A DNA stretch of 62,624 bases, from positions 1 through 62,624 of the forward strand of contig JAGCDO010000011.1 in NCBI GenBank assembly GCA_017651265.1, read 5' to 3'. The notes below the pieces were generated by a model, which saw only the letters and a program-made list of their open reading frames with translations, searched no databases and had not been told where the DNA came from. This stretch comes from Prevotella sp. (GTDB lineage Bacteria; Bacteroidota; Bacteroidia; Bacteroidales; Bacteroidaceae). The translations under genes were made by a program, and so were the position numbers. Position 1 is the first letter of the stretch. Each line of letters begins with the position of its first letter. Positions 1 to 62,624 of the stretch are shown one piece after another.

Positions 1-1
1 C

Positions 2-1249
2 TACAGCAGCACCGCCCCATGGAGCGGCTTCAAGAGTGTCAGCGAGCTGACAGGCGAGCATTTCTGGTACAAGGGCATCCGCTACTTCCTGAACTACGAC
101 GGCACTGCCTCCGTGACGGGCTTCAACGAGGAGGAGATGGATGAAGATGTCGTGATCCTATCCCATCTACCGTTGGAGACGCCCTATACGGTTACATCCA
201 TTGCCGACAAGGCATTCCTGAGTGGTTACTGGGATCATGGCGCACAGAAATGGGTATATACAGGTGCAGGTAAGATCAAGTCTGTGACAATTCCTGGAAA
301 AGTCAAGACCATCGGCAGAGAAGCCTTCAAAGGGTGTAAATCCCTACAGGAAGTAGTGCTGGGTGATGGAATAGAGACTATTGGGTTTCAAGCGTTTGAA
401 AGGACTGGCCTGATTTCATTGAATATCCCCGGCTCTGTTAAGACGATGGACAAATATGCATTTAGTGAGTGTACTAAATTAACAAGTCTAAAGCTCAATG
501 AGGGCGTGGAATACATCAATTCATGGGCTTTCCAAGGATGTATAATACAGACGCTTATTATTCCTAGTAGTGTGAAATACCTAACAGGAAATTCATTTAA
601 CATCAGCAACTCTATTACCTCTATTCAAGTTGCAAGCGGGAATACAGTATATGACTCAAGAGAGAACTGCAATGCGATAATTGAGACAGAAACAAACACT
701 CTTGTTTTTGCATGCAAGAATACAGTTATACCTGAAGGAGTGAAGATTATAGGATCACAAGCTTATAATAGTGCTGCTGGAATCTCAACAGTTAATATTC
801 CGAATAGTGTTACAGAAATACAAATAGGTGCTTTCAGTGGGCGTAATACCATCACAGAGGTCACTATAGGGAGAAATGTAAGTATTATTGGACGAGGAGC
901 ATTCTATGAGTGTTATAGAATTAGCAATATGTATTGCTATGCTCCGAATCCTCCTTCATTAGGTGATGGTGTGTTTGAATCATCTAATTTCCCAAATTAT
1001 GTGAAACATGCCACCCTTCACGTTCCAGCCTACTCGATAAACTTATATAAGGCAGCAGACCAATGGAAGGACTTTGGCACCATCGTTGCCTTGCCCGACG
1101 AGGGAATCTCCACCGGCCTTGAGGCAATTGACAATGGAGAATTGACCATTGACAATTCATTGCCGCTGTACAACCTGCACGGCCAGCGTGTAAGTCATCC
1201 CGTAAAGGGGCAGATCTACATACAAAACGGGCGGAAAGTCAAATTCTGA
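2..1249 (+). CDS. BspA-type leucine-rich repeat surface protein, C-terminal part (5' end outside window)
   Basis: The reading frame is open from the first codon of the window, so the true start lies upstream and only about 415 residues are visible. Several BspA/Treponema-type leucine-rich repeats (LRR_5) run through the middle, recognisable from units of the type AF.GC..L..V.I...V..IG. Such proteins are secreted or surface-bound adhesins in Bacteroidetes and oral spirochaetes. The last 30 residues (YNLHGQRV...KGQIYIQNGRKV) match the Prevotella-style C-terminal sorting tail, so export to the cell surface is inferred. The linker before the tail (IDNGELTIDNS) is encoded by short direct repeats of an attgacaat type. 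The stop TGA is followed at once by a C-rich repeat and a terminator hairpin. A GTG at 113 could be miscalled as the start, but the upstream frame is coding-like. Confidence 0.85.
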   Translation, partial: YSSTAPWSGFKSVSELTGEHFWYKGIRYFLNYDGTASVTGFNEEEMDEDVVILSHLPLETPYTVTSIADKAFLSGYWDHGAQKWVYTGAGKIKSVTIPGKVKTIGREAFKGCKSLQEVVLGDGIETIGFQAFERTGLISLNIPGSVKTMDKYAFSECTKLTSLKLNEGVEYINSWAFQGCIIQTLIIPSSVKYLTGNSFNISNSITSIQVASGNTVYDSRENCNAIIETETNTLVFACKNTVIPEGVKIIGSQAYNSAAGISTVNIPNSVTEIQIGAFSGRNTITEVTIGRNVSIIGRGAFYECYRISNMYCYAPNPPSLGDGVFESSNFPNYVKHATLHVPAYSINLYKAADQWKDFGTIVALPDEGISTGLEAIDNGELTIDNSLPLYNLHGQRVSHPVKGQIYIQNGRKVKF

Positions 1250-1255
1250 TTTTCC

Positions 1256-1275
1256 CCCCGCCCCCCTTGCCAGGA
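1256..1275. repeat. 20-bp C-rich direct repeat, copy 1
   Basis: CCCCGCCCCCCTTGCCAGGA occurs here, 6 bp after the stop codon of the surface-protein gene, and again exactly at 1576-1595. It belongs with the C-rich hairpin repeats of this region. Confidence 0.8.
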
Positions 1276-1286
1276 GCCACCCCTGG

Positions 1287-1305
1287 CCCCTCCATAAGGG
1301 AGGGG
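1287..1305. repeat. CCCCTCC/GGAGGGG hairpin repeat
   Basis: A 7-bp perfect stem (1287-1293 with 1299-1305) and 5-nt loop. The same arms occur at 1955-1972, 45570-45587 and 61285-61303, and a longer-armed relative at 1708-1730. It looks like a REP-type dispersed intergenic palindrome. Confidence 0.75.
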
Positions 1306-1312
1306 GACTGAG

Positions 1313-1342
1313 AAGAAAGAGGATGATATCGTCCTCTTTCTT
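1313..1342 (+). terminator. Hairpin terminator downstream of the surface-protein gene
   Basis: Perfect 11-bp stem AAGAAAGAGGA (1313-1323) / TCCTCTTTCTT (1332-1342) with an 8-nt loop, followed by a weakly T-rich tail. It lies 63 bp after the stop codon. A very similar hairpin follows the gene ending at 61284. Confidence 0.65.
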
Positions 1343-1510
1343 GTTTGTTATCCGTAAAATCCGCGTAATCCGTGTTCGTTTTAGTCCTGAAAGAAATTTC
1401 TATAATTACCATAATTACTCCAGAAATAATAATCTTACTATAATCATTTCTTTTGTTCTATCCTTTCCCGACATACTTCTTTGAGAACTGAACGAGCTGT
1501 TTTACATTAA

Positions 1511-1547
1511 TTCCCAACGTGGGAATAAAATGTTCCCATGGTGGGAA
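1511..1547. repeat. Two TTCCCA-N3-TGGGAA palindromes at 22-bp pitch
   Basis: Two 15-bp palindromes (1511-1525 and 1533-1547), each 6-3-6, are separated by 7 nt, giving an exact period of 22. The same family recurs as three units at 35802-35860. Function unknown. Confidence 0.85.
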
Positions 1548-1575
1548 TAAGTTGTTTGGTTGTGGTATTCTTGGA

Positions 1576-1613
1576 CCCCGCCCCCCTTGCCAGGACCCCG
1601 CCCCTTAGAGGGG
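1576..1613. repeat. C-rich 20-mer, copy 2, followed by a CCCCT/AGGGG hairpin
   Basis: Exact second copy of the 20-mer found at 1256-1275, followed by a short CCCCT-TAG-AGGGG hairpin (1601-1613). No coding function is suggested. Confidence 0.7.
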
Positions 1614-1707
1614 TGGGGAGTCGAAAGAGCCAACGATACTTCGGGGGTGCGGAGGCGCGGTGGTGCGAGAACAGTATTATGATCCAGCATCTTAGTGGTA
1701 ACCAGCT

Positions 1708-1730
1708 CCCCTCCCATCGCAGGGGAGGGG
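1708..1730. repeat. CCCCTCCC/GGGAGGGG hairpin repeat
   Basis: An 8-bp perfect stem (1708-1715 with 1723-1730) and 7-nt loop. A G-rich stretch of the type GCGGAGGCGCGGTGGTGCGAG lies upstream at about 1646-1667. A similar G-rich stretch precedes the CCCCTCC hairpin at 45570. Confidence 0.65.
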
Positions 1731-1826
1731 TGGCGAAGCAGGGGTGGGGCAATAAAATTTGCGTTTTTTCAAAGACCTAACGGTTTCACGGCAAAAACCC
1801 CTATATAAAGGTGTTTCACGATTTTC

Positions 1827-2035
1827 AGACCTAACCAAAGACCTAACCATAGACCTAACCTAACACCTAACATTTTCCATTTCGGTATAACGAAATTACG
1901 ATTTTACGTTATCATGATATCACGCTATCTCAAAATCTCATTATAACGGCCATTCCCCTCCTCATGGAGGGGTAAGGAGTGACCCCCACTGTTAGGTCTT
2001 AGGTTAGGTCTTAGGTTAGGTGTTGGGTTAGGTCT
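1827..2035. repeat. Inverted arrays of a 12-bp repeat (AGACCTAACC), four copies per arm
   Basis: The left arm has AGACCTAACC-type units starting at 1827, 1839, 1851 and 1863 (the last as ACACCTAACA), a strict 12-bp period. The right arm has the reverse complement GGTTAGGTCT-type units at 1990, 2002, 2014 and 2026, also 12 bp apart. Single outer copies lie at 1773-1782 (plus) and 2091-2100 (minus). The 117-bp loop carries a CCCCTCC hairpin (1955-1972). A transcript of either strand could fold into a long stem. Function unknown. Confidence 0.85.
1955..1972. repeat. CCCCTCC/GGAGGGG hairpin repeat inside the 12-mer inverted array
   Basis: A 7-bp perfect stem (1955-1961 with 1966-1972) with a TCAT loop, within the loop of the large inverted dodecamer structure. 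Confidence 0.75.
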
Positions 2036-2104
2036 TTAGAGCTTGTTTTTCTTGTAAGTTGCTTGATATGAGGTAATTAAGTTTTTACAAGGTTAGGTCT
2101 TGGC

Positions 2105-2185
2105 AAAACATGTGGTTTTGCGTTCTAAAACCATAGGTTTTGGACGCTGAAACCATAGGTTTTAGAGCCTAAAACCATAGGTATT
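2105..2185. repeat. Four 15-bp AAAACC-ATA-GGTTTT palindromes at exact 22-bp pitch
   Basis: Units begin at 2105 (diverged, centre TGT), 2127, 2149 and 2171. Each has two 6-bp arms around a 3-nt centre and is followed by a 7-nt non-conserved spacer. The array ends about 108 bp upstream of the -7 box of iorA. It shares architecture and pitch, but not sequence, with the arrays at 1511-1547 and 35802-35860. Confidence 0.85.
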
Positions 2186-2293
2186 GGAATAAATCAATGA
2201 ATTCCTTTTGTATTTCGCTCACTTATTGGATAAAATCTTCACGCTCGAGCAAACAAATTCATTTGTTTTCTTCTTACTTAATCAGATTTTTCG

Positions 2294-2301
2294 TACCTTT
2301 G
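2294..2301 (+). promoter_or_regulatory. Promoter -7 box of iorA
   Basis: TACCTTTG matches the Bacteroidetes TAnnTTTG consensus and lies 40 bp before the iorA ATG. No good TTTG was found at the usual 20-bp spacing upstream. Confidence 0.6.
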
Positions 2302-2341
2302 CCATCTCTTAGCGAAATATCAATATCAAACATAGATTGTA

Positions 2342-3952
2342 ATGAAAAGACTTTTATTAGGTGACGAGGCAATTGCTCAAGGCGCATTGGATGCTGGTCT
2401 GAGTGGCGTGTATGCATACCCCGGCACCCCCTCAACGGAAATCACGGAGTATATCCAGGAGTCTCCGTTAGCGAAGGAACGCAATGTTCACCGTCGCTGG
2501 TGTACGAATGAGAAGACGGCCATGGAGACTGCCTTAGGTATGTCGTTCATGGGTAAGCGTGCTTTGGTGTGCATGAAGCACGTGGGATTGAATGTGTGTG
2601 CCGACCCGTTTGTGAATGCAGCCATGACAGGTACCAATGGCGGTATCGTGGTTCTGGTGGCCGACGATCCCTCGATGCACTCTTCACAGGATGAGCAGGA
2701 CTCACGTTTCTATGCGAAGTTCGCCATGATTCCTACCTTGGAACCGAGTAATCAGCAGGAGGCCTACGACATGATGGCCTTTGCCTACGATTACTCTGAA
2801 CGTATTCATCTGCCGATTCTGATGCGTGTTACCACCCGTATGGCCCATTCACGTGCTGTGGTAGAGGTGAAGGATGAACCGCGCAAGGAGAACGAGATGA
2901 ACTACAATGCCGTGGCTGCCAACTGGGTGTTGCTGCCCGCCAATGCCCGTCGTAGAAACGATGCGGTTACGAAGCAGCAGGCAGAGCTGGAGCAGGATGC
3001 TGTTGACAGCGCTTTCAATAAGTATATAGATGGTAATGACCACTCCCTGGGTATCATCGCAAGCGGTATCGGTTATAACTACCTGATGGAGAGTTTTGCC
3101 GATGGTAAGTGCCCGTATCCCGTGTTGAAGATCAGTCAGTACCCGCTTCCGAAGACGTTGATCAGAAAGATGACGGCAGCATGCGACCGTGTCTTGGTGA
3201 TTGAGGAAGGACAGCCGTTCATTGAGGATCAGCTTACCGGTATCATGCCGGGCGATGCCGAGATAATCGGTCGTCTGACAGGTGCTCTGCCACGAACAGG
3301 AGAGTTGACACCCGATGCCGTGAAGAAGGCATTAGGTCTGACATCCGGTGAGTCATTTGCTCCTTGCGAAGACGTAGTACCCCGTCCACCGGCATTGTGC
3401 CAGGGTTGCGGTCACCGCGATGTCTATACTGCCCTGAACAAGGTGTTGGAAGAATATCCCAATGCCCGCGTGTTTGGTGATATCGGCTGCTACACCTTAG
3501 GTTTCTTACCGCCGTACCGTGCTATTCACAGTTGTGTTGATATGGGTGCGAGCATCACGATGGCCAAGGGTGCTGCCGATGCAGGTCAGTGGCCAGCCGT
3601 TGCTATTATCGGTGACTCCACCTTTACCCATAGTGGTATGACCGGTTTGCTGGATGCCATCAACGAGAATGCCAACATTACCGTGATTATCAGTGATAAC
3701 CTGACAACAGCCATGACAGGCGGTCAGGACAGTGCAGGAACAAACAAGTTCGAAGCCATTGTTCGTGGCTTAGGACTGAACAACGAGCACCTGAAGGTGG
3801 TAGTTCCGCTGCCGAAGAACATGCCTGAGATCACACAGATTATCCGCGATGAGATCAACTATCAGGGTGTGAGCGTGATTATTCCACGACGTGAGTGTAT
3901 GCAGACACTGCAGCGTCATCTAAAACAAAAGAAAGCTGCCGGGAAGAATTGA
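2342..3952 (+). CDS. iorA: Indolepyruvate:ferredoxin oxidoreductase, alpha subunit
   Basis: Catalyses thiamine-diphosphate-dependent oxidative decarboxylation of aryl pyruvates (indolepyruvate, phenylpyruvate) to aryl-CoA, passing electrons to ferredoxin; the reverse reaction makes aromatic amino acids from aryl acetates. The N-terminal third is the pyrimidine-binding domain (YPGTPSTEITEYI near residue 25). Cys353 and Cys356 (CQGCGHRD) and GDIGCYTLGF followed by GDSTFTHSGM mark the TPP-binding domain. At 536 residues it lacks the C-terminal 8-iron ferredoxin domain found in longer IorA proteins; it ends soon after PRRECMQT. The beta subunit gene follows after 28 bp. The gap holds direct repeats of an aattgaag type. 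Confidence 0.93.
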   Translation: MKRLLLGDEAIAQGALDAGLSGVYAYPGTPSTEITEYIQESPLAKERNVHRRWCTNEKTAMETALGMSFMGKRALVCMKHVGLNVCADPFVNAAMTGTNGGIVVLVADDPSMHSSQDEQDSRFYAKFAMIPTLEPSNQQEAYDMMAFAYDYSERIHLPILMRVTTRMAHSRAVVEVKDEPRKENEMNYNAVAANWVLLPANARRRNDAVTKQQAELEQDAVDSAFNKYIDGNDHSLGIIASGIGYNYLMESFADGKCPYPVLKISQYPLPKTLIRKMTAACDRVLVIEEGQPFIEDQLTGIMPGDAEIIGRLTGALPRTGELTPDAVKKALGLTSGESFAPCEDVVPRPPALCQGCGHRDVYTALNKVLEEYPNARVFGDIGCYTLGFLPPYRAIHSCVDMGASITMAKGAADAGQWPAVAIIGDSTFTHSGMTGLLDAINENANITVIISDNLTTAMTGGQDSAGTNKFEAIVRGLGLNNEHLKVVVPLPKNMPEITQIIRDEINYQGVSVIIPRRECMQTLQRHLKQKKAAGKN

Positions 3953-3980
3953 AGGATTATAAAATTGAAGAATTGAAGTT

Positions 3981-4553
3981 ATGAAAACAGATATCATTCT
4001 TTGTGGAGTAGGAGGCCAAGGCATCCTCTCTATTGCAACCATCATCGGCGAGGCAGCCATGAACGAGAACCTTTATATCAAGCAGGCTGAGGTGCATGGC
4101 ATGTCGCAGCGAGGCGGTGATGTACAGTCGAACCTGCGCATCTCCAGTAATCCTATATACAGCGATCTGATTGCCAAGGGTGGTGCCGACGTGATCATTT
4201 CCATGGAACCGATGGAGGCGCTGCGTTATCTGCCTTATCTCTCTAAGGAGGGTTGGATTATCACATCAAGTACTCCTTTTGTGAATATTCCTAACTATCC
4301 TGAAATGGAGACGATTAAGAGCGATCTTGATAAACTTCCTAACGTCATTGCCCTGGATATTGAACAGCTGGCAAAGGACAACGGTGTTCCGCGCTCAGCC
4401 AACGTGATTCTCTTGGGAGCAGCCCAGAAAGCACTCGGCATTGAATACGATAAACTTGAAGATGCCATCCGCCGCGTGTTCGGTAGAAAAGGTGAAGCGA
4501 TAGTAGAAGCCAATATCAAGGCGCTTGCCCTTGGTAAGGCGGCTCAGAAATAA
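3981..4553 (+). CDS. iorB: Indolepyruvate:ferredoxin oxidoreductase, beta subunit
   Basis: The 190-residue gamma-type domain of 2-oxoacid:ferredoxin oxidoreductases. It begins with the signature GVGGQGILSIATIIGEAA at residues 8-25, and the motif VHGMSQRGGDV near residue 38 is typical of the family. It pairs with the alpha subunit encoded 28 bp upstream, so an iorAB operon is clear. The ATG at 3981 fits the start of the family. Transcription probably ends at the hairpin at 4559-4593, which also serves the convergent lipoprotein gene. Confidence 0.93.
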   Translation: MKTDIILCGVGGQGILSIATIIGEAAMNENLYIKQAEVHGMSQRGGDVQSNLRISSNPIYSDLIAKGGADVIISMEPMEALRYLPYLSKEGWIITSSTPFVNIPNYPEMETIKSDLDKLPNVIALDIEQLAKDNGVPRSANVILLGAAQKALGIEYDKLEDAIRRVFGRKGEAIVEANIKALALGKAAQK

Positions 4554-4558
4554 TTAGT

Positions 4559-4593
4559 GGAGTGTGGAGTAAACACTCCTCACTCCACACTCC
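4559..4593. terminator. Bidirectional hairpin between iorB and a convergent lipoprotein gene
   Basis: GGAGTGTGGAGT (4559-4570) pairs perfectly with ACTCCACACTCC (4582-4593), an 11-nt loop between them. It sits between two convergent stop codons (4553 and 4636). The right arm belongs to an imperfect tandem repeat with units near 4575 and 4602. Confidence 0.6.
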
Positions 4594-4635
4594 TCGAATC
4601 TACTCCTCATTCCACATTCCTCAAGATATACGAAA

Positions 4636-5424
4636 CTACTTCGATATCTTGATGTTCTTCATAAAGTGACTCTTGCCGTCAGCTTCCGGACAATTGATCA
4701 TGATATGACCACATGGTTTGATGTTCGCAATGTTGGTCACACGCTTACCGTTCAGGAAGATCTTCAGGATACCGTTGTCGAACGTTAAGCCGAAGTGATT
4801 CCATTTTGTCTTACTGAACACCTTGTCGAGCTCATCCAGATCGCCATGTATCCAGTTGTCGTCGGTCTTTGCTGCATTCCACTCGATAAGCGTCGGGGTG
4901 AAGGTGATGTTGACAACCTCGTTCTCTTCAGCATCAAAGAGGTACACATGATACCACGCGTCCTTTCCGAAGAGGAACTGGAACTCAGCTGCGAACTTCT
5001 CAGGAAGGTAGGCTTTGCTACCGTTGTTCACCAAGGGGAACAGATTACAGTCGCCACCCGATGGGCAGATATACTTACCGCCTTCAGCCTCGCCAACCTC
5101 AGCGCTACCAGACTTGACATCCCATTGGGAAGGTATCTGTCCAGCCGTTTCTTTATGCTGGTCATCTTCAAAGATCACCGTAGTACCGGTCTTGAAATCA
5201 CCAGAGGCATAAAGGGCATTCAGGTCGAGCTCTTCCACTTTAGCGGGATCAGACCATTCATTAGGATCGGCGGCTGCCTCTTCAGCTTCTGCAGCAGGCG
5301 CACTCTCTTCAACAGCTTCCGCATTCTCTTTCTCAGGATTCTCCTTGTCGGAACCCTTACTACCACAGGCCACCAGCATCAAGAGACCCGTAGCACACAT
5401 CAATGTCAGATAAATCTTTTTCAT
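4636..5424 (-). CDS. Lipoprotein with concanavalin-like/DUF1080-like beta-sandwich domain
   Basis: The N-terminus is a lipoprotein signal with lipobox LLMLVACGS and lipidation at Cys20. An acidic, alanine/glutamate-rich linker follows (about residues 25-60), then a jelly-roll-like domain beginning at VIFEDDQHKETAGQIPSQWD near residue 84. Similar stretches precede OmpA or LamG-like domains in Bacteroidetes envelope proteins, so a periplasmic or surface glycan-binding role is possible but unproven. The gene stands alone, convergent with iorB and divergent from the aminotransferase gene, with its own promoter box at 5466-5473. Confidence 0.8.
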   Translation of the reverse strand: MKKIYLTLMCATGLLMLVACGSKGSDKENPEKENAEAVEESAPAAEAEEAAADPNEWSDPAKVEELDLNALYASGDFKTGTTVIFEDDQHKETAGQIPSQWDVKSGSAEVGEAEGGKYICPSGGDCNLFPLVNNGSKAYLPEKFAAEFQFLFGKDAWYHVYLFDAEENEVVNITFTPTLIEWNAAKTDDNWIHGDLDELDKVFSKTKWNHFGLTFDNGILKIFLNGKRVTNIANIKPCGHIMINCPEADGKSHFMKNIKISK

Positions 5425-5465
5425 GTTGTTTAAGTAATGGATTTATGTTTAGTTATTCTATGCTG

Positions 5466-5473
5466 CAAAGCTA
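5466..5473 (-). promoter_or_regulatory. Promoter -7 box of the lipoprotein gene
   Basis: Reads TAGCTTTG on the minus strand, matching TAnnTTTG, 42 bp upstream of the lipoprotein ATG at 5424. Confidence 0.6.
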
Positions 5474-5513
5474 ACACTTTTTTCCCATATTCACAATACT
5501 ATCGGATAAAAAA

Positions 5514-5545
5514 TTTGGTTATTCCCGCACGATTGTGTAATTTTG
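5514..5545 (+). promoter_or_regulatory. Promoter of the aminotransferase gene (TTTG-N20-TAATTTTG)
   Basis: TTTG at 5514-5517 and TAATTTTG at 5538-5545 are 20 bp apart, a full match to the Bacteroidetes housekeeping promoter. The ATG at 5570 is 25 bp downstream, which argues against a TTG start at 5543 inside the promoter. Confidence 0.75.
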
Positions 5546-5569
5546 CGGAGAATTTCAAGAATCGACATA

Positions 5570-6883
5570 ATGAAATCAACCCCAATTAAGAGAGAAGTGG
5601 TAGATCGTCTCGTTGACGGTCTCGGTATCAAGGACTTCGCCCAGGCTACTATCCGTGAGGTGAAGCAGGTGGCCGCAAAGGCTGAGAAGGAATCCGGTGT
5701 GGAATTTATCAAGATGGAGATGGGTATTCCCGGACTGCCTGCCGCGCAGGTGGGTGTGGATGCGCAGATCAAAGCGTTGCAAGACGGTATTGCTCATAGC
5801 TATCCCGACATACAGGGTGCTCCTGTACTGAAAGAAGCGGCTTCGCAGTTTGTGAAGGCTTTCATCGGTGTGGATATCAAACCTGAGGGATGTGTGCCCG
5901 TTTGCGGCTCCATGCAGGGAACGTTCGCCTCGTTCCTGACCTGCTTACAGGCTGACAAGAAAAAAGACACGGTGTTGTTTATCGACCCAGGTTTCCCTGT
6001 GCAGAAGATGCAGCTGCAGGTGATGGGAGGGAAGTACGAGACCTTCGATGTGTATGACTACCGTGGAGAGAAGTTGCACGACAAGCTGGTGTCGTACTTG
6101 GATAAAGGAAATATCTGTGCCATCGTCTATAGTAATCCTAACAACCCGTCGTGGATCTGTTTCAATGAGGATGAGCTGAAAACGATTGGTGAGCTGGCTA
6201 CGCAATATGATGTGATTGTGATGGAGGACCTGGCTTACTTCGCCATGGATTTCCGCAAGAACCTGAGTGTGCCGTTCGAACCTCCGTATCAGGCTACCGT
6301 GGCACGCTATACGGATAACTACATGTTGCTGATCAGTGGTTCCAAGGCATTCAGCTATGCTGGTGAACGCATTGGTGTGACCTGTATCTCCGACAAGTTG
6401 TTCCACCGTCATTATCCCGACTTGGCAGAACGCTACGAAGGACTGCCGTTCGGTCCGGTGTTCTCTACCCGAATGCTTTATGCGTTATCATCAGGTACCA
6501 GTCATAGTGCCCAGTATGCCTTGGCAGCCATGCTGAAGGCAGCTACCGACGGAAGCTACGACTTCCGTAAGGAGATCAGCGTTTATGGAAAACGTGCTCA
6601 TCTGCTGAAAGAGATTTTCTGTAAGCACGGTTTCCATGTGGTGTACGACAAAGATTTGGATGAGCCGATTGCCGATGGCTTCTATTTCACCATCGGTTAT
6701 CCGGGAATGACAAGCGGTGAACTGGCCCATGAACTGATGTATTATGGTGTCAGCGCCATCTGTCTGATCACCACAGGCAGTCATCAGGAAGGTCTGCGTG
6801 TGTGTACTTCATTTATTGAGGACCACCAGTATGCGCTCTTGGATGAGCGCATGGCCATCTTTGAGGAGAATAACAAGCGGTAG
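5570..6883 (+). CDS. PLP-dependent class I/II aminotransferase
   Basis: A 437-residue fold-type I aminotransferase. Visible marks are the substrate/cofactor segment SNPNNPSW, the VMEDLAYF aspartate region, and GSKAFSYAGERIGV, whose lysine should form the Schiff base with pyridoxal phosphate. Substrate cannot be read from sequence. Its closeness to iorAB, which uses aryl pyruvates made by transamination, makes an aromatic or branched-chain substrate plausible, but the two units have separate promoters. The ATG at 5570 is preferred because the promoter -7 box ends at 5545. The stop codon TAG (6881-6883) abuts the stop of the convergent PqqD gene with no gap. Confidence 0.9.
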   Translation: MKSTPIKREVVDRLVDGLGIKDFAQATIREVKQVAAKAEKESGVEFIKMEMGIPGLPAAQVGVDAQIKALQDGIAHSYPDIQGAPVLKEAASQFVKAFIGVDIKPEGCVPVCGSMQGTFASFLTCLQADKKKDTVLFIDPGFPVQKMQLQVMGGKYETFDVYDYRGEKLHDKLVSYLDKGNICAIVYSNPNNPSWICFNEDELKTIGELATQYDVIVMEDLAYFAMDFRKNLSVPFEPPYQATVARYTDNYMLLISGSKAFSYAGERIGVTCISDKLFHRHYPDLAERYEGLPFGPVFSTRMLYALSSGTSHSAQYALAAMLKAATDGSYDFRKEISVYGKRAHLLKEIFCKHGFHVVYDKDLDEPIADGFYFTIGYPGMTSGELAHELMYYGVSAICLITTGSHQEGLRVCTSFIEDHQYALLDERMAIFEENNKR

Positions 6884-7156
6884 TTATTCTTCAACAATCC
6901 CTGCTTCAATCCATTGCTGGGCAAGCGTTTTACAGTCAGCGAGGGCTGTATTACGCTCCACTTCGTATTCCTCAAGCAGGAGGTCGGCCATGTCTTCAAC
7001 AGTAAAGCTCTCACGCTGCTGAACGATCTTCCAGAGATATGCCGATGACTCGTTCATGCTGATGATATTGCTGAAGTCAATATTCTCTTTTCCTTCAGCC
7101 ACGATAATCTGCTCACCACAGACGTTACGTAGGTTGAATCCTTTCTTTGCTTTCAT
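6884..7156 (-). CDS. PqqD-like peptide-binding protein
   Basis: A 90-residue protein with the PqqD / RiPP-recognition-element pattern: an N-terminal beta part (KKGFNLRNVCGEQIIVAEG), then MNESSAYLWKIV and a C-terminal helical part with YEVERNTALADCKTLAQQW. Such domains bind leader peptides in ribosomally made peptide pathways (PQQ, lasso peptides, sactipeptides). It is last in a minus-strand trio with an S26-type peptidase and an HPr-kinase-like protein, 9 bp behind the peptidase gene. No precursor peptide or radical SAM partner is visible nearby, so its partner is unknown. Confidence 0.8.
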   Translation of the reverse strand: MKAKKGFNLRNVCGEQIIVAEGKENIDFSNIISMNESSAYLWKIVQQRESFTVEDMADLLLEEYEVERNTALADCKTLAQQWIEAGIVEE

Positions 7157-7165
7157 ATTCTTTTC

Positions 7166-7651
7166 TTATTTGGTTTTAAACAGTTTCAGCCATATCCTTC
7201 GGTAGAAGGCCAGTAGGTAACGACGAATAGGGAAGAGGCGGGTCCAGAACCAGGAATAGGTACGCCACTTCCAACCATCGGTACGGTCGAGTGTCTCCCT
7301 TCCTTTGCGATAGAAACCAATCACGGCGCCTTTGACATCGCCAATGGAACAGTGCTCCTCCCTCAGGTTCCCGTCACCACGAAGAATCACATGGTCACCC
7401 TGAATGGCAATGATTCGATGCAGCACAAAATGTTTCTCTCCAATCTCCGCCAACACCGGATCGCCTACCTTGGGGTTTACCGCTTTCTTCAGTAATGCCT
7501 TATCACGTCCATCCTCCAGGAACGGTCGCATGCTATATCCTTTCAGTCGCAGGGTGACGGTATGACCTTCATCCAACAACTTCACGATCTCGGGTATCAG
7601 TATGGCATTGGCATACTGAACCTCCTTGATCTGGATATGCTCGTTTGACAT
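7166..7651 (-). CDS. S24/S26-family signal-peptidase-like protein
   Basis: A 161-residue protein with the serine motif RLKGYSMRPFL (Ser40) and a downstream VLHRIIAIQGD. The general base position is occupied by His78, as in the S26B (SipW/Sec11-like) branch rather than the Lys of bacterial LepB. The C-terminus is rich in Trp, Arg and Lys (RTYSWFWTRLFPIRRYLLAFYRRIWL) and may bind or enter the membrane. It lies between the PqqD gene and the HPr-kinase-like gene in one direction, so the three probably act together, perhaps to process a peptide. The substrate is unknown. Confidence 0.8.
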   Translation of the reverse strand: MSNEHIQIKEVQYANAILIPEIVKLLDEGHTVTLRLKGYSMRPFLEDGRDKALLKKAVNPKVGDPVLAEIGEKHFVLHRIIAIQGDHVILRGDGNLREEHCSIGDVKGAVIGFYRKGRETLDRTDGWKWRTYSWFWTRLFPIRRYLLAFYRRIWLKLFKTK

Positions 7652-7675
7652 GATAAAACCTATATACTATATTGT

Positions 7676-8578
7676 TTAATTCTGTTTCGTTACGGCAGCA
7701 TGACAGACACGTGCCGCTTCTTCGTTGGGCAGACAGTGTAACGTGTAGATGCCCACTAACTCCACCACCTTGGTTACCGTGTTACAGATGGCATTGAAGA
7801 TATCCTTGTCCCACTTCATGGTGGAACAGGAGGGGAGGAAAGAGGCGAAGGCTTCGATAGGGGGCAACTTCTCAATACTGTTTTCTTGTGCCCTGTCGAT
7901 ACGTGTGATGGCTCCTAATGGCGCTTTTACCTGACGGTAGCAGGGTGTCTTACCACTCCAAGGACTGCCGTAGATGAATACTTGATTATCGATAACCCGC
8001 ACGATGGGATTATCGTCGTTCATCAGATCACAGTTCTCTATATATCGCAGCCACATGCTCACCTGTGTACTCTTACCTGTTCCGCTCTTCGCGATGAACG
8101 CATAGCCTTTACCATCACATCTCACCAATGAGGCATGTATCATCAATGTCTGGTGGAAACTGCCTGCAAAGGAGAAGATCAGCATCAGTGCGTTGTTCAG
8201 ACCAAAGCACCGCATGTTATAGTTCCCGTTCAAGGCACAACGGCAATCACTGAAATCCTTGTTGGCACGCAGCAGACAGCAATCGCCTCCATTGATATCC
8301 TTGATGATGAACTGGTAGCCACCGTCATCTACTTCATCTACGATAGTATCGCCATTTCCCGTGTCGAACTTCCTGATGCGTTCCCGATGCTCTTTAGCTA
8401 CAGGTTTCAGGTTGTCGTCAACGACCAACTGGAAAAACAGATCCTTCAGTTCTGAAGGGTCTATCCTGAATGGTTCGAATGATGGAAGAAGACGCATTCC
8501 GTTATAACGGGAATGCTCGAAGACGATGCGTATCTGGTGTTCAGCAATGCTGAAGACATGTGTGCTCCCTTCTGTCAT
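7676..8578 (-). CDS. HPr-kinase/PEPCK-like ATP-binding protein
   Basis: A 300-residue protein with a clear P-loop (AKSGTGKST, residues 163-171), preceded by HASLV (His148) and followed by NDDNP near residue 187, the pattern of HPr-kinase-like serine kinases and PEP carboxykinase folds. Stand-alone members occur in lasso-peptide and related RiPP clusters, where they phosphorylate a precursor. Here it is encoded directly upstream of the peptidase and PqqD genes. The N-terminal 150 residues show no recognised domain. Kinase activity and target are inferred from family only. Confidence 0.75.
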   Translation of the reverse strand: MTEGSTHVFSIAEHQIRIVFEHSRYNGMRLLPSFEPFRIDPSELKDLFFQLVVDDNLKPVAKEHRERIRKFDTGNGDTIVDEVDDGGYQFIIKDINGGDCCLLRANKDFSDCRCALNGNYNMRCFGLNNALMLIFSFAGSFHQTLMIHASLVRCDGKGYAFIAKSGTGKSTQVSMWLRYIENCDLMNDDNPIVRVIDNQVFIYGSPWSGKTPCYRQVKAPLGAITRIDRAQENSIEKLPPIEAFASFLPSCSTMKWDKDIFNAICNTVTKVVELVGIYTLHCLPNEEAARVCHAAVTKQN

Positions 8579-8584
8579 GAGCGG

Positions 8585-9052
8585 TTATTTTTTCTTCTTC
8601 TTTCCTTTCTTGGCATCGTTGGAAGTCTCAGTAGCAACCTCTTCCACTTGAGCAGGAATTACCCTATTGAACTTAAACTCATCGGCTTTGAGGTATCGGA
8701 TATCGAAGCTACCCTTTTTCGTGTATTTGGACTTCAACTTCAGATACTTCTTCTCAATTTGCTTGCGGTCGTATGCAAAGGAAACAATGCAAGTGCGGAA
8801 GGGTTGACCCTTTTCAGCGAGGTAGTCGCGCAACTGATTAGAGTAGGAGTCACGACCATACAGGAAACCGGTTCTCTCTGCCACGCTGACATTCTCTAAC
8901 TCCTGAATATCGGTAAAATACACAACAGAGTCTCTGAACGAGGCAGAGAAGCCATAGAGATAAACCTTCTGAACGGTCTTGTTCTTAGCGGTCATCCCCA
9001 GACTCATTGTCAGCAGGATGAGGGCAAGAAGAATATATCGTTTCTTATTCAT
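8585..9052 (-). CDS. Small exported protein of unknown function
   Basis: A 155-residue protein with a Sec signal peptide (ILLALILLTMSLGMTAK, cleavage near residue 22) and a strongly basic tail ending in KKGKKKKK. The mature part has an alternating pattern with VQKVYLYGFSASFRDSVVYFTDIQ, and resembles small conserved Bacteroidales proteins of no known role. It lies 7 bp after rpoD and 6 bp before the HPr-kinase-like gene, so it is probably co-transcribed with rpoD or the trio. Confidence 0.75.
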   Translation of the reverse strand: MNKKRYILLALILLTMSLGMTAKNKTVQKVYLYGFSASFRDSVVYFTDIQELENVSVAERTGFLYGRDSYSNQLRDYLAEKGQPFRTCIVSFAYDRKQIEKKYLKLKSKYTKKGSFDIRYLKADEFKFNRVIPAQVEEVATETSNDAKKGKKKKK

Positions 9053-9059
9053 TTTTCAA

Positions 9060-9923
9060 TTATTGTCCTAAGTATGATTTCAGCAACTTATTCTTGGTGT
9101 TATGACGGAGTCGGCGGATGGCCTTTTCCTTGATCTGACGAACGCGCTCACGGGTAAGATTGAACTTCTCGCCAATCTCCTCGAGGGTCATCTCAGGCTG
9201 GTTGATGCCGAAGAATGCCTCAATGATGTTACGTTCCCGCTCATTAAGTGTCAGCAGTGCGCGGTTGATCTCTTCACGCAACGATTCCATAACCAGGGCA
9301 CGGTCGGCCATCGGGGCATCATCATTCACCATGATATCCAGCAGACTGTTGTCTTCACCGTCAACGAAAGGTGCATCTACAGATACGTGCCGACTGTTCA
9401 CCTTCATGGCATCCTCGATCTTATCCTGGGGCAGGTCAACCTTGTCGGCAATCTCCTCGATACTCGGGCGACGTTCGTTTTCCTGTTCGAAGCGGTTCAA
9501 CACCCTGTTGATCTTGTTCACGCTGCCCACCTGGTTCAGGGGAAGACGGACGATACGGCTCTGCTCAGCAATGGCCTGCAGGATGCTTTGGCGTATCCAC
9601 CAAACGGCATACGAGATAAACTTGAAACCACGTGTCTCATCAAACTTCTCAGCGGCCTTGATCAGTCCTAAGTTTCCTTCGTTGATCAGATCCGGCAGAC
9701 TCAGACCTTGGTTCTGGTATTGCTTGGCAACGGAAACCACAAATCGAAGATTGGCTTTCGTCAACTTCTCAAGGGCCTCACGGTCACCTTTACGGATACG
9801 CTGAGCCAGCTCCACTTCTTCATCTACGGAAAGCAGGTCTTCATGACCTATTTCCTGCAAATATTTGTCGAGTGAAGCACTCTCTCGGTTTGTGATAGAC
9901 TTGGTGATTTTGAGTTGTCTCAT
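9060..9923 (-). CDS. rpoD: RNA polymerase primary sigma factor RpoD (sigma-ABfr type)
   Basis: At 287 residues it matches the short Bacteroidetes housekeeping sigma factor, which lacks region 1.1. Region 1.2 starts at [15 protein letters not shown], region 2 is seen in [13 protein letters not shown] and [19 protein letters not shown], region 3 in [10 protein letters not shown], and the region 4.2 helix-turn-helix in [18 protein letters not shown]. The ATG at 9923 ([11 protein letters not shown]) is chosen over one nine codons upstream because it matches the paralog at 36100. It should recognise the TTTG/TAnnTTTG promoters in this window, including its own at 9948-9979. Confidence 0.95.
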
Positions 9924-9947
9924 GGTCATTTGATTGGTAAGCAGATG

Positions 9948-9979
9948 CAAAAATACTGCTTTTAGTACAAATACCCAAA
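9948..9979 (-). promoter_or_regulatory. Promoter of rpoD (TTTG-N20-TATTTTTG)
   Basis: On the minus strand TTTG (9979-9976) is followed after exactly 20 bp by TATTTTTG (9955-9948), 25 bp upstream of the rpoD ATG at 9923. Confidence 0.7.
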
Positions 9980-10043
9980 AAAAATGCCAATTATTTGATG
10001 ATTTGTCGCATAATTGGCATTTTCTCAGAGAACTTGTTATTAT

Positions 10044-11552
10044 TTATTCGTCACCACTCAGTTCTACGACAAAGTAAGCTTTCTTACCTGTAGGATAGAT
10101 ACCTTTGATGTAAAGTACCGGATCGCTGCTGGTAGAAGCAGATTTCACAGCCTCCTGCAGATCTGAAACAGTGCGCATCGGTTCGTCGTTGGCATTGAGG
10201 ATAATGAAACCGTCGGTGATGCGGGCCTTTCTCAGGGCGCCATTACCAACCTTGGAAACCTTCAGACCGTAGCTGATCTCCAGCTGTTTCTTCTCTTCAG
10301 CGTTCACCTCACGGATATTAGCACCCAGCACATCCAGGTCGGCTGTCTTCACCACCTTGGTATTACCCTGAGCATTCTTCAGTGTAACATGAACGGTCTT
10401 CTTCTCCTTGTTGCGCATATAGGTAAGAGCTACCTTATCGCCCGGACGCTTATTGGCGAGATACTCCTGCAGTTCAGCCATAGCCTTGAGCGGCTTTCCG
10501 TCGATAGCGGTGATGACATCACCTTCCTTCAAGCCTGCTGCAGCACCAGCACCATCGTCAACCACCTTACCTACATAGATACCATTGATCACACCGAAGT
10601 CGGGAACATCCTTACCCTGATTCTTCAAACCATCGGTATATACATTCAGGTCTTGTCCCTGAATACCGATCAGCGCACGCTGAACAGTACCGTATGTCTT
10701 CAGGTCGCTCACCACCTTATTCATAATAGAGGTAGGAATGGCAAAGCCGTAACCACTGTACGAACCGGTCTCTGAGTAGAGCATGGCATTGATACCTACG
10801 AGTTCACCGTTGGTGTTGACCAGTGCACCACCGGAGTTACCGCGGTTGATGGCAGCATCGGTCTGGATGAAGCTCTGTACAGAATTGGTCATATTCTCGC
10901 CACCCATCTGACGGGCCTTAGCACTGACGATACCGGCAGTAACGGTAGTACCGATAGAGAAGGGGTTACCAATGGCCAGTACCCATTCGCCGATCTTCAG
11001 ATTCTGACTGTCTGCAATGGTGATGGCCGGAAGATCCTTGCCGTTCACCTTGATCAGAGCCAGGTCGGAGTTGGCATCAGTACCAATCACCTTAGCAGAG
11101 AACTCACGGTTGTCGGTCAGGATAACGGTAATCTCATCTGCACCGTCAACCACGTGGTTGTTTGTTACGACATATCCATCGGCAGAGATGATCACACCGG
11201 AACCTGATCCCTGACGTTTGGGAGTCTGCTGTCTGTATCTTCTTGTATTGCCCTGACCGTTGTTCGGACTGCCGAAGAAGCCGAAGGGATCATTGAAGAA
11301 ATCCTCAAACGGGTCAACCTGACGCTCGATAATCTGTGTCTTGCTGTTCTGTACGACTCTGATCGTTACTACAGAGGGCAGCGCTTTCTCGGCCGCGTAG
11401 GTCAGATCAACGGGTTGTCCAGGTGCAGCGCTCGATGTGGATACGAGCGGTGACTTGTTGGCATAGACTTTCATGAAAGAACCTGCTGAAAATGCCATGG
11501 CAATGATGCACATAGCATACACCAAATAGTTTGATACTTTTTTCATGTTCAT
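10044..11552 (-). CDS. htrA: Periplasmic serine protease/chaperone, HtrA (DegP/DegQ) family
   Basis: A 502-residue envelope quality-control protease. The catalytic triad is visible as His133 (TNNHVVDG), Asp163 (NSDLALIKV) and Ser240 (NRGNSGGAL). A signal peptide or anchor occupies residues 1-30, and two PDZ domains follow (about 285-390 and 405-500, with GLKEGDVITAIDG in the first). Residues 78-112 form a Gly/Asn/Gln-rich loop before the protease core, as in DegP. A -7 box lies at 11612-11619, and a hairpin separates the gene from the upstream penicillin-binding protein gene. A second ATG two codons in is equally possible. Confidence 0.93.
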   Translation of the reverse strand: MNMKKVSNYLVYAMCIIAMAFSAGSFMKVYANKSPLVSTSSAAPGQPVDLTYAAEKALPSVVTIRVVQNSKTQIIERQVDPFEDFFNDPFGFFGSPNNGQGNTRRYRQQTPKRQGSGSGVIISADGYVVTNNHVVDGADEITVILTDNREFSAKVIGTDANSDLALIKVNGKDLPAITIADSQNLKIGEWVLAIGNPFSIGTTVTAGIVSAKARQMGGENMTNSVQSFIQTDAAINRGNSGGALVNTNGELVGINAMLYSETGSYSGYGFAIPTSIMNKVVSDLKTYGTVQRALIGIQGQDLNVYTDGLKNQGKDVPDFGVINGIYVGKVVDDGAGAAAGLKEGDVITAIDGKPLKAMAELQEYLANKRPGDKVALTYMRNKEKKTVHVTLKNAQGNTKVVKTADLDVLGANIREVNAEEKKQLEISYGLKVSKVGNGALRKARITDGFIILNANDEPMRTVSDLQEAVKSASTSSDPVLYIKGIYPTGKKAYFVVELSGDE

Positions 11553-11611
11553 TTTTGTTTATTAGTTGTTTTACTTCAATTCTTGACAGTTATCTATCGA
11601 AAAGATACGTG

Positions 11612-11619
11612 CAAAAATA
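11612..11619 (-). promoter_or_regulatory. Candidate -7 box of htrA
   Basis: TATTTTTG on the minus strand fits TAnnTTTG, 60 bp upstream of the htrA start. No TTTG is present at the 20-bp position, so activation by another factor is possible. Confidence 0.45.
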
Positions 11620-11665
11620 GACGCAAAAATTGTTAATCTGCCATTTTGTCCCATTCATTTGTCCT

Positions 11666-11696
11666 CTTTTAACAATAGAAAGTGACCTGTTAAAAG
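11666..11696 (-). terminator. Hairpin between the class A PBP gene and htrA
   Basis: CTTTTAACA (11666-11674) pairs with TGTTAAAAG (11688-11696), a 13-nt loop between them. It lies 35 bp after the PBP stop and upstream of the htrA -7 box, so it could be a terminator or an operator. There is no strong U-run. Confidence 0.4.
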
Positions 11697-11730
11697 TAAT
11701 TTGCGAGTGAAGCACGATTTTTTACATTCA

Positions 11731-14292
11731 TTAGAGGTCATCAAATGTGACAGGTTGTTCTTTCACCTTATCGTTTTTCTCCTCTTTCTTCCGGGCTTCT
11801 TCGTCAAGAGGCTCTAACACTTCACCCTCCATGGGCTCCAGGATCGGATTGCCATACTCGTCGAGCAAGATCTCATCTTCCATGATTCCCGTGGTGTCAT
11901 TCTCCATGTCGAAATCGGAGGATGATACATAGCTGGAACAGTTATAGAGATTCTCTGTGATGTCCTTGTCGGCAGGTTTCTTGAAATGACCGTGGTATTG
12001 CTTGAACGACTTATCGCTCATCACTGACTGGAGGAAATAGCCACAGACGGGTAGGGCAGTGCGACTGCCTTGACCAAGGGCTCCTGTTCTGAAGTGAATA
12101 CTACGGTATTCGCCACCCACCCATGAGCCGCAGACGAGGTTAGGACTGATACACATGAACCAGGCATCGGAATGGTTGTTGGACGTACCGGTCTTACCAC
12201 CGAAATCGGTGTCGGGAGCAGCATTGATATAGCCCCACAGACTCTGTGATGTACCTCCGGGTTCACGTAAGCCGCCCATCATCATCTGCTGCATCAGGAA
12301 AGCACTCTTATAAGGTATTACCTGTTTCTCCTCAGTGGAAGCCACATACACCTCATGACCGTCCTTATCTACAATGCGTGTCACCAATACAGGTTCCACA
12401 TGACGACCATCATGAGAGATACAGCAATAGGCATTCACCATTTCTAATAAGGTGACATCAGAAGAGCCTAATGCCAGAGAAGGCTCATCGTCGAGCGGAC
12501 TGTGGATTCCCATGTCGTGAGCGGTGGCAATGATATTCTTGATGCCCATCTCCTGTCCTAAGCGTACAGCCACGGAATTGATACTCTTCGCAAAGGCACT
12601 CTTCAACGGGAGGGAGTCGCCTGAGAATCGACCGTTGGCATTACCTGGTGTCCATGTAATCATCTTGTTCTTCTTCTTGTCGAACACCTCCATACTGATA
12701 TATTCATCACGTCGTTTGTCGCAGGGGGTTAATCCCTGGTTCATGGCCTCGGTATAGACGAACAGCTTGAAGGTGGAACCCGGCTGACGCATAGCCGTCA
12801 CCTTGTCGTATTTCCAAGAGTTGAAGTCGATATCACCCACCCAAGCCTTTACATGACCGTTCTGGGGCTCCATGGCCACAAACGAGCAATGCATGAAGTG
12901 CACCATATAACGGATAGAGTCCATGGTTGACATCTCACGTTCAATGGTACCATTCTCATAATCGAACAGCTTCACCATGTGCGGACGGTTGAGTTCCGCA
13001 TTGATGGAATCCAGGTTGTTATGGTACTTCGCCTCCAGTTTCTTATAAAGAGGCAGCTTCTTGGCGATGCCTTCGATGAAGTCGGGTATCACCCTGTGGT
13101 TCTCATCCTGCCAAGGCTCTGTGTTTCCCCAATGACTGTTGAAGTTCTGCTGCACCTGGCGCATCTGCTTGGTAACAGCCTCTTCGGCATACTTCTGCAT
13201 CTTGGTGTCGATGGTGGTATAGATTCTCAAGCCACTGCTATACAGATCGTACCCGTTTTCCGTACACCAGTCATCCAGATAATTGGCCACTGCTTCACGG
13301 AAGTACTTAGCCTCACCGTCGTAATTGGTCTCAACACTATACTCCAGTTTGATATCCAGTTTCTTCAGAGAGTCACATTCCTGCTTAGTCAGCTCACCGT
13401 TCCTTGCTAAATTGTCAAGCACGATATTGCGGCGTTTCTTACAGTTCTCAGGATTGGAAATCGGATTATAGAAGGTGGTGGCTTTCAGCATACCCACCAA
13501 TACAGCCGCCTGCTCCGTCTTCAACTTGTCGGGAGTGGTGTTGAAATAGGTCTTACATGCTGTCTTGATACCAAAGGCGTTCGATCCGAAATCCACCGTA
13601 TTGGCATACATGGTTAGGATTTCCTCCTTACTGAAAATGGTTTCAAGTTTTGTGGCAATGATCCATTCCTTTGTCTTGACAATCAGAATCTTAAGACCAG
13701 GCACCTTACCCAAGATACCTGTCGAGTAACGTGTTCTTACACGGAACATGTTCTTGGCCAGCTGCTGGGTGATGGTAGAAGCGCCACGGGCATCCTGATG
13801 CAGGATCGCATCCTTGGCGGCACCGAACAATCCAATCGGGTCGATACCCTTGTGTTTGTAGAAGCGTTCATCTTCCGTATTGATCAGTACCTTCCAGAAG
13901 ACGGGGTTCACCTCGTTATACTTCACAGGGGTGCGGTTCTCATTGAAATACTTTCCAATTTCCTTCCCGTCGGCACTATAGATCACAGAAGCCTCACTGG
14001 TCTGGGGATCCTTGATACCAGAGAAGTAACCCGGTGACTTACCGAACAGCCACAGGAAGTTCATGTCAACCATTCCCAGATAGATGATGAACAGCAGGAG
14101 GAAGGATACAAGACCGACAAGGATCTTGATATACCACGGATGCTTGTATAATGACTTATACCATCTCCAGATGCCACCTATCTTGTAGAAGAAACGTGAA
14201 ATGGGTCCACGATGAGATGAATGGTGGAAATGACTGTGATGACTATGATGTCTGTGGTGACTGTGATGTTCGTGATGTTCGTGATGACTCAT
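11731..14292 (-). CDS. mrcA: Class A penicillin-binding protein (PBP1A-type transglycosylase/transpeptidase)
   Basis: Builds and cross-links peptidoglycan at the inner membrane. One membrane helix (about residues 54-73) is followed by the GT51 glycosyltransferase (catalytic Glu140 in EDERFYKHKG, then TITQQLAKN) and the transpeptidase with STFK, KSINS and KTGTSN motifs. At 853 residues it has the usual length. The cytoplasmic N-terminus is unusual: 16 of the first 27 residues are His, in HH-E/S/R-HH repeats. A C-terminal acidic tail (DEILLDEYGNPILEPMEGEVLEP) follows the catalytic domain. The -7 box at 14333-14340 lies upstream. Confidence 0.93.
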   Translation of the reverse strand: MSHHEHHEHHSHHRHHSHHSHFHHSSHRGPISRFFYKIGGIWRWYKSLYKHPWYIKILVGLVSFLLLFIIYLGMVDMNFLWLFGKSPGYFSGIKDPQTSEASVIYSADGKEIGKYFNENRTPVKYNEVNPVFWKVLINTEDERFYKHKGIDPIGLFGAAKDAILHQDARGASTITQQLAKNMFRVRTRYSTGILGKVPGLKILIVKTKEWIIATKLETIFSKEEILTMYANTVDFGSNAFGIKTACKTYFNTTPDKLKTEQAAVLVGMLKATTFYNPISNPENCKKRRNIVLDNLARNGELTKQECDSLKKLDIKLEYSVETNYDGEAKYFREAVANYLDDWCTENGYDLYSSGLRIYTTIDTKMQKYAEEAVTKQMRQVQQNFNSHWGNTEPWQDENHRVIPDFIEGIAKKLPLYKKLEAKYHNNLDSINAELNRPHMVKLFDYENGTIEREMSTMDSIRYMVHFMHCSFVAMEPQNGHVKAWVGDIDFNSWKYDKVTAMRQPGSTFKLFVYTEAMNQGLTPCDKRRDEYISMEVFDKKKNKMITWTPGNANGRFSGDSLPLKSAFAKSINSVAVRLGQEMGIKNIIATAHDMGIHSPLDDEPSLALGSSDVTLLEMVNAYCCISHDGRHVEPVLVTRIVDKDGHEVYVASTEEKQVIPYKSAFLMQQMMMGGLREPGGTSQSLWGYINAAPDTDFGGKTGTSNNHSDAWFMCISPNLVCGSWVGGEYRSIHFRTGALGQGSRTALPVCGYFLQSVMSDKSFKQYHGHFKKPADKDITENLYNCSSYVSSSDFDMENDTTGIMEDEILLDEYGNPILEPMEGEVLEPLDEEARKKEEKNDKVKEQPVTFDDL

Positions 14293-14332
14293 TGTACAAT
14301 TGATAATAATGTAACGTCGTATAAAAACGCTG

Positions 14333-14340
14333 CAAAAGTA
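14333..14340 (-). promoter_or_regulatory. Candidate -7 box of the PBP gene
   Basis: TACTTTTG on the minus strand fits TAnnTTTG, 41 bp upstream of the ATG at 14292, in the gap after miaA. The -33 position would fall inside the miaA 3' end and is not well matched. Confidence 0.5.
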
Positions 14341-14356
14341 GTAAAAAAGTGGGGGA

Positions 14357-15292
14357 TTATATCACTTCAGTGATATATTTTATGATTTCTTTAATATTGT
14401 AATCAGATGAAGATGAACCATCGGAAGGGTTTGTGTCGGAAAGGTTGAACCAGCGGATGGAATCGTCGCGCTTGAACCATGTGAGCTGCTTGCGGCAATA
14501 GCGTCGGGTATTTCCCTTGATCCGTTCCACGGCTTCCTCCAACGACCACTGTCCGTCGAAGTAGGAGAACAGTTCCTTGTAACCCACGGTGTTCAGACTT
14601 TGGAAATCACGTTGCGGATACCATCGTTTCGCTTCATCCAGCAAACCGTCTCTCATCATCGCATCAACCCGTTTGTTGATACGATCATAGAGCTCGTTAC
14701 GGTCGCGGTTCAGACCGATCTTCACGATGTTGAACGGTCGTTCCTTCTTTTCTCCAGTACGTAATGACGTGAAGGTGCAACCCGTTGTGTGGATGATCTC
14801 CAATGCATGAATCACCCTACGGTAGTTTTTCTTATCAACAATCTCATAATATTCGGGGTCCAGTTCGCGCAGTTCCTCACAAAGTGCTTCCAGACCTTCC
14901 TCTGCGAACCGTCTTTTCATCGTCGTACGCTCCTCATCGCTCACCGTGGGGAGGTCGCCCATCCCGTCGCAGACAGCATCGATATACATCATACTGCCAC
15001 CACTCATCAGGGCAAGGTCGTGGGACTTGAAATGCTCTTCCAACAATGCCAGTACATCGTTCTCGAACATCGAGGCATTGTAATACTCCCCGATATCGAG
15101 CATCTCCACCATTTCATGTTTGACGCGGGCTTGCTGCTCTTGAGTAGGAGTAGCGGTACCAATGGGGATTCCCCGGTAAATCTGACGGGAATCGGCATTG
15201 ATGACAGGGATATGAAAATACTCGGCCACACGGAGGCATAGTTCAGTCTTTCCTACTCCTGTGGGGCCGAGTATAACAATAAGGGTTTTCAT
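14357..15292 (-). CDS. miaA: tRNA dimethylallyltransferase
   Basis: Adds a dimethylallyl group to A37 of tRNAs that read codons starting with U. The P-loop GPTGVGKT is at residues 9-16, followed by NADSRQIYRG, both family signatures; the length (311) is normal. MiaA marks continue with LNRDRNELYDRINKRVDAM and CRKQLTWFKRD near the C-terminus. It is the last gene of the minus-strand lpxD-lpxC/fabZ-lpxA-miaA unit, starting 3 bp after the lpxA stop, so translation is probably coupled. Confidence 0.95.
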   Translation of the reverse strand: MKTLIVILGPTGVGKTELCLRVAEYFHIPVINADSRQIYRGIPIGTATPTQEQQARVKHEMVEMLDIGEYYNASMFENDVLALLEEHFKSHDLALMSGGSMMYIDAVCDGMGDLPTVSDEERTTMKRRFAEEGLEALCEELRELDPEYYEIVDKKNYRRVIHALEIIHTTGCTFTSLRTGEKKERPFNIVKIGLNRDRNELYDRINKRVDAMMRDGLLDEAKRWYPQRDFQSLNTVGYKELFSYFDGQWSLEEAVERIKGNTRRYCRKQLTWFKRDDSIRWFNLSDTNPSDGSSSSDYNIKEIIKYITEVI

Positions 15293-15294
15293 TC

Positions 15295-16065
15295 TTAGCG
15301 GATAATACCACGCTTGGAACTCTGCACGAAGTCGATGATATACAGTATCTCCGGTATTAACGGCAGGTTCTTCTTGATCTCCTCAATTCCTTCAGCCAGT
15401 ACGCCTTTGCTATACAGCAGACGGTAGGCATCATGAATCAGCGTGATGGTCTCATTGCTGAATCCTCTGCGGCGCAAACCCACCAGGTTCACTCCAGCAT
15501 ATCGGATCGGTTCCTTACCGGCGATGATGTAGGGAGGGATATCCTGACTGGTACGACTGCCGCCTTGTACCATCACATAACCGCCAATGCGGATGAACTG
15601 ATGGAAGAGGACTGTGGCGGAGATGATGGCATTGTCGTCCACCACCACCTCACCGGCAAACTTCGTACTGTTACCAATGATGCATCCATTACCGATGACA
15701 CAGTCGTGTGCCACATGCATATTCTCCATCAGCAGGTTGTTGGAACCAACAATGGTAGTACCCTTACTGGCTGTTCCTCGTGAGATGGTTACATTCTCAC
15801 GGATACTGTTGTTGTCGCCAATCTCGCAGATCGTATCCTCTCCTTGGAATTTCAGATCCTGCGGTTTGGTACTGATGGAAGCACCCGGCATGAACTCGTT
15901 GTTGTTACCGATGCGTGCACCATAGTTTATAGTCACACTGTTCTGCATCACATTATTGTCACCGATCACAGTGTTCTTGTCGATGTAGCAGAACGGACCG
16001 ATGATATTGCCTTCACCGAGTTTTGCCTCAGGATGGACAAATGCTAAAGGACTGATCTGGTTCAT
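15295..16065 (-). CDS. lpxA: UDP-N-acetylglucosamine acyltransferase
   Basis: First step of lipid A synthesis, moving a 3-hydroxyacyl chain from ACP to UDP-GlcNAc. The protein (256 residues) has an N-terminal left-handed beta-helix made of hexapeptide repeats (GEGNIIGPFCYIDKNTVIGD and on), with the catalytic His region NLLMENMHVAHDCVIG, and a C-terminal helical part (GLRRRGFSNETI). The gene lies 6 bp after lpxC-fabZ and 3 bp before miaA in the same direction. The trimeric cytoplasmic enzyme is expected from the family. Confidence 0.96.
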   Translation of the reverse strand: MNQISPLAFVHPEAKLGEGNIIGPFCYIDKNTVIGDNNVMQNSVTINYGARIGNNNEFMPGASISTKPQDLKFQGEDTICEIGDNNSIRENVTISRGTASKGTTIVGSNNLLMENMHVAHDCVIGNGCIIGNSTKFAGEVVVDDNAIISATVLFHQFIRIGGYVMVQGGSRTSQDIPPYIIAGKEPIRYAGVNLVGLRRRGFSNETITLIHDAYRLLYSKGVLAEGIEEIKKNLPLIPEILYIIDFVQSSKRGIIR

Positions 16066-16071
16066 ATTGTT

Positions 16072-17457
16072 TTATTTATTCTTGACAATTTGGGCAGTAA
16101 AGGTGGCCTCGGATACGATGGCGTCACCTACGAACATATAGCCTTTCATGGATGAAACACCATGACGTACAGGTGCCAGAAGGTCAACCTTGAAGATAAG
16201 GGTATCACCGGGAACCACTTTCTGACGGAACTTAACATCGGTAATCTTCATGAAGTAAGTACTCCAACGCTCAGGTTCCTCAACCGTGTTCAGTACCAGC
16301 AGACCGCCACATTGTGCCATGGCTTCAATCTGTAATACACCGGGCATAACAGGTTCCTGTGGGAAATGTCCCTGGAAGAACGGCTCATTACTGGTGATAT
16401 TCTTCACACCAACAATGCTGGTCGGACCGATAGAGATCACCTTGTCAACCAACTGCATGGGATAGCGGTGGGGGAGAAGTTCACGGATTCTGTTCACATC
16501 CATGATAGGAGTCTCGTTGGGATCGTAGAACGGTGCCTGCACCTCATGCTTACGAATCTCCTTGCGCAGCAGACGAGCGAACTTGTTGTTGATGGTATGT
16601 CCGGGACGGGTAGCAATGATCCTTCCTTTGATGGGACGACCGATCAGGGCCATGTCACCAACGATGTCGAGCAGTTTATGACGGGTACATTCGTTTTCCC
16701 ACATCAGTGGCTTGTGCTGGATATAACCAATCTTGGTGGCATCCATGTGAGGAACTTTCAGCACATCTGCCAGGTGATCCAGCTTCTCCTGTGTAACCTC
16801 ACGCTCGTAAATAACAATGGCGTTATCCAGATCGCCACCCTTGATCAGGTTGGCCTCGAGCAAAGGCATGATATCACGGACAAAGACGAATGTTCTGGCA
16901 GGAGCGATATCCTCGGCAAAGCTTTCAATCTTGTCGAGGGTAGCAAACTGACTGTTGATGAACTTCGACTCGAAGGAGCACATGGCAGTGATAGAGAACT
17001 CTTCATCAGGTAGTATCGTGACACATGAACCGGTCTCATCATCCTTGATCTCAATCTTATGACGGATGATATAGAAATCCTTCGGTGCATTCTGCTCTTC
17101 CAGTCCGATCTCACAGATCTTCTTGACATACATGTCGGCTGAACCATCAAGGATGGGGAACTCAGGACCGTTTACCTGGATCAGACAGTTGTCGATACCC
17201 AAGGCATAGAGGGCAGCCAGACCATGTTCAACTGTAGAGACACGCACTTCGCCTTTCCCTAATACCGTTCCACGACGGGTGTCAACCACATTCTCTGCCA
17301 CCGCATCAATCGTGGGCTCACCTTCCAGGTCGATACGCTGGATCTTATACCCCGTATTCTCAGGTGCAGGGTTAAATGTTACAGTCAGACTCAGACCTGT
17401 ATGCAGGCCCTTCCCGAAGAGGGAAAAACTACCTTTCAGTGTTTTTTGTTTCAACAT
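16072..17457 (-). CDS. lpxC-fabZ: Bifunctional UDP-3-O-acyl-N-acetylglucosamine deacetylase / 3-hydroxyacyl-ACP dehydratase
   Basis: A 461-residue fusion. Residues 1 to about 300 are LpxC, the zinc deacetylase committing to lipid A (VSTVEHGLAALYALGI, PEFPILDGSA, HKLLDIVGDMALIG). Residues from about 315 are FabZ, the hot-dog dehydratase of fatty acid elongation (LLPHRYPMQLVDKV and GHFPQEPVMPGVLQIEAMAQ with its His and Glu). The fusion is known in Bacteroidetes and couples fatty acid and lipid A synthesis in one polypeptide. It sits between lpxD and lpxA, supplying two steps of the same pathway. Confidence 0.96.
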   Translation of the reverse strand: MLKQKTLKGSFSLFGKGLHTGLSLTVTFNPAPENTGYKIQRIDLEGEPTIDAVAENVVDTRRGTVLGKGEVRVSTVEHGLAALYALGIDNCLIQVNGPEFPILDGSADMYVKKICEIGLEEQNAPKDFYIIRHKIEIKDDETGSCVTILPDEEFSITAMCSFESKFINSQFATLDKIESFAEDIAPARTFVFVRDIMPLLEANLIKGGDLDNAIVIYEREVTQEKLDHLADVLKVPHMDATKIGYIQHKPLMWENECTRHKLLDIVGDMALIGRPIKGRIIATRPGHTINNKFARLLRKEIRKHEVQAPFYDPNETPIMDVNRIRELLPHRYPMQLVDKVISIGPTSIVGVKNITSNEPFFQGHFPQEPVMPGVLQIEAMAQCGGLLVLNTVEEPERWSTYFMKITDVKFRQKVVPGDTLIFKVDLLAPVRHGVSSMKGYMFVGDAIVSEATFTAQIVKNK

Positions 17458-17484
17458 ATAATGATTCGTTTTATTGATGATCGT

Positions 17485-18465
17485 TTATAACCGGCTCTTC
17501 AATTCTTCCACCTCTTTCTGGAGGTCGTTCAGTTGCTTGTAGATATCCGGGAGTTTCTTAAATAGTACGCTTGATTTGAAGAAGTTCTTGGGTTCAATGG
17601 CAGGACTGCCAATCAGACTCTGGTTGCCTTTCACGCTGCTGTTCACACCGCACTGGGCACCCACGAATGTCTTGTCACCTACTGTGATATGTCCTGCAAA
17701 ACCTGCCTGACCGCCGAACATACACCATTTGCCCACCTTTGTACTGCCGGCAATGCCAACCTGGGCAGACATCACGGTGTTCTCACCAACTTCCACGTTA
17801 TGGGCAATCTGCACCAAGTTGTCCAGCTTCACACCTTTGTGAATGATGGTACTGCCCATGGTAGAGCGGTCAACACAGGTGTTGGCACCAATCTCCACAT
17901 CGTCCTCAATGATTACATTACCAATCTGTGGAATCTTATCGTAACCATCCGTATTGGGCGCAAAGCCGAAGCCATCAGCACCGATGACCGATCCGGCATG
18001 AATCGTTACACGGTTACCAATCTGACAGTCGTGATAGATTGTTACATGCGGATAGATGCGGGTGTTGTCACCAATCACCACATTGTCACCAATGCATGCA
18101 AAGGGAGCAATGTAGCAATCCTTTCCGATCTTAGCAGAAGAAGACACAAAAGCCAGTGGATCAATACCGGTCTTCTTGGGTTTCATGCTCTCGTACAGCT
18201 GCAACAGCTTGGCCACACTCTCGTAGGCGTTCTTTACGCGGATGAGGGTAGCGCTAACAGGCTTCTCCAACTCTACATCTTCGTTGATCAAGACAACGCT
18301 TGATTTCGTTTCATAAATATAATGCAAGTATTTGGGATTAGACAAGAAAGAGATAGCTCCCGCCTTACCTTCTTCAATCTTGGCGAACGTGTTAATAGCC
18401 ACATTCTCATCACCTTCTACTCGACCTTGAATAAGCTCAGCGATTTGTTTTGCTGTAAACTCCAT
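17485..18465 (-). CDS. lpxD: UDP-3-O-(3-hydroxyacyl)glucosamine N-acyltransferase
   Basis: Third acyl-transfer step of lipid A synthesis. The N-terminal uridine-binding domain ([18 protein letters not shown]) is followed by a hexapeptide-repeat beta-helix from about residue 105, with [20 protein letters not shown] and [13 protein letters not shown] containing the conserved histidines. The C-terminus ends in a coiled-coil-like helix ([17 protein letters not shown]), which in LpxD forms the trimer bundle. Length 326 is typical. It is the first gene of the lpx unit, with a -7 box at 18490-18497, just 25 bp upstream. Confidence 0.96.
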
Positions 18466-18489
18466 AACGTTATTGATTAATTATTCGTG

Positions 18490-18497
18490 CAAAGTTA
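18490..18497 (-). promoter_or_regulatory. Candidate promoter -7 box of the lpxD-lpxC/fabZ-lpxA-miaA operon
   Basis: TAACTTTG on the minus strand fits TAnnTTTG, 25 bp upstream of lpxD and directly after the stop of the HD-domain gene. The -33 element is not clear. Confidence 0.55.
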
Positions 18498-18508
18498 ATG
18501 AAAAAAAC

Positions 18509-19729
18509 TCATAATCGTTGATAACAGAGGTAATATTTGCGAATTTTTTTCGATAACAGACCAATATTTAAGATTTCTGAACTATCTGCGATATCCCGTA
18601 TCGTACTGTCTTTGTAAAGAATACCGATACGGTCGTCGTTCACATCATACATGTCTTTCTGTATCACACTGACATTCATCAGGTAGTGTGCATCCTCCTC
18701 GGCAATGCCAGTTTTCTTAGCGATCACCTTGCGCAATTCTTCCAGTCGTTCTTCTGAAATAGGATTCTCATGAACCTCCACCTGGAAGATATTCCTGTTG
18801 ATGAGGTTATTGGCAAGGATTGACAAGATTTTGTCATGACTGTTCATCCACACCTTGATGGCACTCCAGATGTCATTATCATCCAGCATCTCATAGTTGC
18901 GGAGCGCTTCCTCATGTTGGTTGAACCAATCAGCATCCACCTCGTTGGAGAGGAAGTATTGCAGCGATGGGGGAGCAAAGACCGCTTCTCCGTTCATGGC
19001 AAGATACTTGGCACGTAGTAAGGTATTGACCAATACTTTCTCGCAGGCCACGGCGGTCTTGTGCAGGTAAACCTGCCAGTACATCAACCGTCGGGTTGTC
19101 AGGAAATTTTCAATGGAATAGATGCCCTTGGAGTTAACGACTAACTTGTCATCAACCACATCAAGCATCTTAATGATTCGGGCCGATCCGATGTTTCCTT
19201 CGGTGACACCCGTGAAGAACGAGTCGCGCCTGAGGTAATCAAGTCGATCTACGTCCAACTGACTGCTGATGAGCTGATGCAGGAAACGCTTAGGATACTC
19301 GTCCTTGAAGATCATCAGGGCCAGGTTCAACGCACCGTTCATCTCCTGATTGATCTGTTCCATCATCATTAATGAGATTTCCTCATGGGTGATGCCGTGT
19401 ATCAGCGTGTTTTCCAGGACGTGTGAGAAGGGACCATGACCGATGTCGTGCATCAGGATGGCCGCTTCCACCGCTTCCTCCTCACTGTCGAAGATATAGA
19501 TGCCTTTCTGCTGGAGAGAGGTAATGGCCTCGCTCATCAGATGGAAGGCGCCGATGGAATGCTGGAAACGGGTGTGTTGGGCGGCAGGATAAACGACAGA
19601 AGCCAATCCGAGCTGTTTGATGCGTGTGAGTCGTTGCATCAGCGGGTGCTGTACGATTTGCAACAGTGGTCCCCGCGGTATCTTGATAAAACCGAATACC
19701 GGATCGTTGATAATCTTACTGTCGTTCAT
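18509..19729 (-). CDS. HD-domain phosphohydrolase (dGTPase-like)
   Basis: A 406-residue HD-superfamily protein. The metal ligands are visible as TRFQHSIGAFHL and ILMHDIGHGPFSHVLE, followed by SSQLDVDRLDYLRRDSFFTGV with the distal Asp. This is the widespread YdhJ/SAMHD1-related family, whose members hydrolyse nucleotides, often dNTPs, but the substrate of this one cannot be read. It is encoded between pyrF and lpxD in the long minus-strand run, 12 bp after pyrF. Confidence 0.88.
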   Translation of the reverse strand: MNDSKIINDPVFGFIKIPRGPLLQIVQHPLMQRLTRIKQLGLASVVYPAAQHTRFQHSIGAFHLMSEAITSLQQKGIYIFDSEEEAVEAAILMHDIGHGPFSHVLENTLIHGITHEEISLMMMEQINQEMNGALNLALMIFKDEYPKRFLHQLISSQLDVDRLDYLRRDSFFTGVTEGNIGSARIIKMLDVVDDKLVVNSKGIYSIENFLTTRRLMYWQVYLHKTAVACEKVLVNTLLRAKYLAMNGEAVFAPPSLQYFLSNEVDADWFNQHEEALRNYEMLDDNDIWSAIKVWMNSHDKILSILANNLINRNIFQVEVHENPISEERLEELRKVIAKKTGIAEEDAHYLMNVSVIQKDMYDVNDDRIGILYKDSTIRDIADSSEILNIGLLSKKIRKYYLCYQRL

Positions 19730-19741
19730 GTCATATACCCA

Positions 19742-20575
19742 TCAAAAGTCTATATTCTTTAATTCCTCAGCCATCTCCTGCTGCAGTTCACGAGCCTTGT
19801 TTCCTGCTATCTCAGCAAAGTGATCGTCGTTGGAAGCATAGATAATACCACGGGAAGAGTTCACCAGCAGACCGCAGTCTTTGTTCATTCCATACTTACA
19901 TACTTCATGCAGACTGCCACCTTGAGCACCTACACCGGGTACGAGGAGGAAATGATCGGGGGCCACCTTACGGATATCCTCGAACATACGACCTTGCGTG
20001 GCGCCTACTACATACATCATGTTCTCGATGGTTCCCCATTCCTGCGATTTCTTGATCACCTTCTCAAAGAGACGTTCACCTTGTGCATCTTCCGTAAGCT
20101 GGAAGTCGTAGGAACCTTTATTACTGGTCAGGGCCAGCAGTATCACCCATTTGCCTTCATACTGCAGGAATGGTGTTACGGAATCCTCTCCCATATAAGG
20201 TGCCACGGTGAGGGCATCTACATCATACTCATCGAAGAAGGTGCGGGCGTACATCTGTGACGTATTACCGATATCTCCTCGTTTGGCATCAGCAATAATC
20301 AAGTGGTGCGGATGCGTATCTTTCAGGTACTCGCAGGTCTTGATAAAGGCCTCCAGGCCCTTCAGTCCGTACGCCTCATAGAAAGCCAGGTTCGGTTTAT
20401 AAGCCACACAGTAGGGTGCCGTAGCATCGATGATGGCTTTGTTGAACTCAAAGATCGGGTCGTGCAGGTCGAAGACGCACTGGGGCATCTTCTTCGGATC
20501 TGTATCAAGACCCACGCAGAGGAAGCTCTTCTTCTGCTTGATTTGGCTGATTAGTTCTTCTCTGTTCATAATCAA
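19742..20575 (-). CDS. pyrF: Orotidine 5'-phosphate decarboxylase (type 2)
   Basis: Last step of UMP synthesis. The TIM-barrel signature [16 protein letters not shown] contains the catalytic Lys/Asp pair. [11 protein letters not shown] at the N-terminus and LLVNSSRGI near the end fit the longer type-2 family (277 residues against about 230 for type 1). Two ATGs two codons apart (20575 and 20569) could start it. It follows prfA by 4 bp in the same direction, suggesting co-transcription. Confidence 0.95.
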
Positions 20576-20579
20576 TTCT

Positions 20580-21689
20580 TTATAGTTCGTTTTCTTTCAT
20601 TCTCTCCGCATTCTCTGCCACAGTAAGGGCATCGATCATATCTTGGATATCTCCACCCAGGAAACCTTGCAGATCATGCGTAGTATAACCAATACGGTGA
20701 TCGGTTACACGTCCTTGCGGGAAGTTGTATGTACGGATCTTGGCAGAGCGGTCGCCAGTAGATACCAGCGTCTTTCGCCTTGAAGCGATATCATCCATGT
20801 ATTTCTGGTGCTCCTTATCATATATAAAGGTATAGAGGCGAGACAATGCACGCTCCTTGTTCTTCGGCTGGTCGCGCGTCTCTGTACACTCGATGAGAAT
20901 CTCCTCGGTCTCACCGGTATTGGGGTTCTTCCACATATAGCGCAGACGAACACCAGACTCCACCTTGTTCACGTTCTGACCGCCGGCACCTGAGCTACGG
21001 AAGGTATCCCACTTGATTTCACCTTCGTTGATATGTACCTCGAACTTATCAGCCTCAGGGAGTACAGCCACGGTGGCAGCACTGGTATGCATACGACCTT
21101 GCGTCTCGGTGGCAGGTACTCGCTGCACACGATGAACACCACTTTCGTACTTGAGCGTACCATATACATCTGCACCGCTCACGGCGAAGTCGATCTCCTT
21201 GTAACCACCTACAGCACCCTCGCTGACGCTGGTCACAGAAAGGTTCCAGCCCTTGGAATCGCAGAAGCTCTTGTACATCTTGAACAAATCACCGGCAAAC
21301 AGACAGGCTTCGTCGCCACCTGTTCCAGCACGGATTTCCATCTGTACATTCTTGGCGTCCTCAGGATCCTTGGGAATCAACGCCAGTTTGATTTCCTCTT
21401 CCAGCTGGGGTTGCAGATCCTCATTCAACGACAGCTCCTCGCGAGCCATCTCCTTCATCTCGGGATCGTCCTCGTTGGCCAGGATGTCCTTGGCTTCCTT
21501 GATGGCATTCAGACAAGCGATGTAACGCTTGCGGACATCCATAATGTCACCAAGGTCCTTATATTCCTTCGTTAATCGTACAAAACGATTCTGGTCGGCT
21601 ATCACCTCGGGGTCGGTAATCAGTGTTGATACCTCCTCAAAGCGAGCCTCCAGACCGTCAAGTTTCTGTAATATTGAATTATTCTCCAT
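20580..21689 (-). CDS. prfA: Peptide chain release factor 1
   Basis: Releases nascent chains at UAA and UAG. The stop-codon recognition motif PAT is in [18 protein letters not shown], and the catalytic GGQ is in [19 protein letters not shown]. At 369 residues it has the normal RF1 length. Its ATG at 21689 lies 11 bp inside the end of the upstream gene (stop at 21679), so the two reading frames overlap. A working RF1 gene here is relevant to the in-frame UAG in nadE, because RF1 should end translation there. Confidence 0.96.
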
Positions 21690-22425
21690 TATATACCTTA
21701 TATGTTTTCGTTGCTTCTTTCACCAAGTAGAATCCCTTGGGCAGTTCGCTCAATACTGTCTTGATCGACAATCCCGTTTGCTGAATATGCTTGATCTGTG
21801 TTCCATTCAGACTATAGATACGCACCTCGCGGATGGGGGAGTCATTGTCAAGATCTGTTATACCTGTGGCAATGGTATTGGAAACCTCTGGCCAGAAAGT
21901 GGCAATGTTAGTGAACCCATTGTACTCTGCAGCCAAGTCTATTTCTCGTCCCCAATGTACTTTACCCCCATAATTTGCCTCTGCCACGATGACTTTATGA
22001 TCACTTATCTTTTCAAGCACAACAACAGAATGGCCATCATTATTCAATCGTACACCATCACCTACGCGTATCACAGGGAGATTGTCGTATGTGCCTTCAA
22101 TAATACGGATGGGATACTCGTAATTGGAAGCATATTCCATCATATCCATCATAAAGCCAAAACAGCCTCCTCCTGTATAATAACCAGCAGGAATACCATC
22201 AAACGTCACTTTATTTTTATACAAATGTGAGTTATCCCAGGGCGTTCCTTCAGTATAACCTTCTTGTGTTTTACGACTGATCAGCCGATTATATACTTCC
22301 TGCTCATTCAGAGATGTCTGTGCCCATGATGGCAGAATAGAAGCGATAACAATGAGTGATAGGATTACCCTATGCAATCCTTTGATGCTACGCCAAGCGT
22401 ATTGATTCTTCATTCTGTTGCGCAT
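21679..22425 (-). CDS. Exported CHAP/NlpC-like cysteine-peptidase-type protein with C-terminal sorting tail
   Basis: A 248-residue protein with a signal sequence (VILSLIVIASILPSWAQT). A Cys-His-Asn arrangement resembling CHAP/C39 folds is visible: Cys88 in GGGCFGFMMDMMEYA, His132 in NDGHSVVVLEKI and Asn151 in AEANYGGKVHWG. The last 70 residues (EVRIYSLNGTQI, LPKGFYLVKEATKTYKV) look like a type IX secretion sorting domain, so surface export is inferred. Peptidase or amidase activity is a guess from the residue pattern. Its start shares one base with the purM stop (TAATG), and its end overlaps prfA by 11 bp. Confidence 0.75.
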   Translation of the reverse strand: MRNRMKNQYAWRSIKGLHRVILSLIVIASILPSWAQTSLNEQEVYNRLISRKTQEGYTEGTPWDNSHLYKNKVTFDGIPAGYYTGGGCFGFMMDMMEYASNYEYPIRIIEGTYDNLPVIRVGDGVRLNNDGHSVVVLEKISDHKVIVAEANYGGKVHWGREIDLAAEYNGFTNIATFWPEVSNTIATGITDLDNDSPIREVRIYSLNGTQIKHIQQTGLSIKTVLSELPKGFYLVKEATKTYKVYNGE

Positions 22426-23597
22426 TAATAATTGAACTTACCAAATTCACTCTGTATTGTGAGTGAGCGTTGACCTTCCTCTATGTGTCCTATGATCTGT
22501 GCATCGATGTTGAACGACTTTGAAATCTCTATCACACGTTCTGCCATCTCTGGCTGTACATAGATCTCCATGCGGTGTCCCATATTGAACACCTGGTACA
22601 TCTCTCGCCAATCTGTACCGCTCTGTTCTTTGATTAAGCGGAAGAGTGGGGGAACGGGGAACATGTTGTCCTTTACCACACGACAGTTGTCGCCCACGAA
22701 GTGAAGCACCTTGGTCTGGGCGCCACCAGTACAGTGAACCATACCATGAATCTGTGGTCGCATCTCGTCTAAGAGTTTCTTGATCACAGGAGCATAAGTT
22801 CTTGTAGGAGAAAGGACTAACTCACCTGCCGTAACGGTTCGTCCGTCATCTGTCTGTACAGGAGTATCCAATTTGCAACCACCACTATATACCAACTCTT
22901 CAGGCACCTGATGGTCGTAACTCTCGGGGTACTTCTCAGCCAGGTATTTGCTGAATACATCATGGCGGGCGGAGGTAAGACCGTTACTACCCATACCACC
23001 ATTATAACGCTTCTCGTATGTAGCCTGACCTGTGCTGCTTAATCCTACGATGACATCACCAGGACGGATGTTCGCATTGTCAATCACATCACTGCGTTTC
23101 ATGCGACAGGTTACGGTTGAATCCACGATGATGGTACGTACCAAATCACCTACATCGGCAGTCTCACCGCCAGTAGGATAGATACCCACACCCATCTCAC
23201 GCAGTTCAGCCAGCAGTTCATCCGTACCATTGATAACTGCCGATATCACCTCTCCAGGAATCAGCATCTTGTTCCGTCCGATGGTGCTGCTCACCAAGAT
23301 GTTATCCACAGCACCCACGCAAAGCAGGTCGTCGGTGTTCATCACAATCGCATCCTGCGCAATCCCTTTCCATACGGAGAGGTCGCCCGTTTCCTTCCAA
23401 TACATGTAGGCCAGACTGGATTTCGTGCCAGCGCCATCAGCATGCATGATATTGCAGTATTCAGGATCACCTCCCAGAATATCGGGGATGATCTTGCAGA
23501 ACGCCTGTGGGAAGATACCCTTATCTATGTTCTTAATGGCGTTATGTACGTCTTCTTTCGCCGCACTCACGCCACGCATCATATATCTGTTGTCCAT
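22425..23597 (-). CDS. purM: Phosphoribosylformylglycinamidine cyclo-ligase (AIR synthase)
   Basis: Fifth step of purine synthesis, closing the imidazole ring with ATP. Visible PurM marks are HADGAGTKSSLA, QDAIVMNTDDLLCVGA and YPTGGETADVGD in the N-terminal half and MVHCTGGAQTKVLHF in the C-terminal half. At 390 residues it is the longer form common in Bacteroidetes (about 345 in E. coli). The start at 23597 lies 6 bp from the heptamer repeat array that closes the four-helix-bundle cassette, so its promoter may have been affected by that insertion. Confidence 0.93.
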   Translation of the reverse strand: MDNRYMMRGVSAAKEDVHNAIKNIDKGIFPQAFCKIIPDILGGDPEYCNIMHADGAGTKSSLAYMYWKETGDLSVWKGIAQDAIVMNTDDLLCVGAVDNILVSSTIGRNKMLIPGEVISAVINGTDELLAELREMGVGIYPTGGETADVGDLVRTIIVDSTVTCRMKRSDVIDNANIRPGDVIVGLSSTGQATYEKRYNGGMGSNGLTSARHDVFSKYLAEKYPESYDHQVPEELVYSGGCKLDTPVQTDDGRTVTAGELVLSPTRTYAPVIKKLLDEMRPQIHGMVHCTGGAQTKVLHFVGDNCRVVKDNMFPVPPLFRLIKEQSGTDWREMYQVFNMGHRMEIYVQPEMAERVIEISKSFNIDAQIIGHIEEGQRSLTIQSEFGKFNY

Positions 23598-23603
23598 TTC
23601 TCA

Positions 23604-23635
23604 AGTTGACAGTTGACAGTTGATAGTTGACAGTT
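23604..23635. repeat. Heptamer array AGTTGA(C/T), four copies plus partial, purM side of cassette
   Basis: Units at 23604, 23611, 23618 and 23625, then AGTT to 23635. It lies between the stop of the four-helix-bundle gene and the start of purM, and is inverted relative to the array at 24001-24028. Confidence 0.85.
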
Positions 23636-23993
23636 ATTTGTCGACATCAGCTTTCAATGTCTTAATGATTGTTGTTAATATTTTAATTATCTCACACAAA
23701 TCGTTATGCAATGAGATATATTCATTATTATTTAAAAACTCTGTCTTGTACAATAAATCTAACCAGTATTCTGATTCATCTGCTTCCTTTAGAGCGATAT
23801 TCAGTTTGTTGAGGAAATCATTTTTGCTTTGAGCATTCTTACTCTCACGCGTATTGGCTCCTATACTGGTTCCGCTTCTTAATAGTTGTTTTGACAGAAC
23901 GTATTCGTTCTTTTCATTGGTTAGATACTTGTATAGCTTCACAATCCTTATTGCAAAAGCCATGCTTTTATCTCCAATAATGCTATTTTGCAT
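23634..23993 (-). CDS. Four-helix-bundle protein (S23 / rRNA-intervening-sequence family)
   Basis: A 119-residue, mostly helical protein with the family marks FAIRIVKLYKYL, LSKQLLRSGTSIGANTRES and KLNIALKEADESEYWLDLL. Such proteins are encoded inside 23S rRNA intervening sequences in some bacteria and as free genes in many Bacteroidetes; Avd of diversity-generating retroelements has the same fold. The biochemical role is unknown. ATG 23993 is chosen because four upstream codons lie next to the repeat. The gene is bounded on both sides by arrays of the same heptamer in inverted orientation and splits lemA from purM, so it looks like an inserted cassette. Its composition is visibly more AT-rich than its neighbours. 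Confidence 0.85.
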   Translation of the reverse strand: MQNSIIGDKSMAFAIRIVKLYKYLTNEKNEYVLSKQLLRSGTSIGANTRESKNAQSKNDFLNKLNIALKEADESEYWLDLLYKTEFLNNNEYISLHNDLCEIIKILTTIIKTLKADVDK

Positions 23994-24000
23994 TGTAACT

Positions 24001-24028
24001 ATCAACTGTCAACTATCAACTATCAACT
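24001..24028. repeat. Heptamer array (A/G)TCAACT, four copies, lemA side of cassette
   Basis: Units at 24001, 24008, 24015 and 24022, the reverse complement of the array at 23604-23631. The last unit overlaps the TAG stop codon of lemA (24027-24029). Confidence 0.85.
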
Positions 24029-24614
24029 AAAATTTAACTTCGGGAGCTTTCTGAGCAGCAGCATCGGCCTCGAACTTATCCATACGACTGAAACCGAACA
24101 GTCCTGCAAAGATGTTGTTGGGGAAGGAGCGGATGCCTGTGTTGTATGCCTGAACAGCATCGTTGAAAGAGTTACGAGCTGTGTTGATACGGTTTTCAGT
24201 ACCCTCGAGTTGTACCTGCAGATCCTTGAAGTTCTCGTTAGCTTTCAAGTCGGGATAAGCCTCACCCACAGCAATCAGTCGACCGAGTGCTGAAGTAAGT
24301 TCACCCTGTGCAGCCTGGAACTCCTGAAGTTTCTCGGGAGTGAGATTAGTGGGGTCCACCGTAATCTGCGTAGCCTTTGCACGTGCTTCCACCACATTCT
24401 CGAAAGTCTCCTGCTCATGCTTTGCATAACCCTTCACGGTCTCCACAAGATTAGGAATCAGGTCGGCACGACGCTGATAAGCGCTCTGCACATTTGCCCA
24501 AGCCTTGGTTGCAGCTTCCTGATTACTTACCATGCCATTATAAGCACCTTTTGCCCATAAACAACAGAGAATAATCAATACGATAATCCCTAAGATTCCA
24601 TAACTCTTTTTCAT
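24027..24614 (-). CDS. lemA: LemA family membrane protein
   Basis: A 195-residue protein with one N-terminal membrane helix (residues 6-22) and a long helical domain carrying the family motif NLVETVKGYAKHEQETFENVVEAR, then ENFKDLQVQLEGTENRINTAR. LemA proteins are paired with TPM/YgcG proteins in many bacteria; the shared role is not well defined. The TPM gene lies directly upstream, 60 bp away, in the same direction. The stop codon TAG is formed by the first heptamer of a TAGTTGA repeat array, so the last residues may be repeat-derived. Confidence 0.92.
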   Translation of the reverse strand: MKKSYGILGIIVLIILCCLWAKGAYNGMVSNQEAATKAWANVQSAYQRRADLIPNLVETVKGYAKHEQETFENVVEARAKATQITVDPTNLTPEKLQEFQAAQGELTSALGRLIAVGEAYPDLKANENFKDLQVQLEGTENRINTARNSFNDAVQAYNTGIRSFPNNIFAGLFGFSRMDKFEADAAAQKAPEVKF

Positions 24615-24674
24615 AATCGTTCTATTTTAATTGTTATACATATATTTCTTTATTGATTGCTATGAACATAACTC

Positions 24675-25817
24675 TTACCAGCCGCCTCCGGCACCGCCAC
24701 CACCGAAGCTACCGCCTCCGTAGCCGCCACCGAATCCTCCGCCGCCAAAGCCTCCTCCCCAAGAGGAGCCCCAGCTGCCTGAACCTCCACCCATACGGGA
24801 GCGTCCGAATCCGGTATAGCCGGTTCCGCTGGTACGCACATCCAGCCACTTGTACTTCTCGTTCATCAGTCCGTAGATGATCAGACATAACACCGTGATG
24901 AAGGATGACATCATCAAGGGGAAGTCTGCCGGATCCTCTGCCTTACCGATGGTCAGGTCATCTTCAGAAGGACCTTCGAGAATACGTTTCTCTACGGTGA
25001 GTGCATATGTAGCCTTGACCAGTGAGAGCATAGCACCGTCTGGGTTCTCCTCACGCATATACGGCGTGAGATACTTGCGAGCCAGGCGTCCGCACTCCAC
25101 ATCGGTCAGATCACTCTCGAGTCCTTTACCTGGCGCAATGAAGTATTGATGATCATAATAAGACACCACGATAACGAGTCCGCGGTTCGTTTCTTTCTTA
25201 CCTACACCATATTTATTACCCACATCCTGCGCCATGCGGAACGCATCCTGGTTCTCGATATAGTTCACAATGATGACAGCCGATTCTATTCCTACCTTCT
25301 TATCAAGATCAAATAGAATACGGTTCAAGGAATCCACCGTTTCCTGTCGGATTACGGAATCAGGATTGGACACATACTGTCGGCCATCGGTAAGATGGGG
25401 CAGGGGGATATTGTCGGCGTTCCACACCGTTGATTTTTCGTTCAAAGCAACACTGTCTGAGCTCATCACATAACTGCAAGAGCCGAACGTGCTGAGCATA
25501 ATGCCCCAGAACAGAGCACCATAGAACAGTTTGTTGAACTTGAATGAAGGGAGTTTCGGATCGTTTTCCTTTTTCTTCTTTCCTGTGTGATTCTGTCTGT
25601 AAGCCTCGTCGAGCTTGGTCAGACTGGGACTCTTTACCCGATGAACGAACAGATACCACGCACCAAACACAAGAGCGGTCAGACCAAATAGCAGGAACGC
25701 CACTTGTGAGTAGCTCATGTCTTCACCGAACAAGTAGGTGAGGATCGAATTGATGATGATTCCTCCCACTAAGGCAATGCCTACGATGAAGTATATAGAT
25801 GTTGTGCTCTTGTTCAT
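24675..25817 (-). CDS. TPM-domain membrane protein (YgcG-like)
   Basis: A 380-residue protein with two N-terminal membrane helices (about residues 8-27 and 38-60), a third hydrophobic stretch near residue 105, a TPM phosphatase-like domain (about 150-290, with NRILFDLDKKVGIESAVIIV and NRGLVIVVSYYDHQYFIAPG), another membrane helix near 310, and a C-terminal tail of about 50 residues made almost only of Gly, Ser, Trp and Phe. The architecture is that of YgcG partners of LemA, whose gene follows. The Gly-rich tail is typical of the family. Confidence 0.9.
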   Translation of the reverse strand: MNKSTTSIYFIVGIALVGGIIINSILTYLFGEDMSYSQVAFLLFGLTALVFGAWYLFVHRVKSPSLTKLDEAYRQNHTGKKKKENDPKLPSFKFNKLFYGALFWGIMLSTFGSCSYVMSSDSVALNEKSTVWNADNIPLPHLTDGRQYVSNPDSVIRQETVDSLNRILFDLDKKVGIESAVIIVNYIENQDAFRMAQDVGNKYGVGKKETNRGLVIVVSYYDHQYFIAPGKGLESDLTDVECGRLARKYLTPYMREENPDGAMLSLVKATYALTVEKRILEGPSEDDLTIGKAEDPADFPLMMSSFITVLCLIIYGLMNEKYKWLDVRTSGTGYTGFGRSRMGGGSGSWGSSWGGGFGGGGFGGGYGGGSFGGGGAGGGW

Positions 25818-25836
25818 TTCTCAGGTTATCGGTTTA

Positions 25837-26583
25837 CTAATCTTGACTGTGCCACAGTTCCCAGCTGGCGAAAGCCTGCAGGAGCAGCATTTCCAGACCG
25901 TTCTTCACGGTTGCGCCCTGCTGACGACCCTTGTACATGAAGAGTGTTTCGTCGGGGTTGTAAATCAGGTCGTAGAGGATGTTTCTCTCATCCATGGCCT
26001 CATACGGAAGGTTCGGACAACGGTCGCTATGGGGATACATTCCCAGTGGCGTACAGTTCACAATCACATTATACTCATGGATAATCTCAGGAGTGATCTT
26101 CTCGTACTGAATGGTACCCGGACGTTCATAACGACTCACGAAAACGGTTTCCAGTCCTAATGACTTCAAACCGAAGTCGATCGCTTTCGAAGCACCGCCT
26201 GTACCCAGTATCAATGCTTTCTTATGAATGGGTTCAAGCATCGGCTCAATACTCTTGGTGAAGCCAATGACGTCGCTGTTGAAACCCTTCAGTTTGACGT
26301 CGGAACCTTTATGGTCGATACGAATGACATTCACTGCACCGATGGCACGGGCCTCAGGACTCACCGTGTCGAGGTAACTGATCACCTTTTCCTTATAAGG
26401 AATGGTCACATTCAGTCCTTTCAGCTCCGGGTTTGATGCCAGCACTTCGGGTAATGCCTCTATCGTTGGTATCTCGAAGTTGATATACTTCGCGTTGATA
26501 CCTTCATTCTGGAACTTCTCGTTGAAATAGCTAATCGAGAACGAGTGTCCTAAAGGATAGCCTATCAGTCCGTATTTATCCAT
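25837..26583 (-). CDS. aroE: Shikimate dehydrogenase
   Basis: NADPH-dependent reduction of 3-dehydroshikimate in aromatic amino acid synthesis. The N-terminus YGLIGYPLGHSFSISYF binds shikimate, NVTIPYKEKVI holds the catalytic lysine, GFNSDVIGF matches the family G-x-N-T/S-D motif, and ALILGTGGASKAIDFGL is the nucleotide-binding loop. At 248 residues it is slightly shorter than E. coli AroE (272). It lies between menG and the TPM gene in the same direction. Confidence 0.95.
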   Translation of the reverse strand: MDKYGLIGYPLGHSFSISYFNEKFQNEGINAKYINFEIPTIEALPEVLASNPELKGLNVTIPYKEKVISYLDTVSPEARAIGAVNVIRIDHKGSDVKLKGFNSDVIGFTKSIEPMLEPIHKKALILGTGGASKAIDFGLKSLGLETVFVSRYERPGTIQYEKITPEIIHEYNVIVNCTPLGMYPHSDRCPNLPYEAMDERNILYDLIYNPDETLFMYKGRQQGATVKNGLEMLLLQAFASWELWHSQD

Positions 26584-26610
26584 TGTCCTGTATTTTTAGA
26601 TGAGAATAAT

Positions 26611-27345
26611 TCATTTCTTTGCCAGATACATCGTGCATATGCCGAAGGTGAGTCGTTTGAACCGGGCCTCGCTGAAACCGGTCTTCTGCAGGATCTTCAC
26701 CATTTCCTCTCCTTGCGGGAATACCTCCATGGTGGCCACGAGGTACTTATATGCATGGTTGTCTTTCGACAGTAGCTTACCGTAGAGTGGCAGCAGGGTA
26801 TGACTATACAGCCAGAACAGCTGCTTCATGGGGAAGCGGGCTGGTTGGGTGAGTTCCACGATGCTCAGATGACCGTCCTTTTTCAGTACTCGGGCAATCT
26901 CTTGGAGACCTTTTTCCAGATCTTGGAAGTTCCTGATGCCGAAGGCCACTGTGGCCGCATCGAACACCTCGTCGGGGTAGGAGAGCGCCAGACAGTCGTC
27001 TTTCTTGAAAGAGATCGTCTCCGTCAGACCTTCAGCCTCCACTTTCTCCCTGGCAACCTGCATCATCCCTTCTGAGATGTCCACACCGATCAGTTCCTTC
27101 GGTTGGAGCATGCGGGCTGCCATGATGGCGAAATCGCCCGTACCGGTAGCAATATCAACCACCCTCTGCGGCTTGAACGGCTCCAGCTGTTTGATGGCTT
27201 TCCGTCGCCAGCCCTTATCGATATCCCAGGAAAGACGGTGGTTCAAGACATCATAGGTAGGCGCGATATGGTCGAACATCTGCTCCACCTGCTTCCCTTT
27301 CTCCTGTCCATCCTGGTAGGGGGTGATGGTCTCCTGCTGATACAT
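26611..27345 (-). CDS. ubiE/menG: Demethylmenaquinone methyltransferase
   Basis: Last step of menaquinone synthesis, an S-adenosylmethionine-dependent C-methylation at the membrane. The SAM-binding motif is [13 protein letters not shown], and the family marks [17 protein letters not shown] and [20 protein letters not shown] are present; length 244 is normal. Because Bacteroidetes make menaquinone but not ubiquinone, menG is the more fitting symbol. Its ATG shares one base with the purC stop codon (TAATG), so translation is coupled. Confidence 0.95.
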
Positions 27346-28292
27346 TATAATGTTTTCAAATACTCACTCACGTTCTTATCGATGCGGGCGGCGATGTCAC
27401 CTTCCTCGGCAGCCTTGTCGAACGGTTCTCCCACGATGTGCTCGTACAGCTCGATATACCTGTCGGATACGCTCTCAGCATATTCGTCGGTAATCTCAGG
27501 CATCACCTGTCCGGGCTCGTTCATGAAGTTATGGTCGATGAGCCACTGGCGCACGAACTCCTTGGAGAGCTGGCGCTGCGGTTCGCCGTTCTTGAACTTC
27601 TCCTCATAGCCGTCGGCATAGAAATACCTACTGGAATCGGGGGTATGGATCTCGTCGATGAGATACACCTTTCCGTCGCGCTTACCGAACTCATACTTGG
27701 TATCCACCAGGATCAGACCCTGACGGGCGGCAATCTCCTGACCTCTTGCGAAGATCTTACGGGTGTAGTCCTCCATGATCTCATAATCTTCCTTGCTCAC
27801 GATGCCCTGGGCGATGATCTCCTCCTTGGAGATATTCATGTCATGACCCTCATCTGCCTTGGTAGTCGGGGTGATGATAGGCTCGGGGAAACGCTCGTTC
27901 TCGCGCATGCCATCGGGCAGCTTCACACCGCAGAGCTCCCTGCAGCCGTTCTTGTACTCACGCCAAGCCGAACCAGTCAGGATGGAGCGGATGATCATCT
28001 CTACGCGGAATCCTTCGCATTTCAGACCCACCGTTACCATCGGGTCGGGAGTGGCCAGTTTCCAGTTCGGACAGATATCCGTGGTGGTGTCCAGGAATTT
28101 GGCTGCAATCTGGTTCAGCACCTGTCCTTTATACGGAATACCCTTGGGTAATACCACATCAAACGCCGAGATTCTGTCGGTTGCCACCATCACAAGAATG
28201 TCGTCGTTGATGTTATAGACATCACGCACCTTACCATGATACACACTCTGCTGACCATCGAAATGGAAATCAGTCCTTGTTAATGCTTTCAT
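27345..28292 (-). CDS. purC: Phosphoribosylaminoimidazole-succinocarboxamide synthase
   Basis: Joins aspartate to CAIR with ATP in purine synthesis. The start [14 protein letters not shown] and the family marks [30 protein letters not shown] and [11 protein letters not shown] are visible; length 315 matches the longer Bacteroidetes type. The ATG at 28292 is preferred over an upstream one at 28340, because only the former begins at the conserved N-terminus. The first 23 bp overlap the end of phoH in another frame, and the stop overlaps the menG start. Confidence 0.95.
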
Positions 28293-29256
28293 TGTTTCTT
28301 TCTTTATTTTGTTCTTTGTTATTCTTGTCATACGACTCATATGCGTTCACAATCCTCGTAACGAGTTTGTGGCGCACGATATCCTTCTTGTTCATCTCGA
28401 TAAACGAGATTCCTTCCACGCCTTTTAACACCCGCATCGCTTCACGAAGACCGCTACGCGCTTCGTTGGGCAGGTCAACCTGGGTCATATCACCTGTGAT
28501 GATCATCTTGGTGTTCCATCCCATACGGGTGAGGAACATGCGGATCTGGGCAGGGGTGGTATTCTGGGCCTCGTCGAGAATCACGATGGCATCACTCAGC
28601 GTTCTGCCTCGCATGAATGCCAAGGGCGCAATCTGTATGATGTGCTTCTCCATCATATCCTGCAGCTTCACAGCCGGAATCATATCCTCCAGTGCATCGT
28701 ACAGCGGCTGAAGATAGGGATCGATCTTATCCTTCATGTCACCAGGCAGGAAACCTAATTTCTCACCGGCTTCCACGGCAGGACGACTCAGGATGATCTT
28801 CTTGGCCTGCTTTTCCTTGAAAGCCTTCACGGCCAGGGCAATACTTAGGTAGGTCTTACCCGTACCCGCAGGACCTACAGCAAAGATCATGTCATCTTTG
28901 TCGAAGGCATCAATCAGTTTCTGCTGGTTCTCGCTTCTGCTTTTGATGGCCCTGCCTGAGATGGTATAGGCCACTACACCCTTCACCGATTCGTCTTTGG
29001 TCTTCTTTCCGTTAACGATATCCAGGATGTCTTCTTCACTGATACGGTTGAACTGCAGCACATGCTTCCGCATGATTTCTATCTGTTCCCCGAAGATTCT
29101 CAGTTGCTCATCATCGCCCAAAACACGTATCACATTGTCACGGGCCACGATTCTCAGCTTGGGGTATAAGGCCTTGATCATCTGCAGATGACTGTTGCCT
29201 ACACCATAGAATACAACGGGGTCTATATCTTCAAGAACAATATGTTTCTCTGTCAC
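28270..29256 (-). CDS. phoH: PhoH-like ATPase
   Basis: A 328-residue protein with the PhoH P-loop [19 protein letters not shown], the DEAQN Walker B motif ([11 protein letters not shown]) and [10 protein letters not shown]. The N-terminal KH-like segment (residues about 20-80) is typical of the YbeZ branch, which works with the RNase YbeY in RNA metabolism. No ybeY gene is seen in the window. It heads the long minus-strand run. Its last 23 bp overlap the purC start, and the tail ([16 protein letters not shown]) is low-complexity. Confidence 0.93.
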
Positions 29257-29272
29257 TACGCAAATTTTTCTG

Positions 29273-29280
29273 CAAAGTTA
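29273..29280 (-). promoter_or_regulatory. Candidate -7 box of phoH (proximal)
   Basis: TAACTTTG on the minus strand, 17 bp upstream of the phoH ATG. A second identical box, gcAAAGTTA on the plus strand, is at 29358-29365, so two start sites are possible. Confidence 0.5.
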
Positions 29281-29357
29281 CGAAAAAACGAGAGCAGAAC
29301 AAAAAGAATTCATTCTTTTTTTATGCCGAGTGCATTGTAAGTTCGCGATTTTATTCG

Positions 29358-29365
29358 CAAAGTTA
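29358..29365 (-). promoter_or_regulatory. Candidate -7 box of phoH (distal)
   Basis: TAACTTTG on the minus strand, 102 bp upstream of phoH, identical to the proximal box and followed by the same CGAAAAA context on the plus strand, which suggests a local duplication. Confidence 0.4.
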
Positions 29366-29489
29366 CGAAAAACCTGAGTAAGCGAGAAGAAAATATAGTT
29401 GTAAAATATGTTAAAGAATTGCCTTCTCATGCAAGATTTCAATATTTCATCAATTATAGAATTAAAACGTTTAATTTTCAACAAACAAG

Positions 29490-29945
29490 ATGAAACAGAC
29501 GATTATCTTATGGATGTGCGCTGCGGTTCTGTCTGTTGCAGGACTGACCAGCTGTAGTGATAGTGACGATGACGATGTCATACTCGTGAAGGATTACACC
29601 AACTACAAGAGTGCCATCGTTGGAACTTGGTATTTGGCAAGTCAATCCAGTGGGTGGGGAGGTATAACCGACTACAATGAGGGTGAAATCATGGTTACAT
29701 TCACAAATAAGGGGAAGGTAAAGGTTGTCAATCATAGAGAAGACCAAAGGCCCATCCCAACAAGTACATTTACGTACTCGTTTAAGAAAATTGAAAAATC
29801 CATATTTACAGGTGAGCCAAGTGTCGTCATTTCTTTTGACGACTCCAGTTTCTATTATTCCATCGACTTTGATCAAGGAGTTCTATATTTTTCAGCAGAA
29901 GCCTATGATGGTGGTGGGTATACATTAAAGAAAGCGTCAAAATAA
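29490..29945 (+). CDS. Small lipoprotein, lipocalin-like
   Basis: A 151-residue protein with a lipoprotein signal and lipobox (LSVAGLTSC, Cys22), followed by an acidic run SDSDDDDV. The mature part begins IVGTWYLASQSSGW and continues as alternating strands ending YTLKKASK, the general look of Bacteroidetes lipocalin-like lipoproteins. Function unknown. It is a single gene between phoH (divergent) and a DUF5715 gene; a 22-bp-period array and a hairpin follow its stop. Confidence 0.75.
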   Translation: MKQTIILWMCAAVLSVAGLTSCSDSDDDDVILVKDYTNYKSAIVGTWYLASQSSGWGGITDYNEGEIMVTFTNKGKVKVVNHREDQRPIPTSTFTYSFKKIEKSIFTGEPSVVISFDDSSFYYSIDFDQGVLYFSAEAYDGGGYTLKKASK

Positions 29946-29960
29946 CTTTAAGACACTAAA

Positions 29961-30070
29961 GAAGGCTGGTTAGACATAGTTAGAAGGCTGGTTAGTGTGT
30001 GTTAGAAGGCTGATAACGATGGGTTATCAGCCTGATTTGTATAAGATAGAAGGCCAGTTTCTTGGTAATT
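29961..30070. repeat. Five units of a 22-bp-period array (GAAGGCTGGTTAG type)
   Basis: Units begin at 29961, 29983, 30005, 30027 (diverged) and 30049; all steps are exactly 22 bp. Units 1 and 2 share GAAGGCTGGTTAG, unit 3 has GAAGGCTGATAAC and unit 5 GAAGGCC. The hairpin 30007-30033 spans units 3 and 4, and unit 5 includes the -33 element of the next gene. Function unknown. Confidence 0.75.
30007..30033 (+). terminator. Hairpin terminator after the small lipoprotein gene
   Basis: AGGCTGATAAC (30007-30017) pairs perfectly with GTTATCAGCCT (30023-30033) around a 5-nt loop, 62 bp after the stop, with GATTTGT behind it. It forms part of the 22-bp-period array. Confidence 0.6.
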
Positions 30071-30092
30071 GTTGATAATTGTTGTATCTTTG
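30062..30092 (+). promoter_or_regulatory. Promoter of the DUF5715 gene (TTG-N20-TATCTTTG)
   Basis: TTG at 30062-30064 and TATCTTTG at 30085-30092 are 20 bp apart; the ATG is 23 bp downstream. The -33 element falls in the last unit of the 22-bp array. Confidence 0.65.
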
Positions 30093-30115
30093 CACAGAGT
30101 TATTGAAAATGCATC

Positions 30116-31009
30116 ATGTTGAAAGTTAAAATAACAAAGAATAATTATCTGGCCGGCTTTGCTGCGGTCGTCATGATATTGGCACTCGTTCGCTGTATTC
30201 ATCCCAAGATTGCCGAGGGAACTGGTAAGGAATTGGCTGGGGTGGAGCAGAAGGACTCGCTCTTGACGGGAGAGGCAAGGATTGAGAAGCAAGAAGCAAA
30301 GAATGAGAAGCAAGAGGCAAGAGGCAAGAAGCAAGAGAATAGTACTGAGATACAAGAGAGTAGAACTGAGAAGCAAAAGGAGAAAGGACCAGTGATGTCA
30401 TTGGCTCGTTCGAAGTTTATCAACAGCGACGGCTCTATTGTCAAGCACAGAATCCTTAGTGTACCGCATTACCTGGAAGCGTTCCCCGACAGTCAGCCTG
30501 TACAGGAACGTGCAGCTGCAAGATGGGGCGTCAAGCCAGTGAACAACCGCGAGGACGCCGAGGCGAGAAAGAAGGAACTGGTATATATGGGATCATCACC
30601 TTATTATCATGTGGATGTACTGCACAGAAGTGTTCCTTACTTGGTTCCCAGAGCTGCCGTACTACTCAGCGATATAGGCCGAGCCTATTACGACAGTCTG
30701 CAGATCAAGGGTGTTCCCCTGCATCAGTTCATCGTGACGAGTGTCCTCCGCACAAAGGAAGATGTGGCGAAGCTGAGGAACTATAACAGAAACGCCACAG
30801 AGAACAGCTGTCATCTCTACGGCACCACCTTCGACATCTGTTATAATCGTTACAAGACTGTCCAGCCTCCAGGTGAGAAACGCAGGATGGTGCAAAACGA
30901 TACGCTGAAATGGGTGTTGGCTGAAGTACTGAACGATATGCGTAAGCAGGGTAGGTGCTATATTAAATATGAGGTAAAGCAGAGTTGCTTCCATATTACG
31001 ACAAGGTAA
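30116..31009 (+). CDS. DUF5715 family exported protein, M15-peptidase-like
   Basis: A 297-residue protein with an N-terminal membrane segment (residues 9-27), a charged low-complexity stretch of KQEA/KQEN units (about residues 57-90), and a C-terminal domain with VLRTKEDVAKLRNYNRNATENSCHLYG, TTFDICYNRY and CFHITT. The His/Asp/His spacing resembles M15/YcbK peptidoglycan hydrolases, so a cell-wall role is possible but not shown. The low-complexity part is encoded by short repeats of a gaagcaagaa type. The stop is followed 3 bp later by heptamer repeats. Confidence 0.75.
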   Translation: MLKVKITKNNYLAGFAAVVMILALVRCIHPKIAEGTGKELAGVEQKDSLLTGEARIEKQEAKNEKQEARGKKQENSTEIQESRTEKQKEKGPVMSLARSKFINSDGSIVKHRILSVPHYLEAFPDSQPVQERAAARWGVKPVNNREDAEARKKELVYMGSSPYYHVDVLHRSVPYLVPRAAVLLSDIGRAYYDSLQIKGVPLHQFIVTSVLRTKEDVAKLRNYNRNATENSCHLYGTTFDICYNRYKTVQPPGEKRRMVQNDTLKWVLAEVLNDMRKQGRCYIKYEVKQSCFHITTR

Positions 31010-31012
31010 GAC

Positions 31013-31077
31013 AGTTGATAGTTCTTCGCATGGCGAAGCGGCAAAGACGAGCGGACAGTTGATAGTTGATAGTTGAC
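31013..31077. repeat. Heptamer repeats AGTTGA(T/C) around a small hairpin
   Basis: One and a half units at 31013-31023 and three units at 31057-31077, in the same orientation, flank a CTTCGC-ATG-GCGAAG hairpin (31024-31038). This is the repeat family seen at 23604, 24001 and 61615. It lies between the DUF5715 stop and the tRNA promoter. Confidence 0.75.
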
Positions 31078-31134
31078 AAATGTTAAATAGGAATATTTTC
31101 TGTCGTTTCCTTCTTCTTTCTTCGTGAAAAGTGT

Positions 31135-31142
31135 TACCTTTG
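31135..31142 (+). promoter_or_regulatory. Promoter -7 box of the tRNA-Thr/tRNA-Gly/dnaB region
   Basis: TACCTTTG matches TAnnTTTG, 18 bp before the first tRNA base. The -33 element is weak. Confidence 0.6.
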
Positions 31143-31159
31143 CATCCGCATTTGAAAAT

Positions 31160-31232
<73 letters not shown>

Positions 31233-31282
31233 CTTTTCGAATCACGCTATCAAGCACGCTTTCAAACCATTTTAGTTTCGTT

Positions 31283-31355
31283 GCGGTAATAGCTCAGTTG
31301 GTAGAGCATTGGCTTCCCAAGCCGAGGGTCGCGGGTTCGAGTCCCGTTTACCGCT
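31283..31355 (+). tRNA. tRNA-Gly (anticodon CCC)
   Basis: A 73-nt cloverleaf: acceptor GCGGTAA/TTACCGC, D arm AGCTCAGTTGGTAGAGCA, anticodon stem TTGGC/GCCGA with loop TTCCCAA (anticodon CCC, reads GGG), and T arm GCGGGTTCGAGTCCCG. CCA is not encoded. dnaB begins 25 bp downstream. Confidence 0.95.
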
Positions 31356-31380
31356 CCTTGCACTTAACCATCCATTCATT

Positions 31381-32865
31381 ATGCCGGAAAAACGAACCAC
31401 ACGCGCATCTTTAGATACCTCGTACGGACATCTTCAACCACAGGCGCTCGATCTGGAAAGAGCGGTTGTAGGAGCACTGATGATTGACAAGGACGCATTC
31501 TCCATTGTCAGCGAGATCATCCGTGCAGAATCGTTCTATGACCCCCGTCATCAGAAAATCTACAAGGCCATTCAGACACTGAACATGGATGAGCGTCCGG
31601 TGGACTTCATGACCGTGATAGAGGAGTTGAAGCGGGATGGTGCGCTGGAGGAAATCGGCGGACCAACGTATATCGTGGAGCTGTCTTCCCAAGTGGCTTC
31701 TTCTGCGCATATCGAGTATCACGCCCGCGTGTTGGCTCAGAAACATCTTGCGCGTCAGCTCATCAGCTTCGCCAGCGTGATTGAGACGAAGGCATTCGAT
31801 GAGACCGTTGATGTGGATGATCTGATGCAGGAGGCTGAATCATCGCTGTTCGAGCTTTCTCAGAAGAATATGCGCCAGGAGTACACGCAGATCGATCCTG
31901 TGCTGACTCAGGCTGTGGAGATCTTGCAGAAAGCAGCGGCCAACACCTCTGGTCTTACGGGTATCCCCACCGGCTTCACACGTTTGGACGATATCACAGC
32001 AGGATGGCAGGCTTCCGACTTAGTGATCATCGCCGGTCGTCCGGCCATGGGTAAGACGTCTTTCGCCTTGTCATTGGCCAAGAATATTGCGGTTGACTAT
32101 CAGTATCCTATCGGTTTCTTCTCGTTGGAAATGAACAACGTGCAGCTGGTTAACCGTCTGATGTCGAACGTTTGCGAGATCTCCGGTAAGAAGATCCTGA
32201 ACGGTCAGCTGGACGAAGAGGAGTGGAAACGTCTCGACCGCAATATCCGTAAGCTGCAAGGTGCACCTATTTATATTGATGATACGCCCGGAATGAGTAT
32301 CTTCGAGCTGCGTTCGAAGGCCAGACGACTGGTGCGTGAAAAGGGTGTGAAGGTGATCATGATCGACTACCTGCAGCTGATGAATGCCAACGGTGCCAAG
32401 TTCGGTAGTCGTCAGGAAGAGGTGAGCACGATCAGTCGTTCGCTGAAGGGCTTGGCCAAGGAGCTGAATATTCCCATTCTGGCGCTCTCACAGCTGAACC
32501 GTAGCGTGGAGAACCGTGATTCCAACGATGGTAAACGACCGCAGTTGAGCGACCTTCGTGAATCGGGTGCCATCGAGCAGGATGCGGATATGGTGCTCTT
32601 CGTACATCGTCCTGAATACTACCATATCCTACAGGATGAGAAAGGTAATGATCTTCGTGGTATGGCGCAGATTATCATTGCCAAGCACAGAAAGGGTGCA
32701 ACGGGTGATGTGCTGCTGAACTTCCGTGGTGAGTTTACACGTTTCCAGAACCCAGAGGATGCTATCATACCACCATCTGGATCGGGTGGAGGAGAGATCA
32801 TCGGCAGTAAGCTGAATGACGAAGATGTTCCCTTCGCACCGCCTCCATCGCCGATGCCGTTCTAA
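31381..32865 (+). CDS. dnaB: Replicative DNA helicase
   Basis: The hexameric helicase of the replication fork, 494 residues. The N-terminal domain (LERAVVGALMIDKDAFSIVS) is followed by the RecA-like motor with Walker A GRPAMGKTSFALSLA, Walker B VIMIDYLQLM and the arginine/QLNRSVENR motifs. ATG 31381 is preferred; the open frame reaches back into tRNA-Gly, but only this start matches the family. The C-terminus ends in a Pro/Gly-rich tail. Its stop overlaps the uvrA stop by 4 bp on the other strand. Confidence 0.96.
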   Translation: MPEKRTTRASLDTSYGHLQPQALDLERAVVGALMIDKDAFSIVSEIIRAESFYDPRHQKIYKAIQTLNMDERPVDFMTVIEELKRDGALEEIGGPTYIVELSSQVASSAHIEYHARVLAQKHLARQLISFASVIETKAFDETVDVDDLMQEAESSLFELSQKNMRQEYTQIDPVLTQAVEILQKAAANTSGLTGIPTGFTRLDDITAGWQASDLVIIAGRPAMGKTSFALSLAKNIAVDYQYPIGFFSLEMNNVQLVNRLMSNVCEISGKKILNGQLDEEEWKRLDRNIRKLQGAPIYIDDTPGMSIFELRSKARRLVREKGVKVIMIDYLQLMNANGAKFGSRQEEVSTISRSLKGLAKELNIPILALSQLNRSVENRDSNDGKRPQLSDLRESGAIEQDADMVLFVHRPEYYHILQDEKGNDLRGMAQIIIAKHRKGATGDVLLNFRGEFTRFQNPEDAIIPPSGSGGGEIIGSKLNDEDVPFAPPPSPMPF

Positions 32866-35690
32866 TCAGTAAGTTTTTCTGAAAGGTATTTGCCTGTGAT
32901 GCTTTCATGACAGGCACATAACTGTTCTGGTGTTCCTGCGAATACCAGGTTACCTCCGCGGTCGCCGCCTTCAGGACCTAAATCAATGACGTAATCAGCA
33001 CATTTGATCACATCCAGGTTATGCTCGATGACAAGGATGGAATGACCGCGTTCAATGAGTGCGTCAAAGGCACGAAGGAGTCGTTGGATATCATGGAAAT
33101 GCAATCCCGTGGTGGGCTCATCGAAAATGAATAGGGTAGGCTCCGATTTCTCTTGTCCCATGAAATAGGCTAACTTCACGCGCTGGTTCTCACCTCCTGA
33201 TAACGTGGAAGAACTCTGACCGAGCTTGATGTACCCAAGACCTACATCGTACAAAGGTTTCAGACGGTCGACAATGGCTTTCTGACCGTTCTCACTGAAG
33301 AACGTAATGGCTTCTGCAACGGTCATGCACAAGATGTCGTAGATACTCTTCCCGGCAAACAGTACATCCAGGATATCTTTCTTGAAACGCTTACCATGAC
33401 AGGCTTCACAGGTTAACTCCAGATCGGCCATAAACTGCATCTCCACGGTAATCACACCCGTTCCCTTACACTCCTCACAACGACCGCCATCGGCATTGAA
33501 CGAGAAATACTGGGGTGTGAAGCCCATCTGCTTGGACAAGGGTTGTTCGGCATACAGCTGGCGGATGGCGTCGTAGGCCTTGACATAGGTGGCTGGGTTA
33601 CTGCGGGAACTCTTACCGATAGGGTTCTGATCAACCATCTCCACATGCTTCACACGCTGCCAGTCACCTTCCAGCGAGATGTATTCTCCGGGCTGGTCGG
33701 CCACTTCATTCATGTGTCGTTTGAGGGCAGGGTAGAGGATGCCTTTTACCAATGATGACTTACCACTGCCTGAAACGCCTGTAACTGCGGTCATTACGTT
33801 CAGTGGGAAGCGCACATCAATACCCCTTAAGTTATTCATCCTGCATCCTTTCAGCTCGATAGCCAGGTTCCAAGGACGGCGGGTCTGCGGTACTGGAATG
33901 CTTAGCTGCCGGGTGAGATACTGCATGGTGTAGGATTGCTTGGAAGCTGAGGATGACGAAGGGGTAGGGGGACCTTGGTAAACGACCTCTCCACCCAGTT
34001 CTCCGGCATCAGGACCGATATCGACCAGTTCATCAGCAGAGCGGATGATTTCCTCATCATGCTCCACAACAATCACGGTGTTGCCCAACGACTGCAGATC
34101 TTTCAACACCTGAATCAGCTTACCGGTATCTCTTGAATGTAAACCAATACTGGGTTCATCAAGGATATAAAGGGAACCAACCAGACTGGAACCAAGCGAT
34201 GTGGTGAGATTGATGCGCTGACTTTCACCGCCTGAAAGACTATTAGAGGCTCTATTTAAGGTTAGATAGCTAAGTCCTACATTTACAAGGAATTGTAATC
34301 TGTTATTGATTTCCAAAAGTAAGCGCTTGCCAGTCATCGTATCATGCTCATCAAGCTGCAGGTTGTCGAACCATTCCTTCAGTTTCCCGATGGGCATCTC
34401 CACGAGGTTTGTCATGCTCATCCCGTTGATCTTCACGTAATCAGTTTCTTTCTTCAAACGGGTACCATGACACTCCGGACATACTGTTTTACCGCGGTAA
34501 CGACTCAACATAACCCGGTACTGGATCTTATACTGATTCTCTCTCAGCATCTGGAAGAAGGCATCGATGGAAACACGTTCGTGCACATCGTGTGTGTCAC
34601 TCGGCAGACCGTGCCAGAGCATGTCTTTCTGAGCGCGTGTCAATCGGTAATAAGGCTCGAAGATGGGGAAGTCGTCTTTCACGGCTCGGCGGCAGAACTC
34701 ATCCTGCCACATCTTCATCTTGTCTCCATGCCAACACTGTACACATCCTTCGTACACGCTGAGCGAGGTGTTGGGGATGACCAATCGTTCATCAATACCA
34801 ATGATGCTACCGAATCCTTCGCAGGTAGGACAGGCACCAAGGGGGGAGTTGAAGGAGAACATGTTTTCGTTAGGCTCCTCGAACTTCATACCATCGGCCT
34901 CGTAACGGGTAGAGAAATCGTAGCTGATGTTACTTGGTAAAAACATTAAACGACAAGCGCCATCTCCTTCATACAGAGCAGTTTCTGCAGAGTCGATAAG
35001 TCGTGAGATGACATCTTTTTCGGTGTCAGCCGACAAGCGGTCGATCAAGAGCCACATCTGGGTTTCACGACTCTCATTCATGACTTGTTCCAGTTGGTTG
35101 ACAGCGTTCTCATCCTCGCTGAATTCATCAATACGATGGAACTCTCCATGGTAGAACATACGCACATATCCTTGCTGCAGATACATCTCAAGCTGCCGTT
35201 TCAACGTACGGTTTTCATGCATATGTACCGGAGCCATCACCACGAATTTCGTGCCTTTACCGTATTGCTTCATACAGTTCACGATGTCTTCCGTGGTGTG
35301 TTTTTTTACTTCAACACCGGAAATAGGAGAGTATGTCCTGCCAATACGGGCAAAAAGAAGTCGTAGATAGTCATAGATCTCAGTGGTTGTACCCACAGTA
35401 CTGCGTGGATTTCGCGCAATCACTTTCTGTTCAATGGCAATGGCAGGAGGCAATCCCTTGATGTAATCGCAGGCTGGTTTTGACATTCTGCCTAAGAACT
35501 GACGGGCATAAGCGCTCAGGGATTCTACATAACGGCGCTGACCCTCAGCATACAACGTATCGAAAGCCAATGATGATTTACCGCTTCCTGATACGCCTGT
35601 AACGACAATCAGTTTGTTCCTGGGAATCTGTAACGAAATTCCCTTCAGATTGTTCACCCGGGCATTCTTGATCTCTATATAATTACTCAT
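32862..35690 (-). CDS. uvrA: Excinuclease ABC subunit A
   Basis: Damage-sensing ATPase of nucleotide excision repair, 942 residues. It has two ABC ATPase halves, each with [12 protein letters not shown] and an LSGGE-QR signature, and zinc-binding Cys pairs ([27 protein letters not shown] with [12 protein letters not shown]). The ATG at 35690 ([12 protein letters not shown]) is chosen over an upstream ATG at 35789, since the family begins there and the -7 box at 35715-35722 lies between the two. The gene is convergent with dnaB, and the two stop codons overlap. Confidence 0.96.
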
Positions 35691-35714
35691 CTGCGATTCT
35701 TGTGATTGAATTTG

Positions 35715-35722
35715 CAAATATA
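35715..35722 (-). promoter_or_regulatory. Promoter -7 box of uvrA
   Basis: TATATTTG on the minus strand matches TAnnTTTG, 25 bp upstream of the uvrA ATG. No LexA-like palindrome was noticed. It supports the start at 35690. Confidence 0.55.
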
Positions 35723-35801
35723 CGCATTTTCTCGCAAACAAGTACCACTTTCTCACTTTTTCTATCATCCCTTCGTTTTTTTTCATCATCTGAATGAATC
35801 A

Positions 35802-35860
35802 TTCCCACGTTGGGAACAATTTATTCCCATGTTGGGAACATTTTATTCCCATGTTGGAAA
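35802..35860. repeat. Three TTCCCA-N3-TGGGAA palindromes at exact 22-bp pitch
   Basis: Units at 35802-35816, 35824-35838 and 35846-35860 (last arm degenerate, TGGAAA), each 15 bp with a 7-nt AT-rich spacer. The same family is present as two units at 1511-1547. The array lies upstream of both uvrA and the second RpoD-like gene. Confidence 0.85.
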
Positions 35861-36019
35861 CAAATCCTTCTGTTGCTCTTATTATTGTTGCAGGGGAAGG
35901 ATTAAACATGGACATCAGTATTGTTTATTTATCATAATGTCGATTAGGATGAAATTGATGTATATCATGTTTTAATGCAATTTAACCATTTCGCGCGTAC
36001 AACTTATTGTATTTTTTTG

Positions 36020-36027
36020 TAATTTTG
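36020..36027 (+). promoter_or_regulatory. Candidate -7 box of the second sigma factor gene
   Basis: TAATTTTG matches TAnnTTTG, 72 bp before the ATG at 36100. A second match, TATTTTTG at 36081-36088 with TTTG 22 bp upstream, is closer to the gene and could be used instead. Confidence 0.45.
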
Positions 36028-36099
36028 CATCGATTTGCGAATATAATTGAGTTATTTGACTGAGTATCAATATTTTAAGGTATTTTTGAGGTATAAAAG

Positions 36100-36972
36100 A
36101 TGAGACAGCTAAAGATTCAGAAAAGTATCACCAACCGCTCAAGTGAAGCTCTTGACAAGTATCTTGTTGAAATTGGACGTGCACCATTGATCTCTATTGA
36201 TGAGGAAATTGAGCTTGCACAGAAGATACGTAAAGGCGGACCAGAAGGCGAAGCAGCAAAGGATAAGTTGGTTACAGCCAACCTGCGTTTCGTTGTGTCC
36301 GTAGCAAAACAGTATCAGCATCAGGGCTTGACGTTGACAGACTTGATTGATGAGGGTAACATCGGCTTGATCAAGGCCGCACAAAAATTTGATGAAACAC
36401 GTGGATTTAAGTTCATCAGCTACGCCGTATGGTGGATCCGTCAGAGCATCCTCCAGGCCATTGCTGAGCAGAGCCGTATCGTTCGTCTGCCACTTAACCA
36501 GGTAGGTAGCTTGAACAAAATCAACCACGAAATCAACCGTTTCGAGCAGGAAAACCAGCGCCACCCTTCTGTGAGCGAGCTGGCAGAAGCTACTCAGCTG
36601 GACGAGGACAAGATCGGTCAGAGTCTGGCAGCCGACGGTCATCATGTAAGTATCGACGCTCCTTTCCAGGATGGTGAGGACAACTGTATGCTGGATGTCA
36701 TGCCCAGCGGCGATGACAGTCGTACCGACCGCCAGGTTGATCACGAATCCATGGCGCAGGAACTGAAAGCCGTCCTGTCGAAAGTATTGAAAGAGCGTGA
36801 AATCATCATTATCCGCGAGTGCTTTGGCATTGATTGCCATGAGAAAGGTCTCGAGGAGATTGGTGATGAACTGGGACTTACACGTGAACGAGTTCGTCAG
36901 ATCCGTGAAAAGAGTATCGCCAAATTACGTGAAAGCGGAAATGCCAAGATACTCATGAAATACTTGGGATAA
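36100..36972 (+). CDS. RpoD-like sigma-70 factor, paralog of the primary sigma factor
   Basis: A 290-residue sigma factor, strongly similar along its length to the one at 9060-9923. Both open with MRQLKI-KSITNR; shared parts include [20 protein letters not shown] and [12 protein letters not shown] in region 4.2. Differences are concentrated in regions 3 and 4.1, for example RECFGIDCHEKGLEEIGDE here against [19 protein letters not shown] in rpoD. It probably recognises a related promoter set as a group 2 factor. The gene is divergent from uvrA and 5 bp upstream of the DUF5686 gene, so may be co-transcribed with it. Confidence 0.92.
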   Translation: MRQLKIQKSITNRSSEALDKYLVEIGRAPLISIDEEIELAQKIRKGGPEGEAAKDKLVTANLRFVVSVAKQYQHQGLTLTDLIDEGNIGLIKAAQKFDETRGFKFISYAVWWIRQSILQAIAEQSRIVRLPLNQVGSLNKINHEINRFEQENQRHPSVSELAEATQLDEDKIGQSLAADGHHVSIDAPFQDGEDNCMLDVMPSGDDSRTDRQVDHESMAQELKAVLSKVLKEREIIIIRECFGIDCHEKGLEEIGDELGLTRERVRQIREKSIAKLRESGNAKILMKYLG

Positions 36973-36977
36973 ACAAC

Positions 36978-39017
36978 GTGCCTCCTTCTTTCCTTTCACG
37001 ACTGGTCATCATTCTTTTAGCCACTTCATCGTTAAGTGTGCATGCGAAGGATCAAATTGATACCATCGCCCTGAACCGTGTGTTCAACTACAGATCAGTC
37101 ATGCAGAATGACATCGAGGGTACGACCATGAATGTCTATCTGAGATATCATCTGCGAACGGATAAGAAGAACAAACTATTACTCACCGTGCCTTCCATGT
37201 ATGTACTGGCACGGAAGAACAACAGGGAGTTTGTGGGTGAGACCTACAGAAAGGTCAGATTCCTGGATGTGCAGGATTATGATGCCACCCTGCAGGTGGC
37301 CGTGGGAACAGTACCACGATATAAGTTCACCATGCCTACTGTGAGACTCTATCTCACCCCCAAACTCTATGATGTGACGCTGATTGGCGACCATCTCCTC
37401 TCCCCTTTTCATTTCAGGAACCGATCATTCTACCGCTATGGTGTCACGCTGCTAACAGATCAGCGCGTGGAAATCGTGTTCCGACCCAAGAAATACAACA
37501 CGCAGTTGGTGAGTGGTAAGGCAATAGCCGACTACAACACTGGTCGAATCATCTCCGTTGAATTGTCTGGAGAATACGACATGATACGCTTCCATCTTCA
37601 GGCGGAGATGGGCGATTCCGGGGAACTGTCGTTGGTTCCCAAAAGTTGTGACGTGAACTGTGTGTTCAAGTATTTGGGGAATAAGATTACAGGCGATTTC
37701 CACACCGAAGCGAATCAGTTAGTGGAACTGCCTGACAGTATCGTCAACAGTCATAGTATGGCGTTGATGGATAGTATCAGACCGGTTCCCCTACCCTCTT
37801 TCATGCAATCAATCTATCACCAATACGACTCGCTGGATGCATTGACCGTTCCTACCACCAAGAAGAAGAAAAAGAACATGGCCAAGACCATCCTGTGGGA
37901 TGCTGTGGGTGATAACCTGGTGAACCGCATCAAGGGAACCTTCGGTACCAACGACCAAGGCTACTACCGTATCTCCCCTATCCTCAATCCGCTCTATCTG
38001 GGCTATAGCGACCGTAAGGGTATCTACTACAAGATGAAGCTCAACGGCAGCTATGCGTTCACAGAGAACCAGCTATTGAGTCTTAATGCACGCCTGGGCT
38101 ACCGCTTCAAGTTCCATGAGTTTTATTTCAGCGTACCGCTCAGATATACCTATGATAAGGAGAAACATGGCTATGTTGAATTGGAGGTTGGTAGAGGAAA
38201 CAAGATAACGAGTTCCAATATCAGACAACAACTGAAGGAGGAATTCCCGGATCTGACTGATTGGGATCTCAATCAAAGCAGGTTGGATGATTTCCGCGAC
38301 TCGTATGTTAAGATGCGTGCGAATCATGACATATCCGATCTGTGGAGTATCACAGCTGGTTATACCTATCATCGTCGTACGGCCGTTGACAAACAGTTCT
38401 TCCGCTCCATCAACATGCCTGTAGCCTATCACTCCATGGCTCCTATGATACAGACGCAGATACGCCCATGGGGATGGAACGGTCCGATCTTCACCTTGAA
38501 CTACGAACAAGGCATCAAAGGAATCGGAAAGGCCAATATGGAATATGGACGAGTGGAGTTCGATGCTATCTGGCTCAGGAAGTTCTTCCGTCTGCGCTCA
38601 CTGTCATTACGTGGTGGCTCGGGCTATTTCTTCCAGAAAGGGCATGATGCCTATTTCCTTGACTTCGAGAACTTCCGTGAAGACTATATGCCTGGCGGGT
38701 GGAACGACGACTGGACGGGTGAGTTCCTGTTGCTGAACCGTGAGATGTATAACACCTCGCGCTATTATGTCCGTGCCAACATGACGTATGAGTCACCGCT
38801 GATGCTGATGTCTCGACTCCCCATCGTGGGTAAGGTGATAGAGATGGAACGGGTGTATGTAAGCGGACTGCTCGTCGATAAGCTTCATCCCTATACGGAA
38901 TGGGGATACGGCTTCACCAACCGGTTGTTCTCTATCGGAGCCTTTGTGGCTACGAAGAACTTCAAATACGATGGCATCGGTTGCAGAGTCGGACTGGAAC
39001 TCTTCCGCGACTGGTAA
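36978..39017 (+). CDS. DUF5686-family outer-membrane protein
   Basis: A 679-residue exported protein: a signal peptide (residues 1-23), an N-terminal beta-rich domain, a basic low-complexity stretch (TTKKKKKNMAKT near residue 297), and a long C-terminal region of alternating aromatic/hydrophobic strands with YYKMKLNGSYAFTENQLLSLNARLGYRF, the look of an outer-membrane beta-barrel. It ends in the aromatic residue Trp. Function in the family is not established. The start is GTG at 36978, 5 bp after the sigma factor stop; no better ATG lies before the signal peptide. Confidence 0.8.
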   Translation: MPPSFLSRLVIILLATSSLSVHAKDQIDTIALNRVFNYRSVMQNDIEGTTMNVYLRYHLRTDKKNKLLLTVPSMYVLARKNNREFVGETYRKVRFLDVQDYDATLQVAVGTVPRYKFTMPTVRLYLTPKLYDVTLIGDHLLSPFHFRNRSFYRYGVTLLTDQRVEIVFRPKKYNTQLVSGKAIADYNTGRIISVELSGEYDMIRFHLQAEMGDSGELSLVPKSCDVNCVFKYLGNKITGDFHTEANQLVELPDSIVNSHSMALMDSIRPVPLPSFMQSIYHQYDSLDALTVPTTKKKKKNMAKTILWDAVGDNLVNRIKGTFGTNDQGYYRISPILNPLYLGYSDRKGIYYKMKLNGSYAFTENQLLSLNARLGYRFKFHEFYFSVPLRYTYDKEKHGYVELEVGRGNKITSSNIRQQLKEEFPDLTDWDLNQSRLDDFRDSYVKMRANHDISDLWSITAGYTYHRRTAVDKQFFRSINMPVAYHSMAPMIQTQIRPWGWNGPIFTLNYEQGIKGIGKANMEYGRVEFDAIWLRKFFRLRSLSLRGGSGYFFQKGHDAYFLDFENFREDYMPGGWNDDWTGEFLLLNREMYNTSRYYVRANMTYESPLMLMSRLPIVGKVIEMERVYVSGLLVDKLHPYTEWGYGFTNRLFSIGAFVATKNFKYDGIGCRVGLELFRDW

Positions 39018-39036
39018 TACAAAACAACCTAAACCT

Positions 39037-42000
39037 ATGAACCAGAAAGAACAACTAACCGTCTATAAGGCAAGTGCAGGAAGTGGTAAGACTTTCCGTC
39101 TTGCTTGTGAGTACATCAAGCTACTCATAGACAACCCTATACGATACCGTCATATCCTTGCTGTTACCTTCACCAACAAGGCAACCGAGGAGATGAAGCA
39201 TCGCATCCTGTCGCAGCTCTACGGCATCTGGAAGAAACTTTCCTCTTCGGATGAATATCTCAAGGAGGTGATGGTGAGTCTGCAGATTGACCAGGATATG
39301 GCTTCCAAGAAGGCGGGTATCGCCCTGCACCAACTGTTGCACGACTACAATTATTTCCGTGTGGAAACCATCGACAGCTTCTTTCAGACGGTACTGCGCA
39401 ACCTGGCCAGGGAGCTGGATCTCACAGCGAACCTGCGGGTGGAACTCAATGACGACCAGGTGGAGGAACAGGCTGTTGATATGCTGATTGAGCAACTGCA
39501 GAAAGACGATCTGATCCTGAAATGGCTCATCAGCTATATCGAGCAGAGCATTGAGGAAGATAAGTCGTGGAACGTCATCGGACATGTGAAGAAATTCGGT
39601 AAGACCATCTTCAGGGAGTATTACAAGAGTCATAGTGAGGAACTCAATGCGCGTATTGCTCAGAAAGGTTTCTTCAAACAATATGTCAAGGAACTGGAGT
39701 CGTTGCGCGCTCAGGCCAAGAAGACCATGAATGACATGGGTGACCAGTTCTTTAAGGTTATCAATGAACACGGTCTTACACCCGACAGCTTCGCCAATAA
39801 GAACAGAGGTATCTCCAGCTATTTCAAGAAGCTACAGGGTAATGATTTCAGTAATAAGACATGCTTTAATGCTACTGTAGAGAAATGTCTTACTGACAGT
39901 GAGAAGTGGACCAGTAAGAGCAGTCCTGACCGCACCACCATTCTTTCTTTGGCAGAAAGCACCCTGATACCGTTGCTGACGGAAGCAGAACGCATCCGTA
40001 TGCAGCAATGGAAGGTATACCTCTCGGCCGATTGTACGCTCAAGCATCTGAATCAGCTTCGTCTGCTCAGTAATATCGAGCAGCAAGTAAGAAAGCTCAA
40101 CGAGGAAGCCAACCGGTTTCTGTTGAGCGATACCCAGCAGTTCCTGAATGATTTGATAGACGATAGCGACAGTCCGTTTATCTTCGAGAAGATCGGTGCC
40201 CAGCTGGAGCATATCATGATTGATGAGTTCCAGGACACCAGTACGGTACAATGGAAGAACTTCAAGCTGTTACTCGAGGAAACGATGAGCCGTGATGCCA
40301 GCGAACTGCCACCGAACGTCATCCGTAACATGATCGTGGGTGATGTAAAACAAAGCATCTACCGCTGGCGCAATGGCGACTGGCGGTTGCTGAACGGTAT
40401 CGACAAGCAGTTCAAACAGGGTGCTCATCAGCTCTATACACATCATCTCGACAAGAATTATCGTTCCTCGTCTCATGTGGTTCACTTCAACAATGCCTTC
40501 TTTATGCAAGCTTCAGAACTGGAACACGACAGCGAAAAGGAACTGAATGCAGAGGGAGCCGCCGAGCTGCAGCAAGCCTATGCAGATGTGAAACAGATTT
40601 GTTTCCAGGAACAGTTCCGTGAGTCCGGCATGGTTAGAATAACCCTTTTACCTCAGACAGACTATGATGAAGAGGTGATGAAGACCTTAGGCAGCTATGT
40701 GGATGAACTGATGGAACGGAAGATCCCGCAGCAGGATATTGCCATCCTGGTGAGAAGTAACCGCTATATCCCTAAGATCGCCGATTATTTCTTGCAGACA
40801 CGACCCGATGTGACCATTATCAGCGACGAGGCCTTCCGTCTGGACGCTTCACTGGCTGTATGTACTTTGGTCAGTGCCATGCAACTGCTCATCCGTGAAA
40901 ACGATCAGTTGGCTCGTGCCAGTGTTGAGAAAGCCTATTATACTATTCACAAGGCACCCTTGGGCAGTCTGCTCGACGATGCCCGGACCACCCTACTCCA
41001 TCTGCCCATGGTGGATATGGTGGAACAACTGTACCAGCTGTTGCAGCTCAGTAAGCTGAACGACCAAGGTGCTTACCTTTGCACTTTCTTCGACAAAGTG
41101 AATGACTTTGTGACTGATAATGGTACAGATATTGAGGGATTCCTCACGCTATGGGAAGAGAGCATTCATGAGAAGACCATCCCCAGCGACAACAAAACAG
41201 GTATTAGAGTGATCAGTATCCATAAGTCGAAGGGGCTGGAATTCAAGCATGTTATCGTCCCCTATTGCGATTGGCGTCTGGAGTTAGGTGGAACCCTTTG
41301 GTGCCAGCCCACAGCAGCGCCCTACAACCAGTTACCCCTTGTACCGGTTGATTATAGCGGTAAGCTGAAAGACACCATCTACGAGCAGGATTATGTCTTT
41401 GAGCACCTGCAGAACTGCGTGGATAACCTCAACCTGCTCTATGTGGTCTTTACCCGTGCCAAGGAAAACCTCTTCGTGATTGGTCGGAGGGACGCTACAG
41501 GAACAAGGAGTATGCTCATACAACAGGTACTTGACAAGCTGGAGTTAGACGGTGCCCGGAAAGAGATGCCTGAAGAGAAAGACCAGCCTATCCGCTTTGA
41601 ATACGGATCATGGTCGGCTGATGCTCCATCAGACAAGAAAAAGGATCTTTCTTCCAACGTATTCCTCAAGCAGTCCGAACCCATGCATATAGATGTGGAG
41701 AGTTACGACAGTCGTGTGGACTTCCGTCAGAGTAACCCCAGTAAGGACTTTGTCGATGATTCTTCATTAACCGACGAGGAGCGACAGCGCAATCAGTACG
41801 TCAAGATGGGTAATATCCTGCACCACCTGTTCTCGCAGATCCGTACCACGAAAGATATTCCTGGCGTATTACGGCAACTGGAATACGATGGTGTGTTGTA
41901 TGATGAGGAGATCTCTGCTGAGAAGATCAAAACGATGCTCGAGAAACGCTTAACCCATCCAAAGGTAAGTGATTGGTTCTCTGATAAATGGGATTTATTC

Positions 42001-42240
42001 AATGAATGCAGTATTATCCGTACAGACGAGCACGGAGAACTTGTGGAACGCCGTCCTGACAGGGTGATGACAGACGGTGAACGAACCATTGTAGTTGACT
42101 TCAAATTCGGTGGTCAGCGGGAGGAATACCACCAGCAGGTGCGTGAGTATATGCAACTGTTGCAGCAGATGGGTCATCCCCAGGTAGAAGGTTATCTGTG
42201 GTACGTATATAGTAATCAGATCAAGGAGGTGAACGTATGA
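39037..42240 (+). CDS. addA: ATP-dependent helicase/nuclease AddA-type subunit (UvrD-like helicase with nuclease domain)
   Basis: Processes double-strand DNA ends for recombination together with AddB. The 1067-residue protein has Walker A KASAGSGKT, FTNKATEEMKHRI, the Walker B DEFQDTS, VGDVKQSIYRWRNGD and VISIHKSKGLEF of the UvrD/RecB helicase family, and a C-terminal PD-(D/E)xK nuclease core VVDFKFGG. ATG 39037 is preferred to one at 38944, since the latter lies inside the DUF5686 gene and the family starts at the KASAGSGKT region. Its stop overlaps the AddB start (ATGA). Confidence 0.92.
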   Translation: MNQKEQLTVYKASAGSGKTFRLACEYIKLLIDNPIRYRHILAVTFTNKATEEMKHRILSQLYGIWKKLSSSDEYLKEVMVSLQIDQDMASKKAGIALHQLLHDYNYFRVETIDSFFQTVLRNLARELDLTANLRVELNDDQVEEQAVDMLIEQLQKDDLILKWLISYIEQSIEEDKSWNVIGHVKKFGKTIFREYYKSHSEELNARIAQKGFFKQYVKELESLRAQAKKTMNDMGDQFFKVINEHGLTPDSFANKNRGISSYFKKLQGNDFSNKTCFNATVEKCLTDSEKWTSKSSPDRTTILSLAESTLIPLLTEAERIRMQQWKVYLSADCTLKHLNQLRLLSNIEQQVRKLNEEANRFLLSDTQQFLNDLIDDSDSPFIFEKIGAQLEHIMIDEFQDTSTVQWKNFKLLLEETMSRDASELPPNVIRNMIVGDVKQSIYRWRNGDWRLLNGIDKQFKQGAHQLYTHHLDKNYRSSSHVVHFNNAFFMQASELEHDSEKELNAEGAAELQQAYADVKQICFQEQFRESGMVRITLLPQTDYDEEVMKTLGSYVDELMERKIPQQDIAILVRSNRYIPKIADYFLQTRPDVTIISDEAFRLDASLAVCTLVSAMQLLIRENDQLARASVEKAYYTIHKAPLGSLLDDARTTLLHLPMVDMVEQLYQLLQLSKLNDQGAYLCTFFDKVNDFVTDNGTDIEGFLTLWEESIHEKTIPSDNKTGIRVISIHKSKGLEFKHVIVPYCDWRLELGGTLWCQPTAAPYNQLPLVPVDYSGKLKDTIYEQDYVFEHLQNCVDNLNLLYVVFTRAKENLFVIGRRDATGTRSMLIQQVLDKLELDGARKEMPEEKDQPIRFEYGSWSADAPSDKKKDLSSNVFLKQSEPMHIDVESYDSRVDFRQSNPSKDFVDDSSLTDEERQRNQYVKMGNILHHLFSQIRTTKDIPGVLRQLEYDGVLYDEEISAEKIKTMLEKRLTHPKVSDWFSDKWDLFNECSIIRTDEHGELVERRPDRVMTDGERTIVVDFKFGGQREEYHQQVREYMQLLQQMGHPQVEGYLWYVYSNQIKEVNV

Positions 42241-45017
42241 AGACATTCCTGGAATTCGTCGCAGAAGACATCATCAAGAAACATGGAACAGAGCTGTCGA
42301 GAATCGCAGTGGTGTTCCCCAACAAACGTGCCTCATTGTACCTGAACGGCTACTTAGCCAGCTTGGCAGGGAAACCCTTATGGAGTCCTGCTTATGTCAC
42401 CATCAGCGACTTGTTCCGTCAGCAGTCGGATTTGATGGTGGGCGACTCGGTGAAACTCATTTGTGAACTCTACAAGAGCTTCATCCAATGCACGGGTATC
42501 GAGGAGACGCTCGACCATTTCTATGGCTGGGGACAGCTGTTATTGGCTGATTTCGATGATATAGACAAGAATATGGTGGATGCCGATCAGGTATTTGCCA
42601 ACCTGCGAAACCTGCATGAGCTGGATAGTGTTGACTATCTCTCAGACGAGCAGAAGCGCATCCTCAGGAAGTTCTTCAGTAACTTCACCGACGATCATCA
42701 AACCACACTCAAACGGAAGTTCCTTGAACTGTGGAGTCATTTCAGCGAGATCTATCATGATTATCGCAACCGTCTCCGTCAGCAAGGTCTGGCCTACGAA
42801 GGAATGCTCTATCGGGAAGTAACCGAGAATGAGCAGTTGTCATTGTCGTACGACCATTACATCTTTGTGGGATTCAACTTGTTGCAGAAGGTTGAACAGA
42901 AACTGTTCCAGACATTGAAGGATGAGCAGAAGGCCTCGTTCTACTGGGATTTCGATCATTATTATATGAAAGGAACGCGCGATAGGTTGCTCCCTGAGAA
43001 CGAAGCAGGGCATTTCATCTCATCTTATTTATCACGCTTCCCCAACGAACTCGACAGTAGCGATCCCGTTATCTACAACCATCTCAACCACGACAAGCAG
43101 GTAACGTTTATCAGTGCCCAGACCGAGAATGTGCAGGCACGCTACATCAGTCAGTGGCTCCAGGAAGAAAACCGTATAGCCGACGGCAGGAAAACGGTCA
43201 TTGTGATGTGCGATGAATCCATCCTCCCCACAGCTGTCCACTGTCTTCCCCCGTCGGTCGAAGAGATGAATGTCACCACGGGCTATCCTTTGCAGCATGC
43301 CCTCATCAGTTCGCTGGTGAAACATGTAGTCAACCATCATCTCTATGGGGGAAGGAGGACCTATAAACAAGTGATGCGGCACCCGTATTACTCCCTGCTC
43401 ACTGCAGCTGAGACACCAGTAACCATCAGTCATGCAACGCCTTCCACGCTCAATGCCCATCTGCTGAACGTGGTCCGTGCAGTGGCTATGGATGATTCCC
43501 ACTCACAGTTCGAGCAGGAAGCGATCTTTAGGATGTACACCTTACTGAACCGTCTGCAGAACATCCTCACCACCGACCAGCTCGATATCGACCTGGTAAC
43601 CTACCAGAAAATGCTGAACCAGCTCATCGCCAGTACATCGATTCCTTTCCATGGAGAACCGGCAAGAGGTATTCAGCTCATGGGCGTACTCGAAACCAGG
43701 AACCTCGACTTCGATCATGTGCTCATTCTCTCGTGTCAGGAAGGGAACATGCCCAAGGGCGTGAACGATTCCAGCTTCATCCCCTACTCCATCCGCAAGG
43801 CCTACGGACTCACCACCATCGATCATAAGGTGGCGGTATATGCGTATTATTTCCACCGACTCATCCAGCGGGCAAAGGACGTAACCATCCTCTATAACAA
43901 CTCCACAGAAGACGGTCATACGGGCGAGATGAGCAGGTTCATGCTCCAGCTCATGGTAGAGAGTAACCTGAACATCGAAAGGAAAACGCTGCAGACAGGT
44001 CAGGAACAGACTCCCCTGAATCCCGACCCCATAGAAAAGGCGCCAGAGGTCGTTACCAAGCTCCGCGCCATCGCCCAGAAAGGCTTCTACCCCACCTACA
44101 TCAACCGCTATCTCCGCTGTCAGCTGCAGTTCTACTACAACGATATCGAAGGCATCCGCGAGCCTGACGAGATGGATGAAGAGAAGATAGACAACCGTAC
44201 CTTTGGTAATATCTTCCACAAAGCCTCGGAGTATCTGTACACGAAGATGCGGCGCAGCGACCTGATGATCATGCCTGAAGACATTGAGTTCATACAGAAG
44301 AACCCGCAGGAGATAGAGATGGCTGTTGACAAAGCTTTCAAGGAAGAGGTGTTTGATAAACGACAAACGCCCACCGGTGCACAGAATGATCTGAACGGAC
44401 TCCAGCTCATCAACCGTGAGGTGGTGATTCATTACCTGAAACGACTGCTCAGGATAGACAAACAATTAGCGCCTTTCCAGGTAATCGGACTTGAAGAGAA
44501 GGTAGATGGCATCATGGAGATCAATACTTCTGCCGGAAAGATGACCGTCAAGATGGGCGGAATCATCGACCGTTTAGATATGGTATGGGACCAGGAAGCG
44601 GGAACCCAGCGAATACGTGTGGTTGATTACAAGACCGGCAGTAAAGCGCTCACATCGAAGATCAACACGGTGGAGGAAATCTTTGAGCAACCCATCGTTC
44701 CGCAGAAACATGCCAACTACTATCTGCAAACCATGTTGTACTCCCTTTTTGTACAACACGATGCGAAACACAATAAGAATCATCTGCCCGTAGCACCCGC
44801 ATTACTGTTCATACAACACTCAGGGGCCGACGACTATGATCCGATTCTGCCCATGGGGAAAGAGAAGATGAAGGATATCAGTCGGTATGAGGAACCGTTC
44901 AGCAAGGGTATCCAAGAGGTGCTCACAGAGATCTTCGAGCCGTCAGTACCCTTCAAGCCTACTGCCGACCGCGCCATATGCGCCATCTGTCCCTACCGTC
45001 AGTTCTGCGGTTTATAA
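42237..45017 (+). CDS. addB: AddB-type subunit of the recombination nuclease (PD-(D/E)xK nuclease with Fe-S cluster)
   Basis: A 926-residue protein that starts with IAVVFPNKRASLYLNGYLA in place of an intact Walker A, as in the inactivated helicase domain of AddB. The nuclease part has GNIFHKASEYL and RVVDYKTGSKAL. Cysteines near residue 627 and at 915, 918 and 924 (CAICPYRQFC) form the four-Cys iron-sulfur staple typical of AddB. It overlaps addA by 4 bp (ATGA), so the two are translationally coupled. The gene ends directly against the convergent cdd gene, with no gap. Confidence 0.9.
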   Translation: MKTFLEFVAEDIIKKHGTELSRIAVVFPNKRASLYLNGYLASLAGKPLWSPAYVTISDLFRQQSDLMVGDSVKLICELYKSFIQCTGIEETLDHFYGWGQLLLADFDDIDKNMVDADQVFANLRNLHELDSVDYLSDEQKRILRKFFSNFTDDHQTTLKRKFLELWSHFSEIYHDYRNRLRQQGLAYEGMLYREVTENEQLSLSYDHYIFVGFNLLQKVEQKLFQTLKDEQKASFYWDFDHYYMKGTRDRLLPENEAGHFISSYLSRFPNELDSSDPVIYNHLNHDKQVTFISAQTENVQARYISQWLQEENRIADGRKTVIVMCDESILPTAVHCLPPSVEEMNVTTGYPLQHALISSLVKHVVNHHLYGGRRTYKQVMRHPYYSLLTAAETPVTISHATPSTLNAHLLNVVRAVAMDDSHSQFEQEAIFRMYTLLNRLQNILTTDQLDIDLVTYQKMLNQLIASTSIPFHGEPARGIQLMGVLETRNLDFDHVLILSCQEGNMPKGVNDSSFIPYSIRKAYGLTTIDHKVAVYAYYFHRLIQRAKDVTILYNNSTEDGHTGEMSRFMLQLMVESNLNIERKTLQTGQEQTPLNPDPIEKAPEVVTKLRAIAQKGFYPTYINRYLRCQLQFYYNDIEGIREPDEMDEEKIDNRTFGNIFHKASEYLYTKMRRSDLMIMPEDIEFIQKNPQEIEMAVDKAFKEEVFDKRQTPTGAQNDLNGLQLINREVVIHYLKRLLRIDKQLAPFQVIGLEEKVDGIMEINTSAGKMTVKMGGIIDRLDMVWDQEAGTQRIRVVDYKTGSKALTSKINTVEEIFEQPIVPQKHANYYLQTMLYSLFVQHDAKHNKNHLPVAPALLFIQHSGADDYDPILPMGKEKMKDISRYEEPFSKGIQEVLTEIFEPSVPFKPTADRAICAICPYRQFCGL

Positions 45018-45497
45018 CTACCGCATGGATTCCTCCACGAAGCACAGCGGAAGGAGATCGCGTATCGTATCAATCACATACACGCCCTTCGTACCGTAGA
45101 GGTAGATCTTCATGGGCTTACCATACCGCTGCTCTATCTCGAGGATTACCTGACGACAGGAGCCGCAGGGAGAAACAGGATCTTCGGTAAAGCCTTTGTC
45201 ATTACGGGCAGCAATAGCGATGGCCTCTATCGACAATTCGGGATGCTGTGCCTGTGCGGCAAAGATGGCCGTACGTTCTGCACAGAGCGTTACGGGGAAG
45301 GCCGCATTCTCCTGGTTGGCTCCAATGATTTCAGAACCATCTTCCAATCGTATGGCCGCCCCTACCCTGAAGTGTGAATAGGGAGAATAGCTGTTGTCAG
45401 TAGCCTGCATGGCTTTCTGCACCAGCCGCTGTTCCGCCTCGTTCAGTTCCTCCAACTGACAGAACCGCACTTCTTGTTTTATTTCTATCGTTTTCAT
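45018..45497 (-). CDS. cdd: Cytidine deaminase
   Basis: Deaminates cytidine and deoxycytidine in pyrimidine salvage. The zinc site is complete: Cys72-Ala-Glu74 (TLCAERTAIFAAQ) and PCGSC with Cys111 and Cys114. At 159 residues it fits the tetrameric class. The stop TAG abuts the addB stop. No clear promoter was seen upstream; repeats begin shortly before the gene (45519). Confidence 0.94.
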   Translation of the reverse strand: MKTIEIKQEVRFCQLEELNEAEQRLVQKAMQATDNSYSPYSHFRVGAAIRLEDGSEIIGANQENAAFPVTLCAERTAIFAAQAQHPELSIEAIAIAARNDKGFTEDPVSPCGSCRQVILEIEQRYGKPMKIYLYGTKGVYVIDTIRDLLPLCFVEESMR

Positions 45498-45518
45498 ATT
45501 TAATAGTTTTTATTTTGT

Positions 45519-45552
45519 GGGCGCGAGGGCGCGGAGGTACGGGGGTACGAGA
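45519..45552. repeat. G-rich direct repeat block
   Basis: A block of units of the type GCGCGGAGGTACGGGGGTACGAG. A close relative lies at about 1646-1667 (GCGGAGGCGCGGTGGTGCGAG). In both places a CCCCTCC hairpin follows, so the two elements may move or spread together. Confidence 0.5.
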
Positions 45553-45569
45553 TATGCTTCGCTTCCGCT

Positions 45570-45587
45570 CCCCTCCTTATGGAGGGG
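45570..45587. repeat. CCCCTCC/GGAGGGG hairpin at the stop codon of the beta-helix gene
   Basis: A perfect 7-bp stem (45570-45576 with 45581-45587) and TTAT loop. On the minus strand the arm directly follows the stop codon TAA of the beta-helix lipoprotein, and the last codons GCC ACC CCC look repeat-derived. Confidence 0.75.
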
Positions 45588-47015
45588 TTAGGGGGTGGCC
45601 TCATAGCACCCCGCATCCGGCTCCTCATCCCTCCTTCGTCCGTCACGGTCGGTGGGCAGTGCAGTGGCTTTATCAGCCCTACCAATAGCCGTAGATTTCT
45701 CAGACAAGTGGAAGTCGTAGCGCTGCTTATCAATGTCCACCAGCATGAACAACTTCTCACCGCTGATGGCTGCCGTATCCTTCACCTCCTCCCACAGGAT
45801 ATTGGTGAAATGCGTTGAGTCGTCCACCTCAGGCGTTCTCAGGATGGAATGGGCGAACGTATAGTTGAATGTAGTCGAGTCGTTCTGTGCCCCCATGATC
45901 ACATCCTCGGCGTAGCCCGTAATAATCGAGTTCATGCAGTTCAGCTGTTCCAGTGGGTGTTGCGCATCAGCAGCAAACAGCAAGGCCGGTCCTCTATTGC
46001 TATCAAAGGGATAGAACTGCGCCAACGTACAGTGGTTAAGACTGACGTCCCCACCGAGAATATCCAGACAAGCCCCGAGGGTATTGGTCAACTGACAGTT
46101 CTCCAGCGTTACCTTTGCATTCACGGCACTCAGTCCTGCTCCTTGACAGTTATGAACCATCACGTTCCGCATGGTCAGCTTCTGTCGGTCAACCGCTGCA
46201 GAATCGCACACAATCCCATTAAACGTACTATGTATATCCGTATATTCCAGTACATTATCATACGAGCTCTCGTAGATATGTATTCCCTGCCACTGTCCGC
46301 TCACCATGTCATACGGCAGGTAGTCGAACATCCTGTCCATCCTGTCGCCACGCAGCACCACATTCGCCTCGGCCGTACCCTCCGTAATCAGGCGTCCGTA
46401 CACCTCCAATCCGCTGTTCCCATGGAAATAAACGGTCTTCCCAGCCGGTATCCGTAGCGTAGCCCCCTCGTCCACGCGCATCATACCGTAGATGATGGTG
46501 GGTTTGGAACCCTCTAGAACCAGTTCGTCCTTCACCGTTACGTCACTCAGAATATCCGCATCCCATGTGTAGGCATTCAGATTCACCTTCTGTACAGCCC
46601 CGCTTTCCAGGGTGAACACCAGGTTGTCTTCGAGTATCTGCGGATCAGGATATCCATTCTCTGGCGATGTCAGTTCCACGAACACCCGGATACTATCCTT
46701 ATTGCGAATCTCAAGGTTATGCGTTTGATAGCCCGCCGACTGTCCTAAGTAGACACCATCCACATTCACCCTGTAGCCCGTTTGGTTACCGTTTGCCAGT
46801 CGTACATCCGTACACCTGATGCCTTCGCCTGAGCGGTTAAACACCCAGAACGTACGCGTACTCGATGGAATTCTCGAGAACACCGTGTCCATCTTCACCG
46901 TGTCGGTGGAGAATGTGAGGAGATACGACGGGGATGTCGTAAACGAGTCATCGTCAGTACATGCCACACAGAGCATGACTGTCAAGAGGAATTGGATCAG
47001 ATATCTACATTTCAT
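45588..47015 (-). CDS. Right-handed beta-helix lipoprotein
   Basis: A 475-residue lipoprotein (lipobox LLTVMLCVAC, then TDDDS). Residues about 30-150 form a beta-rich domain, and about 190-400 have the NVVLRGD, IHIYESSYDNVLEYTDIHSTFNGIV and VTLENCQLTNTLGACLDILGG spacing of pectate-lyase-like parallel beta-helices. Such proteins are surface-exposed in Bacteroidetes; catalytic residues are not evident, so activity is unclear. The ATG at 47015 is chosen because the signal peptide starts there. The stop codon sits at the edge of a CCCCTCC repeat, and the last four residues (EATP) may come from it. Confidence 0.8.
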   Translation of the reverse strand: MKCRYLIQFLLTVMLCVACTDDDSFTTSPSYLLTFSTDTVKMDTVFSRIPSSTRTFWVFNRSGEGIRCTDVRLANGNQTGYRVNVDGVYLGQSAGYQTHNLEIRNKDSIRVFVELTSPENGYPDPQILEDNLVFTLESGAVQKVNLNAYTWDADILSDVTVKDELVLEGSKPTIIYGMMRVDEGATLRIPAGKTVYFHGNSGLEVYGRLITEGTAEANVVLRGDRMDRMFDYLPYDMVSGQWQGIHIYESSYDNVLEYTDIHSTFNGIVCDSAAVDRQKLTMRNVMVHNCQGAGLSAVNAKVTLENCQLTNTLGACLDILGGDVSLNHCTLAQFYPFDSNRGPALLFAADAQHPLEQLNCMNSIITGYAEDVIMGAQNDSTTFNYTFAHSILRTPEVDDSTHFTNILWEEVKDTAAISGEKLFMLVDIDKQRYDFHLSEKSTAIGRADKATALPTDRDGRRRDEEPDAGCYEATP

Positions 47016-47064
47016 TATACCTATAACGCAGTTTCCCCCTCGTTTATTGTACCACAACAAGTGT

Positions 47065-48993
47065 TTAGAGGTTTTTACACTCCTCCATCCACAGCGTACT
47101 CATCGCATCAGACGGCATACGCCAGTCGCCTCTGGGTGACAGACTCACGCTACCCACCTTCGGTCCGTCGGGCATACACGAGCGTTTGAACTGCTGTGAG
47201 AAGAACCTTCTTACGAACGTGGTGAGCCATTTCTTGATCGTATCATCATCGTATTTCCCTTCGAATGCATGCTGAGCCAGCAGGAAGATCTTTCTGGGTG
47301 AGAATCCGAAGCGCAGGAAGTAATAGAGGAAGAAGTCATGCAACTCATACGGTCCCACCAGATCCTCGGTCTTCTGCTTGATATTTCCTTTTTCGTCAGC
47401 CGGTGTCAGCTCGGGCGAGATCGGTGTATCCAGCACATCGAGCAGCACCTCTGCCCCCTTCTTGTCATCTCCTTCCATCTCCTCAGCCACGTAGCGCACC
47501 AGGTATTGGATAAGCGTCTTGGGCACACTCGCATTCACGCCGTACATCGACATATGGTCACCGTTGTAGGTAGCCCATCCCAAGGCCAGCTCACTCAGGT
47601 CGCCCGTGCCCACTACGAAGCCACCAATCTGGTTCGTCAAGTCCATCAGAATCTGCGTACGCTCCCTTGCCTGCGCATTCTCGTAGGTCACATCATGCAC
47701 CTTCGGGTCATGACCGATATCCTCAAAGTGCTGCATGACCGCCTTGGCGATATTGATCTCCTTGATGGTCACCCCGAGGTTCTCCATCAATGCGATGGCA
47801 TTATGATAGGTGCGGTCGGTGGTACCGAATCCCGGCATGGTCACGCCGATGATTCCCTTGCGCGACAGTCCGAGCTTATCGAACGTCTTCACGCAGACCA
47901 GCAGCGCCAGCGTACTGTCCAGACCGCCGCTGATGCCCAGCACCACGTTCTTACTGTTCGTATGCAGAATACGCTTCGCCAGTCCGCTCACCTGAATATT
48001 CAGTATCTCGTCGCAGCTGTTCTTCATATCCTTACTTTGCGGAATGAACGGATGAGGATCAATCTCGCGCAGCAGGACAAAGTCGCGCGGTGTAATGGAA
48101 TGTGCATCCAAGATCGAAGCCACATTACCGCGTTGTGCATTCACATACGTACTGTTTGTTCTTCGTTCAGCCCGTAAGCGTTCAATATCAATCTGCGAGA
48201 TGATCAGCTGTTCATTCATACTGAACCGTTCAGCCTCTGCAATCAGTCGTCCGTTCTCGTAGATCATTGCATTACCGCCATACACCACATCCTGCGTACT
48301 CTCGCCGAAACCGCTTCCGCTATAGATATAGCCCGTAATGGTACGAGCACTCTGCTGAGCCAACAACGACTTCAGGTAATCGTGCTTACCAATCAGCTCA
48401 TCACTGGCAGAGAGATTGAATATCAGGTCGGCCCCCGCCAAAGCCAGTCGGTTACTTGGTGGTGCAGGAGCCCATACATCCTCGCATATCTCGATACCCA
48501 AGATAGCACCGTCGCACGTACGGATCAGCTGCGGTTCCCTTGACACCGTAATCCTCGTACCCGCAAAGCGGATCTCCGTAGGATGCAGATCCTGCGACGA
48601 AGCGAACTACCGTTTCTCATAGAACTCACTGTAGTTCGGCAGATAAGTCTTGGGAATCAGTGCCAGCAGATCACCTTTCTGGATCACCGCAGCGCAGTTC
48701 AGCAGCAGGTCGCCCACGATAACAGGCAAGCCCACAATCGCTATCACGTCAAGTTTTCTGGTGAAGTCGAGCAACATCATCACCGCTGTTTCCGACTGTT
48801 CCAGCAGTGCGTGCTGTCGGAACAGGTCCTGACAAGTATAGCCTGTGATAGACAATTCAGGGAATACGATAACCTCCACGCCCTTGCCCTCAGCCTGGGC
48901 AATCATGCTCTCTATCTGCTGGGTATTGTAAATACAATCAGCCACCTTCACTTGAGGGATAGCCGCAGCCACTGTGATGAATCCGTTTTGCAT
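47065..48993 (-). pseudogene. nadE: NAD+ synthase (glutamine-hydrolysing), interrupted by an in-frame TAG
   Basis: Makes NAD from nicotinate adenine dinucleotide with glutamine. The frame is collinear with a full 642-residue NadE, but codon 129 is TAG (48607-48609), between FYEKR and FASSQDLHPTE. Glu46 and Lys115 of the nitrilase triad lie before it, and Cys170 (IEICEDVW) after it. The synthetase domain downstream is intact, with the PP-loop LGISGGLDSTLALL. One transition would explain the stop: TGG (Trp) or CAG (Gln) to TAG. A GTG at 48546 could start a separate C-terminal protein with an ammonia-dependent synthetase. The promoter (49029-49060) looks intact. A sequencing error remains possible. 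Confidence 0.85.
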
Positions 48994-49028
48994 GCTCTTT
49001 CGTATCGTTAGTTTAACCTATGATACCG

Positions 49029-49060
49029 CAAAGATAAAGCAAATAATTGAAAACACCAAA
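49029..49060 (-). promoter_or_regulatory. Promoter of nadE (TTTG-N20-TATCTTTG)
   Basis: On the minus strand TTTG (49060-49057) and TATCTTTG (49036-49029) are exactly 20 bp apart, 35 bp upstream of the ATG at 48993. Confidence 0.7.
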
Positions 49061-49121
49061 TAATCCCCCGAAAAACGAGGTTTTACTCCGATTGATACTG
49101 TGGGATGAGACCTTCAAACAA

Positions 49122-50063
49122 TTAGTGACCTGTTTGGCGACGGAGTAAGCGTTGTTCATTTGTGATGGAGGGTTGATCATATTGTCTGAACATCTCGTCC
49201 GTCCATTCATCAACAAGTACGTCGGGCAAAAGGAGGGAGCGATAGCGAGTCAGTAGTTCGTTGACGGTCGGCATGAGCGAACGGAGTCCTTGGAGGTCCT
49301 GGTGTACCACTGAGCCACAGATGTTGTAGAACGTTTCAATCAACTTCTTGGCTGTTGACGATTCACTGTTGTGACTCCTGGCATAGATATCGCCAGTTGG
49401 TGAACCCCAAACAAAATGAAAACTCATAGTCCTATGGTCGAAGAATGACGGCATCACAGGAATAGGCATATTGGGATTTCTGACGATATAAGTATCAACC
49501 AAGTCAGAATAGACCTTCGGATCCATGTGCACGGCGGTATAGACAGCCAGCAGATGAAGTCGTTGGATAGAGTCGTAGGCAGCCACATCCACTTTCATCT
49601 TAAATGGTCGCACCACGCTTTTCCCGAGTGTGGGATAGTTGGGATGTACATCGTTACACTTCAGCAGAACCAGAGCTGTGTCCTTTACGTCATAGGTAAG
49701 GGCAATAGGACCATCGTTAGGAGACAAGACCATGAAAAGATTATCATGTTTTGGGCAAGTATTCTGCATCTTCCACTGCTGCTCGTAGTAGTCATTTCTG
49801 ATATGATCCCTTTCCTTTTGCTCCTCCTCGGTGGTTGCTTCGCCGGAGAATATCGGTTGATGACCCCCTGTCAGCCATTCCTTCGCTTCTAGATTACCTT
49901 CGTAGCGGAAGGTCTCGATTGTGTTTTTGATATACTCCACTCCCTGACGGTATTTCAACATGGAGCTGGCTTCCAAACGGTCAGTCTGCTTACCTTTGTT
50001 CGTCTGTGCCGTGGCCATACTTGTTATGAGTACCAGCACGACAATGATTATACTTTTCTTCAT
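49122..50063 (-). CDS. Exported protein of unknown function, last gene of the ECF-sigma operon
   Basis: A 313-residue protein with a clear signal peptide (MKKSIIIVVLVLITSMATAQ). The mature part is hydrophilic, with a PKHDNLFMVLSPNDGPIALTY segment and repeated mention of short acidic and basic runs; no known domain was recognised. It follows the DUF4419-type gene by 42 bp in the same direction, and may be under the same ECF sigma control. The family is probably restricted to Prevotella-like species, which is a guess. Confidence 0.6.
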   Translation of the reverse strand: MKKSIIIVVLVLITSMATAQTNKGKQTDRLEASSMLKYRQGVEYIKNTIETFRYEGNLEAKEWLTGGHQPIFSGEATTEEEQKERDHIRNDYYEQQWKMQNTCPKHDNLFMVLSPNDGPIALTYDVKDTALVLLKCNDVHPNYPTLGKSVVRPFKMKVDVAAYDSIQRLHLLAVYTAVHMDPKVYSDLVDTYIVRNPNMPIPVMPSFFDHRTMSFHFVWGSPTGDIYARSHNSESSTAKKLIETFYNICGSVVHQDLQGLRSLMPTVNELLTRYRSLLLPDVLVDEWTDEMFRQYDQPSITNEQRLLRRQTGH

Positions 50064-50105
50064 AGGTCGATTCGTTTTAGTAACATGTTTTTAGTGGTGG
50101 CTCTC

Positions 50106-51986
50106 TTATAACCATATATTAACTTCTTTCATCAAGACGTTGTACTTTTTCTTTTGGTAGTCAAGTGTCTGGGTTTTAAAGCCAACATACGAAATGCGGA
50201 CCTTGTCCTTTTTGTTTCTGAACTTCATGGTGAATTTGCCGTTGTTGTCGGTAATGGTAGCTTCTATGATGCGACCGTTCTCGTCTATCTCACAGACGGT
50301 TGCTCCCATGAGAGGTCCCATATCGTCTCTCACAACACCACTTATGGTATAGCTAGTTCCCAACGGTTCATTCGTTGCTTTTTTGGTTGTGATCTCAATC
50401 ACACCATTTTCACCTTGCAGACTATAGACGGCCGTTGCCGCAGCATCCTTTAATACCGTCTTCGTCTTGATGTCGTCAGGGTTGATGTCCGAAAGTTTAC
50501 CATGGAAGCGAGCACCATCCACAATGATCATCGGCTCATCATTTTTTCGACGCTTCGGAGGAAGTTGTAAGAGAACTCTTGGGAAATGCTTACTGATGGA
50601 ATCCTGCACTTCTTCACTCATGTCGCCACGGATAGTCAGTTCGTCAATCTGCAGGTTGTAGAACCACTCTGGCAGTACCACTTCGTCGGTAAATTCCAGT
50701 CGTAGTTTTTTGACATGTGGCAAATCCTTAAGGAAGTCAGGCACTCTTCTCACACGCAATTGAATGCCATCAGAATATTGCTGGTTATCTTTTGCCACGA
50801 GACTTTTCAAGATAACATCATCGCTTTCCATCTGTCGTACCACCCACCCCATCTTGGGCGTGAGGGCACGCGTCTCTTTATCCACCTCGGTACCGATAAA
50901 GCCAGCAATAAGTTGTAGTGGCGTTTCAAGTTTAACACTACCATCGGCAATATCGATGATTTGGTATTTAAAGTCCACATACACCCGTTCCGAAGGCATC
51001 GACTCCGTATGCGCCACCTCATCGAGTGTCACCCCGTTCTCGTTAGGGAAGAACTTGAGTATCCATCCATCTAATTGGGTAGGTTCACGGAAGTCGCAAC
51101 CGCCACCAATCAGTTTGTTAGGATCAGTCTTCTTCACCATGTTCTTCCAGAATTTCTGGTTAGGGTTCCCATTGGATGCCATCACGAACTCCTTCAGGAT
51201 GGGCTTCAAACTATTGATCCATTCTGTCATGTCATACTGCTCCAGTTGCTGCGTCTTATCCAACACCTTCTGCCAGTCATCAGGTGTTCCTTTGAGGGTG
51301 ATGTTCGGAATGCCACAGGCCAGATAAACAACGATAAAATCAAAATAGTTTTTCATGGTTTCCATCAGCGTGATCTGCGAGGTGATGCGCTCGGTTACGC
51401 CAGTGGTGGAGAAGTCGGCTGTGATGGTCTTGGCAATGTCGCCTTTGGTGTTCTCGTGGATTCTTGCTGTGAAGTCAGACAGGATCTGTTCCCAGTCTGT
51501 TTCCTCCGTGAGCAAATCCTTGTCAGTCTGTACTGCCAGATCCATTTTCCCATCATGACTCACAATCATGTCACGCATCTCCTCCGCATGGGCATCCACA
51601 TAACGGGCGAATCCCTGACTGATCAGCACCCATATCATGTCGGGTGAGAGCACGAGCGGACGGTGTTCTGCATAAGCACGCACAACCGTTTTGAAGAAAA
51701 CATCCTTCCCTGTGAAGGTATAGAAAAACTCGTCATCAGAAAAGCTTCGGGCAATGATGGCGTGCGTATCACCAGGCACGCCTTCATCACGGAGGATGCC
51801 ATAAAGCGCAAAAGCACCACTCTTCAGAGATTCCTCCATGGGATAATCATCTTCTATCGGCTTCAGGTCCTCGTCAACCACAAAGGTGATGCTACCCTTC
51901 GACTTTTGGAGGATGCCGTTGCTGTTCTGTGCCGTGGCCATACAGGAGACGAGCGCAAGTGTAAAAATGGTAATACTTCTCTTCAT
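50106..51986 (-). CDS. DUF4419 protein with C-terminal TonB-plug-like and CarboxypepD_reg-like segments
   Basis: A 626-residue exported protein (signal peptide MKRSITIFTLALVSCMATAQ). Residues about 60-360 carry DUF4419 marks (HRPLVLSPDMIWVLISQGFA). Residues 485-537 look like the plug of SusC-type receptors (IIVDGARF, SDINPDDI, VLKDAAATAVYS, GENGVIEITT). Residues 546-620 look like a CarboxypepD_reg domain (ISGVVRDDMGPLMGATV, ISYVGFKTQ). There is no barrel, and the order of the last two is opposite to SusC. The plug part likely mediates protein contact at the outer membrane, but the role is unknown. It lies in an ECF-sigma operon. Confidence 0.75.
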   Translation of the reverse strand: MKRSITIFTLALVSCMATAQNSNGILQKSKGSITFVVDEDLKPIEDDYPMEESLKSGAFALYGILRDEGVPGDTHAIIARSFSDDEFFYTFTGKDVFFKTVVRAYAEHRPLVLSPDMIWVLISQGFARYVDAHAEEMRDMIVSHDGKMDLAVQTDKDLLTEETDWEQILSDFTARIHENTKGDIAKTITADFSTTGVTERITSQITLMETMKNYFDFIVVYLACGIPNITLKGTPDDWQKVLDKTQQLEQYDMTEWINSLKPILKEFVMASNGNPNQKFWKNMVKKTDPNKLIGGGCDFREPTQLDGWILKFFPNENGVTLDEVAHTESMPSERVYVDFKYQIIDIADGSVKLETPLQLIAGFIGTEVDKETRALTPKMGWVVRQMESDDVILKSLVAKDNQQYSDGIQLRVRRVPDFLKDLPHVKKLRLEFTDEVVLPEWFYNLQIDELTIRGDMSEEVQDSISKHFPRVLLQLPPKRRKNDEPMIIVDGARFHGKLSDINPDDIKTKTVLKDAAATAVYSLQGENGVIEITTKKATNEPLGTSYTISGVVRDDMGPLMGATVCEIDENGRIIEATITDNNGKFTMKFRNKKDKVRISYVGFKTQTLDYQKKKYNVLMKEVNIWL

Positions 51987-52028
51987 AGATTAATTGGGTT
52001 CATTTATAGATGTTAGTATTTAGAGTAA

Positions 52029-53153
52029 TCAGTATAATTCCGTACTCAACGTACCATCGAAGCTGATGGGATCGCGGTTCAGCGATCGTACGCGAATGAT
52101 GGCCTTACCTGTGTCGTAGAGTTCCATCACATAGTGGTATTTGTCCTCACGCGTTCTCACGTCGATATCTATCTGCGTGTATTTCTTCGACTTGGGGATG
52201 CTTGTCTTATAACTCAGCACCGGTTCCTCGAAGTTCAGACCAATCGAGGGTGAAATCGTTGATGATACACGAGCCTGCCCTAAATAAGGCAGATAGCTGT
52301 GCAGCGTATCGCCTCGCAGTTCCAGGTAGAAGTCGGGCGTCACTGTTCTCGTCCCATAGCGCATGGTGTTCATCGTATGCACGTTGATACGCCAATGTTT
52401 CTCGGCAATGGCATCGGCTACAGTCCCCTTGCCTCTCTCGGTCCAATACGTATGACAATAACATAGAGACATATCACCACTCTTCGTTCGTTTGACGTCG
52501 AATTCCACATCTTCCTTGTCATTGAACTTCAAGACATAATCAATGGTATCTGTGCCGTTCTGGTGGAACTCGTACATATGACTCTCCATGGCATTCTTGC
52601 TCAGATTATTGATGACAGAGCAGATAGAATCAACCACCTCATCTTTAACCATTTCTTTGATTCCGCACATGGTATGCCTAAGCTTCGAATTCTTTTCACC
52701 GAAGTACGTCTGGTCATAGACAAGATTCATACCCTTTTTTCGCAGGTAATCCTCCAACTGTTGCAGCCGTGGATGGGGTTGTCCCATTCTCTTCATGTCT
52801 GGTTGTTCTGACAAAGAAAGATCGGTCATCCGATGTCCATGACGGTATTCGGCTTTGCCGTCAATAACATGAAAGCGCGCAAAATCCCAGATAGCGTCTT
52901 GGTTAATATCATCATGACGAAATACCAATTCGTACTTGATGGTATCCACCCCGTTCTTATGATACTCGAAGCGATAGCTCTCTGATGCCACCTTACTCAC
53001 CTGAGCAAAGATGTTACGAATGTAGTCAGTCATCACATGTCCATCTTGCTTCTGGAGGTAGGCATCCAACTCACTGAGGCGTGCATCCGCTGTCTGACTG
53101 AATGCCGTTGTTGCCCATGCTATTAACAATATGAATATATATCGCTTACCCAT
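52029..53153 (-). CDS. Exported protein with internal duplication and C-terminal DUF4251 domain
   Basis: A 374-residue protein with a signal peptide ending near FSQTADA. Two related segments follow: FEYHKNGVDTIKYELVF near residue 63 and YEFHQNGTDTIDYVLKF near residue 194, each preceded by an LSELDAYL/LQQLEDYL-type helix. The last 110 residues match DUF4251 (YLELRGDTLHSYLPYLGQA, then VRTREDKYHYVMELYDTG), a Bacteroidetes beta-barrel-like domain of unknown function. It lies 2 bp after the gene for the anti-sigma-like membrane protein. Confidence 0.7.
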   Translation of the reverse strand: MGKRYIFILLIAWATTAFSQTADARLSELDAYLQKQDGHVMTDYIRNIFAQVSKVASESYRFEYHKNGVDTIKYELVFRHDDINQDAIWDFARFHVIDGKAEYRHGHRMTDLSLSEQPDMKRMGQPHPRLQQLEDYLRKKGMNLVYDQTYFGEKNSKLRHTMCGIKEMVKDEVVDSICSVINNLSKNAMESHMYEFHQNGTDTIDYVLKFNDKEDVEFDVKRTKSGDMSLCYCHTYWTERGKGTVADAIAEKHWRINVHTMNTMRYGTRTVTPDFYLELRGDTLHSYLPYLGQARVSSTISPSIGLNFEEPVLSYKTSIPKSKKYTQIDIDVRTREDKYHYVMELYDTGKAIIRVRSLNRDPISFDGTLSTELY

Positions 53154-53155
53154 AA

Positions 53156-53746
53156 TCAGTTATTCAATTTATCTTCAATAGCTTGTTGAAGTCGTTTACC
53201 CCTCATACGAATCTGCTCTTCATGCTCTGTCATGGCCACAAGCGGATCTTGTTCTATAGAGAATTCAGCATCATTTGTAGGTTCTTCAGCGGTGGGAATC
53301 AGTTCAACCAACTTGGTAACAGTCTGCGGTTGCTTCTTCACCGACTTCCTGACGGGTTGCACCCTTGCCTTAGCTACCGTTTGCTTCGGTTCCTCCACAA
53401 CAGGTTCTGGCGTTTCCACCACAGGTTGTGATGTTTCAACGGGCTCAGTAACCGCTGCGGGCGATTCCACCTGCTGCTGGGGAGTTTGCTCCTCCATCTG
53501 CTGCGCCACAACAGGTTGCTGGGTTGACTGCTCTTGTGTGAAGTGGAAGACCAAGAACAAGGCGATGCAGGCAGCGGCAGCTACGGCAGCATAGATCCAC
53601 AGACGATGATGCTTGGCGGGCGACAGCTCTTCCTCCAAACGTTGCAGCAGGCGCTCGTTCAGGTCATCAGGCAAGGCTTGCAGTTGCTGCTCCCGTCTGT
53701 TAACCGCTTCGCGCAGGTTCTTATCGTTATTGAGTTCGTTCATCAT
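53156..53746 (-). CDS. Single-pass membrane protein, probable anti-sigma factor
   Basis: A 196-residue protein. The N-terminal 45 residues are cytoplasmic and helical (LREAVNRREQQLQALPDDLNE). One membrane helix follows (WIYAAVAAAACIALFLVFHF, about 50-69). The outer part is rich in Pro, Val, Gln and Glu (about 75-150). It starts directly after the ECF sigma factor stop, the usual place of a cognate anti-sigma factor, though no classic zinc-binding anti-sigma motif is visible. Binding to the sigma factor is inferred from position and topology only. Confidence 0.65.
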   Translation of the reverse strand: MMNELNNDKNLREAVNRREQQLQALPDDLNERLLQRLEEELSPAKHHRLWIYAAVAAAACIALFLVFHFTQEQSTQQPVVAQQMEEQTPQQQVESPAAVTEPVETSQPVVETPEPVVEEPKQTVAKARVQPVRKSVKKQPQTVTKLVELIPTAEEPTNDAEFSIEQDPLVAMTEHEEQIRMRGKRLQQAIEDKLNN

Positions 53747-54283
53747 TCAAAGAGATTTAATCATTCGATAGAGTTTCTTACGGATACGACTCAACTGGGA
53801 GCCGACGGTAGAGGTAATGGAGCCCGTGACAAAAGCGATGTCGGCAAGACTCATATTGTCGTAGTAGAACATGCTCACGATGGCCTGCTCGTGCGATGGC
53901 AGCTTTTCCAAGGCCTGTTCCAACTGTTGTATCGTCTGTTCGTCCTGAGGCTCTTCATCGGATGCCGCCAGACTGTTACTCAGCTCGTGGTCGTCCATCG
54001 ATACGATGACAGGACTCTTCCCTCTGATGAAGTTCAGCGACTCATGGTAAGCAATGCGGTTGAGCCATGTGGCCAGTGTGGCCTGTTGCGGATTATAACC
54101 CTCTATGCCCCGTAGGGCTTTGACGAACACATCCTGATACACCTCTTCGGCATCCTCACGCAGCGGTACAATACGCTGCACCATGCGAAACACCATCGGA
54201 CCATAGGTTGCGAGCAACTGCTGGCATGCTGCCGACTTTCGCTGTCGCAGTTCACTGATCAGAATGGTTGTTTCTTTTTCCAT
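53747..54283 (-). CDS. ECF-type RNA polymerase sigma factor
   Basis: A 178-residue sigma-70 factor with only regions 2 and 4: QRIVPLREDAEEVYQDVFVKALRGIEGYN and ATWLNRIAYHESLNFIR in region 2, and LEKLPSHEQAIVSMFYYDNMSLADIAFVTG with SQLSRIRKKLYRMI in region 4. It is the first gene of a five-gene minus-strand unit with a probable anti-sigma factor and three exported proteins, so a cell-envelope signal is likely. The signal and regulon cannot be read; autoregulation is a common property of such operons. Confidence 0.92.
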   Translation of the reverse strand: MEKETTILISELRQRKSAACQQLLATYGPMVFRMVQRIVPLREDAEEVYQDVFVKALRGIEGYNPQQATLATWLNRIAYHESLNFIRGKSPVIVSMDDHELSNSLAASDEEPQDEQTIQQLEQALEKLPSHEQAIVSMFYYDNMSLADIAFVTGSITSTVGSQLSRIRKKLYRMIKSL

Positions 54284-54332
54284 GTAAATGCCTTCTATCT
54301 ATATGTACACACAAGATAGAAAATTATTGCAA

Positions 54333-57005
54333 TTATTCTGAACTTTTTATCGAATTTCTTAAAACACCGGCCGAGAGAGCGGGAATGGATAGCACCACAT
54401 CGTTCCCGTCTATCGTAGCATTGGACTTCTTCAGCGCAACGGCATTTTTGTTTTCCATACTATTAGCTACAGTCAGTGACCCCGGGGCATAATACGCATA
54501 TTCAGCCCCCGACACACCCTTCCAATAGCCTTTGATGCGCAGGGTGGCCGATTGCTCCGTGGGGTTCACCACCTTCACAATCACATCGGCACCATTCTCC
54601 GACATCGTGGTACTCACACTGATATCACCCGTCTCACCGCTGTGTGCCAGACGGTACTTCGAGAAATGATCATACCAAAGCTCTGTTACCTGACAGTTCG
54701 GTGCCTTGAACAAATCCTTATAGTCGAAATTGATGAACGCATTATTCCAGTCGGGCGCATCCGTACGACGGATGAACAAGGCCGCAGCACCCATCGCCAC
54801 CACATCACGCTGTTCGCACATATTGAGGAACCCACCTGCAAACAATCCCGTACGCCAGTCGATACTGTTCAGGTTCCACTCAGAGATAAACAGTTTGATG
54901 TTCGGATTCGGTCCGTTGGCAATCATCTCCGCATAGCGGTCGTACTGCTGTCCTAAACGCACAGGCCCCGTGGCATAACCGCCCTGTTGCTCATAGTGGT
55001 GCAGACTCAGATAGTCGAAATAGTTACCGCTTCGTTGGATGAACTGCTCATCCTCGCGGAACCCGCCACAAGCGATGATCTTAATCGAAGGATCAATCTT
55101 CCGCATCGCCGTACTGAAGTCGCGTACGCACTTCTCATAGCGGTCTATACCCATCTCCCACATCTCATTGTCTATCTCCCAATACTTTACGTTATACGGT
55201 TCCGGATGACCGTTGGCTGCTCGCTTTGCACCCCATTCATCCGTGGCAGGAGCATTACAGTAGCGCACCCAGTTCACCGCATCCTGCAGAATCTGGTCGT
55301 ACTCCTCAGCAGGACGTTCGAACTTCACGCTCACCACGATGATCGGTTCCGAATTCACCTCACGACAGAAGCGGATGAACTCATCCGTACCGAAGCAGTT
55401 CTGGTCGTAATCCATCCACATCCAGTGTGCCCAACGCTCACGGTTCTCCTGCGGACCGATACCCCATTTCCAGTCGTACTGGGCCACGTAGCCACCACCT
55501 GGCCAGCGCAGACAGGTGGGATGCAACTCTTTCACGGCTTGCAGGATGTCGGGACGGAACCCGCCCAGATTCTTACCCGTCTGCGTGGTCATCGTCGCCA
55601 TATCCACCTGCACCGTTCCGTTCTTCACCATAATGACGAAGTCGCAGTCGCAACTAAACCTGGTGATCCTCTTGGCGTTCTCTACGCCTAGTTTTTCAAG
55701 GGAACTGGGTATCGGGACGGTCTCCACGCAGATTCTGCAATGACCGTCGGTACCTTCAATCATCTGGGGAACGAGCGTGAAGTCATATTTCTTCCACTCC
55801 TTGCTCACCTTAAATGACTGGCGAGCGATAATATTGCCTTTTGTACTGCGCAGTCCGACAATCAGCTCTCCTTTGCCTTTTGCATAGATGGAGCCTACAA
55901 GGTTATCGCCATCAATGTCCAGCGGACCTTGGAAGATGCCGGCCTCGGTCTTTCCAGCCGTAATCTCCTGCGAATAGCGCATGTTAATGGCATCATCCTT
56001 GATCAGACGGTATTTACCATCACCAAAGGCAGTCCACTGCTGGGCCACCGATGGGATCTGAACATCGCCAGGAGTCCCCTCAAACAGTACCTTACCATCA
56101 GCAGCAGTCAGTTTGATGTTACGATAGGTAGCCTCGGTATAGTTCACCCAGAAGGTAATGAAATTGCGATCGGCCTTCTCCAGTCCTTCGTAACTAACCA
56201 CCTCCTTATCGTCCCAATACACAGTGGCCTTACTCCCTCTGCTCACCACGCGCAGTTTGTGCCACTGCTGTTCCTCATTCACCTGCTCCTTAGTGGCAGG
56301 AGCCGATGCCAGTGGCACCAGTGTATTCATCCGCCGACCGGGGCGTCCGCCAAAGCCTTGCGACTCGTGTACCTCCATCTGACAGATAGAGAAATCGGCT
56401 GTAGAGCTCTGCTGTTGCAGTGCAGCCCGTGCGGCAGCCTCGTTGGCCGCATCGATCTGCGATTGAGTCTGTGCTGGAGTAAACGTTCTGCTCTCATAGT
56501 ACGGATCATGTATGCGGATATAATAAGGCGTTCCATCCGTTTTGTTTCGGAAGGCGAAACGGATATCCATCAGTCCCCCACTCCAGCTGCGCCTTGCCAG
56601 CTTGTACGATCGCCAGTTCACCTCCATCGTCAGGTCGAAGTCGCAGGTGTTGATACTGTCAATCTTCAGCGGTTGCTCATAGCGTGTAGGCGAATGAAGC
56701 ACCCTATCATCATCCATGAACCAGCCGTCGAAGTAACCGTCGCGTGGATGAATGCCAGGATACTGCTCAGGCTCGAACGAACGTTCCTGTATAAGCTCCT
56801 GCCAAACGCCGTTGTTGGCACTGAAATAGATGTGTTCAAACAACTGTCCGTACAGCATCTCATCAATGATCCCAGCGGGTTTCTTACTATCCACCGTGAT
56901 CACATATTCACTTGTGCTCTGCGCCTGGGCCACGGTTGCCAAACCCAGCATCAACAACCACACAACGCTCTTCACCATCTCCATCTTTCTTACTCCGACT
57001 GTCAT
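54333..57005 (-). CDS. GH51 alpha-L-arabinofuranosidase with inserted jelly-roll domains
   Basis: Removes arabinose side chains from xylan or arabinan. A signal peptide (VVWLLMLGLATVAQA) is followed by YGQLFEHIYFSANNGVW, which belongs to the catalytic fold, then by long beta-sandwich insertions (about residues 95-480) resembling LamG/CBM domains, and the rest of the GH51 TIM barrel with acid/base Glu614 (EIDNEMW) and nucleophile Glu709 (FISEWN), numbered from the longest start. A C-terminal beta-sandwich ends the protein. The signal-peptide methionines at 56984 and 56978 are likely alternative starts. It has its own promoter (57033-57064). Confidence 0.9.
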   Translation of the reverse strand: MTVGVRKMEMVKSVVWLLMLGLATVAQAQSTSEYVITVDSKKPAGIIDEMLYGQLFEHIYFSANNGVWQELIQERSFEPEQYPGIHPRDGYFDGWFMDDDRVLHSPTRYEQPLKIDSINTCDFDLTMEVNWRSYKLARRSWSGGLMDIRFAFRNKTDGTPYYIRIHDPYYESRTFTPAQTQSQIDAANEAAARAALQQQSSTADFSICQMEVHESQGFGGRPGRRMNTLVPLASAPATKEQVNEEQQWHKLRVVSRGSKATVYWDDKEVVSYEGLEKADRNFITFWVNYTEATYRNIKLTAADGKVLFEGTPGDVQIPSVAQQWTAFGDGKYRLIKDDAINMRYSQEITAGKTEAGIFQGPLDIDGDNLVGSIYAKGKGELIVGLRSTKGNIIARQSFKVSKEWKKYDFTLVPQMIEGTDGHCRICVETVPIPSSLEKLGVENAKRITRFSCDCDFVIMVKNGTVQVDMATMTTQTGKNLGGFRPDILQAVKELHPTCLRWPGGGYVAQYDWKWGIGPQENRERWAHWMWMDYDQNCFGTDEFIRFCREVNSEPIIVVSVKFERPAEEYDQILQDAVNWVRYCNAPATDEWGAKRAANGHPEPYNVKYWEIDNEMWEMGIDRYEKCVRDFSTAMRKIDPSIKIIACGGFREDEQFIQRSGNYFDYLSLHHYEQQGGYATGPVRLGQQYDRYAEMIANGPNPNIKLFISEWNLNSIDWRTGLFAGGFLNMCEQRDVVAMGAAALFIRRTDAPDWNNAFINFDYKDLFKAPNCQVTELWYDHFSKYRLAHSGETGDISVSTTMSENGADVIVKVVNPTEQSATLRIKGYWKGVSGAEYAYYAPGSLTVANSMENKNAVALKKSNATIDGNDVVLSIPALSAGVLRNSIKSSE

Positions 57006-57032
57006 AAGTTATTGCTTTTAGATTTATGTTTA

Positions 57033-57064
57033 CAAAGATAGTGCAAACCGAGCGAAATACCAAA
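57033..57064 (-). promoter_or_regulatory. Promoter of the GH51 gene (TTTG-N20-TATCTTTG)
   Basis: On the minus strand TTTG (57064-57061) and TATCTTTG (57040-57033) are exactly 20 bp apart, 28 bp upstream of the ATG at 57005. Confidence 0.7.
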
Positions 57065-57151
57065 GAAAAGTATGTATTTCTTTGGATTTCCGAGCGAAAG
57101 TATCTTCGACGAAGTCAATGATACGAATAAGCTGGATGAAGTCAAAGATCT

Positions 57152-57649
57152 CTATACATCAAACAGTAATGAGATGGTTTCACTGAATTCTTCTATAGCT
57201 TGTGGCAATTGGGGGCAATTCAGTCGTGAGAAGATGGCAACAAAGTTTATCTGTCCATCCATTCTTCCCTCTGCTGTTTGCATATAATATTGGTCACGCC
57301 TTTCATATGTATTGAACCATCTTACAAACAACCGATGTCGAAAAGCCTGCTTTCCGTCTCCAGTAGCAGTCAGATAAAGTACAACTTCATTGTTTTGTTC
57401 AAAGAACTCTTCGATGATAGCAAAGATCGTTTGTTTGAGTTTCATATCAAGTGGTGATTTGCCGTGAAGCTCGTTAGTAATACTAAACTCGAAAGCACCA
57501 CTGGGTACAAACGCATTATTAAGTGTAAAATCGATGTTGAAGATAGCACCTGAATCACTGATAAAATAGTAATGATTAGGTTTCTCTGGTTTCTGCCATA
57601 CCCTATAAGGAGCATGCAGATTAATGATGTTTAATCTGAGCCTGTTCAT
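57152..57649 (-). CDS. DUF6169-like protein of unknown function
   Basis: A 165-residue soluble protein without signal peptide. YFISDSGAIFNIDFTLNN, FEFSITNE and a C-terminal MDGQINFVAIFSRLN look like the Bacteroidetes DUF6169 family, to which it is assigned with moderate trust. The start at 57649 (MNRLRLNIINL) is preferred to one 11 codons upstream, which would overlap the stop of the small gene at 57675-57842. The small gene lies 25 bp upstream in the same direction, so the pair is probably one transcript. Function unknown. Confidence 0.65.
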   Translation of the reverse strand: MNRLRLNIINLHAPYRVWQKPEKPNHYYFISDSGAIFNIDFTLNNAFVPSGAFEFSITNELHGKSPLDMKLKQTIFAIIEEFFEQNNEVVLYLTATGDGKQAFRHRLFVRWFNTYERRDQYYMQTAEGRMDGQINFVAIFSRLNCPQLPQAIEEFSETISLLFDV

Positions 57650-57674
57650 AGTAATAAGATTTAAGAGAGGATGA

Positions 57675-57842
57675 CTATGCAAATATCTCTTCCATTGTCA
57701 TCCCCGACATTCTTTTCTGTTGAATCTCTTCGAGTTCACGTTGTTTTTCCTCCATTCGCAGTTTCTTGTCTTCCATATACTGGCGGAACGCTGCGCGGAC
57801 TTCCTCTCGAGTCCTTTTCTTTTTTGTTGTTTCCATACTCAT
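57675..57842 (-). CDS. 55-residue charged helical protein
   Basis: A short frame encodes a very charged, probably helical protein (TKKKRTREEVRAAFRQYMED, then KKLRMEEKQRELEEIQQKR), ending EEIFA before TAG. It is below the usual size cut-off, but a perfect promoter lies 25 bp upstream (57868-57899), and the DUF6169-like gene follows. The arrangement of a tiny charged protein before a larger partner is common in small two-gene modules. No family was recognised and no function is claimed. A start two codons later is possible. Confidence 0.65.
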   Translation of the reverse strand: MSMETTKKKRTREEVRAAFRQYMEDKKLRMEEKQRELEEIQQKRMSGMTMEEIFA

Positions 57843-57867
57843 AAAATATTAGATGATTATTCAACTG

Positions 57868-57899
57868 CAAAAGTAATAATATGATTCCATATCTCCAAA
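57868..57899 (-). promoter_or_regulatory. Promoter of the two-gene unit (TTTG-N20-TACTTTTG)
   Basis: On the minus strand TTTG (57899-57896) and TACTTTTG (57875-57868) are exactly 20 bp apart, 25 bp upstream of the ATG at 57842. Confidence 0.7.
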
Positions 57900-57958
57900 C
57901 TTTTGACGTTTTTTCTACATCTACTCTTATGTCTAAAAGGAGAATTCCGGGCAATTAA

Positions 57959-58102
57959 TGGTAATTACATGTAAACAAAAAAACTGGAATTAGCTGGTAT
58001 TAAAAACATATAATTACCATATAATTATCCATTAATTGCTGCGCGTAGTCATTATATGATTAATTATATGACTAATTACATGGTAATTACATGTAAACAA
58101 AA
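57959..58102. repeat. 22-bp direct repeat flanking an AT-rich palindrome
   Basis: TGGTAATTACATGTAAACAA plus AA occurs at 57959-57980 and, identical, at 58081-58102; both copies are followed by CTGGAA after a few bases. Between them are several TAATTA motifs and a 25-bp near-palindrome at 58048-58072. Confidence 0.8.
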
Positions 58103-58172
58103 CCCTGGAAATAAATATGTTCTTATGTTATTATGTCTAAAACGTTCTTCTGTCTAAATCGTTCTTCTGTCT

Positions 58173-59510
58173 TTATTTGTTGATTATGTCTTTCAGCAGT
58201 GTATTAAAGTCGATGACATCATCTGGTTTGGGCGAGTAGCCCAGGACGACTACCACCAGCTGGTGCGAGGGGAAGATGAAGATGTCCTGACCGTCGTGGC
58301 CGTCGCAATAGTACATATCCTTCGGCACGTCAGGGAACTTCCCGTTCCCGTTCAGCCAGAACAGCGAGCCATAGTGCTCACCACTGTCAGCTGCCGGTGT
58401 GCGTGTATAGTCCACCCATCCCTCCGGCAGGATCCTATTGGTTCCCACGCAGCCGTCATTCAAGTACAGCTGTCCGAACCGTGCGAAATCCCTTGCTGTG
58501 GCATAGAGGTACGACGACCCGATAGGCGTGCCGCTCATGTCCTGTTCAAACACCGGATTAACGATGCCTAACGGCGCAAAGAGACGTGTGTGCATATAGC
58601 TCAGGAACGCCTCGTCAGAGGGAAACATCCTGCGCAGATAGCGCACCACGATATTCGTACTGCCGCTGGAGTATTTCCAGTGCGTGCCCGGCTCAAACTC
58701 AAGCGGTTTGGATAGTGCGAACAGACCCATATCCCGTTCGCAGTGCAGCATGATATTGATGTCCGACCGCGCCCCATAGTCCTCGTTCCACTCCAGTCCG
58801 CTCTGCATCTGCATCAGGTCGTGCAAGGTAATCGCCTTGCGCCCGTCAGTCTGCCACTCAGGAAGTTCCATCGGGGCATGAATGTCCAGCAAACTGTCTT
58901 TCACAATGATACCAATCAGTGCGTTCACAAAACTCTTCGCCATGCTCCAGCTCAGCAGCTTCGTGTCCTTGCCAATTCCCTTGTCATAACACTCTGCTAC
59001 TACCCCACCCTTGTGCAGCACCAAGAAGGCAAAGGGATGACCGTGATAGGCTCGTTCGTTGACAAAGGCCTTGGCGATGGGTGCAAGACGTGCTGCCATG
59101 GCCGAATCACCCGCAGGCAGCTCAGCCTTGATGGTAGAATCCTGTTCCGCCAATGCTTTGTTCAGCACATCAAATGGGTACTGCTGTTTCCTCAGCTCAT
59201 CTACGCTTGCGCCACGCAGCAACGTCACGCCGTAGCCCTCGCGGTACACCGCCACCGATTTACCCCAAAGAAACCTACTGGTAACCGTCTTGTTCTTATA
59301 GTCAACCGTGTTCCTTGCATAGCGAATGAACGAAAAGTTCAGGTCGATCGCCTCCACGTCCTTCGCCTCCCGTCCCGATACAAACACCGCCGAAGCCAGA
59401 TTCTTCGCAGCATAGCCCGTAATGATAGGCAGCAGTCGGTTCAGGTAGATACACCCGCCAATAATGGCAAGAACGATTACAATGGCTACATAGCGTAATA
59501 CCTTTTTCAT
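58173..59510 (-). CDS. Beta-lactamase-like serine hydrolase (class C / PBP4* type)
   Basis: A 445-residue protein with an N-terminal membrane anchor (residues 6-20 or so). The active-site serine is in SMAK (Ser189, Lys192), the second motif is YSSG (in HWKYSSGSTNIV), and HDGQDIFIFPS near the end stands for the third. Such proteins act on beta-lactams, D-amino-acid peptides or esters; the substrate is unknown. The gene lies on the minus strand 15 bp after the small membrane protein gene, so the two may be one unit. Confidence 0.85.
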   Translation of the reverse strand: MKKVLRYVAIVIVLAIIGGCIYLNRLLPIITGYAAKNLASAVFVSGREAKDVEAIDLNFSFIRYARNTVDYKNKTVTSRFLWGKSVAVYREGYGVTLLRGASVDELRKQQYPFDVLNKALAEQDSTIKAELPAGDSAMAARLAPIAKAFVNERAYHGHPFAFLVLHKGGVVAECYDKGIGKDTKLLSWSMAKSFVNALIGIIVKDSLLDIHAPMELPEWQTDGRKAITLHDLMQMQSGLEWNEDYGARSDINIMLHCERDMGLFALSKPLEFEPGTHWKYSSGSTNIVVRYLRRMFPSDEAFLSYMHTRLFAPLGIVNPVFEQDMSGTPIGSSYLYATARDFARFGQLYLNDGCVGTNRILPEGWVDYTRTPAADSGEHYGSLFWLNGNGKFPDVPKDMYYCDGHDGQDIFIFPSHQLVVVVLGYSPKPDDVIDFNTLLKDIINK

Positions 59511-59525
59511 GGATAATCAGTTTGT

Positions 59526-59903
59526 TTATTTGTTCGGCAACAGCTTGGCATTGAAGTTTACCGGCTTGCCTTCGGAGTCGTAGGAGAATTGATTCTTGGG
59601 GTACTGCGGATTGTTTTCGATGAACTGTTTGTAGTCGTCAAAGCTTGTGAAGGCCTCCTTACTGCGGTTGCCGTCGTTGTCGATGGCATAGACCTTTCCC
59701 TCATCGGCGATTTTCGTTACGGCCTCGAAGTAGCTGCGATCCGTTTGCGCCTGCATGGCTGAATCGACAATCTCGGTTGAATCAACAGACTCTACATCCT
59801 TCATCTCGGGCGCGTTGGCCCTCTGCTGGCACCTCATGATGCTTCCAAGTAACATGAGTAACGTACCACCAATCAATAGCGCTTGCACATATGGCTTCTT
59901 CAT
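59526..59903 (-). CDS. Small membrane-anchored protein of unknown function
   Basis: A 125-residue protein with one N-terminal membrane segment (ALLIGGTLLMLLGSIM) followed by Cys25; the RC context is a poor lipobox, so an uncleaved anchor is as likely as a lipoprotein. The rest is soluble and acidic, ending NFNAKLLPNK. No family was recognised. It precedes the serine hydrolase gene and has a -7 box at 59944-59951. Confidence 0.65.
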   Translation of the reverse strand: MKKPYVQALLIGGTLLMLLGSIMRCQQRANAPEMKDVESVDSTEIVDSAMQAQTDRSYFEAVTKIADEGKVYAIDNDGNRSKEAFTSFDDYKQFIENNPQYPKNQFSYDSEGKPVNFNAKLLPNK

Positions 59904-59943
59904 AATCTTGTTGGTAATAAGTGGATTTATAGTTTATCGTGTG

Positions 59944-59951
59944 CAAATATA
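59944..59951 (-). promoter_or_regulatory. Candidate -7 box of the small membrane protein / serine hydrolase unit
   Basis: TATATTTG on the minus strand fits TAnnTTTG, 41 bp upstream of the ATG at 59903; the -33 position reads TTTA, one mismatch. Confidence 0.5.
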
Positions 59952-60036
59952 GGAAAAGATTTCGATATTGTAAAGGAATACACGATTATTTTCAAAAAAA
60001 GAAACTTTACAAGGGGAATATATGAAAAATTATTAT

Positions 60037-60044
60037 TACCTTTG
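60037..60044 (+). promoter_or_regulatory. Candidate -7 box of the anchor-J protein gene
   Basis: TACCTTTG fits TAnnTTTG, 25 bp before the ATG at 60069. The -33 region is not well matched. Confidence 0.5.
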
Positions 60045-60068
60045 CACAATCTAAATGCAATACAAAAA

Positions 60069-61284
60069 ATGAAAAAGCTTACAAGATTATTGTCATTGGC
60101 CTCTATTATGATGCCAATAACGCTTAGTGCCCAAAATGTTTACACCTGGGATTTCGAGTCCGAGGGTCAGTTCAACGAATGGACAATTGTCGATAAAGAC
60201 GGCGATGGGTTCAATTGGCAATACTTCAGTAATGAAGGTAGAGAAACTGGTCGTATGACGCCACATGGAGGAGAAGGTTTAGTGTTTTCAGCCAGTTATG
60301 ATAATGATATTTCATCTGCACTCACTCCTGATAACTGGCTGATATCGCCAGAGGTGAATCTTGGTGGCGTTCTTTCATTATGGGCTTGTGGACAGGATTC
60401 CAACGGTTATGATGCAGAAGTGTTCGGTGTCTATGTATGTGTGGGCAACTCCACCAATCCAGACGATTTCGTTCAGGTTGGTGCAGATATATCCCAACGC
60501 ATTCTTATGGGACTTTACGTATGATAATTATAAATCTCAATTTGAAGACTGGTCCGAAGAGGACAAGGATGGAGACGGCTACAGTTGGGGTTTCGCCTAT
60601 GGAGGTTACTACCCCACTGGTCAAACACCGGATTCTAAGGATGTTTTAATTTATAGTGAAAGCTATAATAATAATGGTGCTGCTCTTACCCCAGACAACT
60701 GGCTGTACACTCCGGAATTAATCCTTGGTGGTACTTTTAAGTTTTACGCTATGAACGATGATTACCCCGATGTGTTAGGTGTATATGTTGTAACGGAAGA
60801 CGGGGAATATCAGATACGTGAAGATTTTGCTCCGTCAGCTAATCATTGGACTGAGTATACCTTCGACACAAGAGCATACAATGGAAAGGTGGGTAAGATT
60901 GCTATTGTTCATCATAACTGTAGTGACGAATACACGGTATATGTTGACTATATCTCTTATGAGCCAGTAGGTTATACCCCCCCCGTGCAGATGGAAATAG
61001 ATGGACTTACCGAACCCAGTTTCACCATTCCTGGATTGAAACCCGGTACCGAATATGTCGTTGAGGTGCAGGCCTATAATGAAATGGGTAAAACAAAGTG
61101 GACCCCCGTAACCCACTTTACCACCACTAACAACGCTATTACAACCGGCATTGTGAATGGTCAAAGGGAATCGATCAATGGTCCAAGGGATGAATGGTAC
61201 ACGATCGACGGTAGAAAGCTTAACGGCAAGCCTACTGCCAAGGGAGTGTATATTCATAACGGCAAGGCGGTAGCCTACCCCTAG
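60069..61284 (+). pseudogene. Choice-of-anchor J (cleaved-adhesin-type) secreted protein, frameshifted
   Basis: The first frame (60069-60524) has a signal peptide and the first anchor-J domain: WDFESEGQFNEW, DKDGDGFNW and LTPDNWLISPEVNLGG. It stops at TGA after ISQRILMGLYV. The second frame, shifted by one base, carries the second domain (WDFTYDNYKSQFEDW, LTPDNWLYTPELILGG, EYTVYVDYISYEP), a fibronectin-type region and the sorting tail (DEWYTIDGRKL, KGVYIHNGKAVAYP). The end of the first domain is missing, so a deletion of some 45 or more codons with an out-of-frame join near 60490-60505 is inferred. The stop TAG lies in a CCCCTCC repeat. An assembly error between similar domains is possible. 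Confidence 0.8.
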
Positions 61285-61303
61285 CCCCTCCCAAAAGGAG
61301 GGG
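61285..61303. repeat. CCCCTCC/GGAGGGG hairpin at the stop codon of the anchor-J gene
   Basis: A perfect 7-bp stem (61285-61291 with 61297-61303) directly after the stop TAG at 61282-61284. The final codons TAC CCC TAG look repeat-derived; the paralog at 61641 ends differently (KAVVN). Confidence 0.75.
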
Positions 61304-61309
61304 AACTGA

Positions 61310-61337
61310 AAAAGAGGATGATCACTCATCCTCTTTT
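61310..61337 (+). terminator. Hairpin terminator downstream of the anchor-J gene
   Basis: AAAAGAGGATGA (61310-61321) pairs perfectly with TCATCCTCTTTT (61326-61337) around a TCAC loop, followed by CTTGTATATTT. It resembles the hairpin at 1313-1342, which likewise follows a CCCCTCC hairpin. Confidence 0.75.
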
Positions 61338-61614
61338 CTTGTATATTTCACACAGAATCGACAACTTTTTAATCTCCCGCAGAAATAGCAGAAATCACAG
61401 AAAGGCCATGCGGCATGACTATCCTCACGCAGAGACGCAGAGAGCGCAGAGTTCACGCAGAGAATTATTCTTGTGCCAATCACTTTGAGAATCAAATTTG
61501 GCTTCGCCTTCCTCCATCGCGACTCGGCATAACTGATGCAAGCATCGTTCTGCACTCACTGCTCTGTCGGTTCTGTGTGAAATAATATAATTCTCTGTGT
61601 GAGTGCGAAGAACT
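61338..61614. other. Intergenic stretch with CAGAGA-type repeats
   Basis: The region between the two convergent genes holds an ACGCAGAGACGCAGAGA-type repeat (61429-61461) and cagaaatagcagaaatcacag (61380-61400). No gene was seen. Confidence 0.6.
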
Positions 61615-61642
61615 GTCAACTGTCAACTATCAACTGTCAACT
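61615..61642. repeat. Heptamer array (G/A)TCAACT, four copies
   Basis: Units at 61615, 61622, 61629 and 61636, at the 3' end of the minus-strand gene; the first unit on the minus strand contributes to its TAG stop (61641-61643), exactly as at lemA. Confidence 0.8.
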
Positions 61643-62624
61643 AATTCACCACGGCCTTGCCGTTATGAATATAGACCCCCTTCTTCGTGGGTTTCCCACT
61701 GAGCTTCTGTCCGTCAAGGGTGAACCATTCATCCTTTTGACCATTGACCGATTCCCTTTGACCGTTCTCAACACCTGTGCTGATGGGTTGTTTGGTTGTC
61801 GTAAAGAACACGCTCTCACCCCATCCCGCTGGCTCAACCTGCATTTGCATCTCATATTTGGTATCACTCTTCAGATCGAAGATGAGGTGAGGATGGTCAC
61901 TCACATGGGTCATAGTCACCCAATTATATTGTTCCGGGTGATACACCGCATTTTGGTCAAAGATGGTCACGTCGTCAATATACAGAGCCCATTTGTCCCC
62001 ACTATTGAAATGACGGAAAACTACCTGGCCTTCTCCTAATGTGGAAAGGTCTATGTTGTATTCCGTCCATTCAGTCGAAATATCCGTATATACCCCCAAC
62101 TCCATCAAATTATCCGGTTCCTTTTCTTTACCATCAGGAAGGAAGAACACGCCAAAATTGTCTTTGAATTCCTTATTTTTTGAACGTGCAAAGAAAGAGA
62201 GGTGTTTCCCCTTCAAATCCATTTTAGGCATGAGGAGCCAGTTGTCAGGATTTATAGGTCCATATTTACTCTCATCGAAAGAATATGATGCCCAAACGCC
62301 ACTTCCACTATGAGCGTCTCCAGTCTGTTCATATTGCCAGTTATGGCCATCCTCGTCTGTATCCAATTTCTCCAGACCATTAAAATCCTCTTCAGAATCA
62401 AATTCTAAACTTTCATTCACCTTGCGGTAACGGAGATTGACGGAATACAAACTAAACGGCCCATCGACAGCCCAATTTACATCAGCAGAATTGTGTGTGA
62501 TGCTATTAATATCGTATGAAAGATCCAATCCTTTAATAGTCAAATTAGTCTGATCGCAACCATTTTCACCCAAAGTAATGTCGAATTCATATTCTAATCC
62601 ACCGCTAAAAAGATAATGTTCAGC
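61641..62624 (-). CDS. Choice-of-anchor J secreted protein, C-terminal part (5' end outside window)
   Basis: Open from the window edge; a TTG at 62573 is not needed as a start. About 327 residues are visible: a beta-sandwich start (SGGLEYEFDITLGENG), an anchor-J/cleaved-adhesin domain (DTDEDGHNWQYEQTGD, PDNWLLMPKMDLKG, WTEYNIDLSTLGEG, WALYIDDVTIFD), a short fibronectin-like part and the sorting tail (DEWFTLDGQKL, KGVYIHNGKAVVN). It is closely related to the frameshifted gene on the other strand, and the pair is convergent. The linker before the tail is made of ggtcaaagg-type repeats in both. Secreted surface adhesin or peptidase role is inferred. Confidence 0.85.
   Translation of the reverse strand, partial: AEHYLFSGGLEYEFDITLGENGCDQTNLTIKGLDLSYDINSITHNSADVNWAVDGPFSLYSVNLRYRKVNESLEFDSEEDFNGLEKLDTDEDGHNWQYEQTGDAHSGSGVWASYSFDESKYGPINPDNWLLMPKMDLKGKHLSFFARSKNKEFKDNFGVFFLPDGKEKEPDNLMELGVYTDISTEWTEYNIDLSTLGEGQVVFRHFNSGDKWALYIDDVTIFDQNAVYHPEQYNWVTMTHVSDHPHLIFDLKSDTKYEMQMQVEPAGWGESVFFTTTKQPISTGVENGQRESVNGQKDEWFTLDGQKLSGKPTKKGVYIHNGKAVVN

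Follow-up and report, generated by a model that had tools for sequence, protein, structure and literature searches.

Tandem arrays with a fixed 22-bp pitch and variable sequence suggest scattered replication-start-like sites in Prevotella-type gut bacteria

Introduction

In the excerpts of the literature drawn on here, plasmid iterons are repeats of 17-22 bp whose cooperativity is lost at a half turn (PMC4980987), PICI origins have an AT-rich region flanked by two iteron sets (PMC6092414), and the SaPI Rep helicase binds iterons that adjoin its own gene (PMC7581432). The Prevotella arrays described below resemble the iteron origins of R6K, RK2, SaPI and other PICIs as those excerpts present them: in both, short, helix-phased repeats, element-specific in iteron origins and perhaps so in Prevotella, lie beside a primase-helicase or Rep gene, and in both, two repeat sets frame a centre (PMC4980987, PMC6092414, PMC7581432). 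Unlike iteron origins, the Prevotella arrays are chromosomal, with many solitary copies per genome, some of them in frame inside genes. SaPI origins lie downstream of rep, whereas the Prevotella arrays lie upstream of a VapE-like gene, whose product would bind them.

Rickettsia palindromic elements are palindromic repeats tolerated in frame within protein genes as well as between genes. The Prevotella arrays are likewise tolerated in both settings, but they consist of 22-bp tandem units, include several families that are not clearly palindromic, and have a candidate partner gene. One 857-bp island among them is reminiscent of MITEs in its long inverted repeats and in being present or absent between relatives; unlike MITEs, it copies a VapE-upstream region, and 11-bp units make up its inverted repeats. 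PARCELs, as excerpted from PMC2996958, are also dyad-symmetric tandem DNA that codes in frame; they are arrays of a 25-residue protein motif, whereas the Prevotella arrays mostly have three units and lie between genes. REP elements and their RAYT transposases, in the excerpt of PMC3733652, share with the Prevotella arrays dispersed short palindromes and a candidate partner gene; the Prevotella arrays differ in having a fixed 22-bp pitch, no tag and, in the genome of origin, no Y1_Tnp match. We found no earlier report of 22-bp arrays in Prevotella in the literature searched, whose scope leaves out most subscription papers.

The observations below suggest that the 22-bp repeats of Prevotella-type gut bacteria are scattered replication-start-like sites in which the spacing, rather than the sequence, is conserved. 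The proposal varies the iteron-initiator theme; what sets it apart is the chromosomal copy number, the spread into coding sequence and a pitch that is constant across the genus.

Results

The window, meaning the whole stretch of DNA analysed, is contig C8 (62,624 bases) of a 3.16 Mb draft genome, designated G000. An initial annotation had reported four intergenic arrays there, different in sequence and alike in their 22-bp period. Direct reading shows that these are real, with coordinates and units as collected in Table 1, and all four lie between long ORFs. The AAAACC array has the unit AAAACC-ATA-GGTTTT with 7-nt spacers, its first unit being imperfect. A search of the window against Rfam at the gathering threshold returned two tRNAs and nothing else.

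Table 1. Repeat arrays of the window and sequence related to VapE-upstream regions
Position	Strand	Feature	Basis or remark
1511..1547	.	TTCCCA array, two units TTCCCA-N3-TGGGAA, 7-nt spacer, 22-bp pitch	direct reading
1827..1876	+	short-period array (AGACCTAACC...)	88% over 50 bp with a stretch upstream of the G000:C26 VapE gene (5e-11)
1990..2112	-	inverted short-period array (TTAGGTCTTAGG...) and neighbour	73% over 124 columns with the G000:C26 VapE-upstream region
2105..2185	.	AAACCATAGGTTT array, 22-bp pitch	direct reading
29960..30069	+	AAGGCTG array (AGAAGGCTGGTTAG...), five 22-mers by eye	non-palindromic, last two units decayed
35802..35860	.	TTCCCA array, three units, the third with one mismatch	direct reading

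The TTCCCA family of the first array is also found upstream of the VapE genes on contigs C26 and C41 of the same genome, and positions 2113-2184 are 79% like the array upstream of the C41 gene. The arrays at 29960 and 35802 have no VapE-upstream-like surroundings, unlike the stretch from 1511 to 2185. The former shows weak similarity only, to a VapE-upstream region of genome G110 (26.9 bits), and around the latter, which lies between divergent UvrA-like (minus strand) and sigma-70 (plus strand) genes, no other VapE-upstream sequence was found. Judged by resemblance, the best reading of the solitary arrays of the window is that they are copies, 1511-2185 carrying further VapE-upstream sequence and the other two being bare arrays.

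A sequence-blind scan counted, lag by lag, stretches of 66 bp in which two-thirds of the positions agree. The genus sample, 1,635,444 bases under 17 genome labels, was partly selected for arrays (the window, contig C1 and an end of C27 from G000, C4 from G110 and two stretches from genome G115); it gave 55 stretches at lag 22, 13 at lag 21, 2 at lag 23 and from 0 to 2 at each of lags 19, 20 and 24-40, while the short lags 15-18 gave 28, 5, 3 and 11. Block shuffling of the same sample left none at lag 22, nor were any found at that lag in 259,102 bases from other families of the order (2 at lag 21) or in 150,000 bases of E. coli K-12. A spaced sample of genome G016, not selected for arrays although one of the sampled stretches was placed on the acyltransferase gene, gave 10 at lag 22, 1 at lag 21 and none at 16-20 or 23-33. 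Since G016 consists of one contig, the signal is not an artefact of draft assemblies. Stretches of 14 other genomes of the genus, again not array-selected, gave 15 at lag 22, 0 at 19-21 and 2 at 23. The annotation had proposed an autocorrelation of this kind, with no excess at lag 22 as the outcome that would speak against a single mechanism behind one pitch in unrelated sequences. The counts at lag 22 far exceed those at neighbouring lags, and the core of that claim holds genus-wide and specifically for this lag.

Palindromy fares less well. The proposed unit, a 6-3-6 palindrome with a 7-nt spacer, describes the TTCCCA and AAAACC arrays of the window and is not a general rule: dyad symmetry reaches p<=0.05 in 16 of the 55 lag-22 arrays, with about 3 expected, and is only a tendency, secondary to pitch. 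Once a 22-bp period contains a dyad, dyads every 11 bp are inevitable, and we therefore give them no evidential weight. Arrays of 11 bp do accompany those of 22 bp, and the repeat peaks fall at lags 22 and 11. The families are genome-specific, with the spacing kept and the sequence not: units alike at 16 or more of 22 positions make up 43 of 352 pairs within one genome label (G000 and G110 counting as one label, some of their arrays being orthologous) and 2 of 1,133 pairs between labels. Placement relative to genes is near baseline by orientation class, with 30 arrays between tandem, 10 between convergent and 8 between divergent genes, 3 in ORFs and 4 at edges. A position within 100 bp of a gene is less common at gene starts (5 of 46) than at gene ends (19 of 50).

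The TTCCCA family was followed furthest. Genome G000 holds 84 TTCCCA pairs, a count that stays at 84 when gaps of 5-9 or 1-13 are allowed, and a reversed control pattern gives 0 pairs. Among the pairs listed the gap is 7 nt every time, which bears out the earlier remark that the spacers are too short for CRISPR, where about 25-60 bp are required; a CRISPR identity is rejected. Public genome contigs contain at least 111 stretches with such pairs, and 76 of the 80 listed belong to Prevotella, Xylanibacter or Prevotellaceae, named isolates included. Pairs occur in 19 of 100 genomes of a genus sample and in 2 of 121 genomes sampled across the family, namely G000 itself and one of another genus. 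In the window and these 111 loci together, 114 arrays have at least two units (17 with two, 84 with three, 9 with four and 4 with five), single units being unrepresented because the loci were selected for having a pair. Neighbouring sites are 22 bp apart in 224 of 228 steps, the exceptions being 21 twice and 100 twice. The arrays of G000 (32 entries, one counted twice through overlapping loci) have 2-6 units, with 13 threes and 11 twos. Family 2 (AAAACC) has one further occurrence in the genome, its pitch again 22 in a search that admitted 18-26, and family 3 (AAGGCTG) is found at four more places with a pattern that itself fixed the pitch.

Across the 111 loci, conservation extends five bases (AATTA on both sides) past the outer arms and is close to nil beyond them, so that the modal element is a discrete module of about 69 bp; the edge is alike in genes and intergenic DNA and less sharp in G000. 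Target-site duplications give no clear signal (k=5, 18 of 111 against 12.6 +/- 3.1; k=6, 4 against 3.6; k=7, 3 against 0.8 +/- 0.9). Plasmid and phage collections gave no match to a 68-nt array consensus. Viral contigs gave five hits to the element, four of which are one ORF with the array in frame, a phage gene.

Genomes G000 and G110, whose longest collinear blocks are 93-97% alike, allow single arrays to be compared, with a spanning G000 copy available for 7 of 20 G110 arrays (one of the seven pairs, L285 with L207 over 126 columns, is probably paralogous). Arms are changed at 0 of 252 positions, a figure biased by the choice of loci for exact arrays, against 193 of 3,308 in the flanks, 10 of 63 in the centre triplets and 10 of 98 in the spacers. 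In 2 of the 7 arrays the number of units differs by exactly one 22-bp unit.

A gene that follows the arrays, which the annotation had recommended looking for, is found in a VapE-like PrimPol-helicase with arrays just upstream. This protein (PF05272) is the most recurrent ORF cluster of the 111 loci, occurring in 13. Its domain matches are to VapE-like and BT4734-like N, to PrimPol and to phage helicase/primase families; PDB entry 7pds, named after VapE, is a remote relative (E 7e-9), and a structure prediction, at pLDDT 48, was too poor for use. A VapE match and a TTCCCA array occur together in 16 loci. In 13 of these (11 of 14 when the identical L097 and L288 and their orthologue L210 are counted once) the estimated start of the gene follows the array at a distance of 189-382 bp, and the other three have truncated or doubtful VapE matches.

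These loci were found through their arrays. To avoid this bias, a set of 19 VapE-upstream regions from six genomes was picked by gene position alone, and 10 of them have a lag-22 array at a threshold of 0.66 (the signal of L415 is a harmonic of its 11-bp array, and L413 and L414 are near copies), with an 11-bp array in 5. The same threshold is reached by 116 of 2,000 random pieces and, upstream of other genes in a matched control, by 16 of 212 regions when 250 bp or more of free DNA is required, and by 14 of 168 when the minimum is 400. A second measure finds lag-22 arrays in 24 of 32 VapE-upstream regions (13 of 13 in the TTCCCA set, 11 of 19 in the gene-picked set), 11-bp arrays in 13 and both kinds in 12; among 1,500 random pieces the corresponding counts are 82, 63 and 56. 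By eye, the lag-22 arrays upstream of VapE fall into about seven unit families. In L109 and L410 an 11-bp set is followed by 22-bp arrays and then by an inverted 11-bp set, reaching up to the gene.

Solitary arrays resemble the VapE-upstream DNA of their own lineage. At 34 bits or more, 18 of 24 arrays from G000 and G110 (four orthologous pairs included) match one of eight VapE-upstream regions of these two genomes, one of which, L210, had been chosen for its array. Arrays of other genomes match the same regions in 0 of 31 cases at 34 bits and 2 of 31 at 30, and random pieces match VapE-upstream regions in 5 of 200. Against the regions of G115, arrays of G000 and G110 score in 1 of 24 cases at 34 bits and 3 of 24 at 30. 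The six arrays of G115 match their own VapE-upstream regions in 4 cases at 34 bits and 5 at 30, and never those of G000 or G110; the array in the G115 CobB gene has its best match upstream of the VapE gene on contig C10 (37.9 bits), and that in the acyltransferase gene upstream of the one on C14 (64.6 bits).

The likeness can extend beyond the array. Other VapE-upstream sequence (44-537 bp) lies within 700 bp of 17 of the 30 TTCCCA arrays of G000, against 1 of 60 random pieces; only the TTCCCA sites were masked, so some of the 17 matches are to other repeat families of those regions. The remaining 13, the window array at 35802 among them, have no further sequence of this kind, which counts against an iteron reading. 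One case involves L408, the region upstream of the C41 VapE gene. Between inverted CAACATACACG sets it has AAACC and TTCCCA repeats and, by eye, 22-mers of the AGGCTGATTACC type that recall the third family of the window. L408 aligns over 607 columns, at 74%, with an island in L281 on contig C1 of G000. The alignment takes in the promoter-like stretch and ends at ATGAAGGTAA, the expected beginning of the gene, which the island lacks. At the corresponding site G110 has 109 bp in place of 857, and the island is absent. To judge from these alignments, solitary arrays look like gene-less copies of VapE-upstream regions.

The intergenic placement first described holds for all four window arrays and not throughout, since 17 of the 114 TTCCCA arrays lie inside genes, in reading frames that stay open for more than 60 codons to either side. 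The genes include GH106, GH92, CobB, an ABC ATPase and an acyltransferase, among others. The encoded peptide is FPxWE, IPxxG or SQxGN depending on the frame, which indicates that the DNA, not the peptide, is conserved. At the CobB linker and the acyltransferase loop, different species carry different families, mostly as three 22-bp units. Among 32 readable CobB orthologues, 11 have an array at lag 22, including 3 that had been chosen for TTCCCA; a single one has lag 21, another lag 18, and the other 19 have no array, a further locus being unreadable; the acyltransferase loop has a lag-22 array in 9 of 32 (4 chosen for TTCCCA) with the rest below threshold and four loci unreadable, although L247, L054 and L074 show decayed arrays by eye. 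An insertion of 66 bp in CobB is unsupported. Array-bearing linkers are mostly 177 nt long (8 of 11; others are 198 and 165, and L170 was not measured by anchor) and arrayless ones mostly 165-186, so that the former barely exceed the latter in length. In 18 pieces of CobB from other genera, some covering the linker partly, lag 22 was never the best lag.

The arrays in the CobB and acyltransferase genes are not obviously copies of origins, a point that counts against an iteron reading.

Two genomes depart from the pattern. G016 has its 10 arrays in 400 kb and none at its 3 VapE genes, nor was DUF6078, a domain discussed below, found there; its arrays need another reader, or one that has been lost. 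An adjacent initiator or helicase gene, as at iteron origins, is thus present for the arrays upstream of VapE and missing in G016 and for solitary arrays. In genome G020, none of 3 sampled VapE-upstream regions reached the array threshold (best 0.57), and a fourth VapE gene (C51), left out of the sample as already known, has TTCCCA repeats upstream.

Discussion

What is directly established is the 22-bp pitch, its occurrence in many families, the placement of arrays upstream of VapE, the lineage match, the gene-less copy and the gain or loss of 22-bp units. We think it somewhat probable that the arrays are iteron-like site arrays of VapE-like gene upstream regions, scattered as solitary copies. 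Each module would have its own unit sequence, with units exactly two helical turns (22 bp) apart and, in the best examples, inverted sets of 11-bp repeats on either side of the 22-bp arrays. If an oligomer of an initiator-helicase read the DNA from one face, the pitch would be set by the oligomer while the unit sequence could change along with each protein. The initiators cited above bind iterons near their own gene and lose cooperation after a half-turn shift; a protein of that kind would leave behind a ruler of two turns and a sequence that is not constrained. That VapE binds the arrays, that these act as origins or else as autoregulatory operators, and how copies move is what we infer. Of the readers suggested by the initial annotation, a protein with a fixed ruler fits best, with an initiator-helicase in place of a nuclease or integrase; neither a nucleoid protein nor hairpin RNA seems to be needed.

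The sites could instead be operators and not origins, a repressor or VapE itself binding phased sites that control VapE, with solitary copies as degenerate duplicates. Arrays 189-382 bp upstream of the start, beside a promoter-like stretch that the gene-less island retains, would suit such a role, but some 100 arrays per genome, if the sampled density (55 in 1.64 Mb) holds, are many for one operator, and the best examples show several sets, of 22 bp and of 11 bp, bordering each other in the manner of satellite origins; we regard it as unlikely. We are similarly doubtful that the arrays are short selfish elements, like the Rickettsia palindromic elements but with a fixed 22-bp architecture, for which VapE-upstream DNA is a frequent landing site. 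A discrete module whose conservation ends 5 nt past the outer TTCCCA dyads, three units in 84 of 114 arrays, copies in frame within genes and in a phage gene, and coding sites that hold one family in one species and another family in the next are all what such elements would produce. Against them stand the 44-537 bp beyond the TTCCCA array that 17 of 30 arrays of G000 have in common with VapE-upstream regions, and the want of a clear target-site duplication.

Slippage with template switching might yield tandem palindromes as a mutational by-product without any reader, and the difference of exactly 22 between G000 and G110 in 2 of 7 aligned arrays is of the kind it makes; with no known reason for it to prefer 22 over 20, 21, 23 or 24 in unrelated sequences, or positions upstream of one gene family, we consider it very improbable. 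REP elements moved by RAYT (Y1_Tnp) transposases would also be dispersed short palindromes, some within genes. That origin is scarcely credible here and is rejected: no match to PF01797 (Y1_Tnp) was found in G000 (84 pairs) or G020 (13 pairs), the TTCCCA flank consensus is AATTA on both sides with no GTAG/CGTC tag, and many array families are not clearly palindromic.

The proposal puts forward a specific candidate as the reader of a large class of bacterial repeats with diverse sequences, which sequence searches cannot unite because spacing alone is common to them. A bolder extension, possible though less than probable, is that about 100 dispersed iteron arrays per chromosome are read by resident VapE PrimPol-helicases, as solo origins or as initiator decoys, with the sequence drifting and the ruler fixed, also within metabolic coding sequence. 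If VapE does read the arrays, each genome would hold many scattered initiator sites, with consequences for replication, for competition among satellites and, through in-frame arrays, for gene evolution. Lag 22 provides a simple search key for such modules elsewhere.

The VapE module may include a second gene. DUF6078 (PF19555) occurs in 9 of the 111 loci by ORF clustering and accompanies VapE in 11 of the 16 loci that have both VapE and TTCCCA, and it is present in 17 of 19 TTCCCA-bearing genomes versus, by subtraction, 43 of 81 others.

Arrays in coding sequence

In several genomes (loci L194-L199), CobB is split between two frames at its linker, the same site that bears arrays in other genomes, and CobB from another genus (L406) carries in-frame heptamer repeats (TCAACTG...). 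A long inverted repeat (AACAGGGGGACGGTTCTTTTGTTAC..., L074:2700-2802) adjoins the acyltransferase coding array, where it occupies the position expected for the third array unit.

An 83-residue ORF of viral contigs contains, in frame, an array of the TTCCCA family (units TTCCCA-N3-TGGGAA) at four loci. An integrase lies close to this ORF in L158 and L161, as does a reverse transcriptase in L158.

ORFs of viral contigs that contain an in-frame TTCCCA array (coordinates local to each locus)
Locus	Coordinates
L157	2143-2394
L158	5514-5765
L160	3781-4032
L161	2081-2332

Possibly interrupting repeats and other pitches

Judged by eye, arrays near 5393 in L054 and near 3268 in L081 appear to be interrupted by a roughly 30-bp repeat that resembles CGCTCGGCTTTGCCGCTTCGC.... 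Its presence or absence differs at three places, as indels, between the window's own genome and its near relative G110. The palindromic family CTTATTNNNNAATAAG has a pitch of 21 rather than 22 (L053:6346, L069:537, L149:2121). Tandem repeats of 7 bp, at 23604-23635 and 61611-61642 of the window, represent a separate periodic class.
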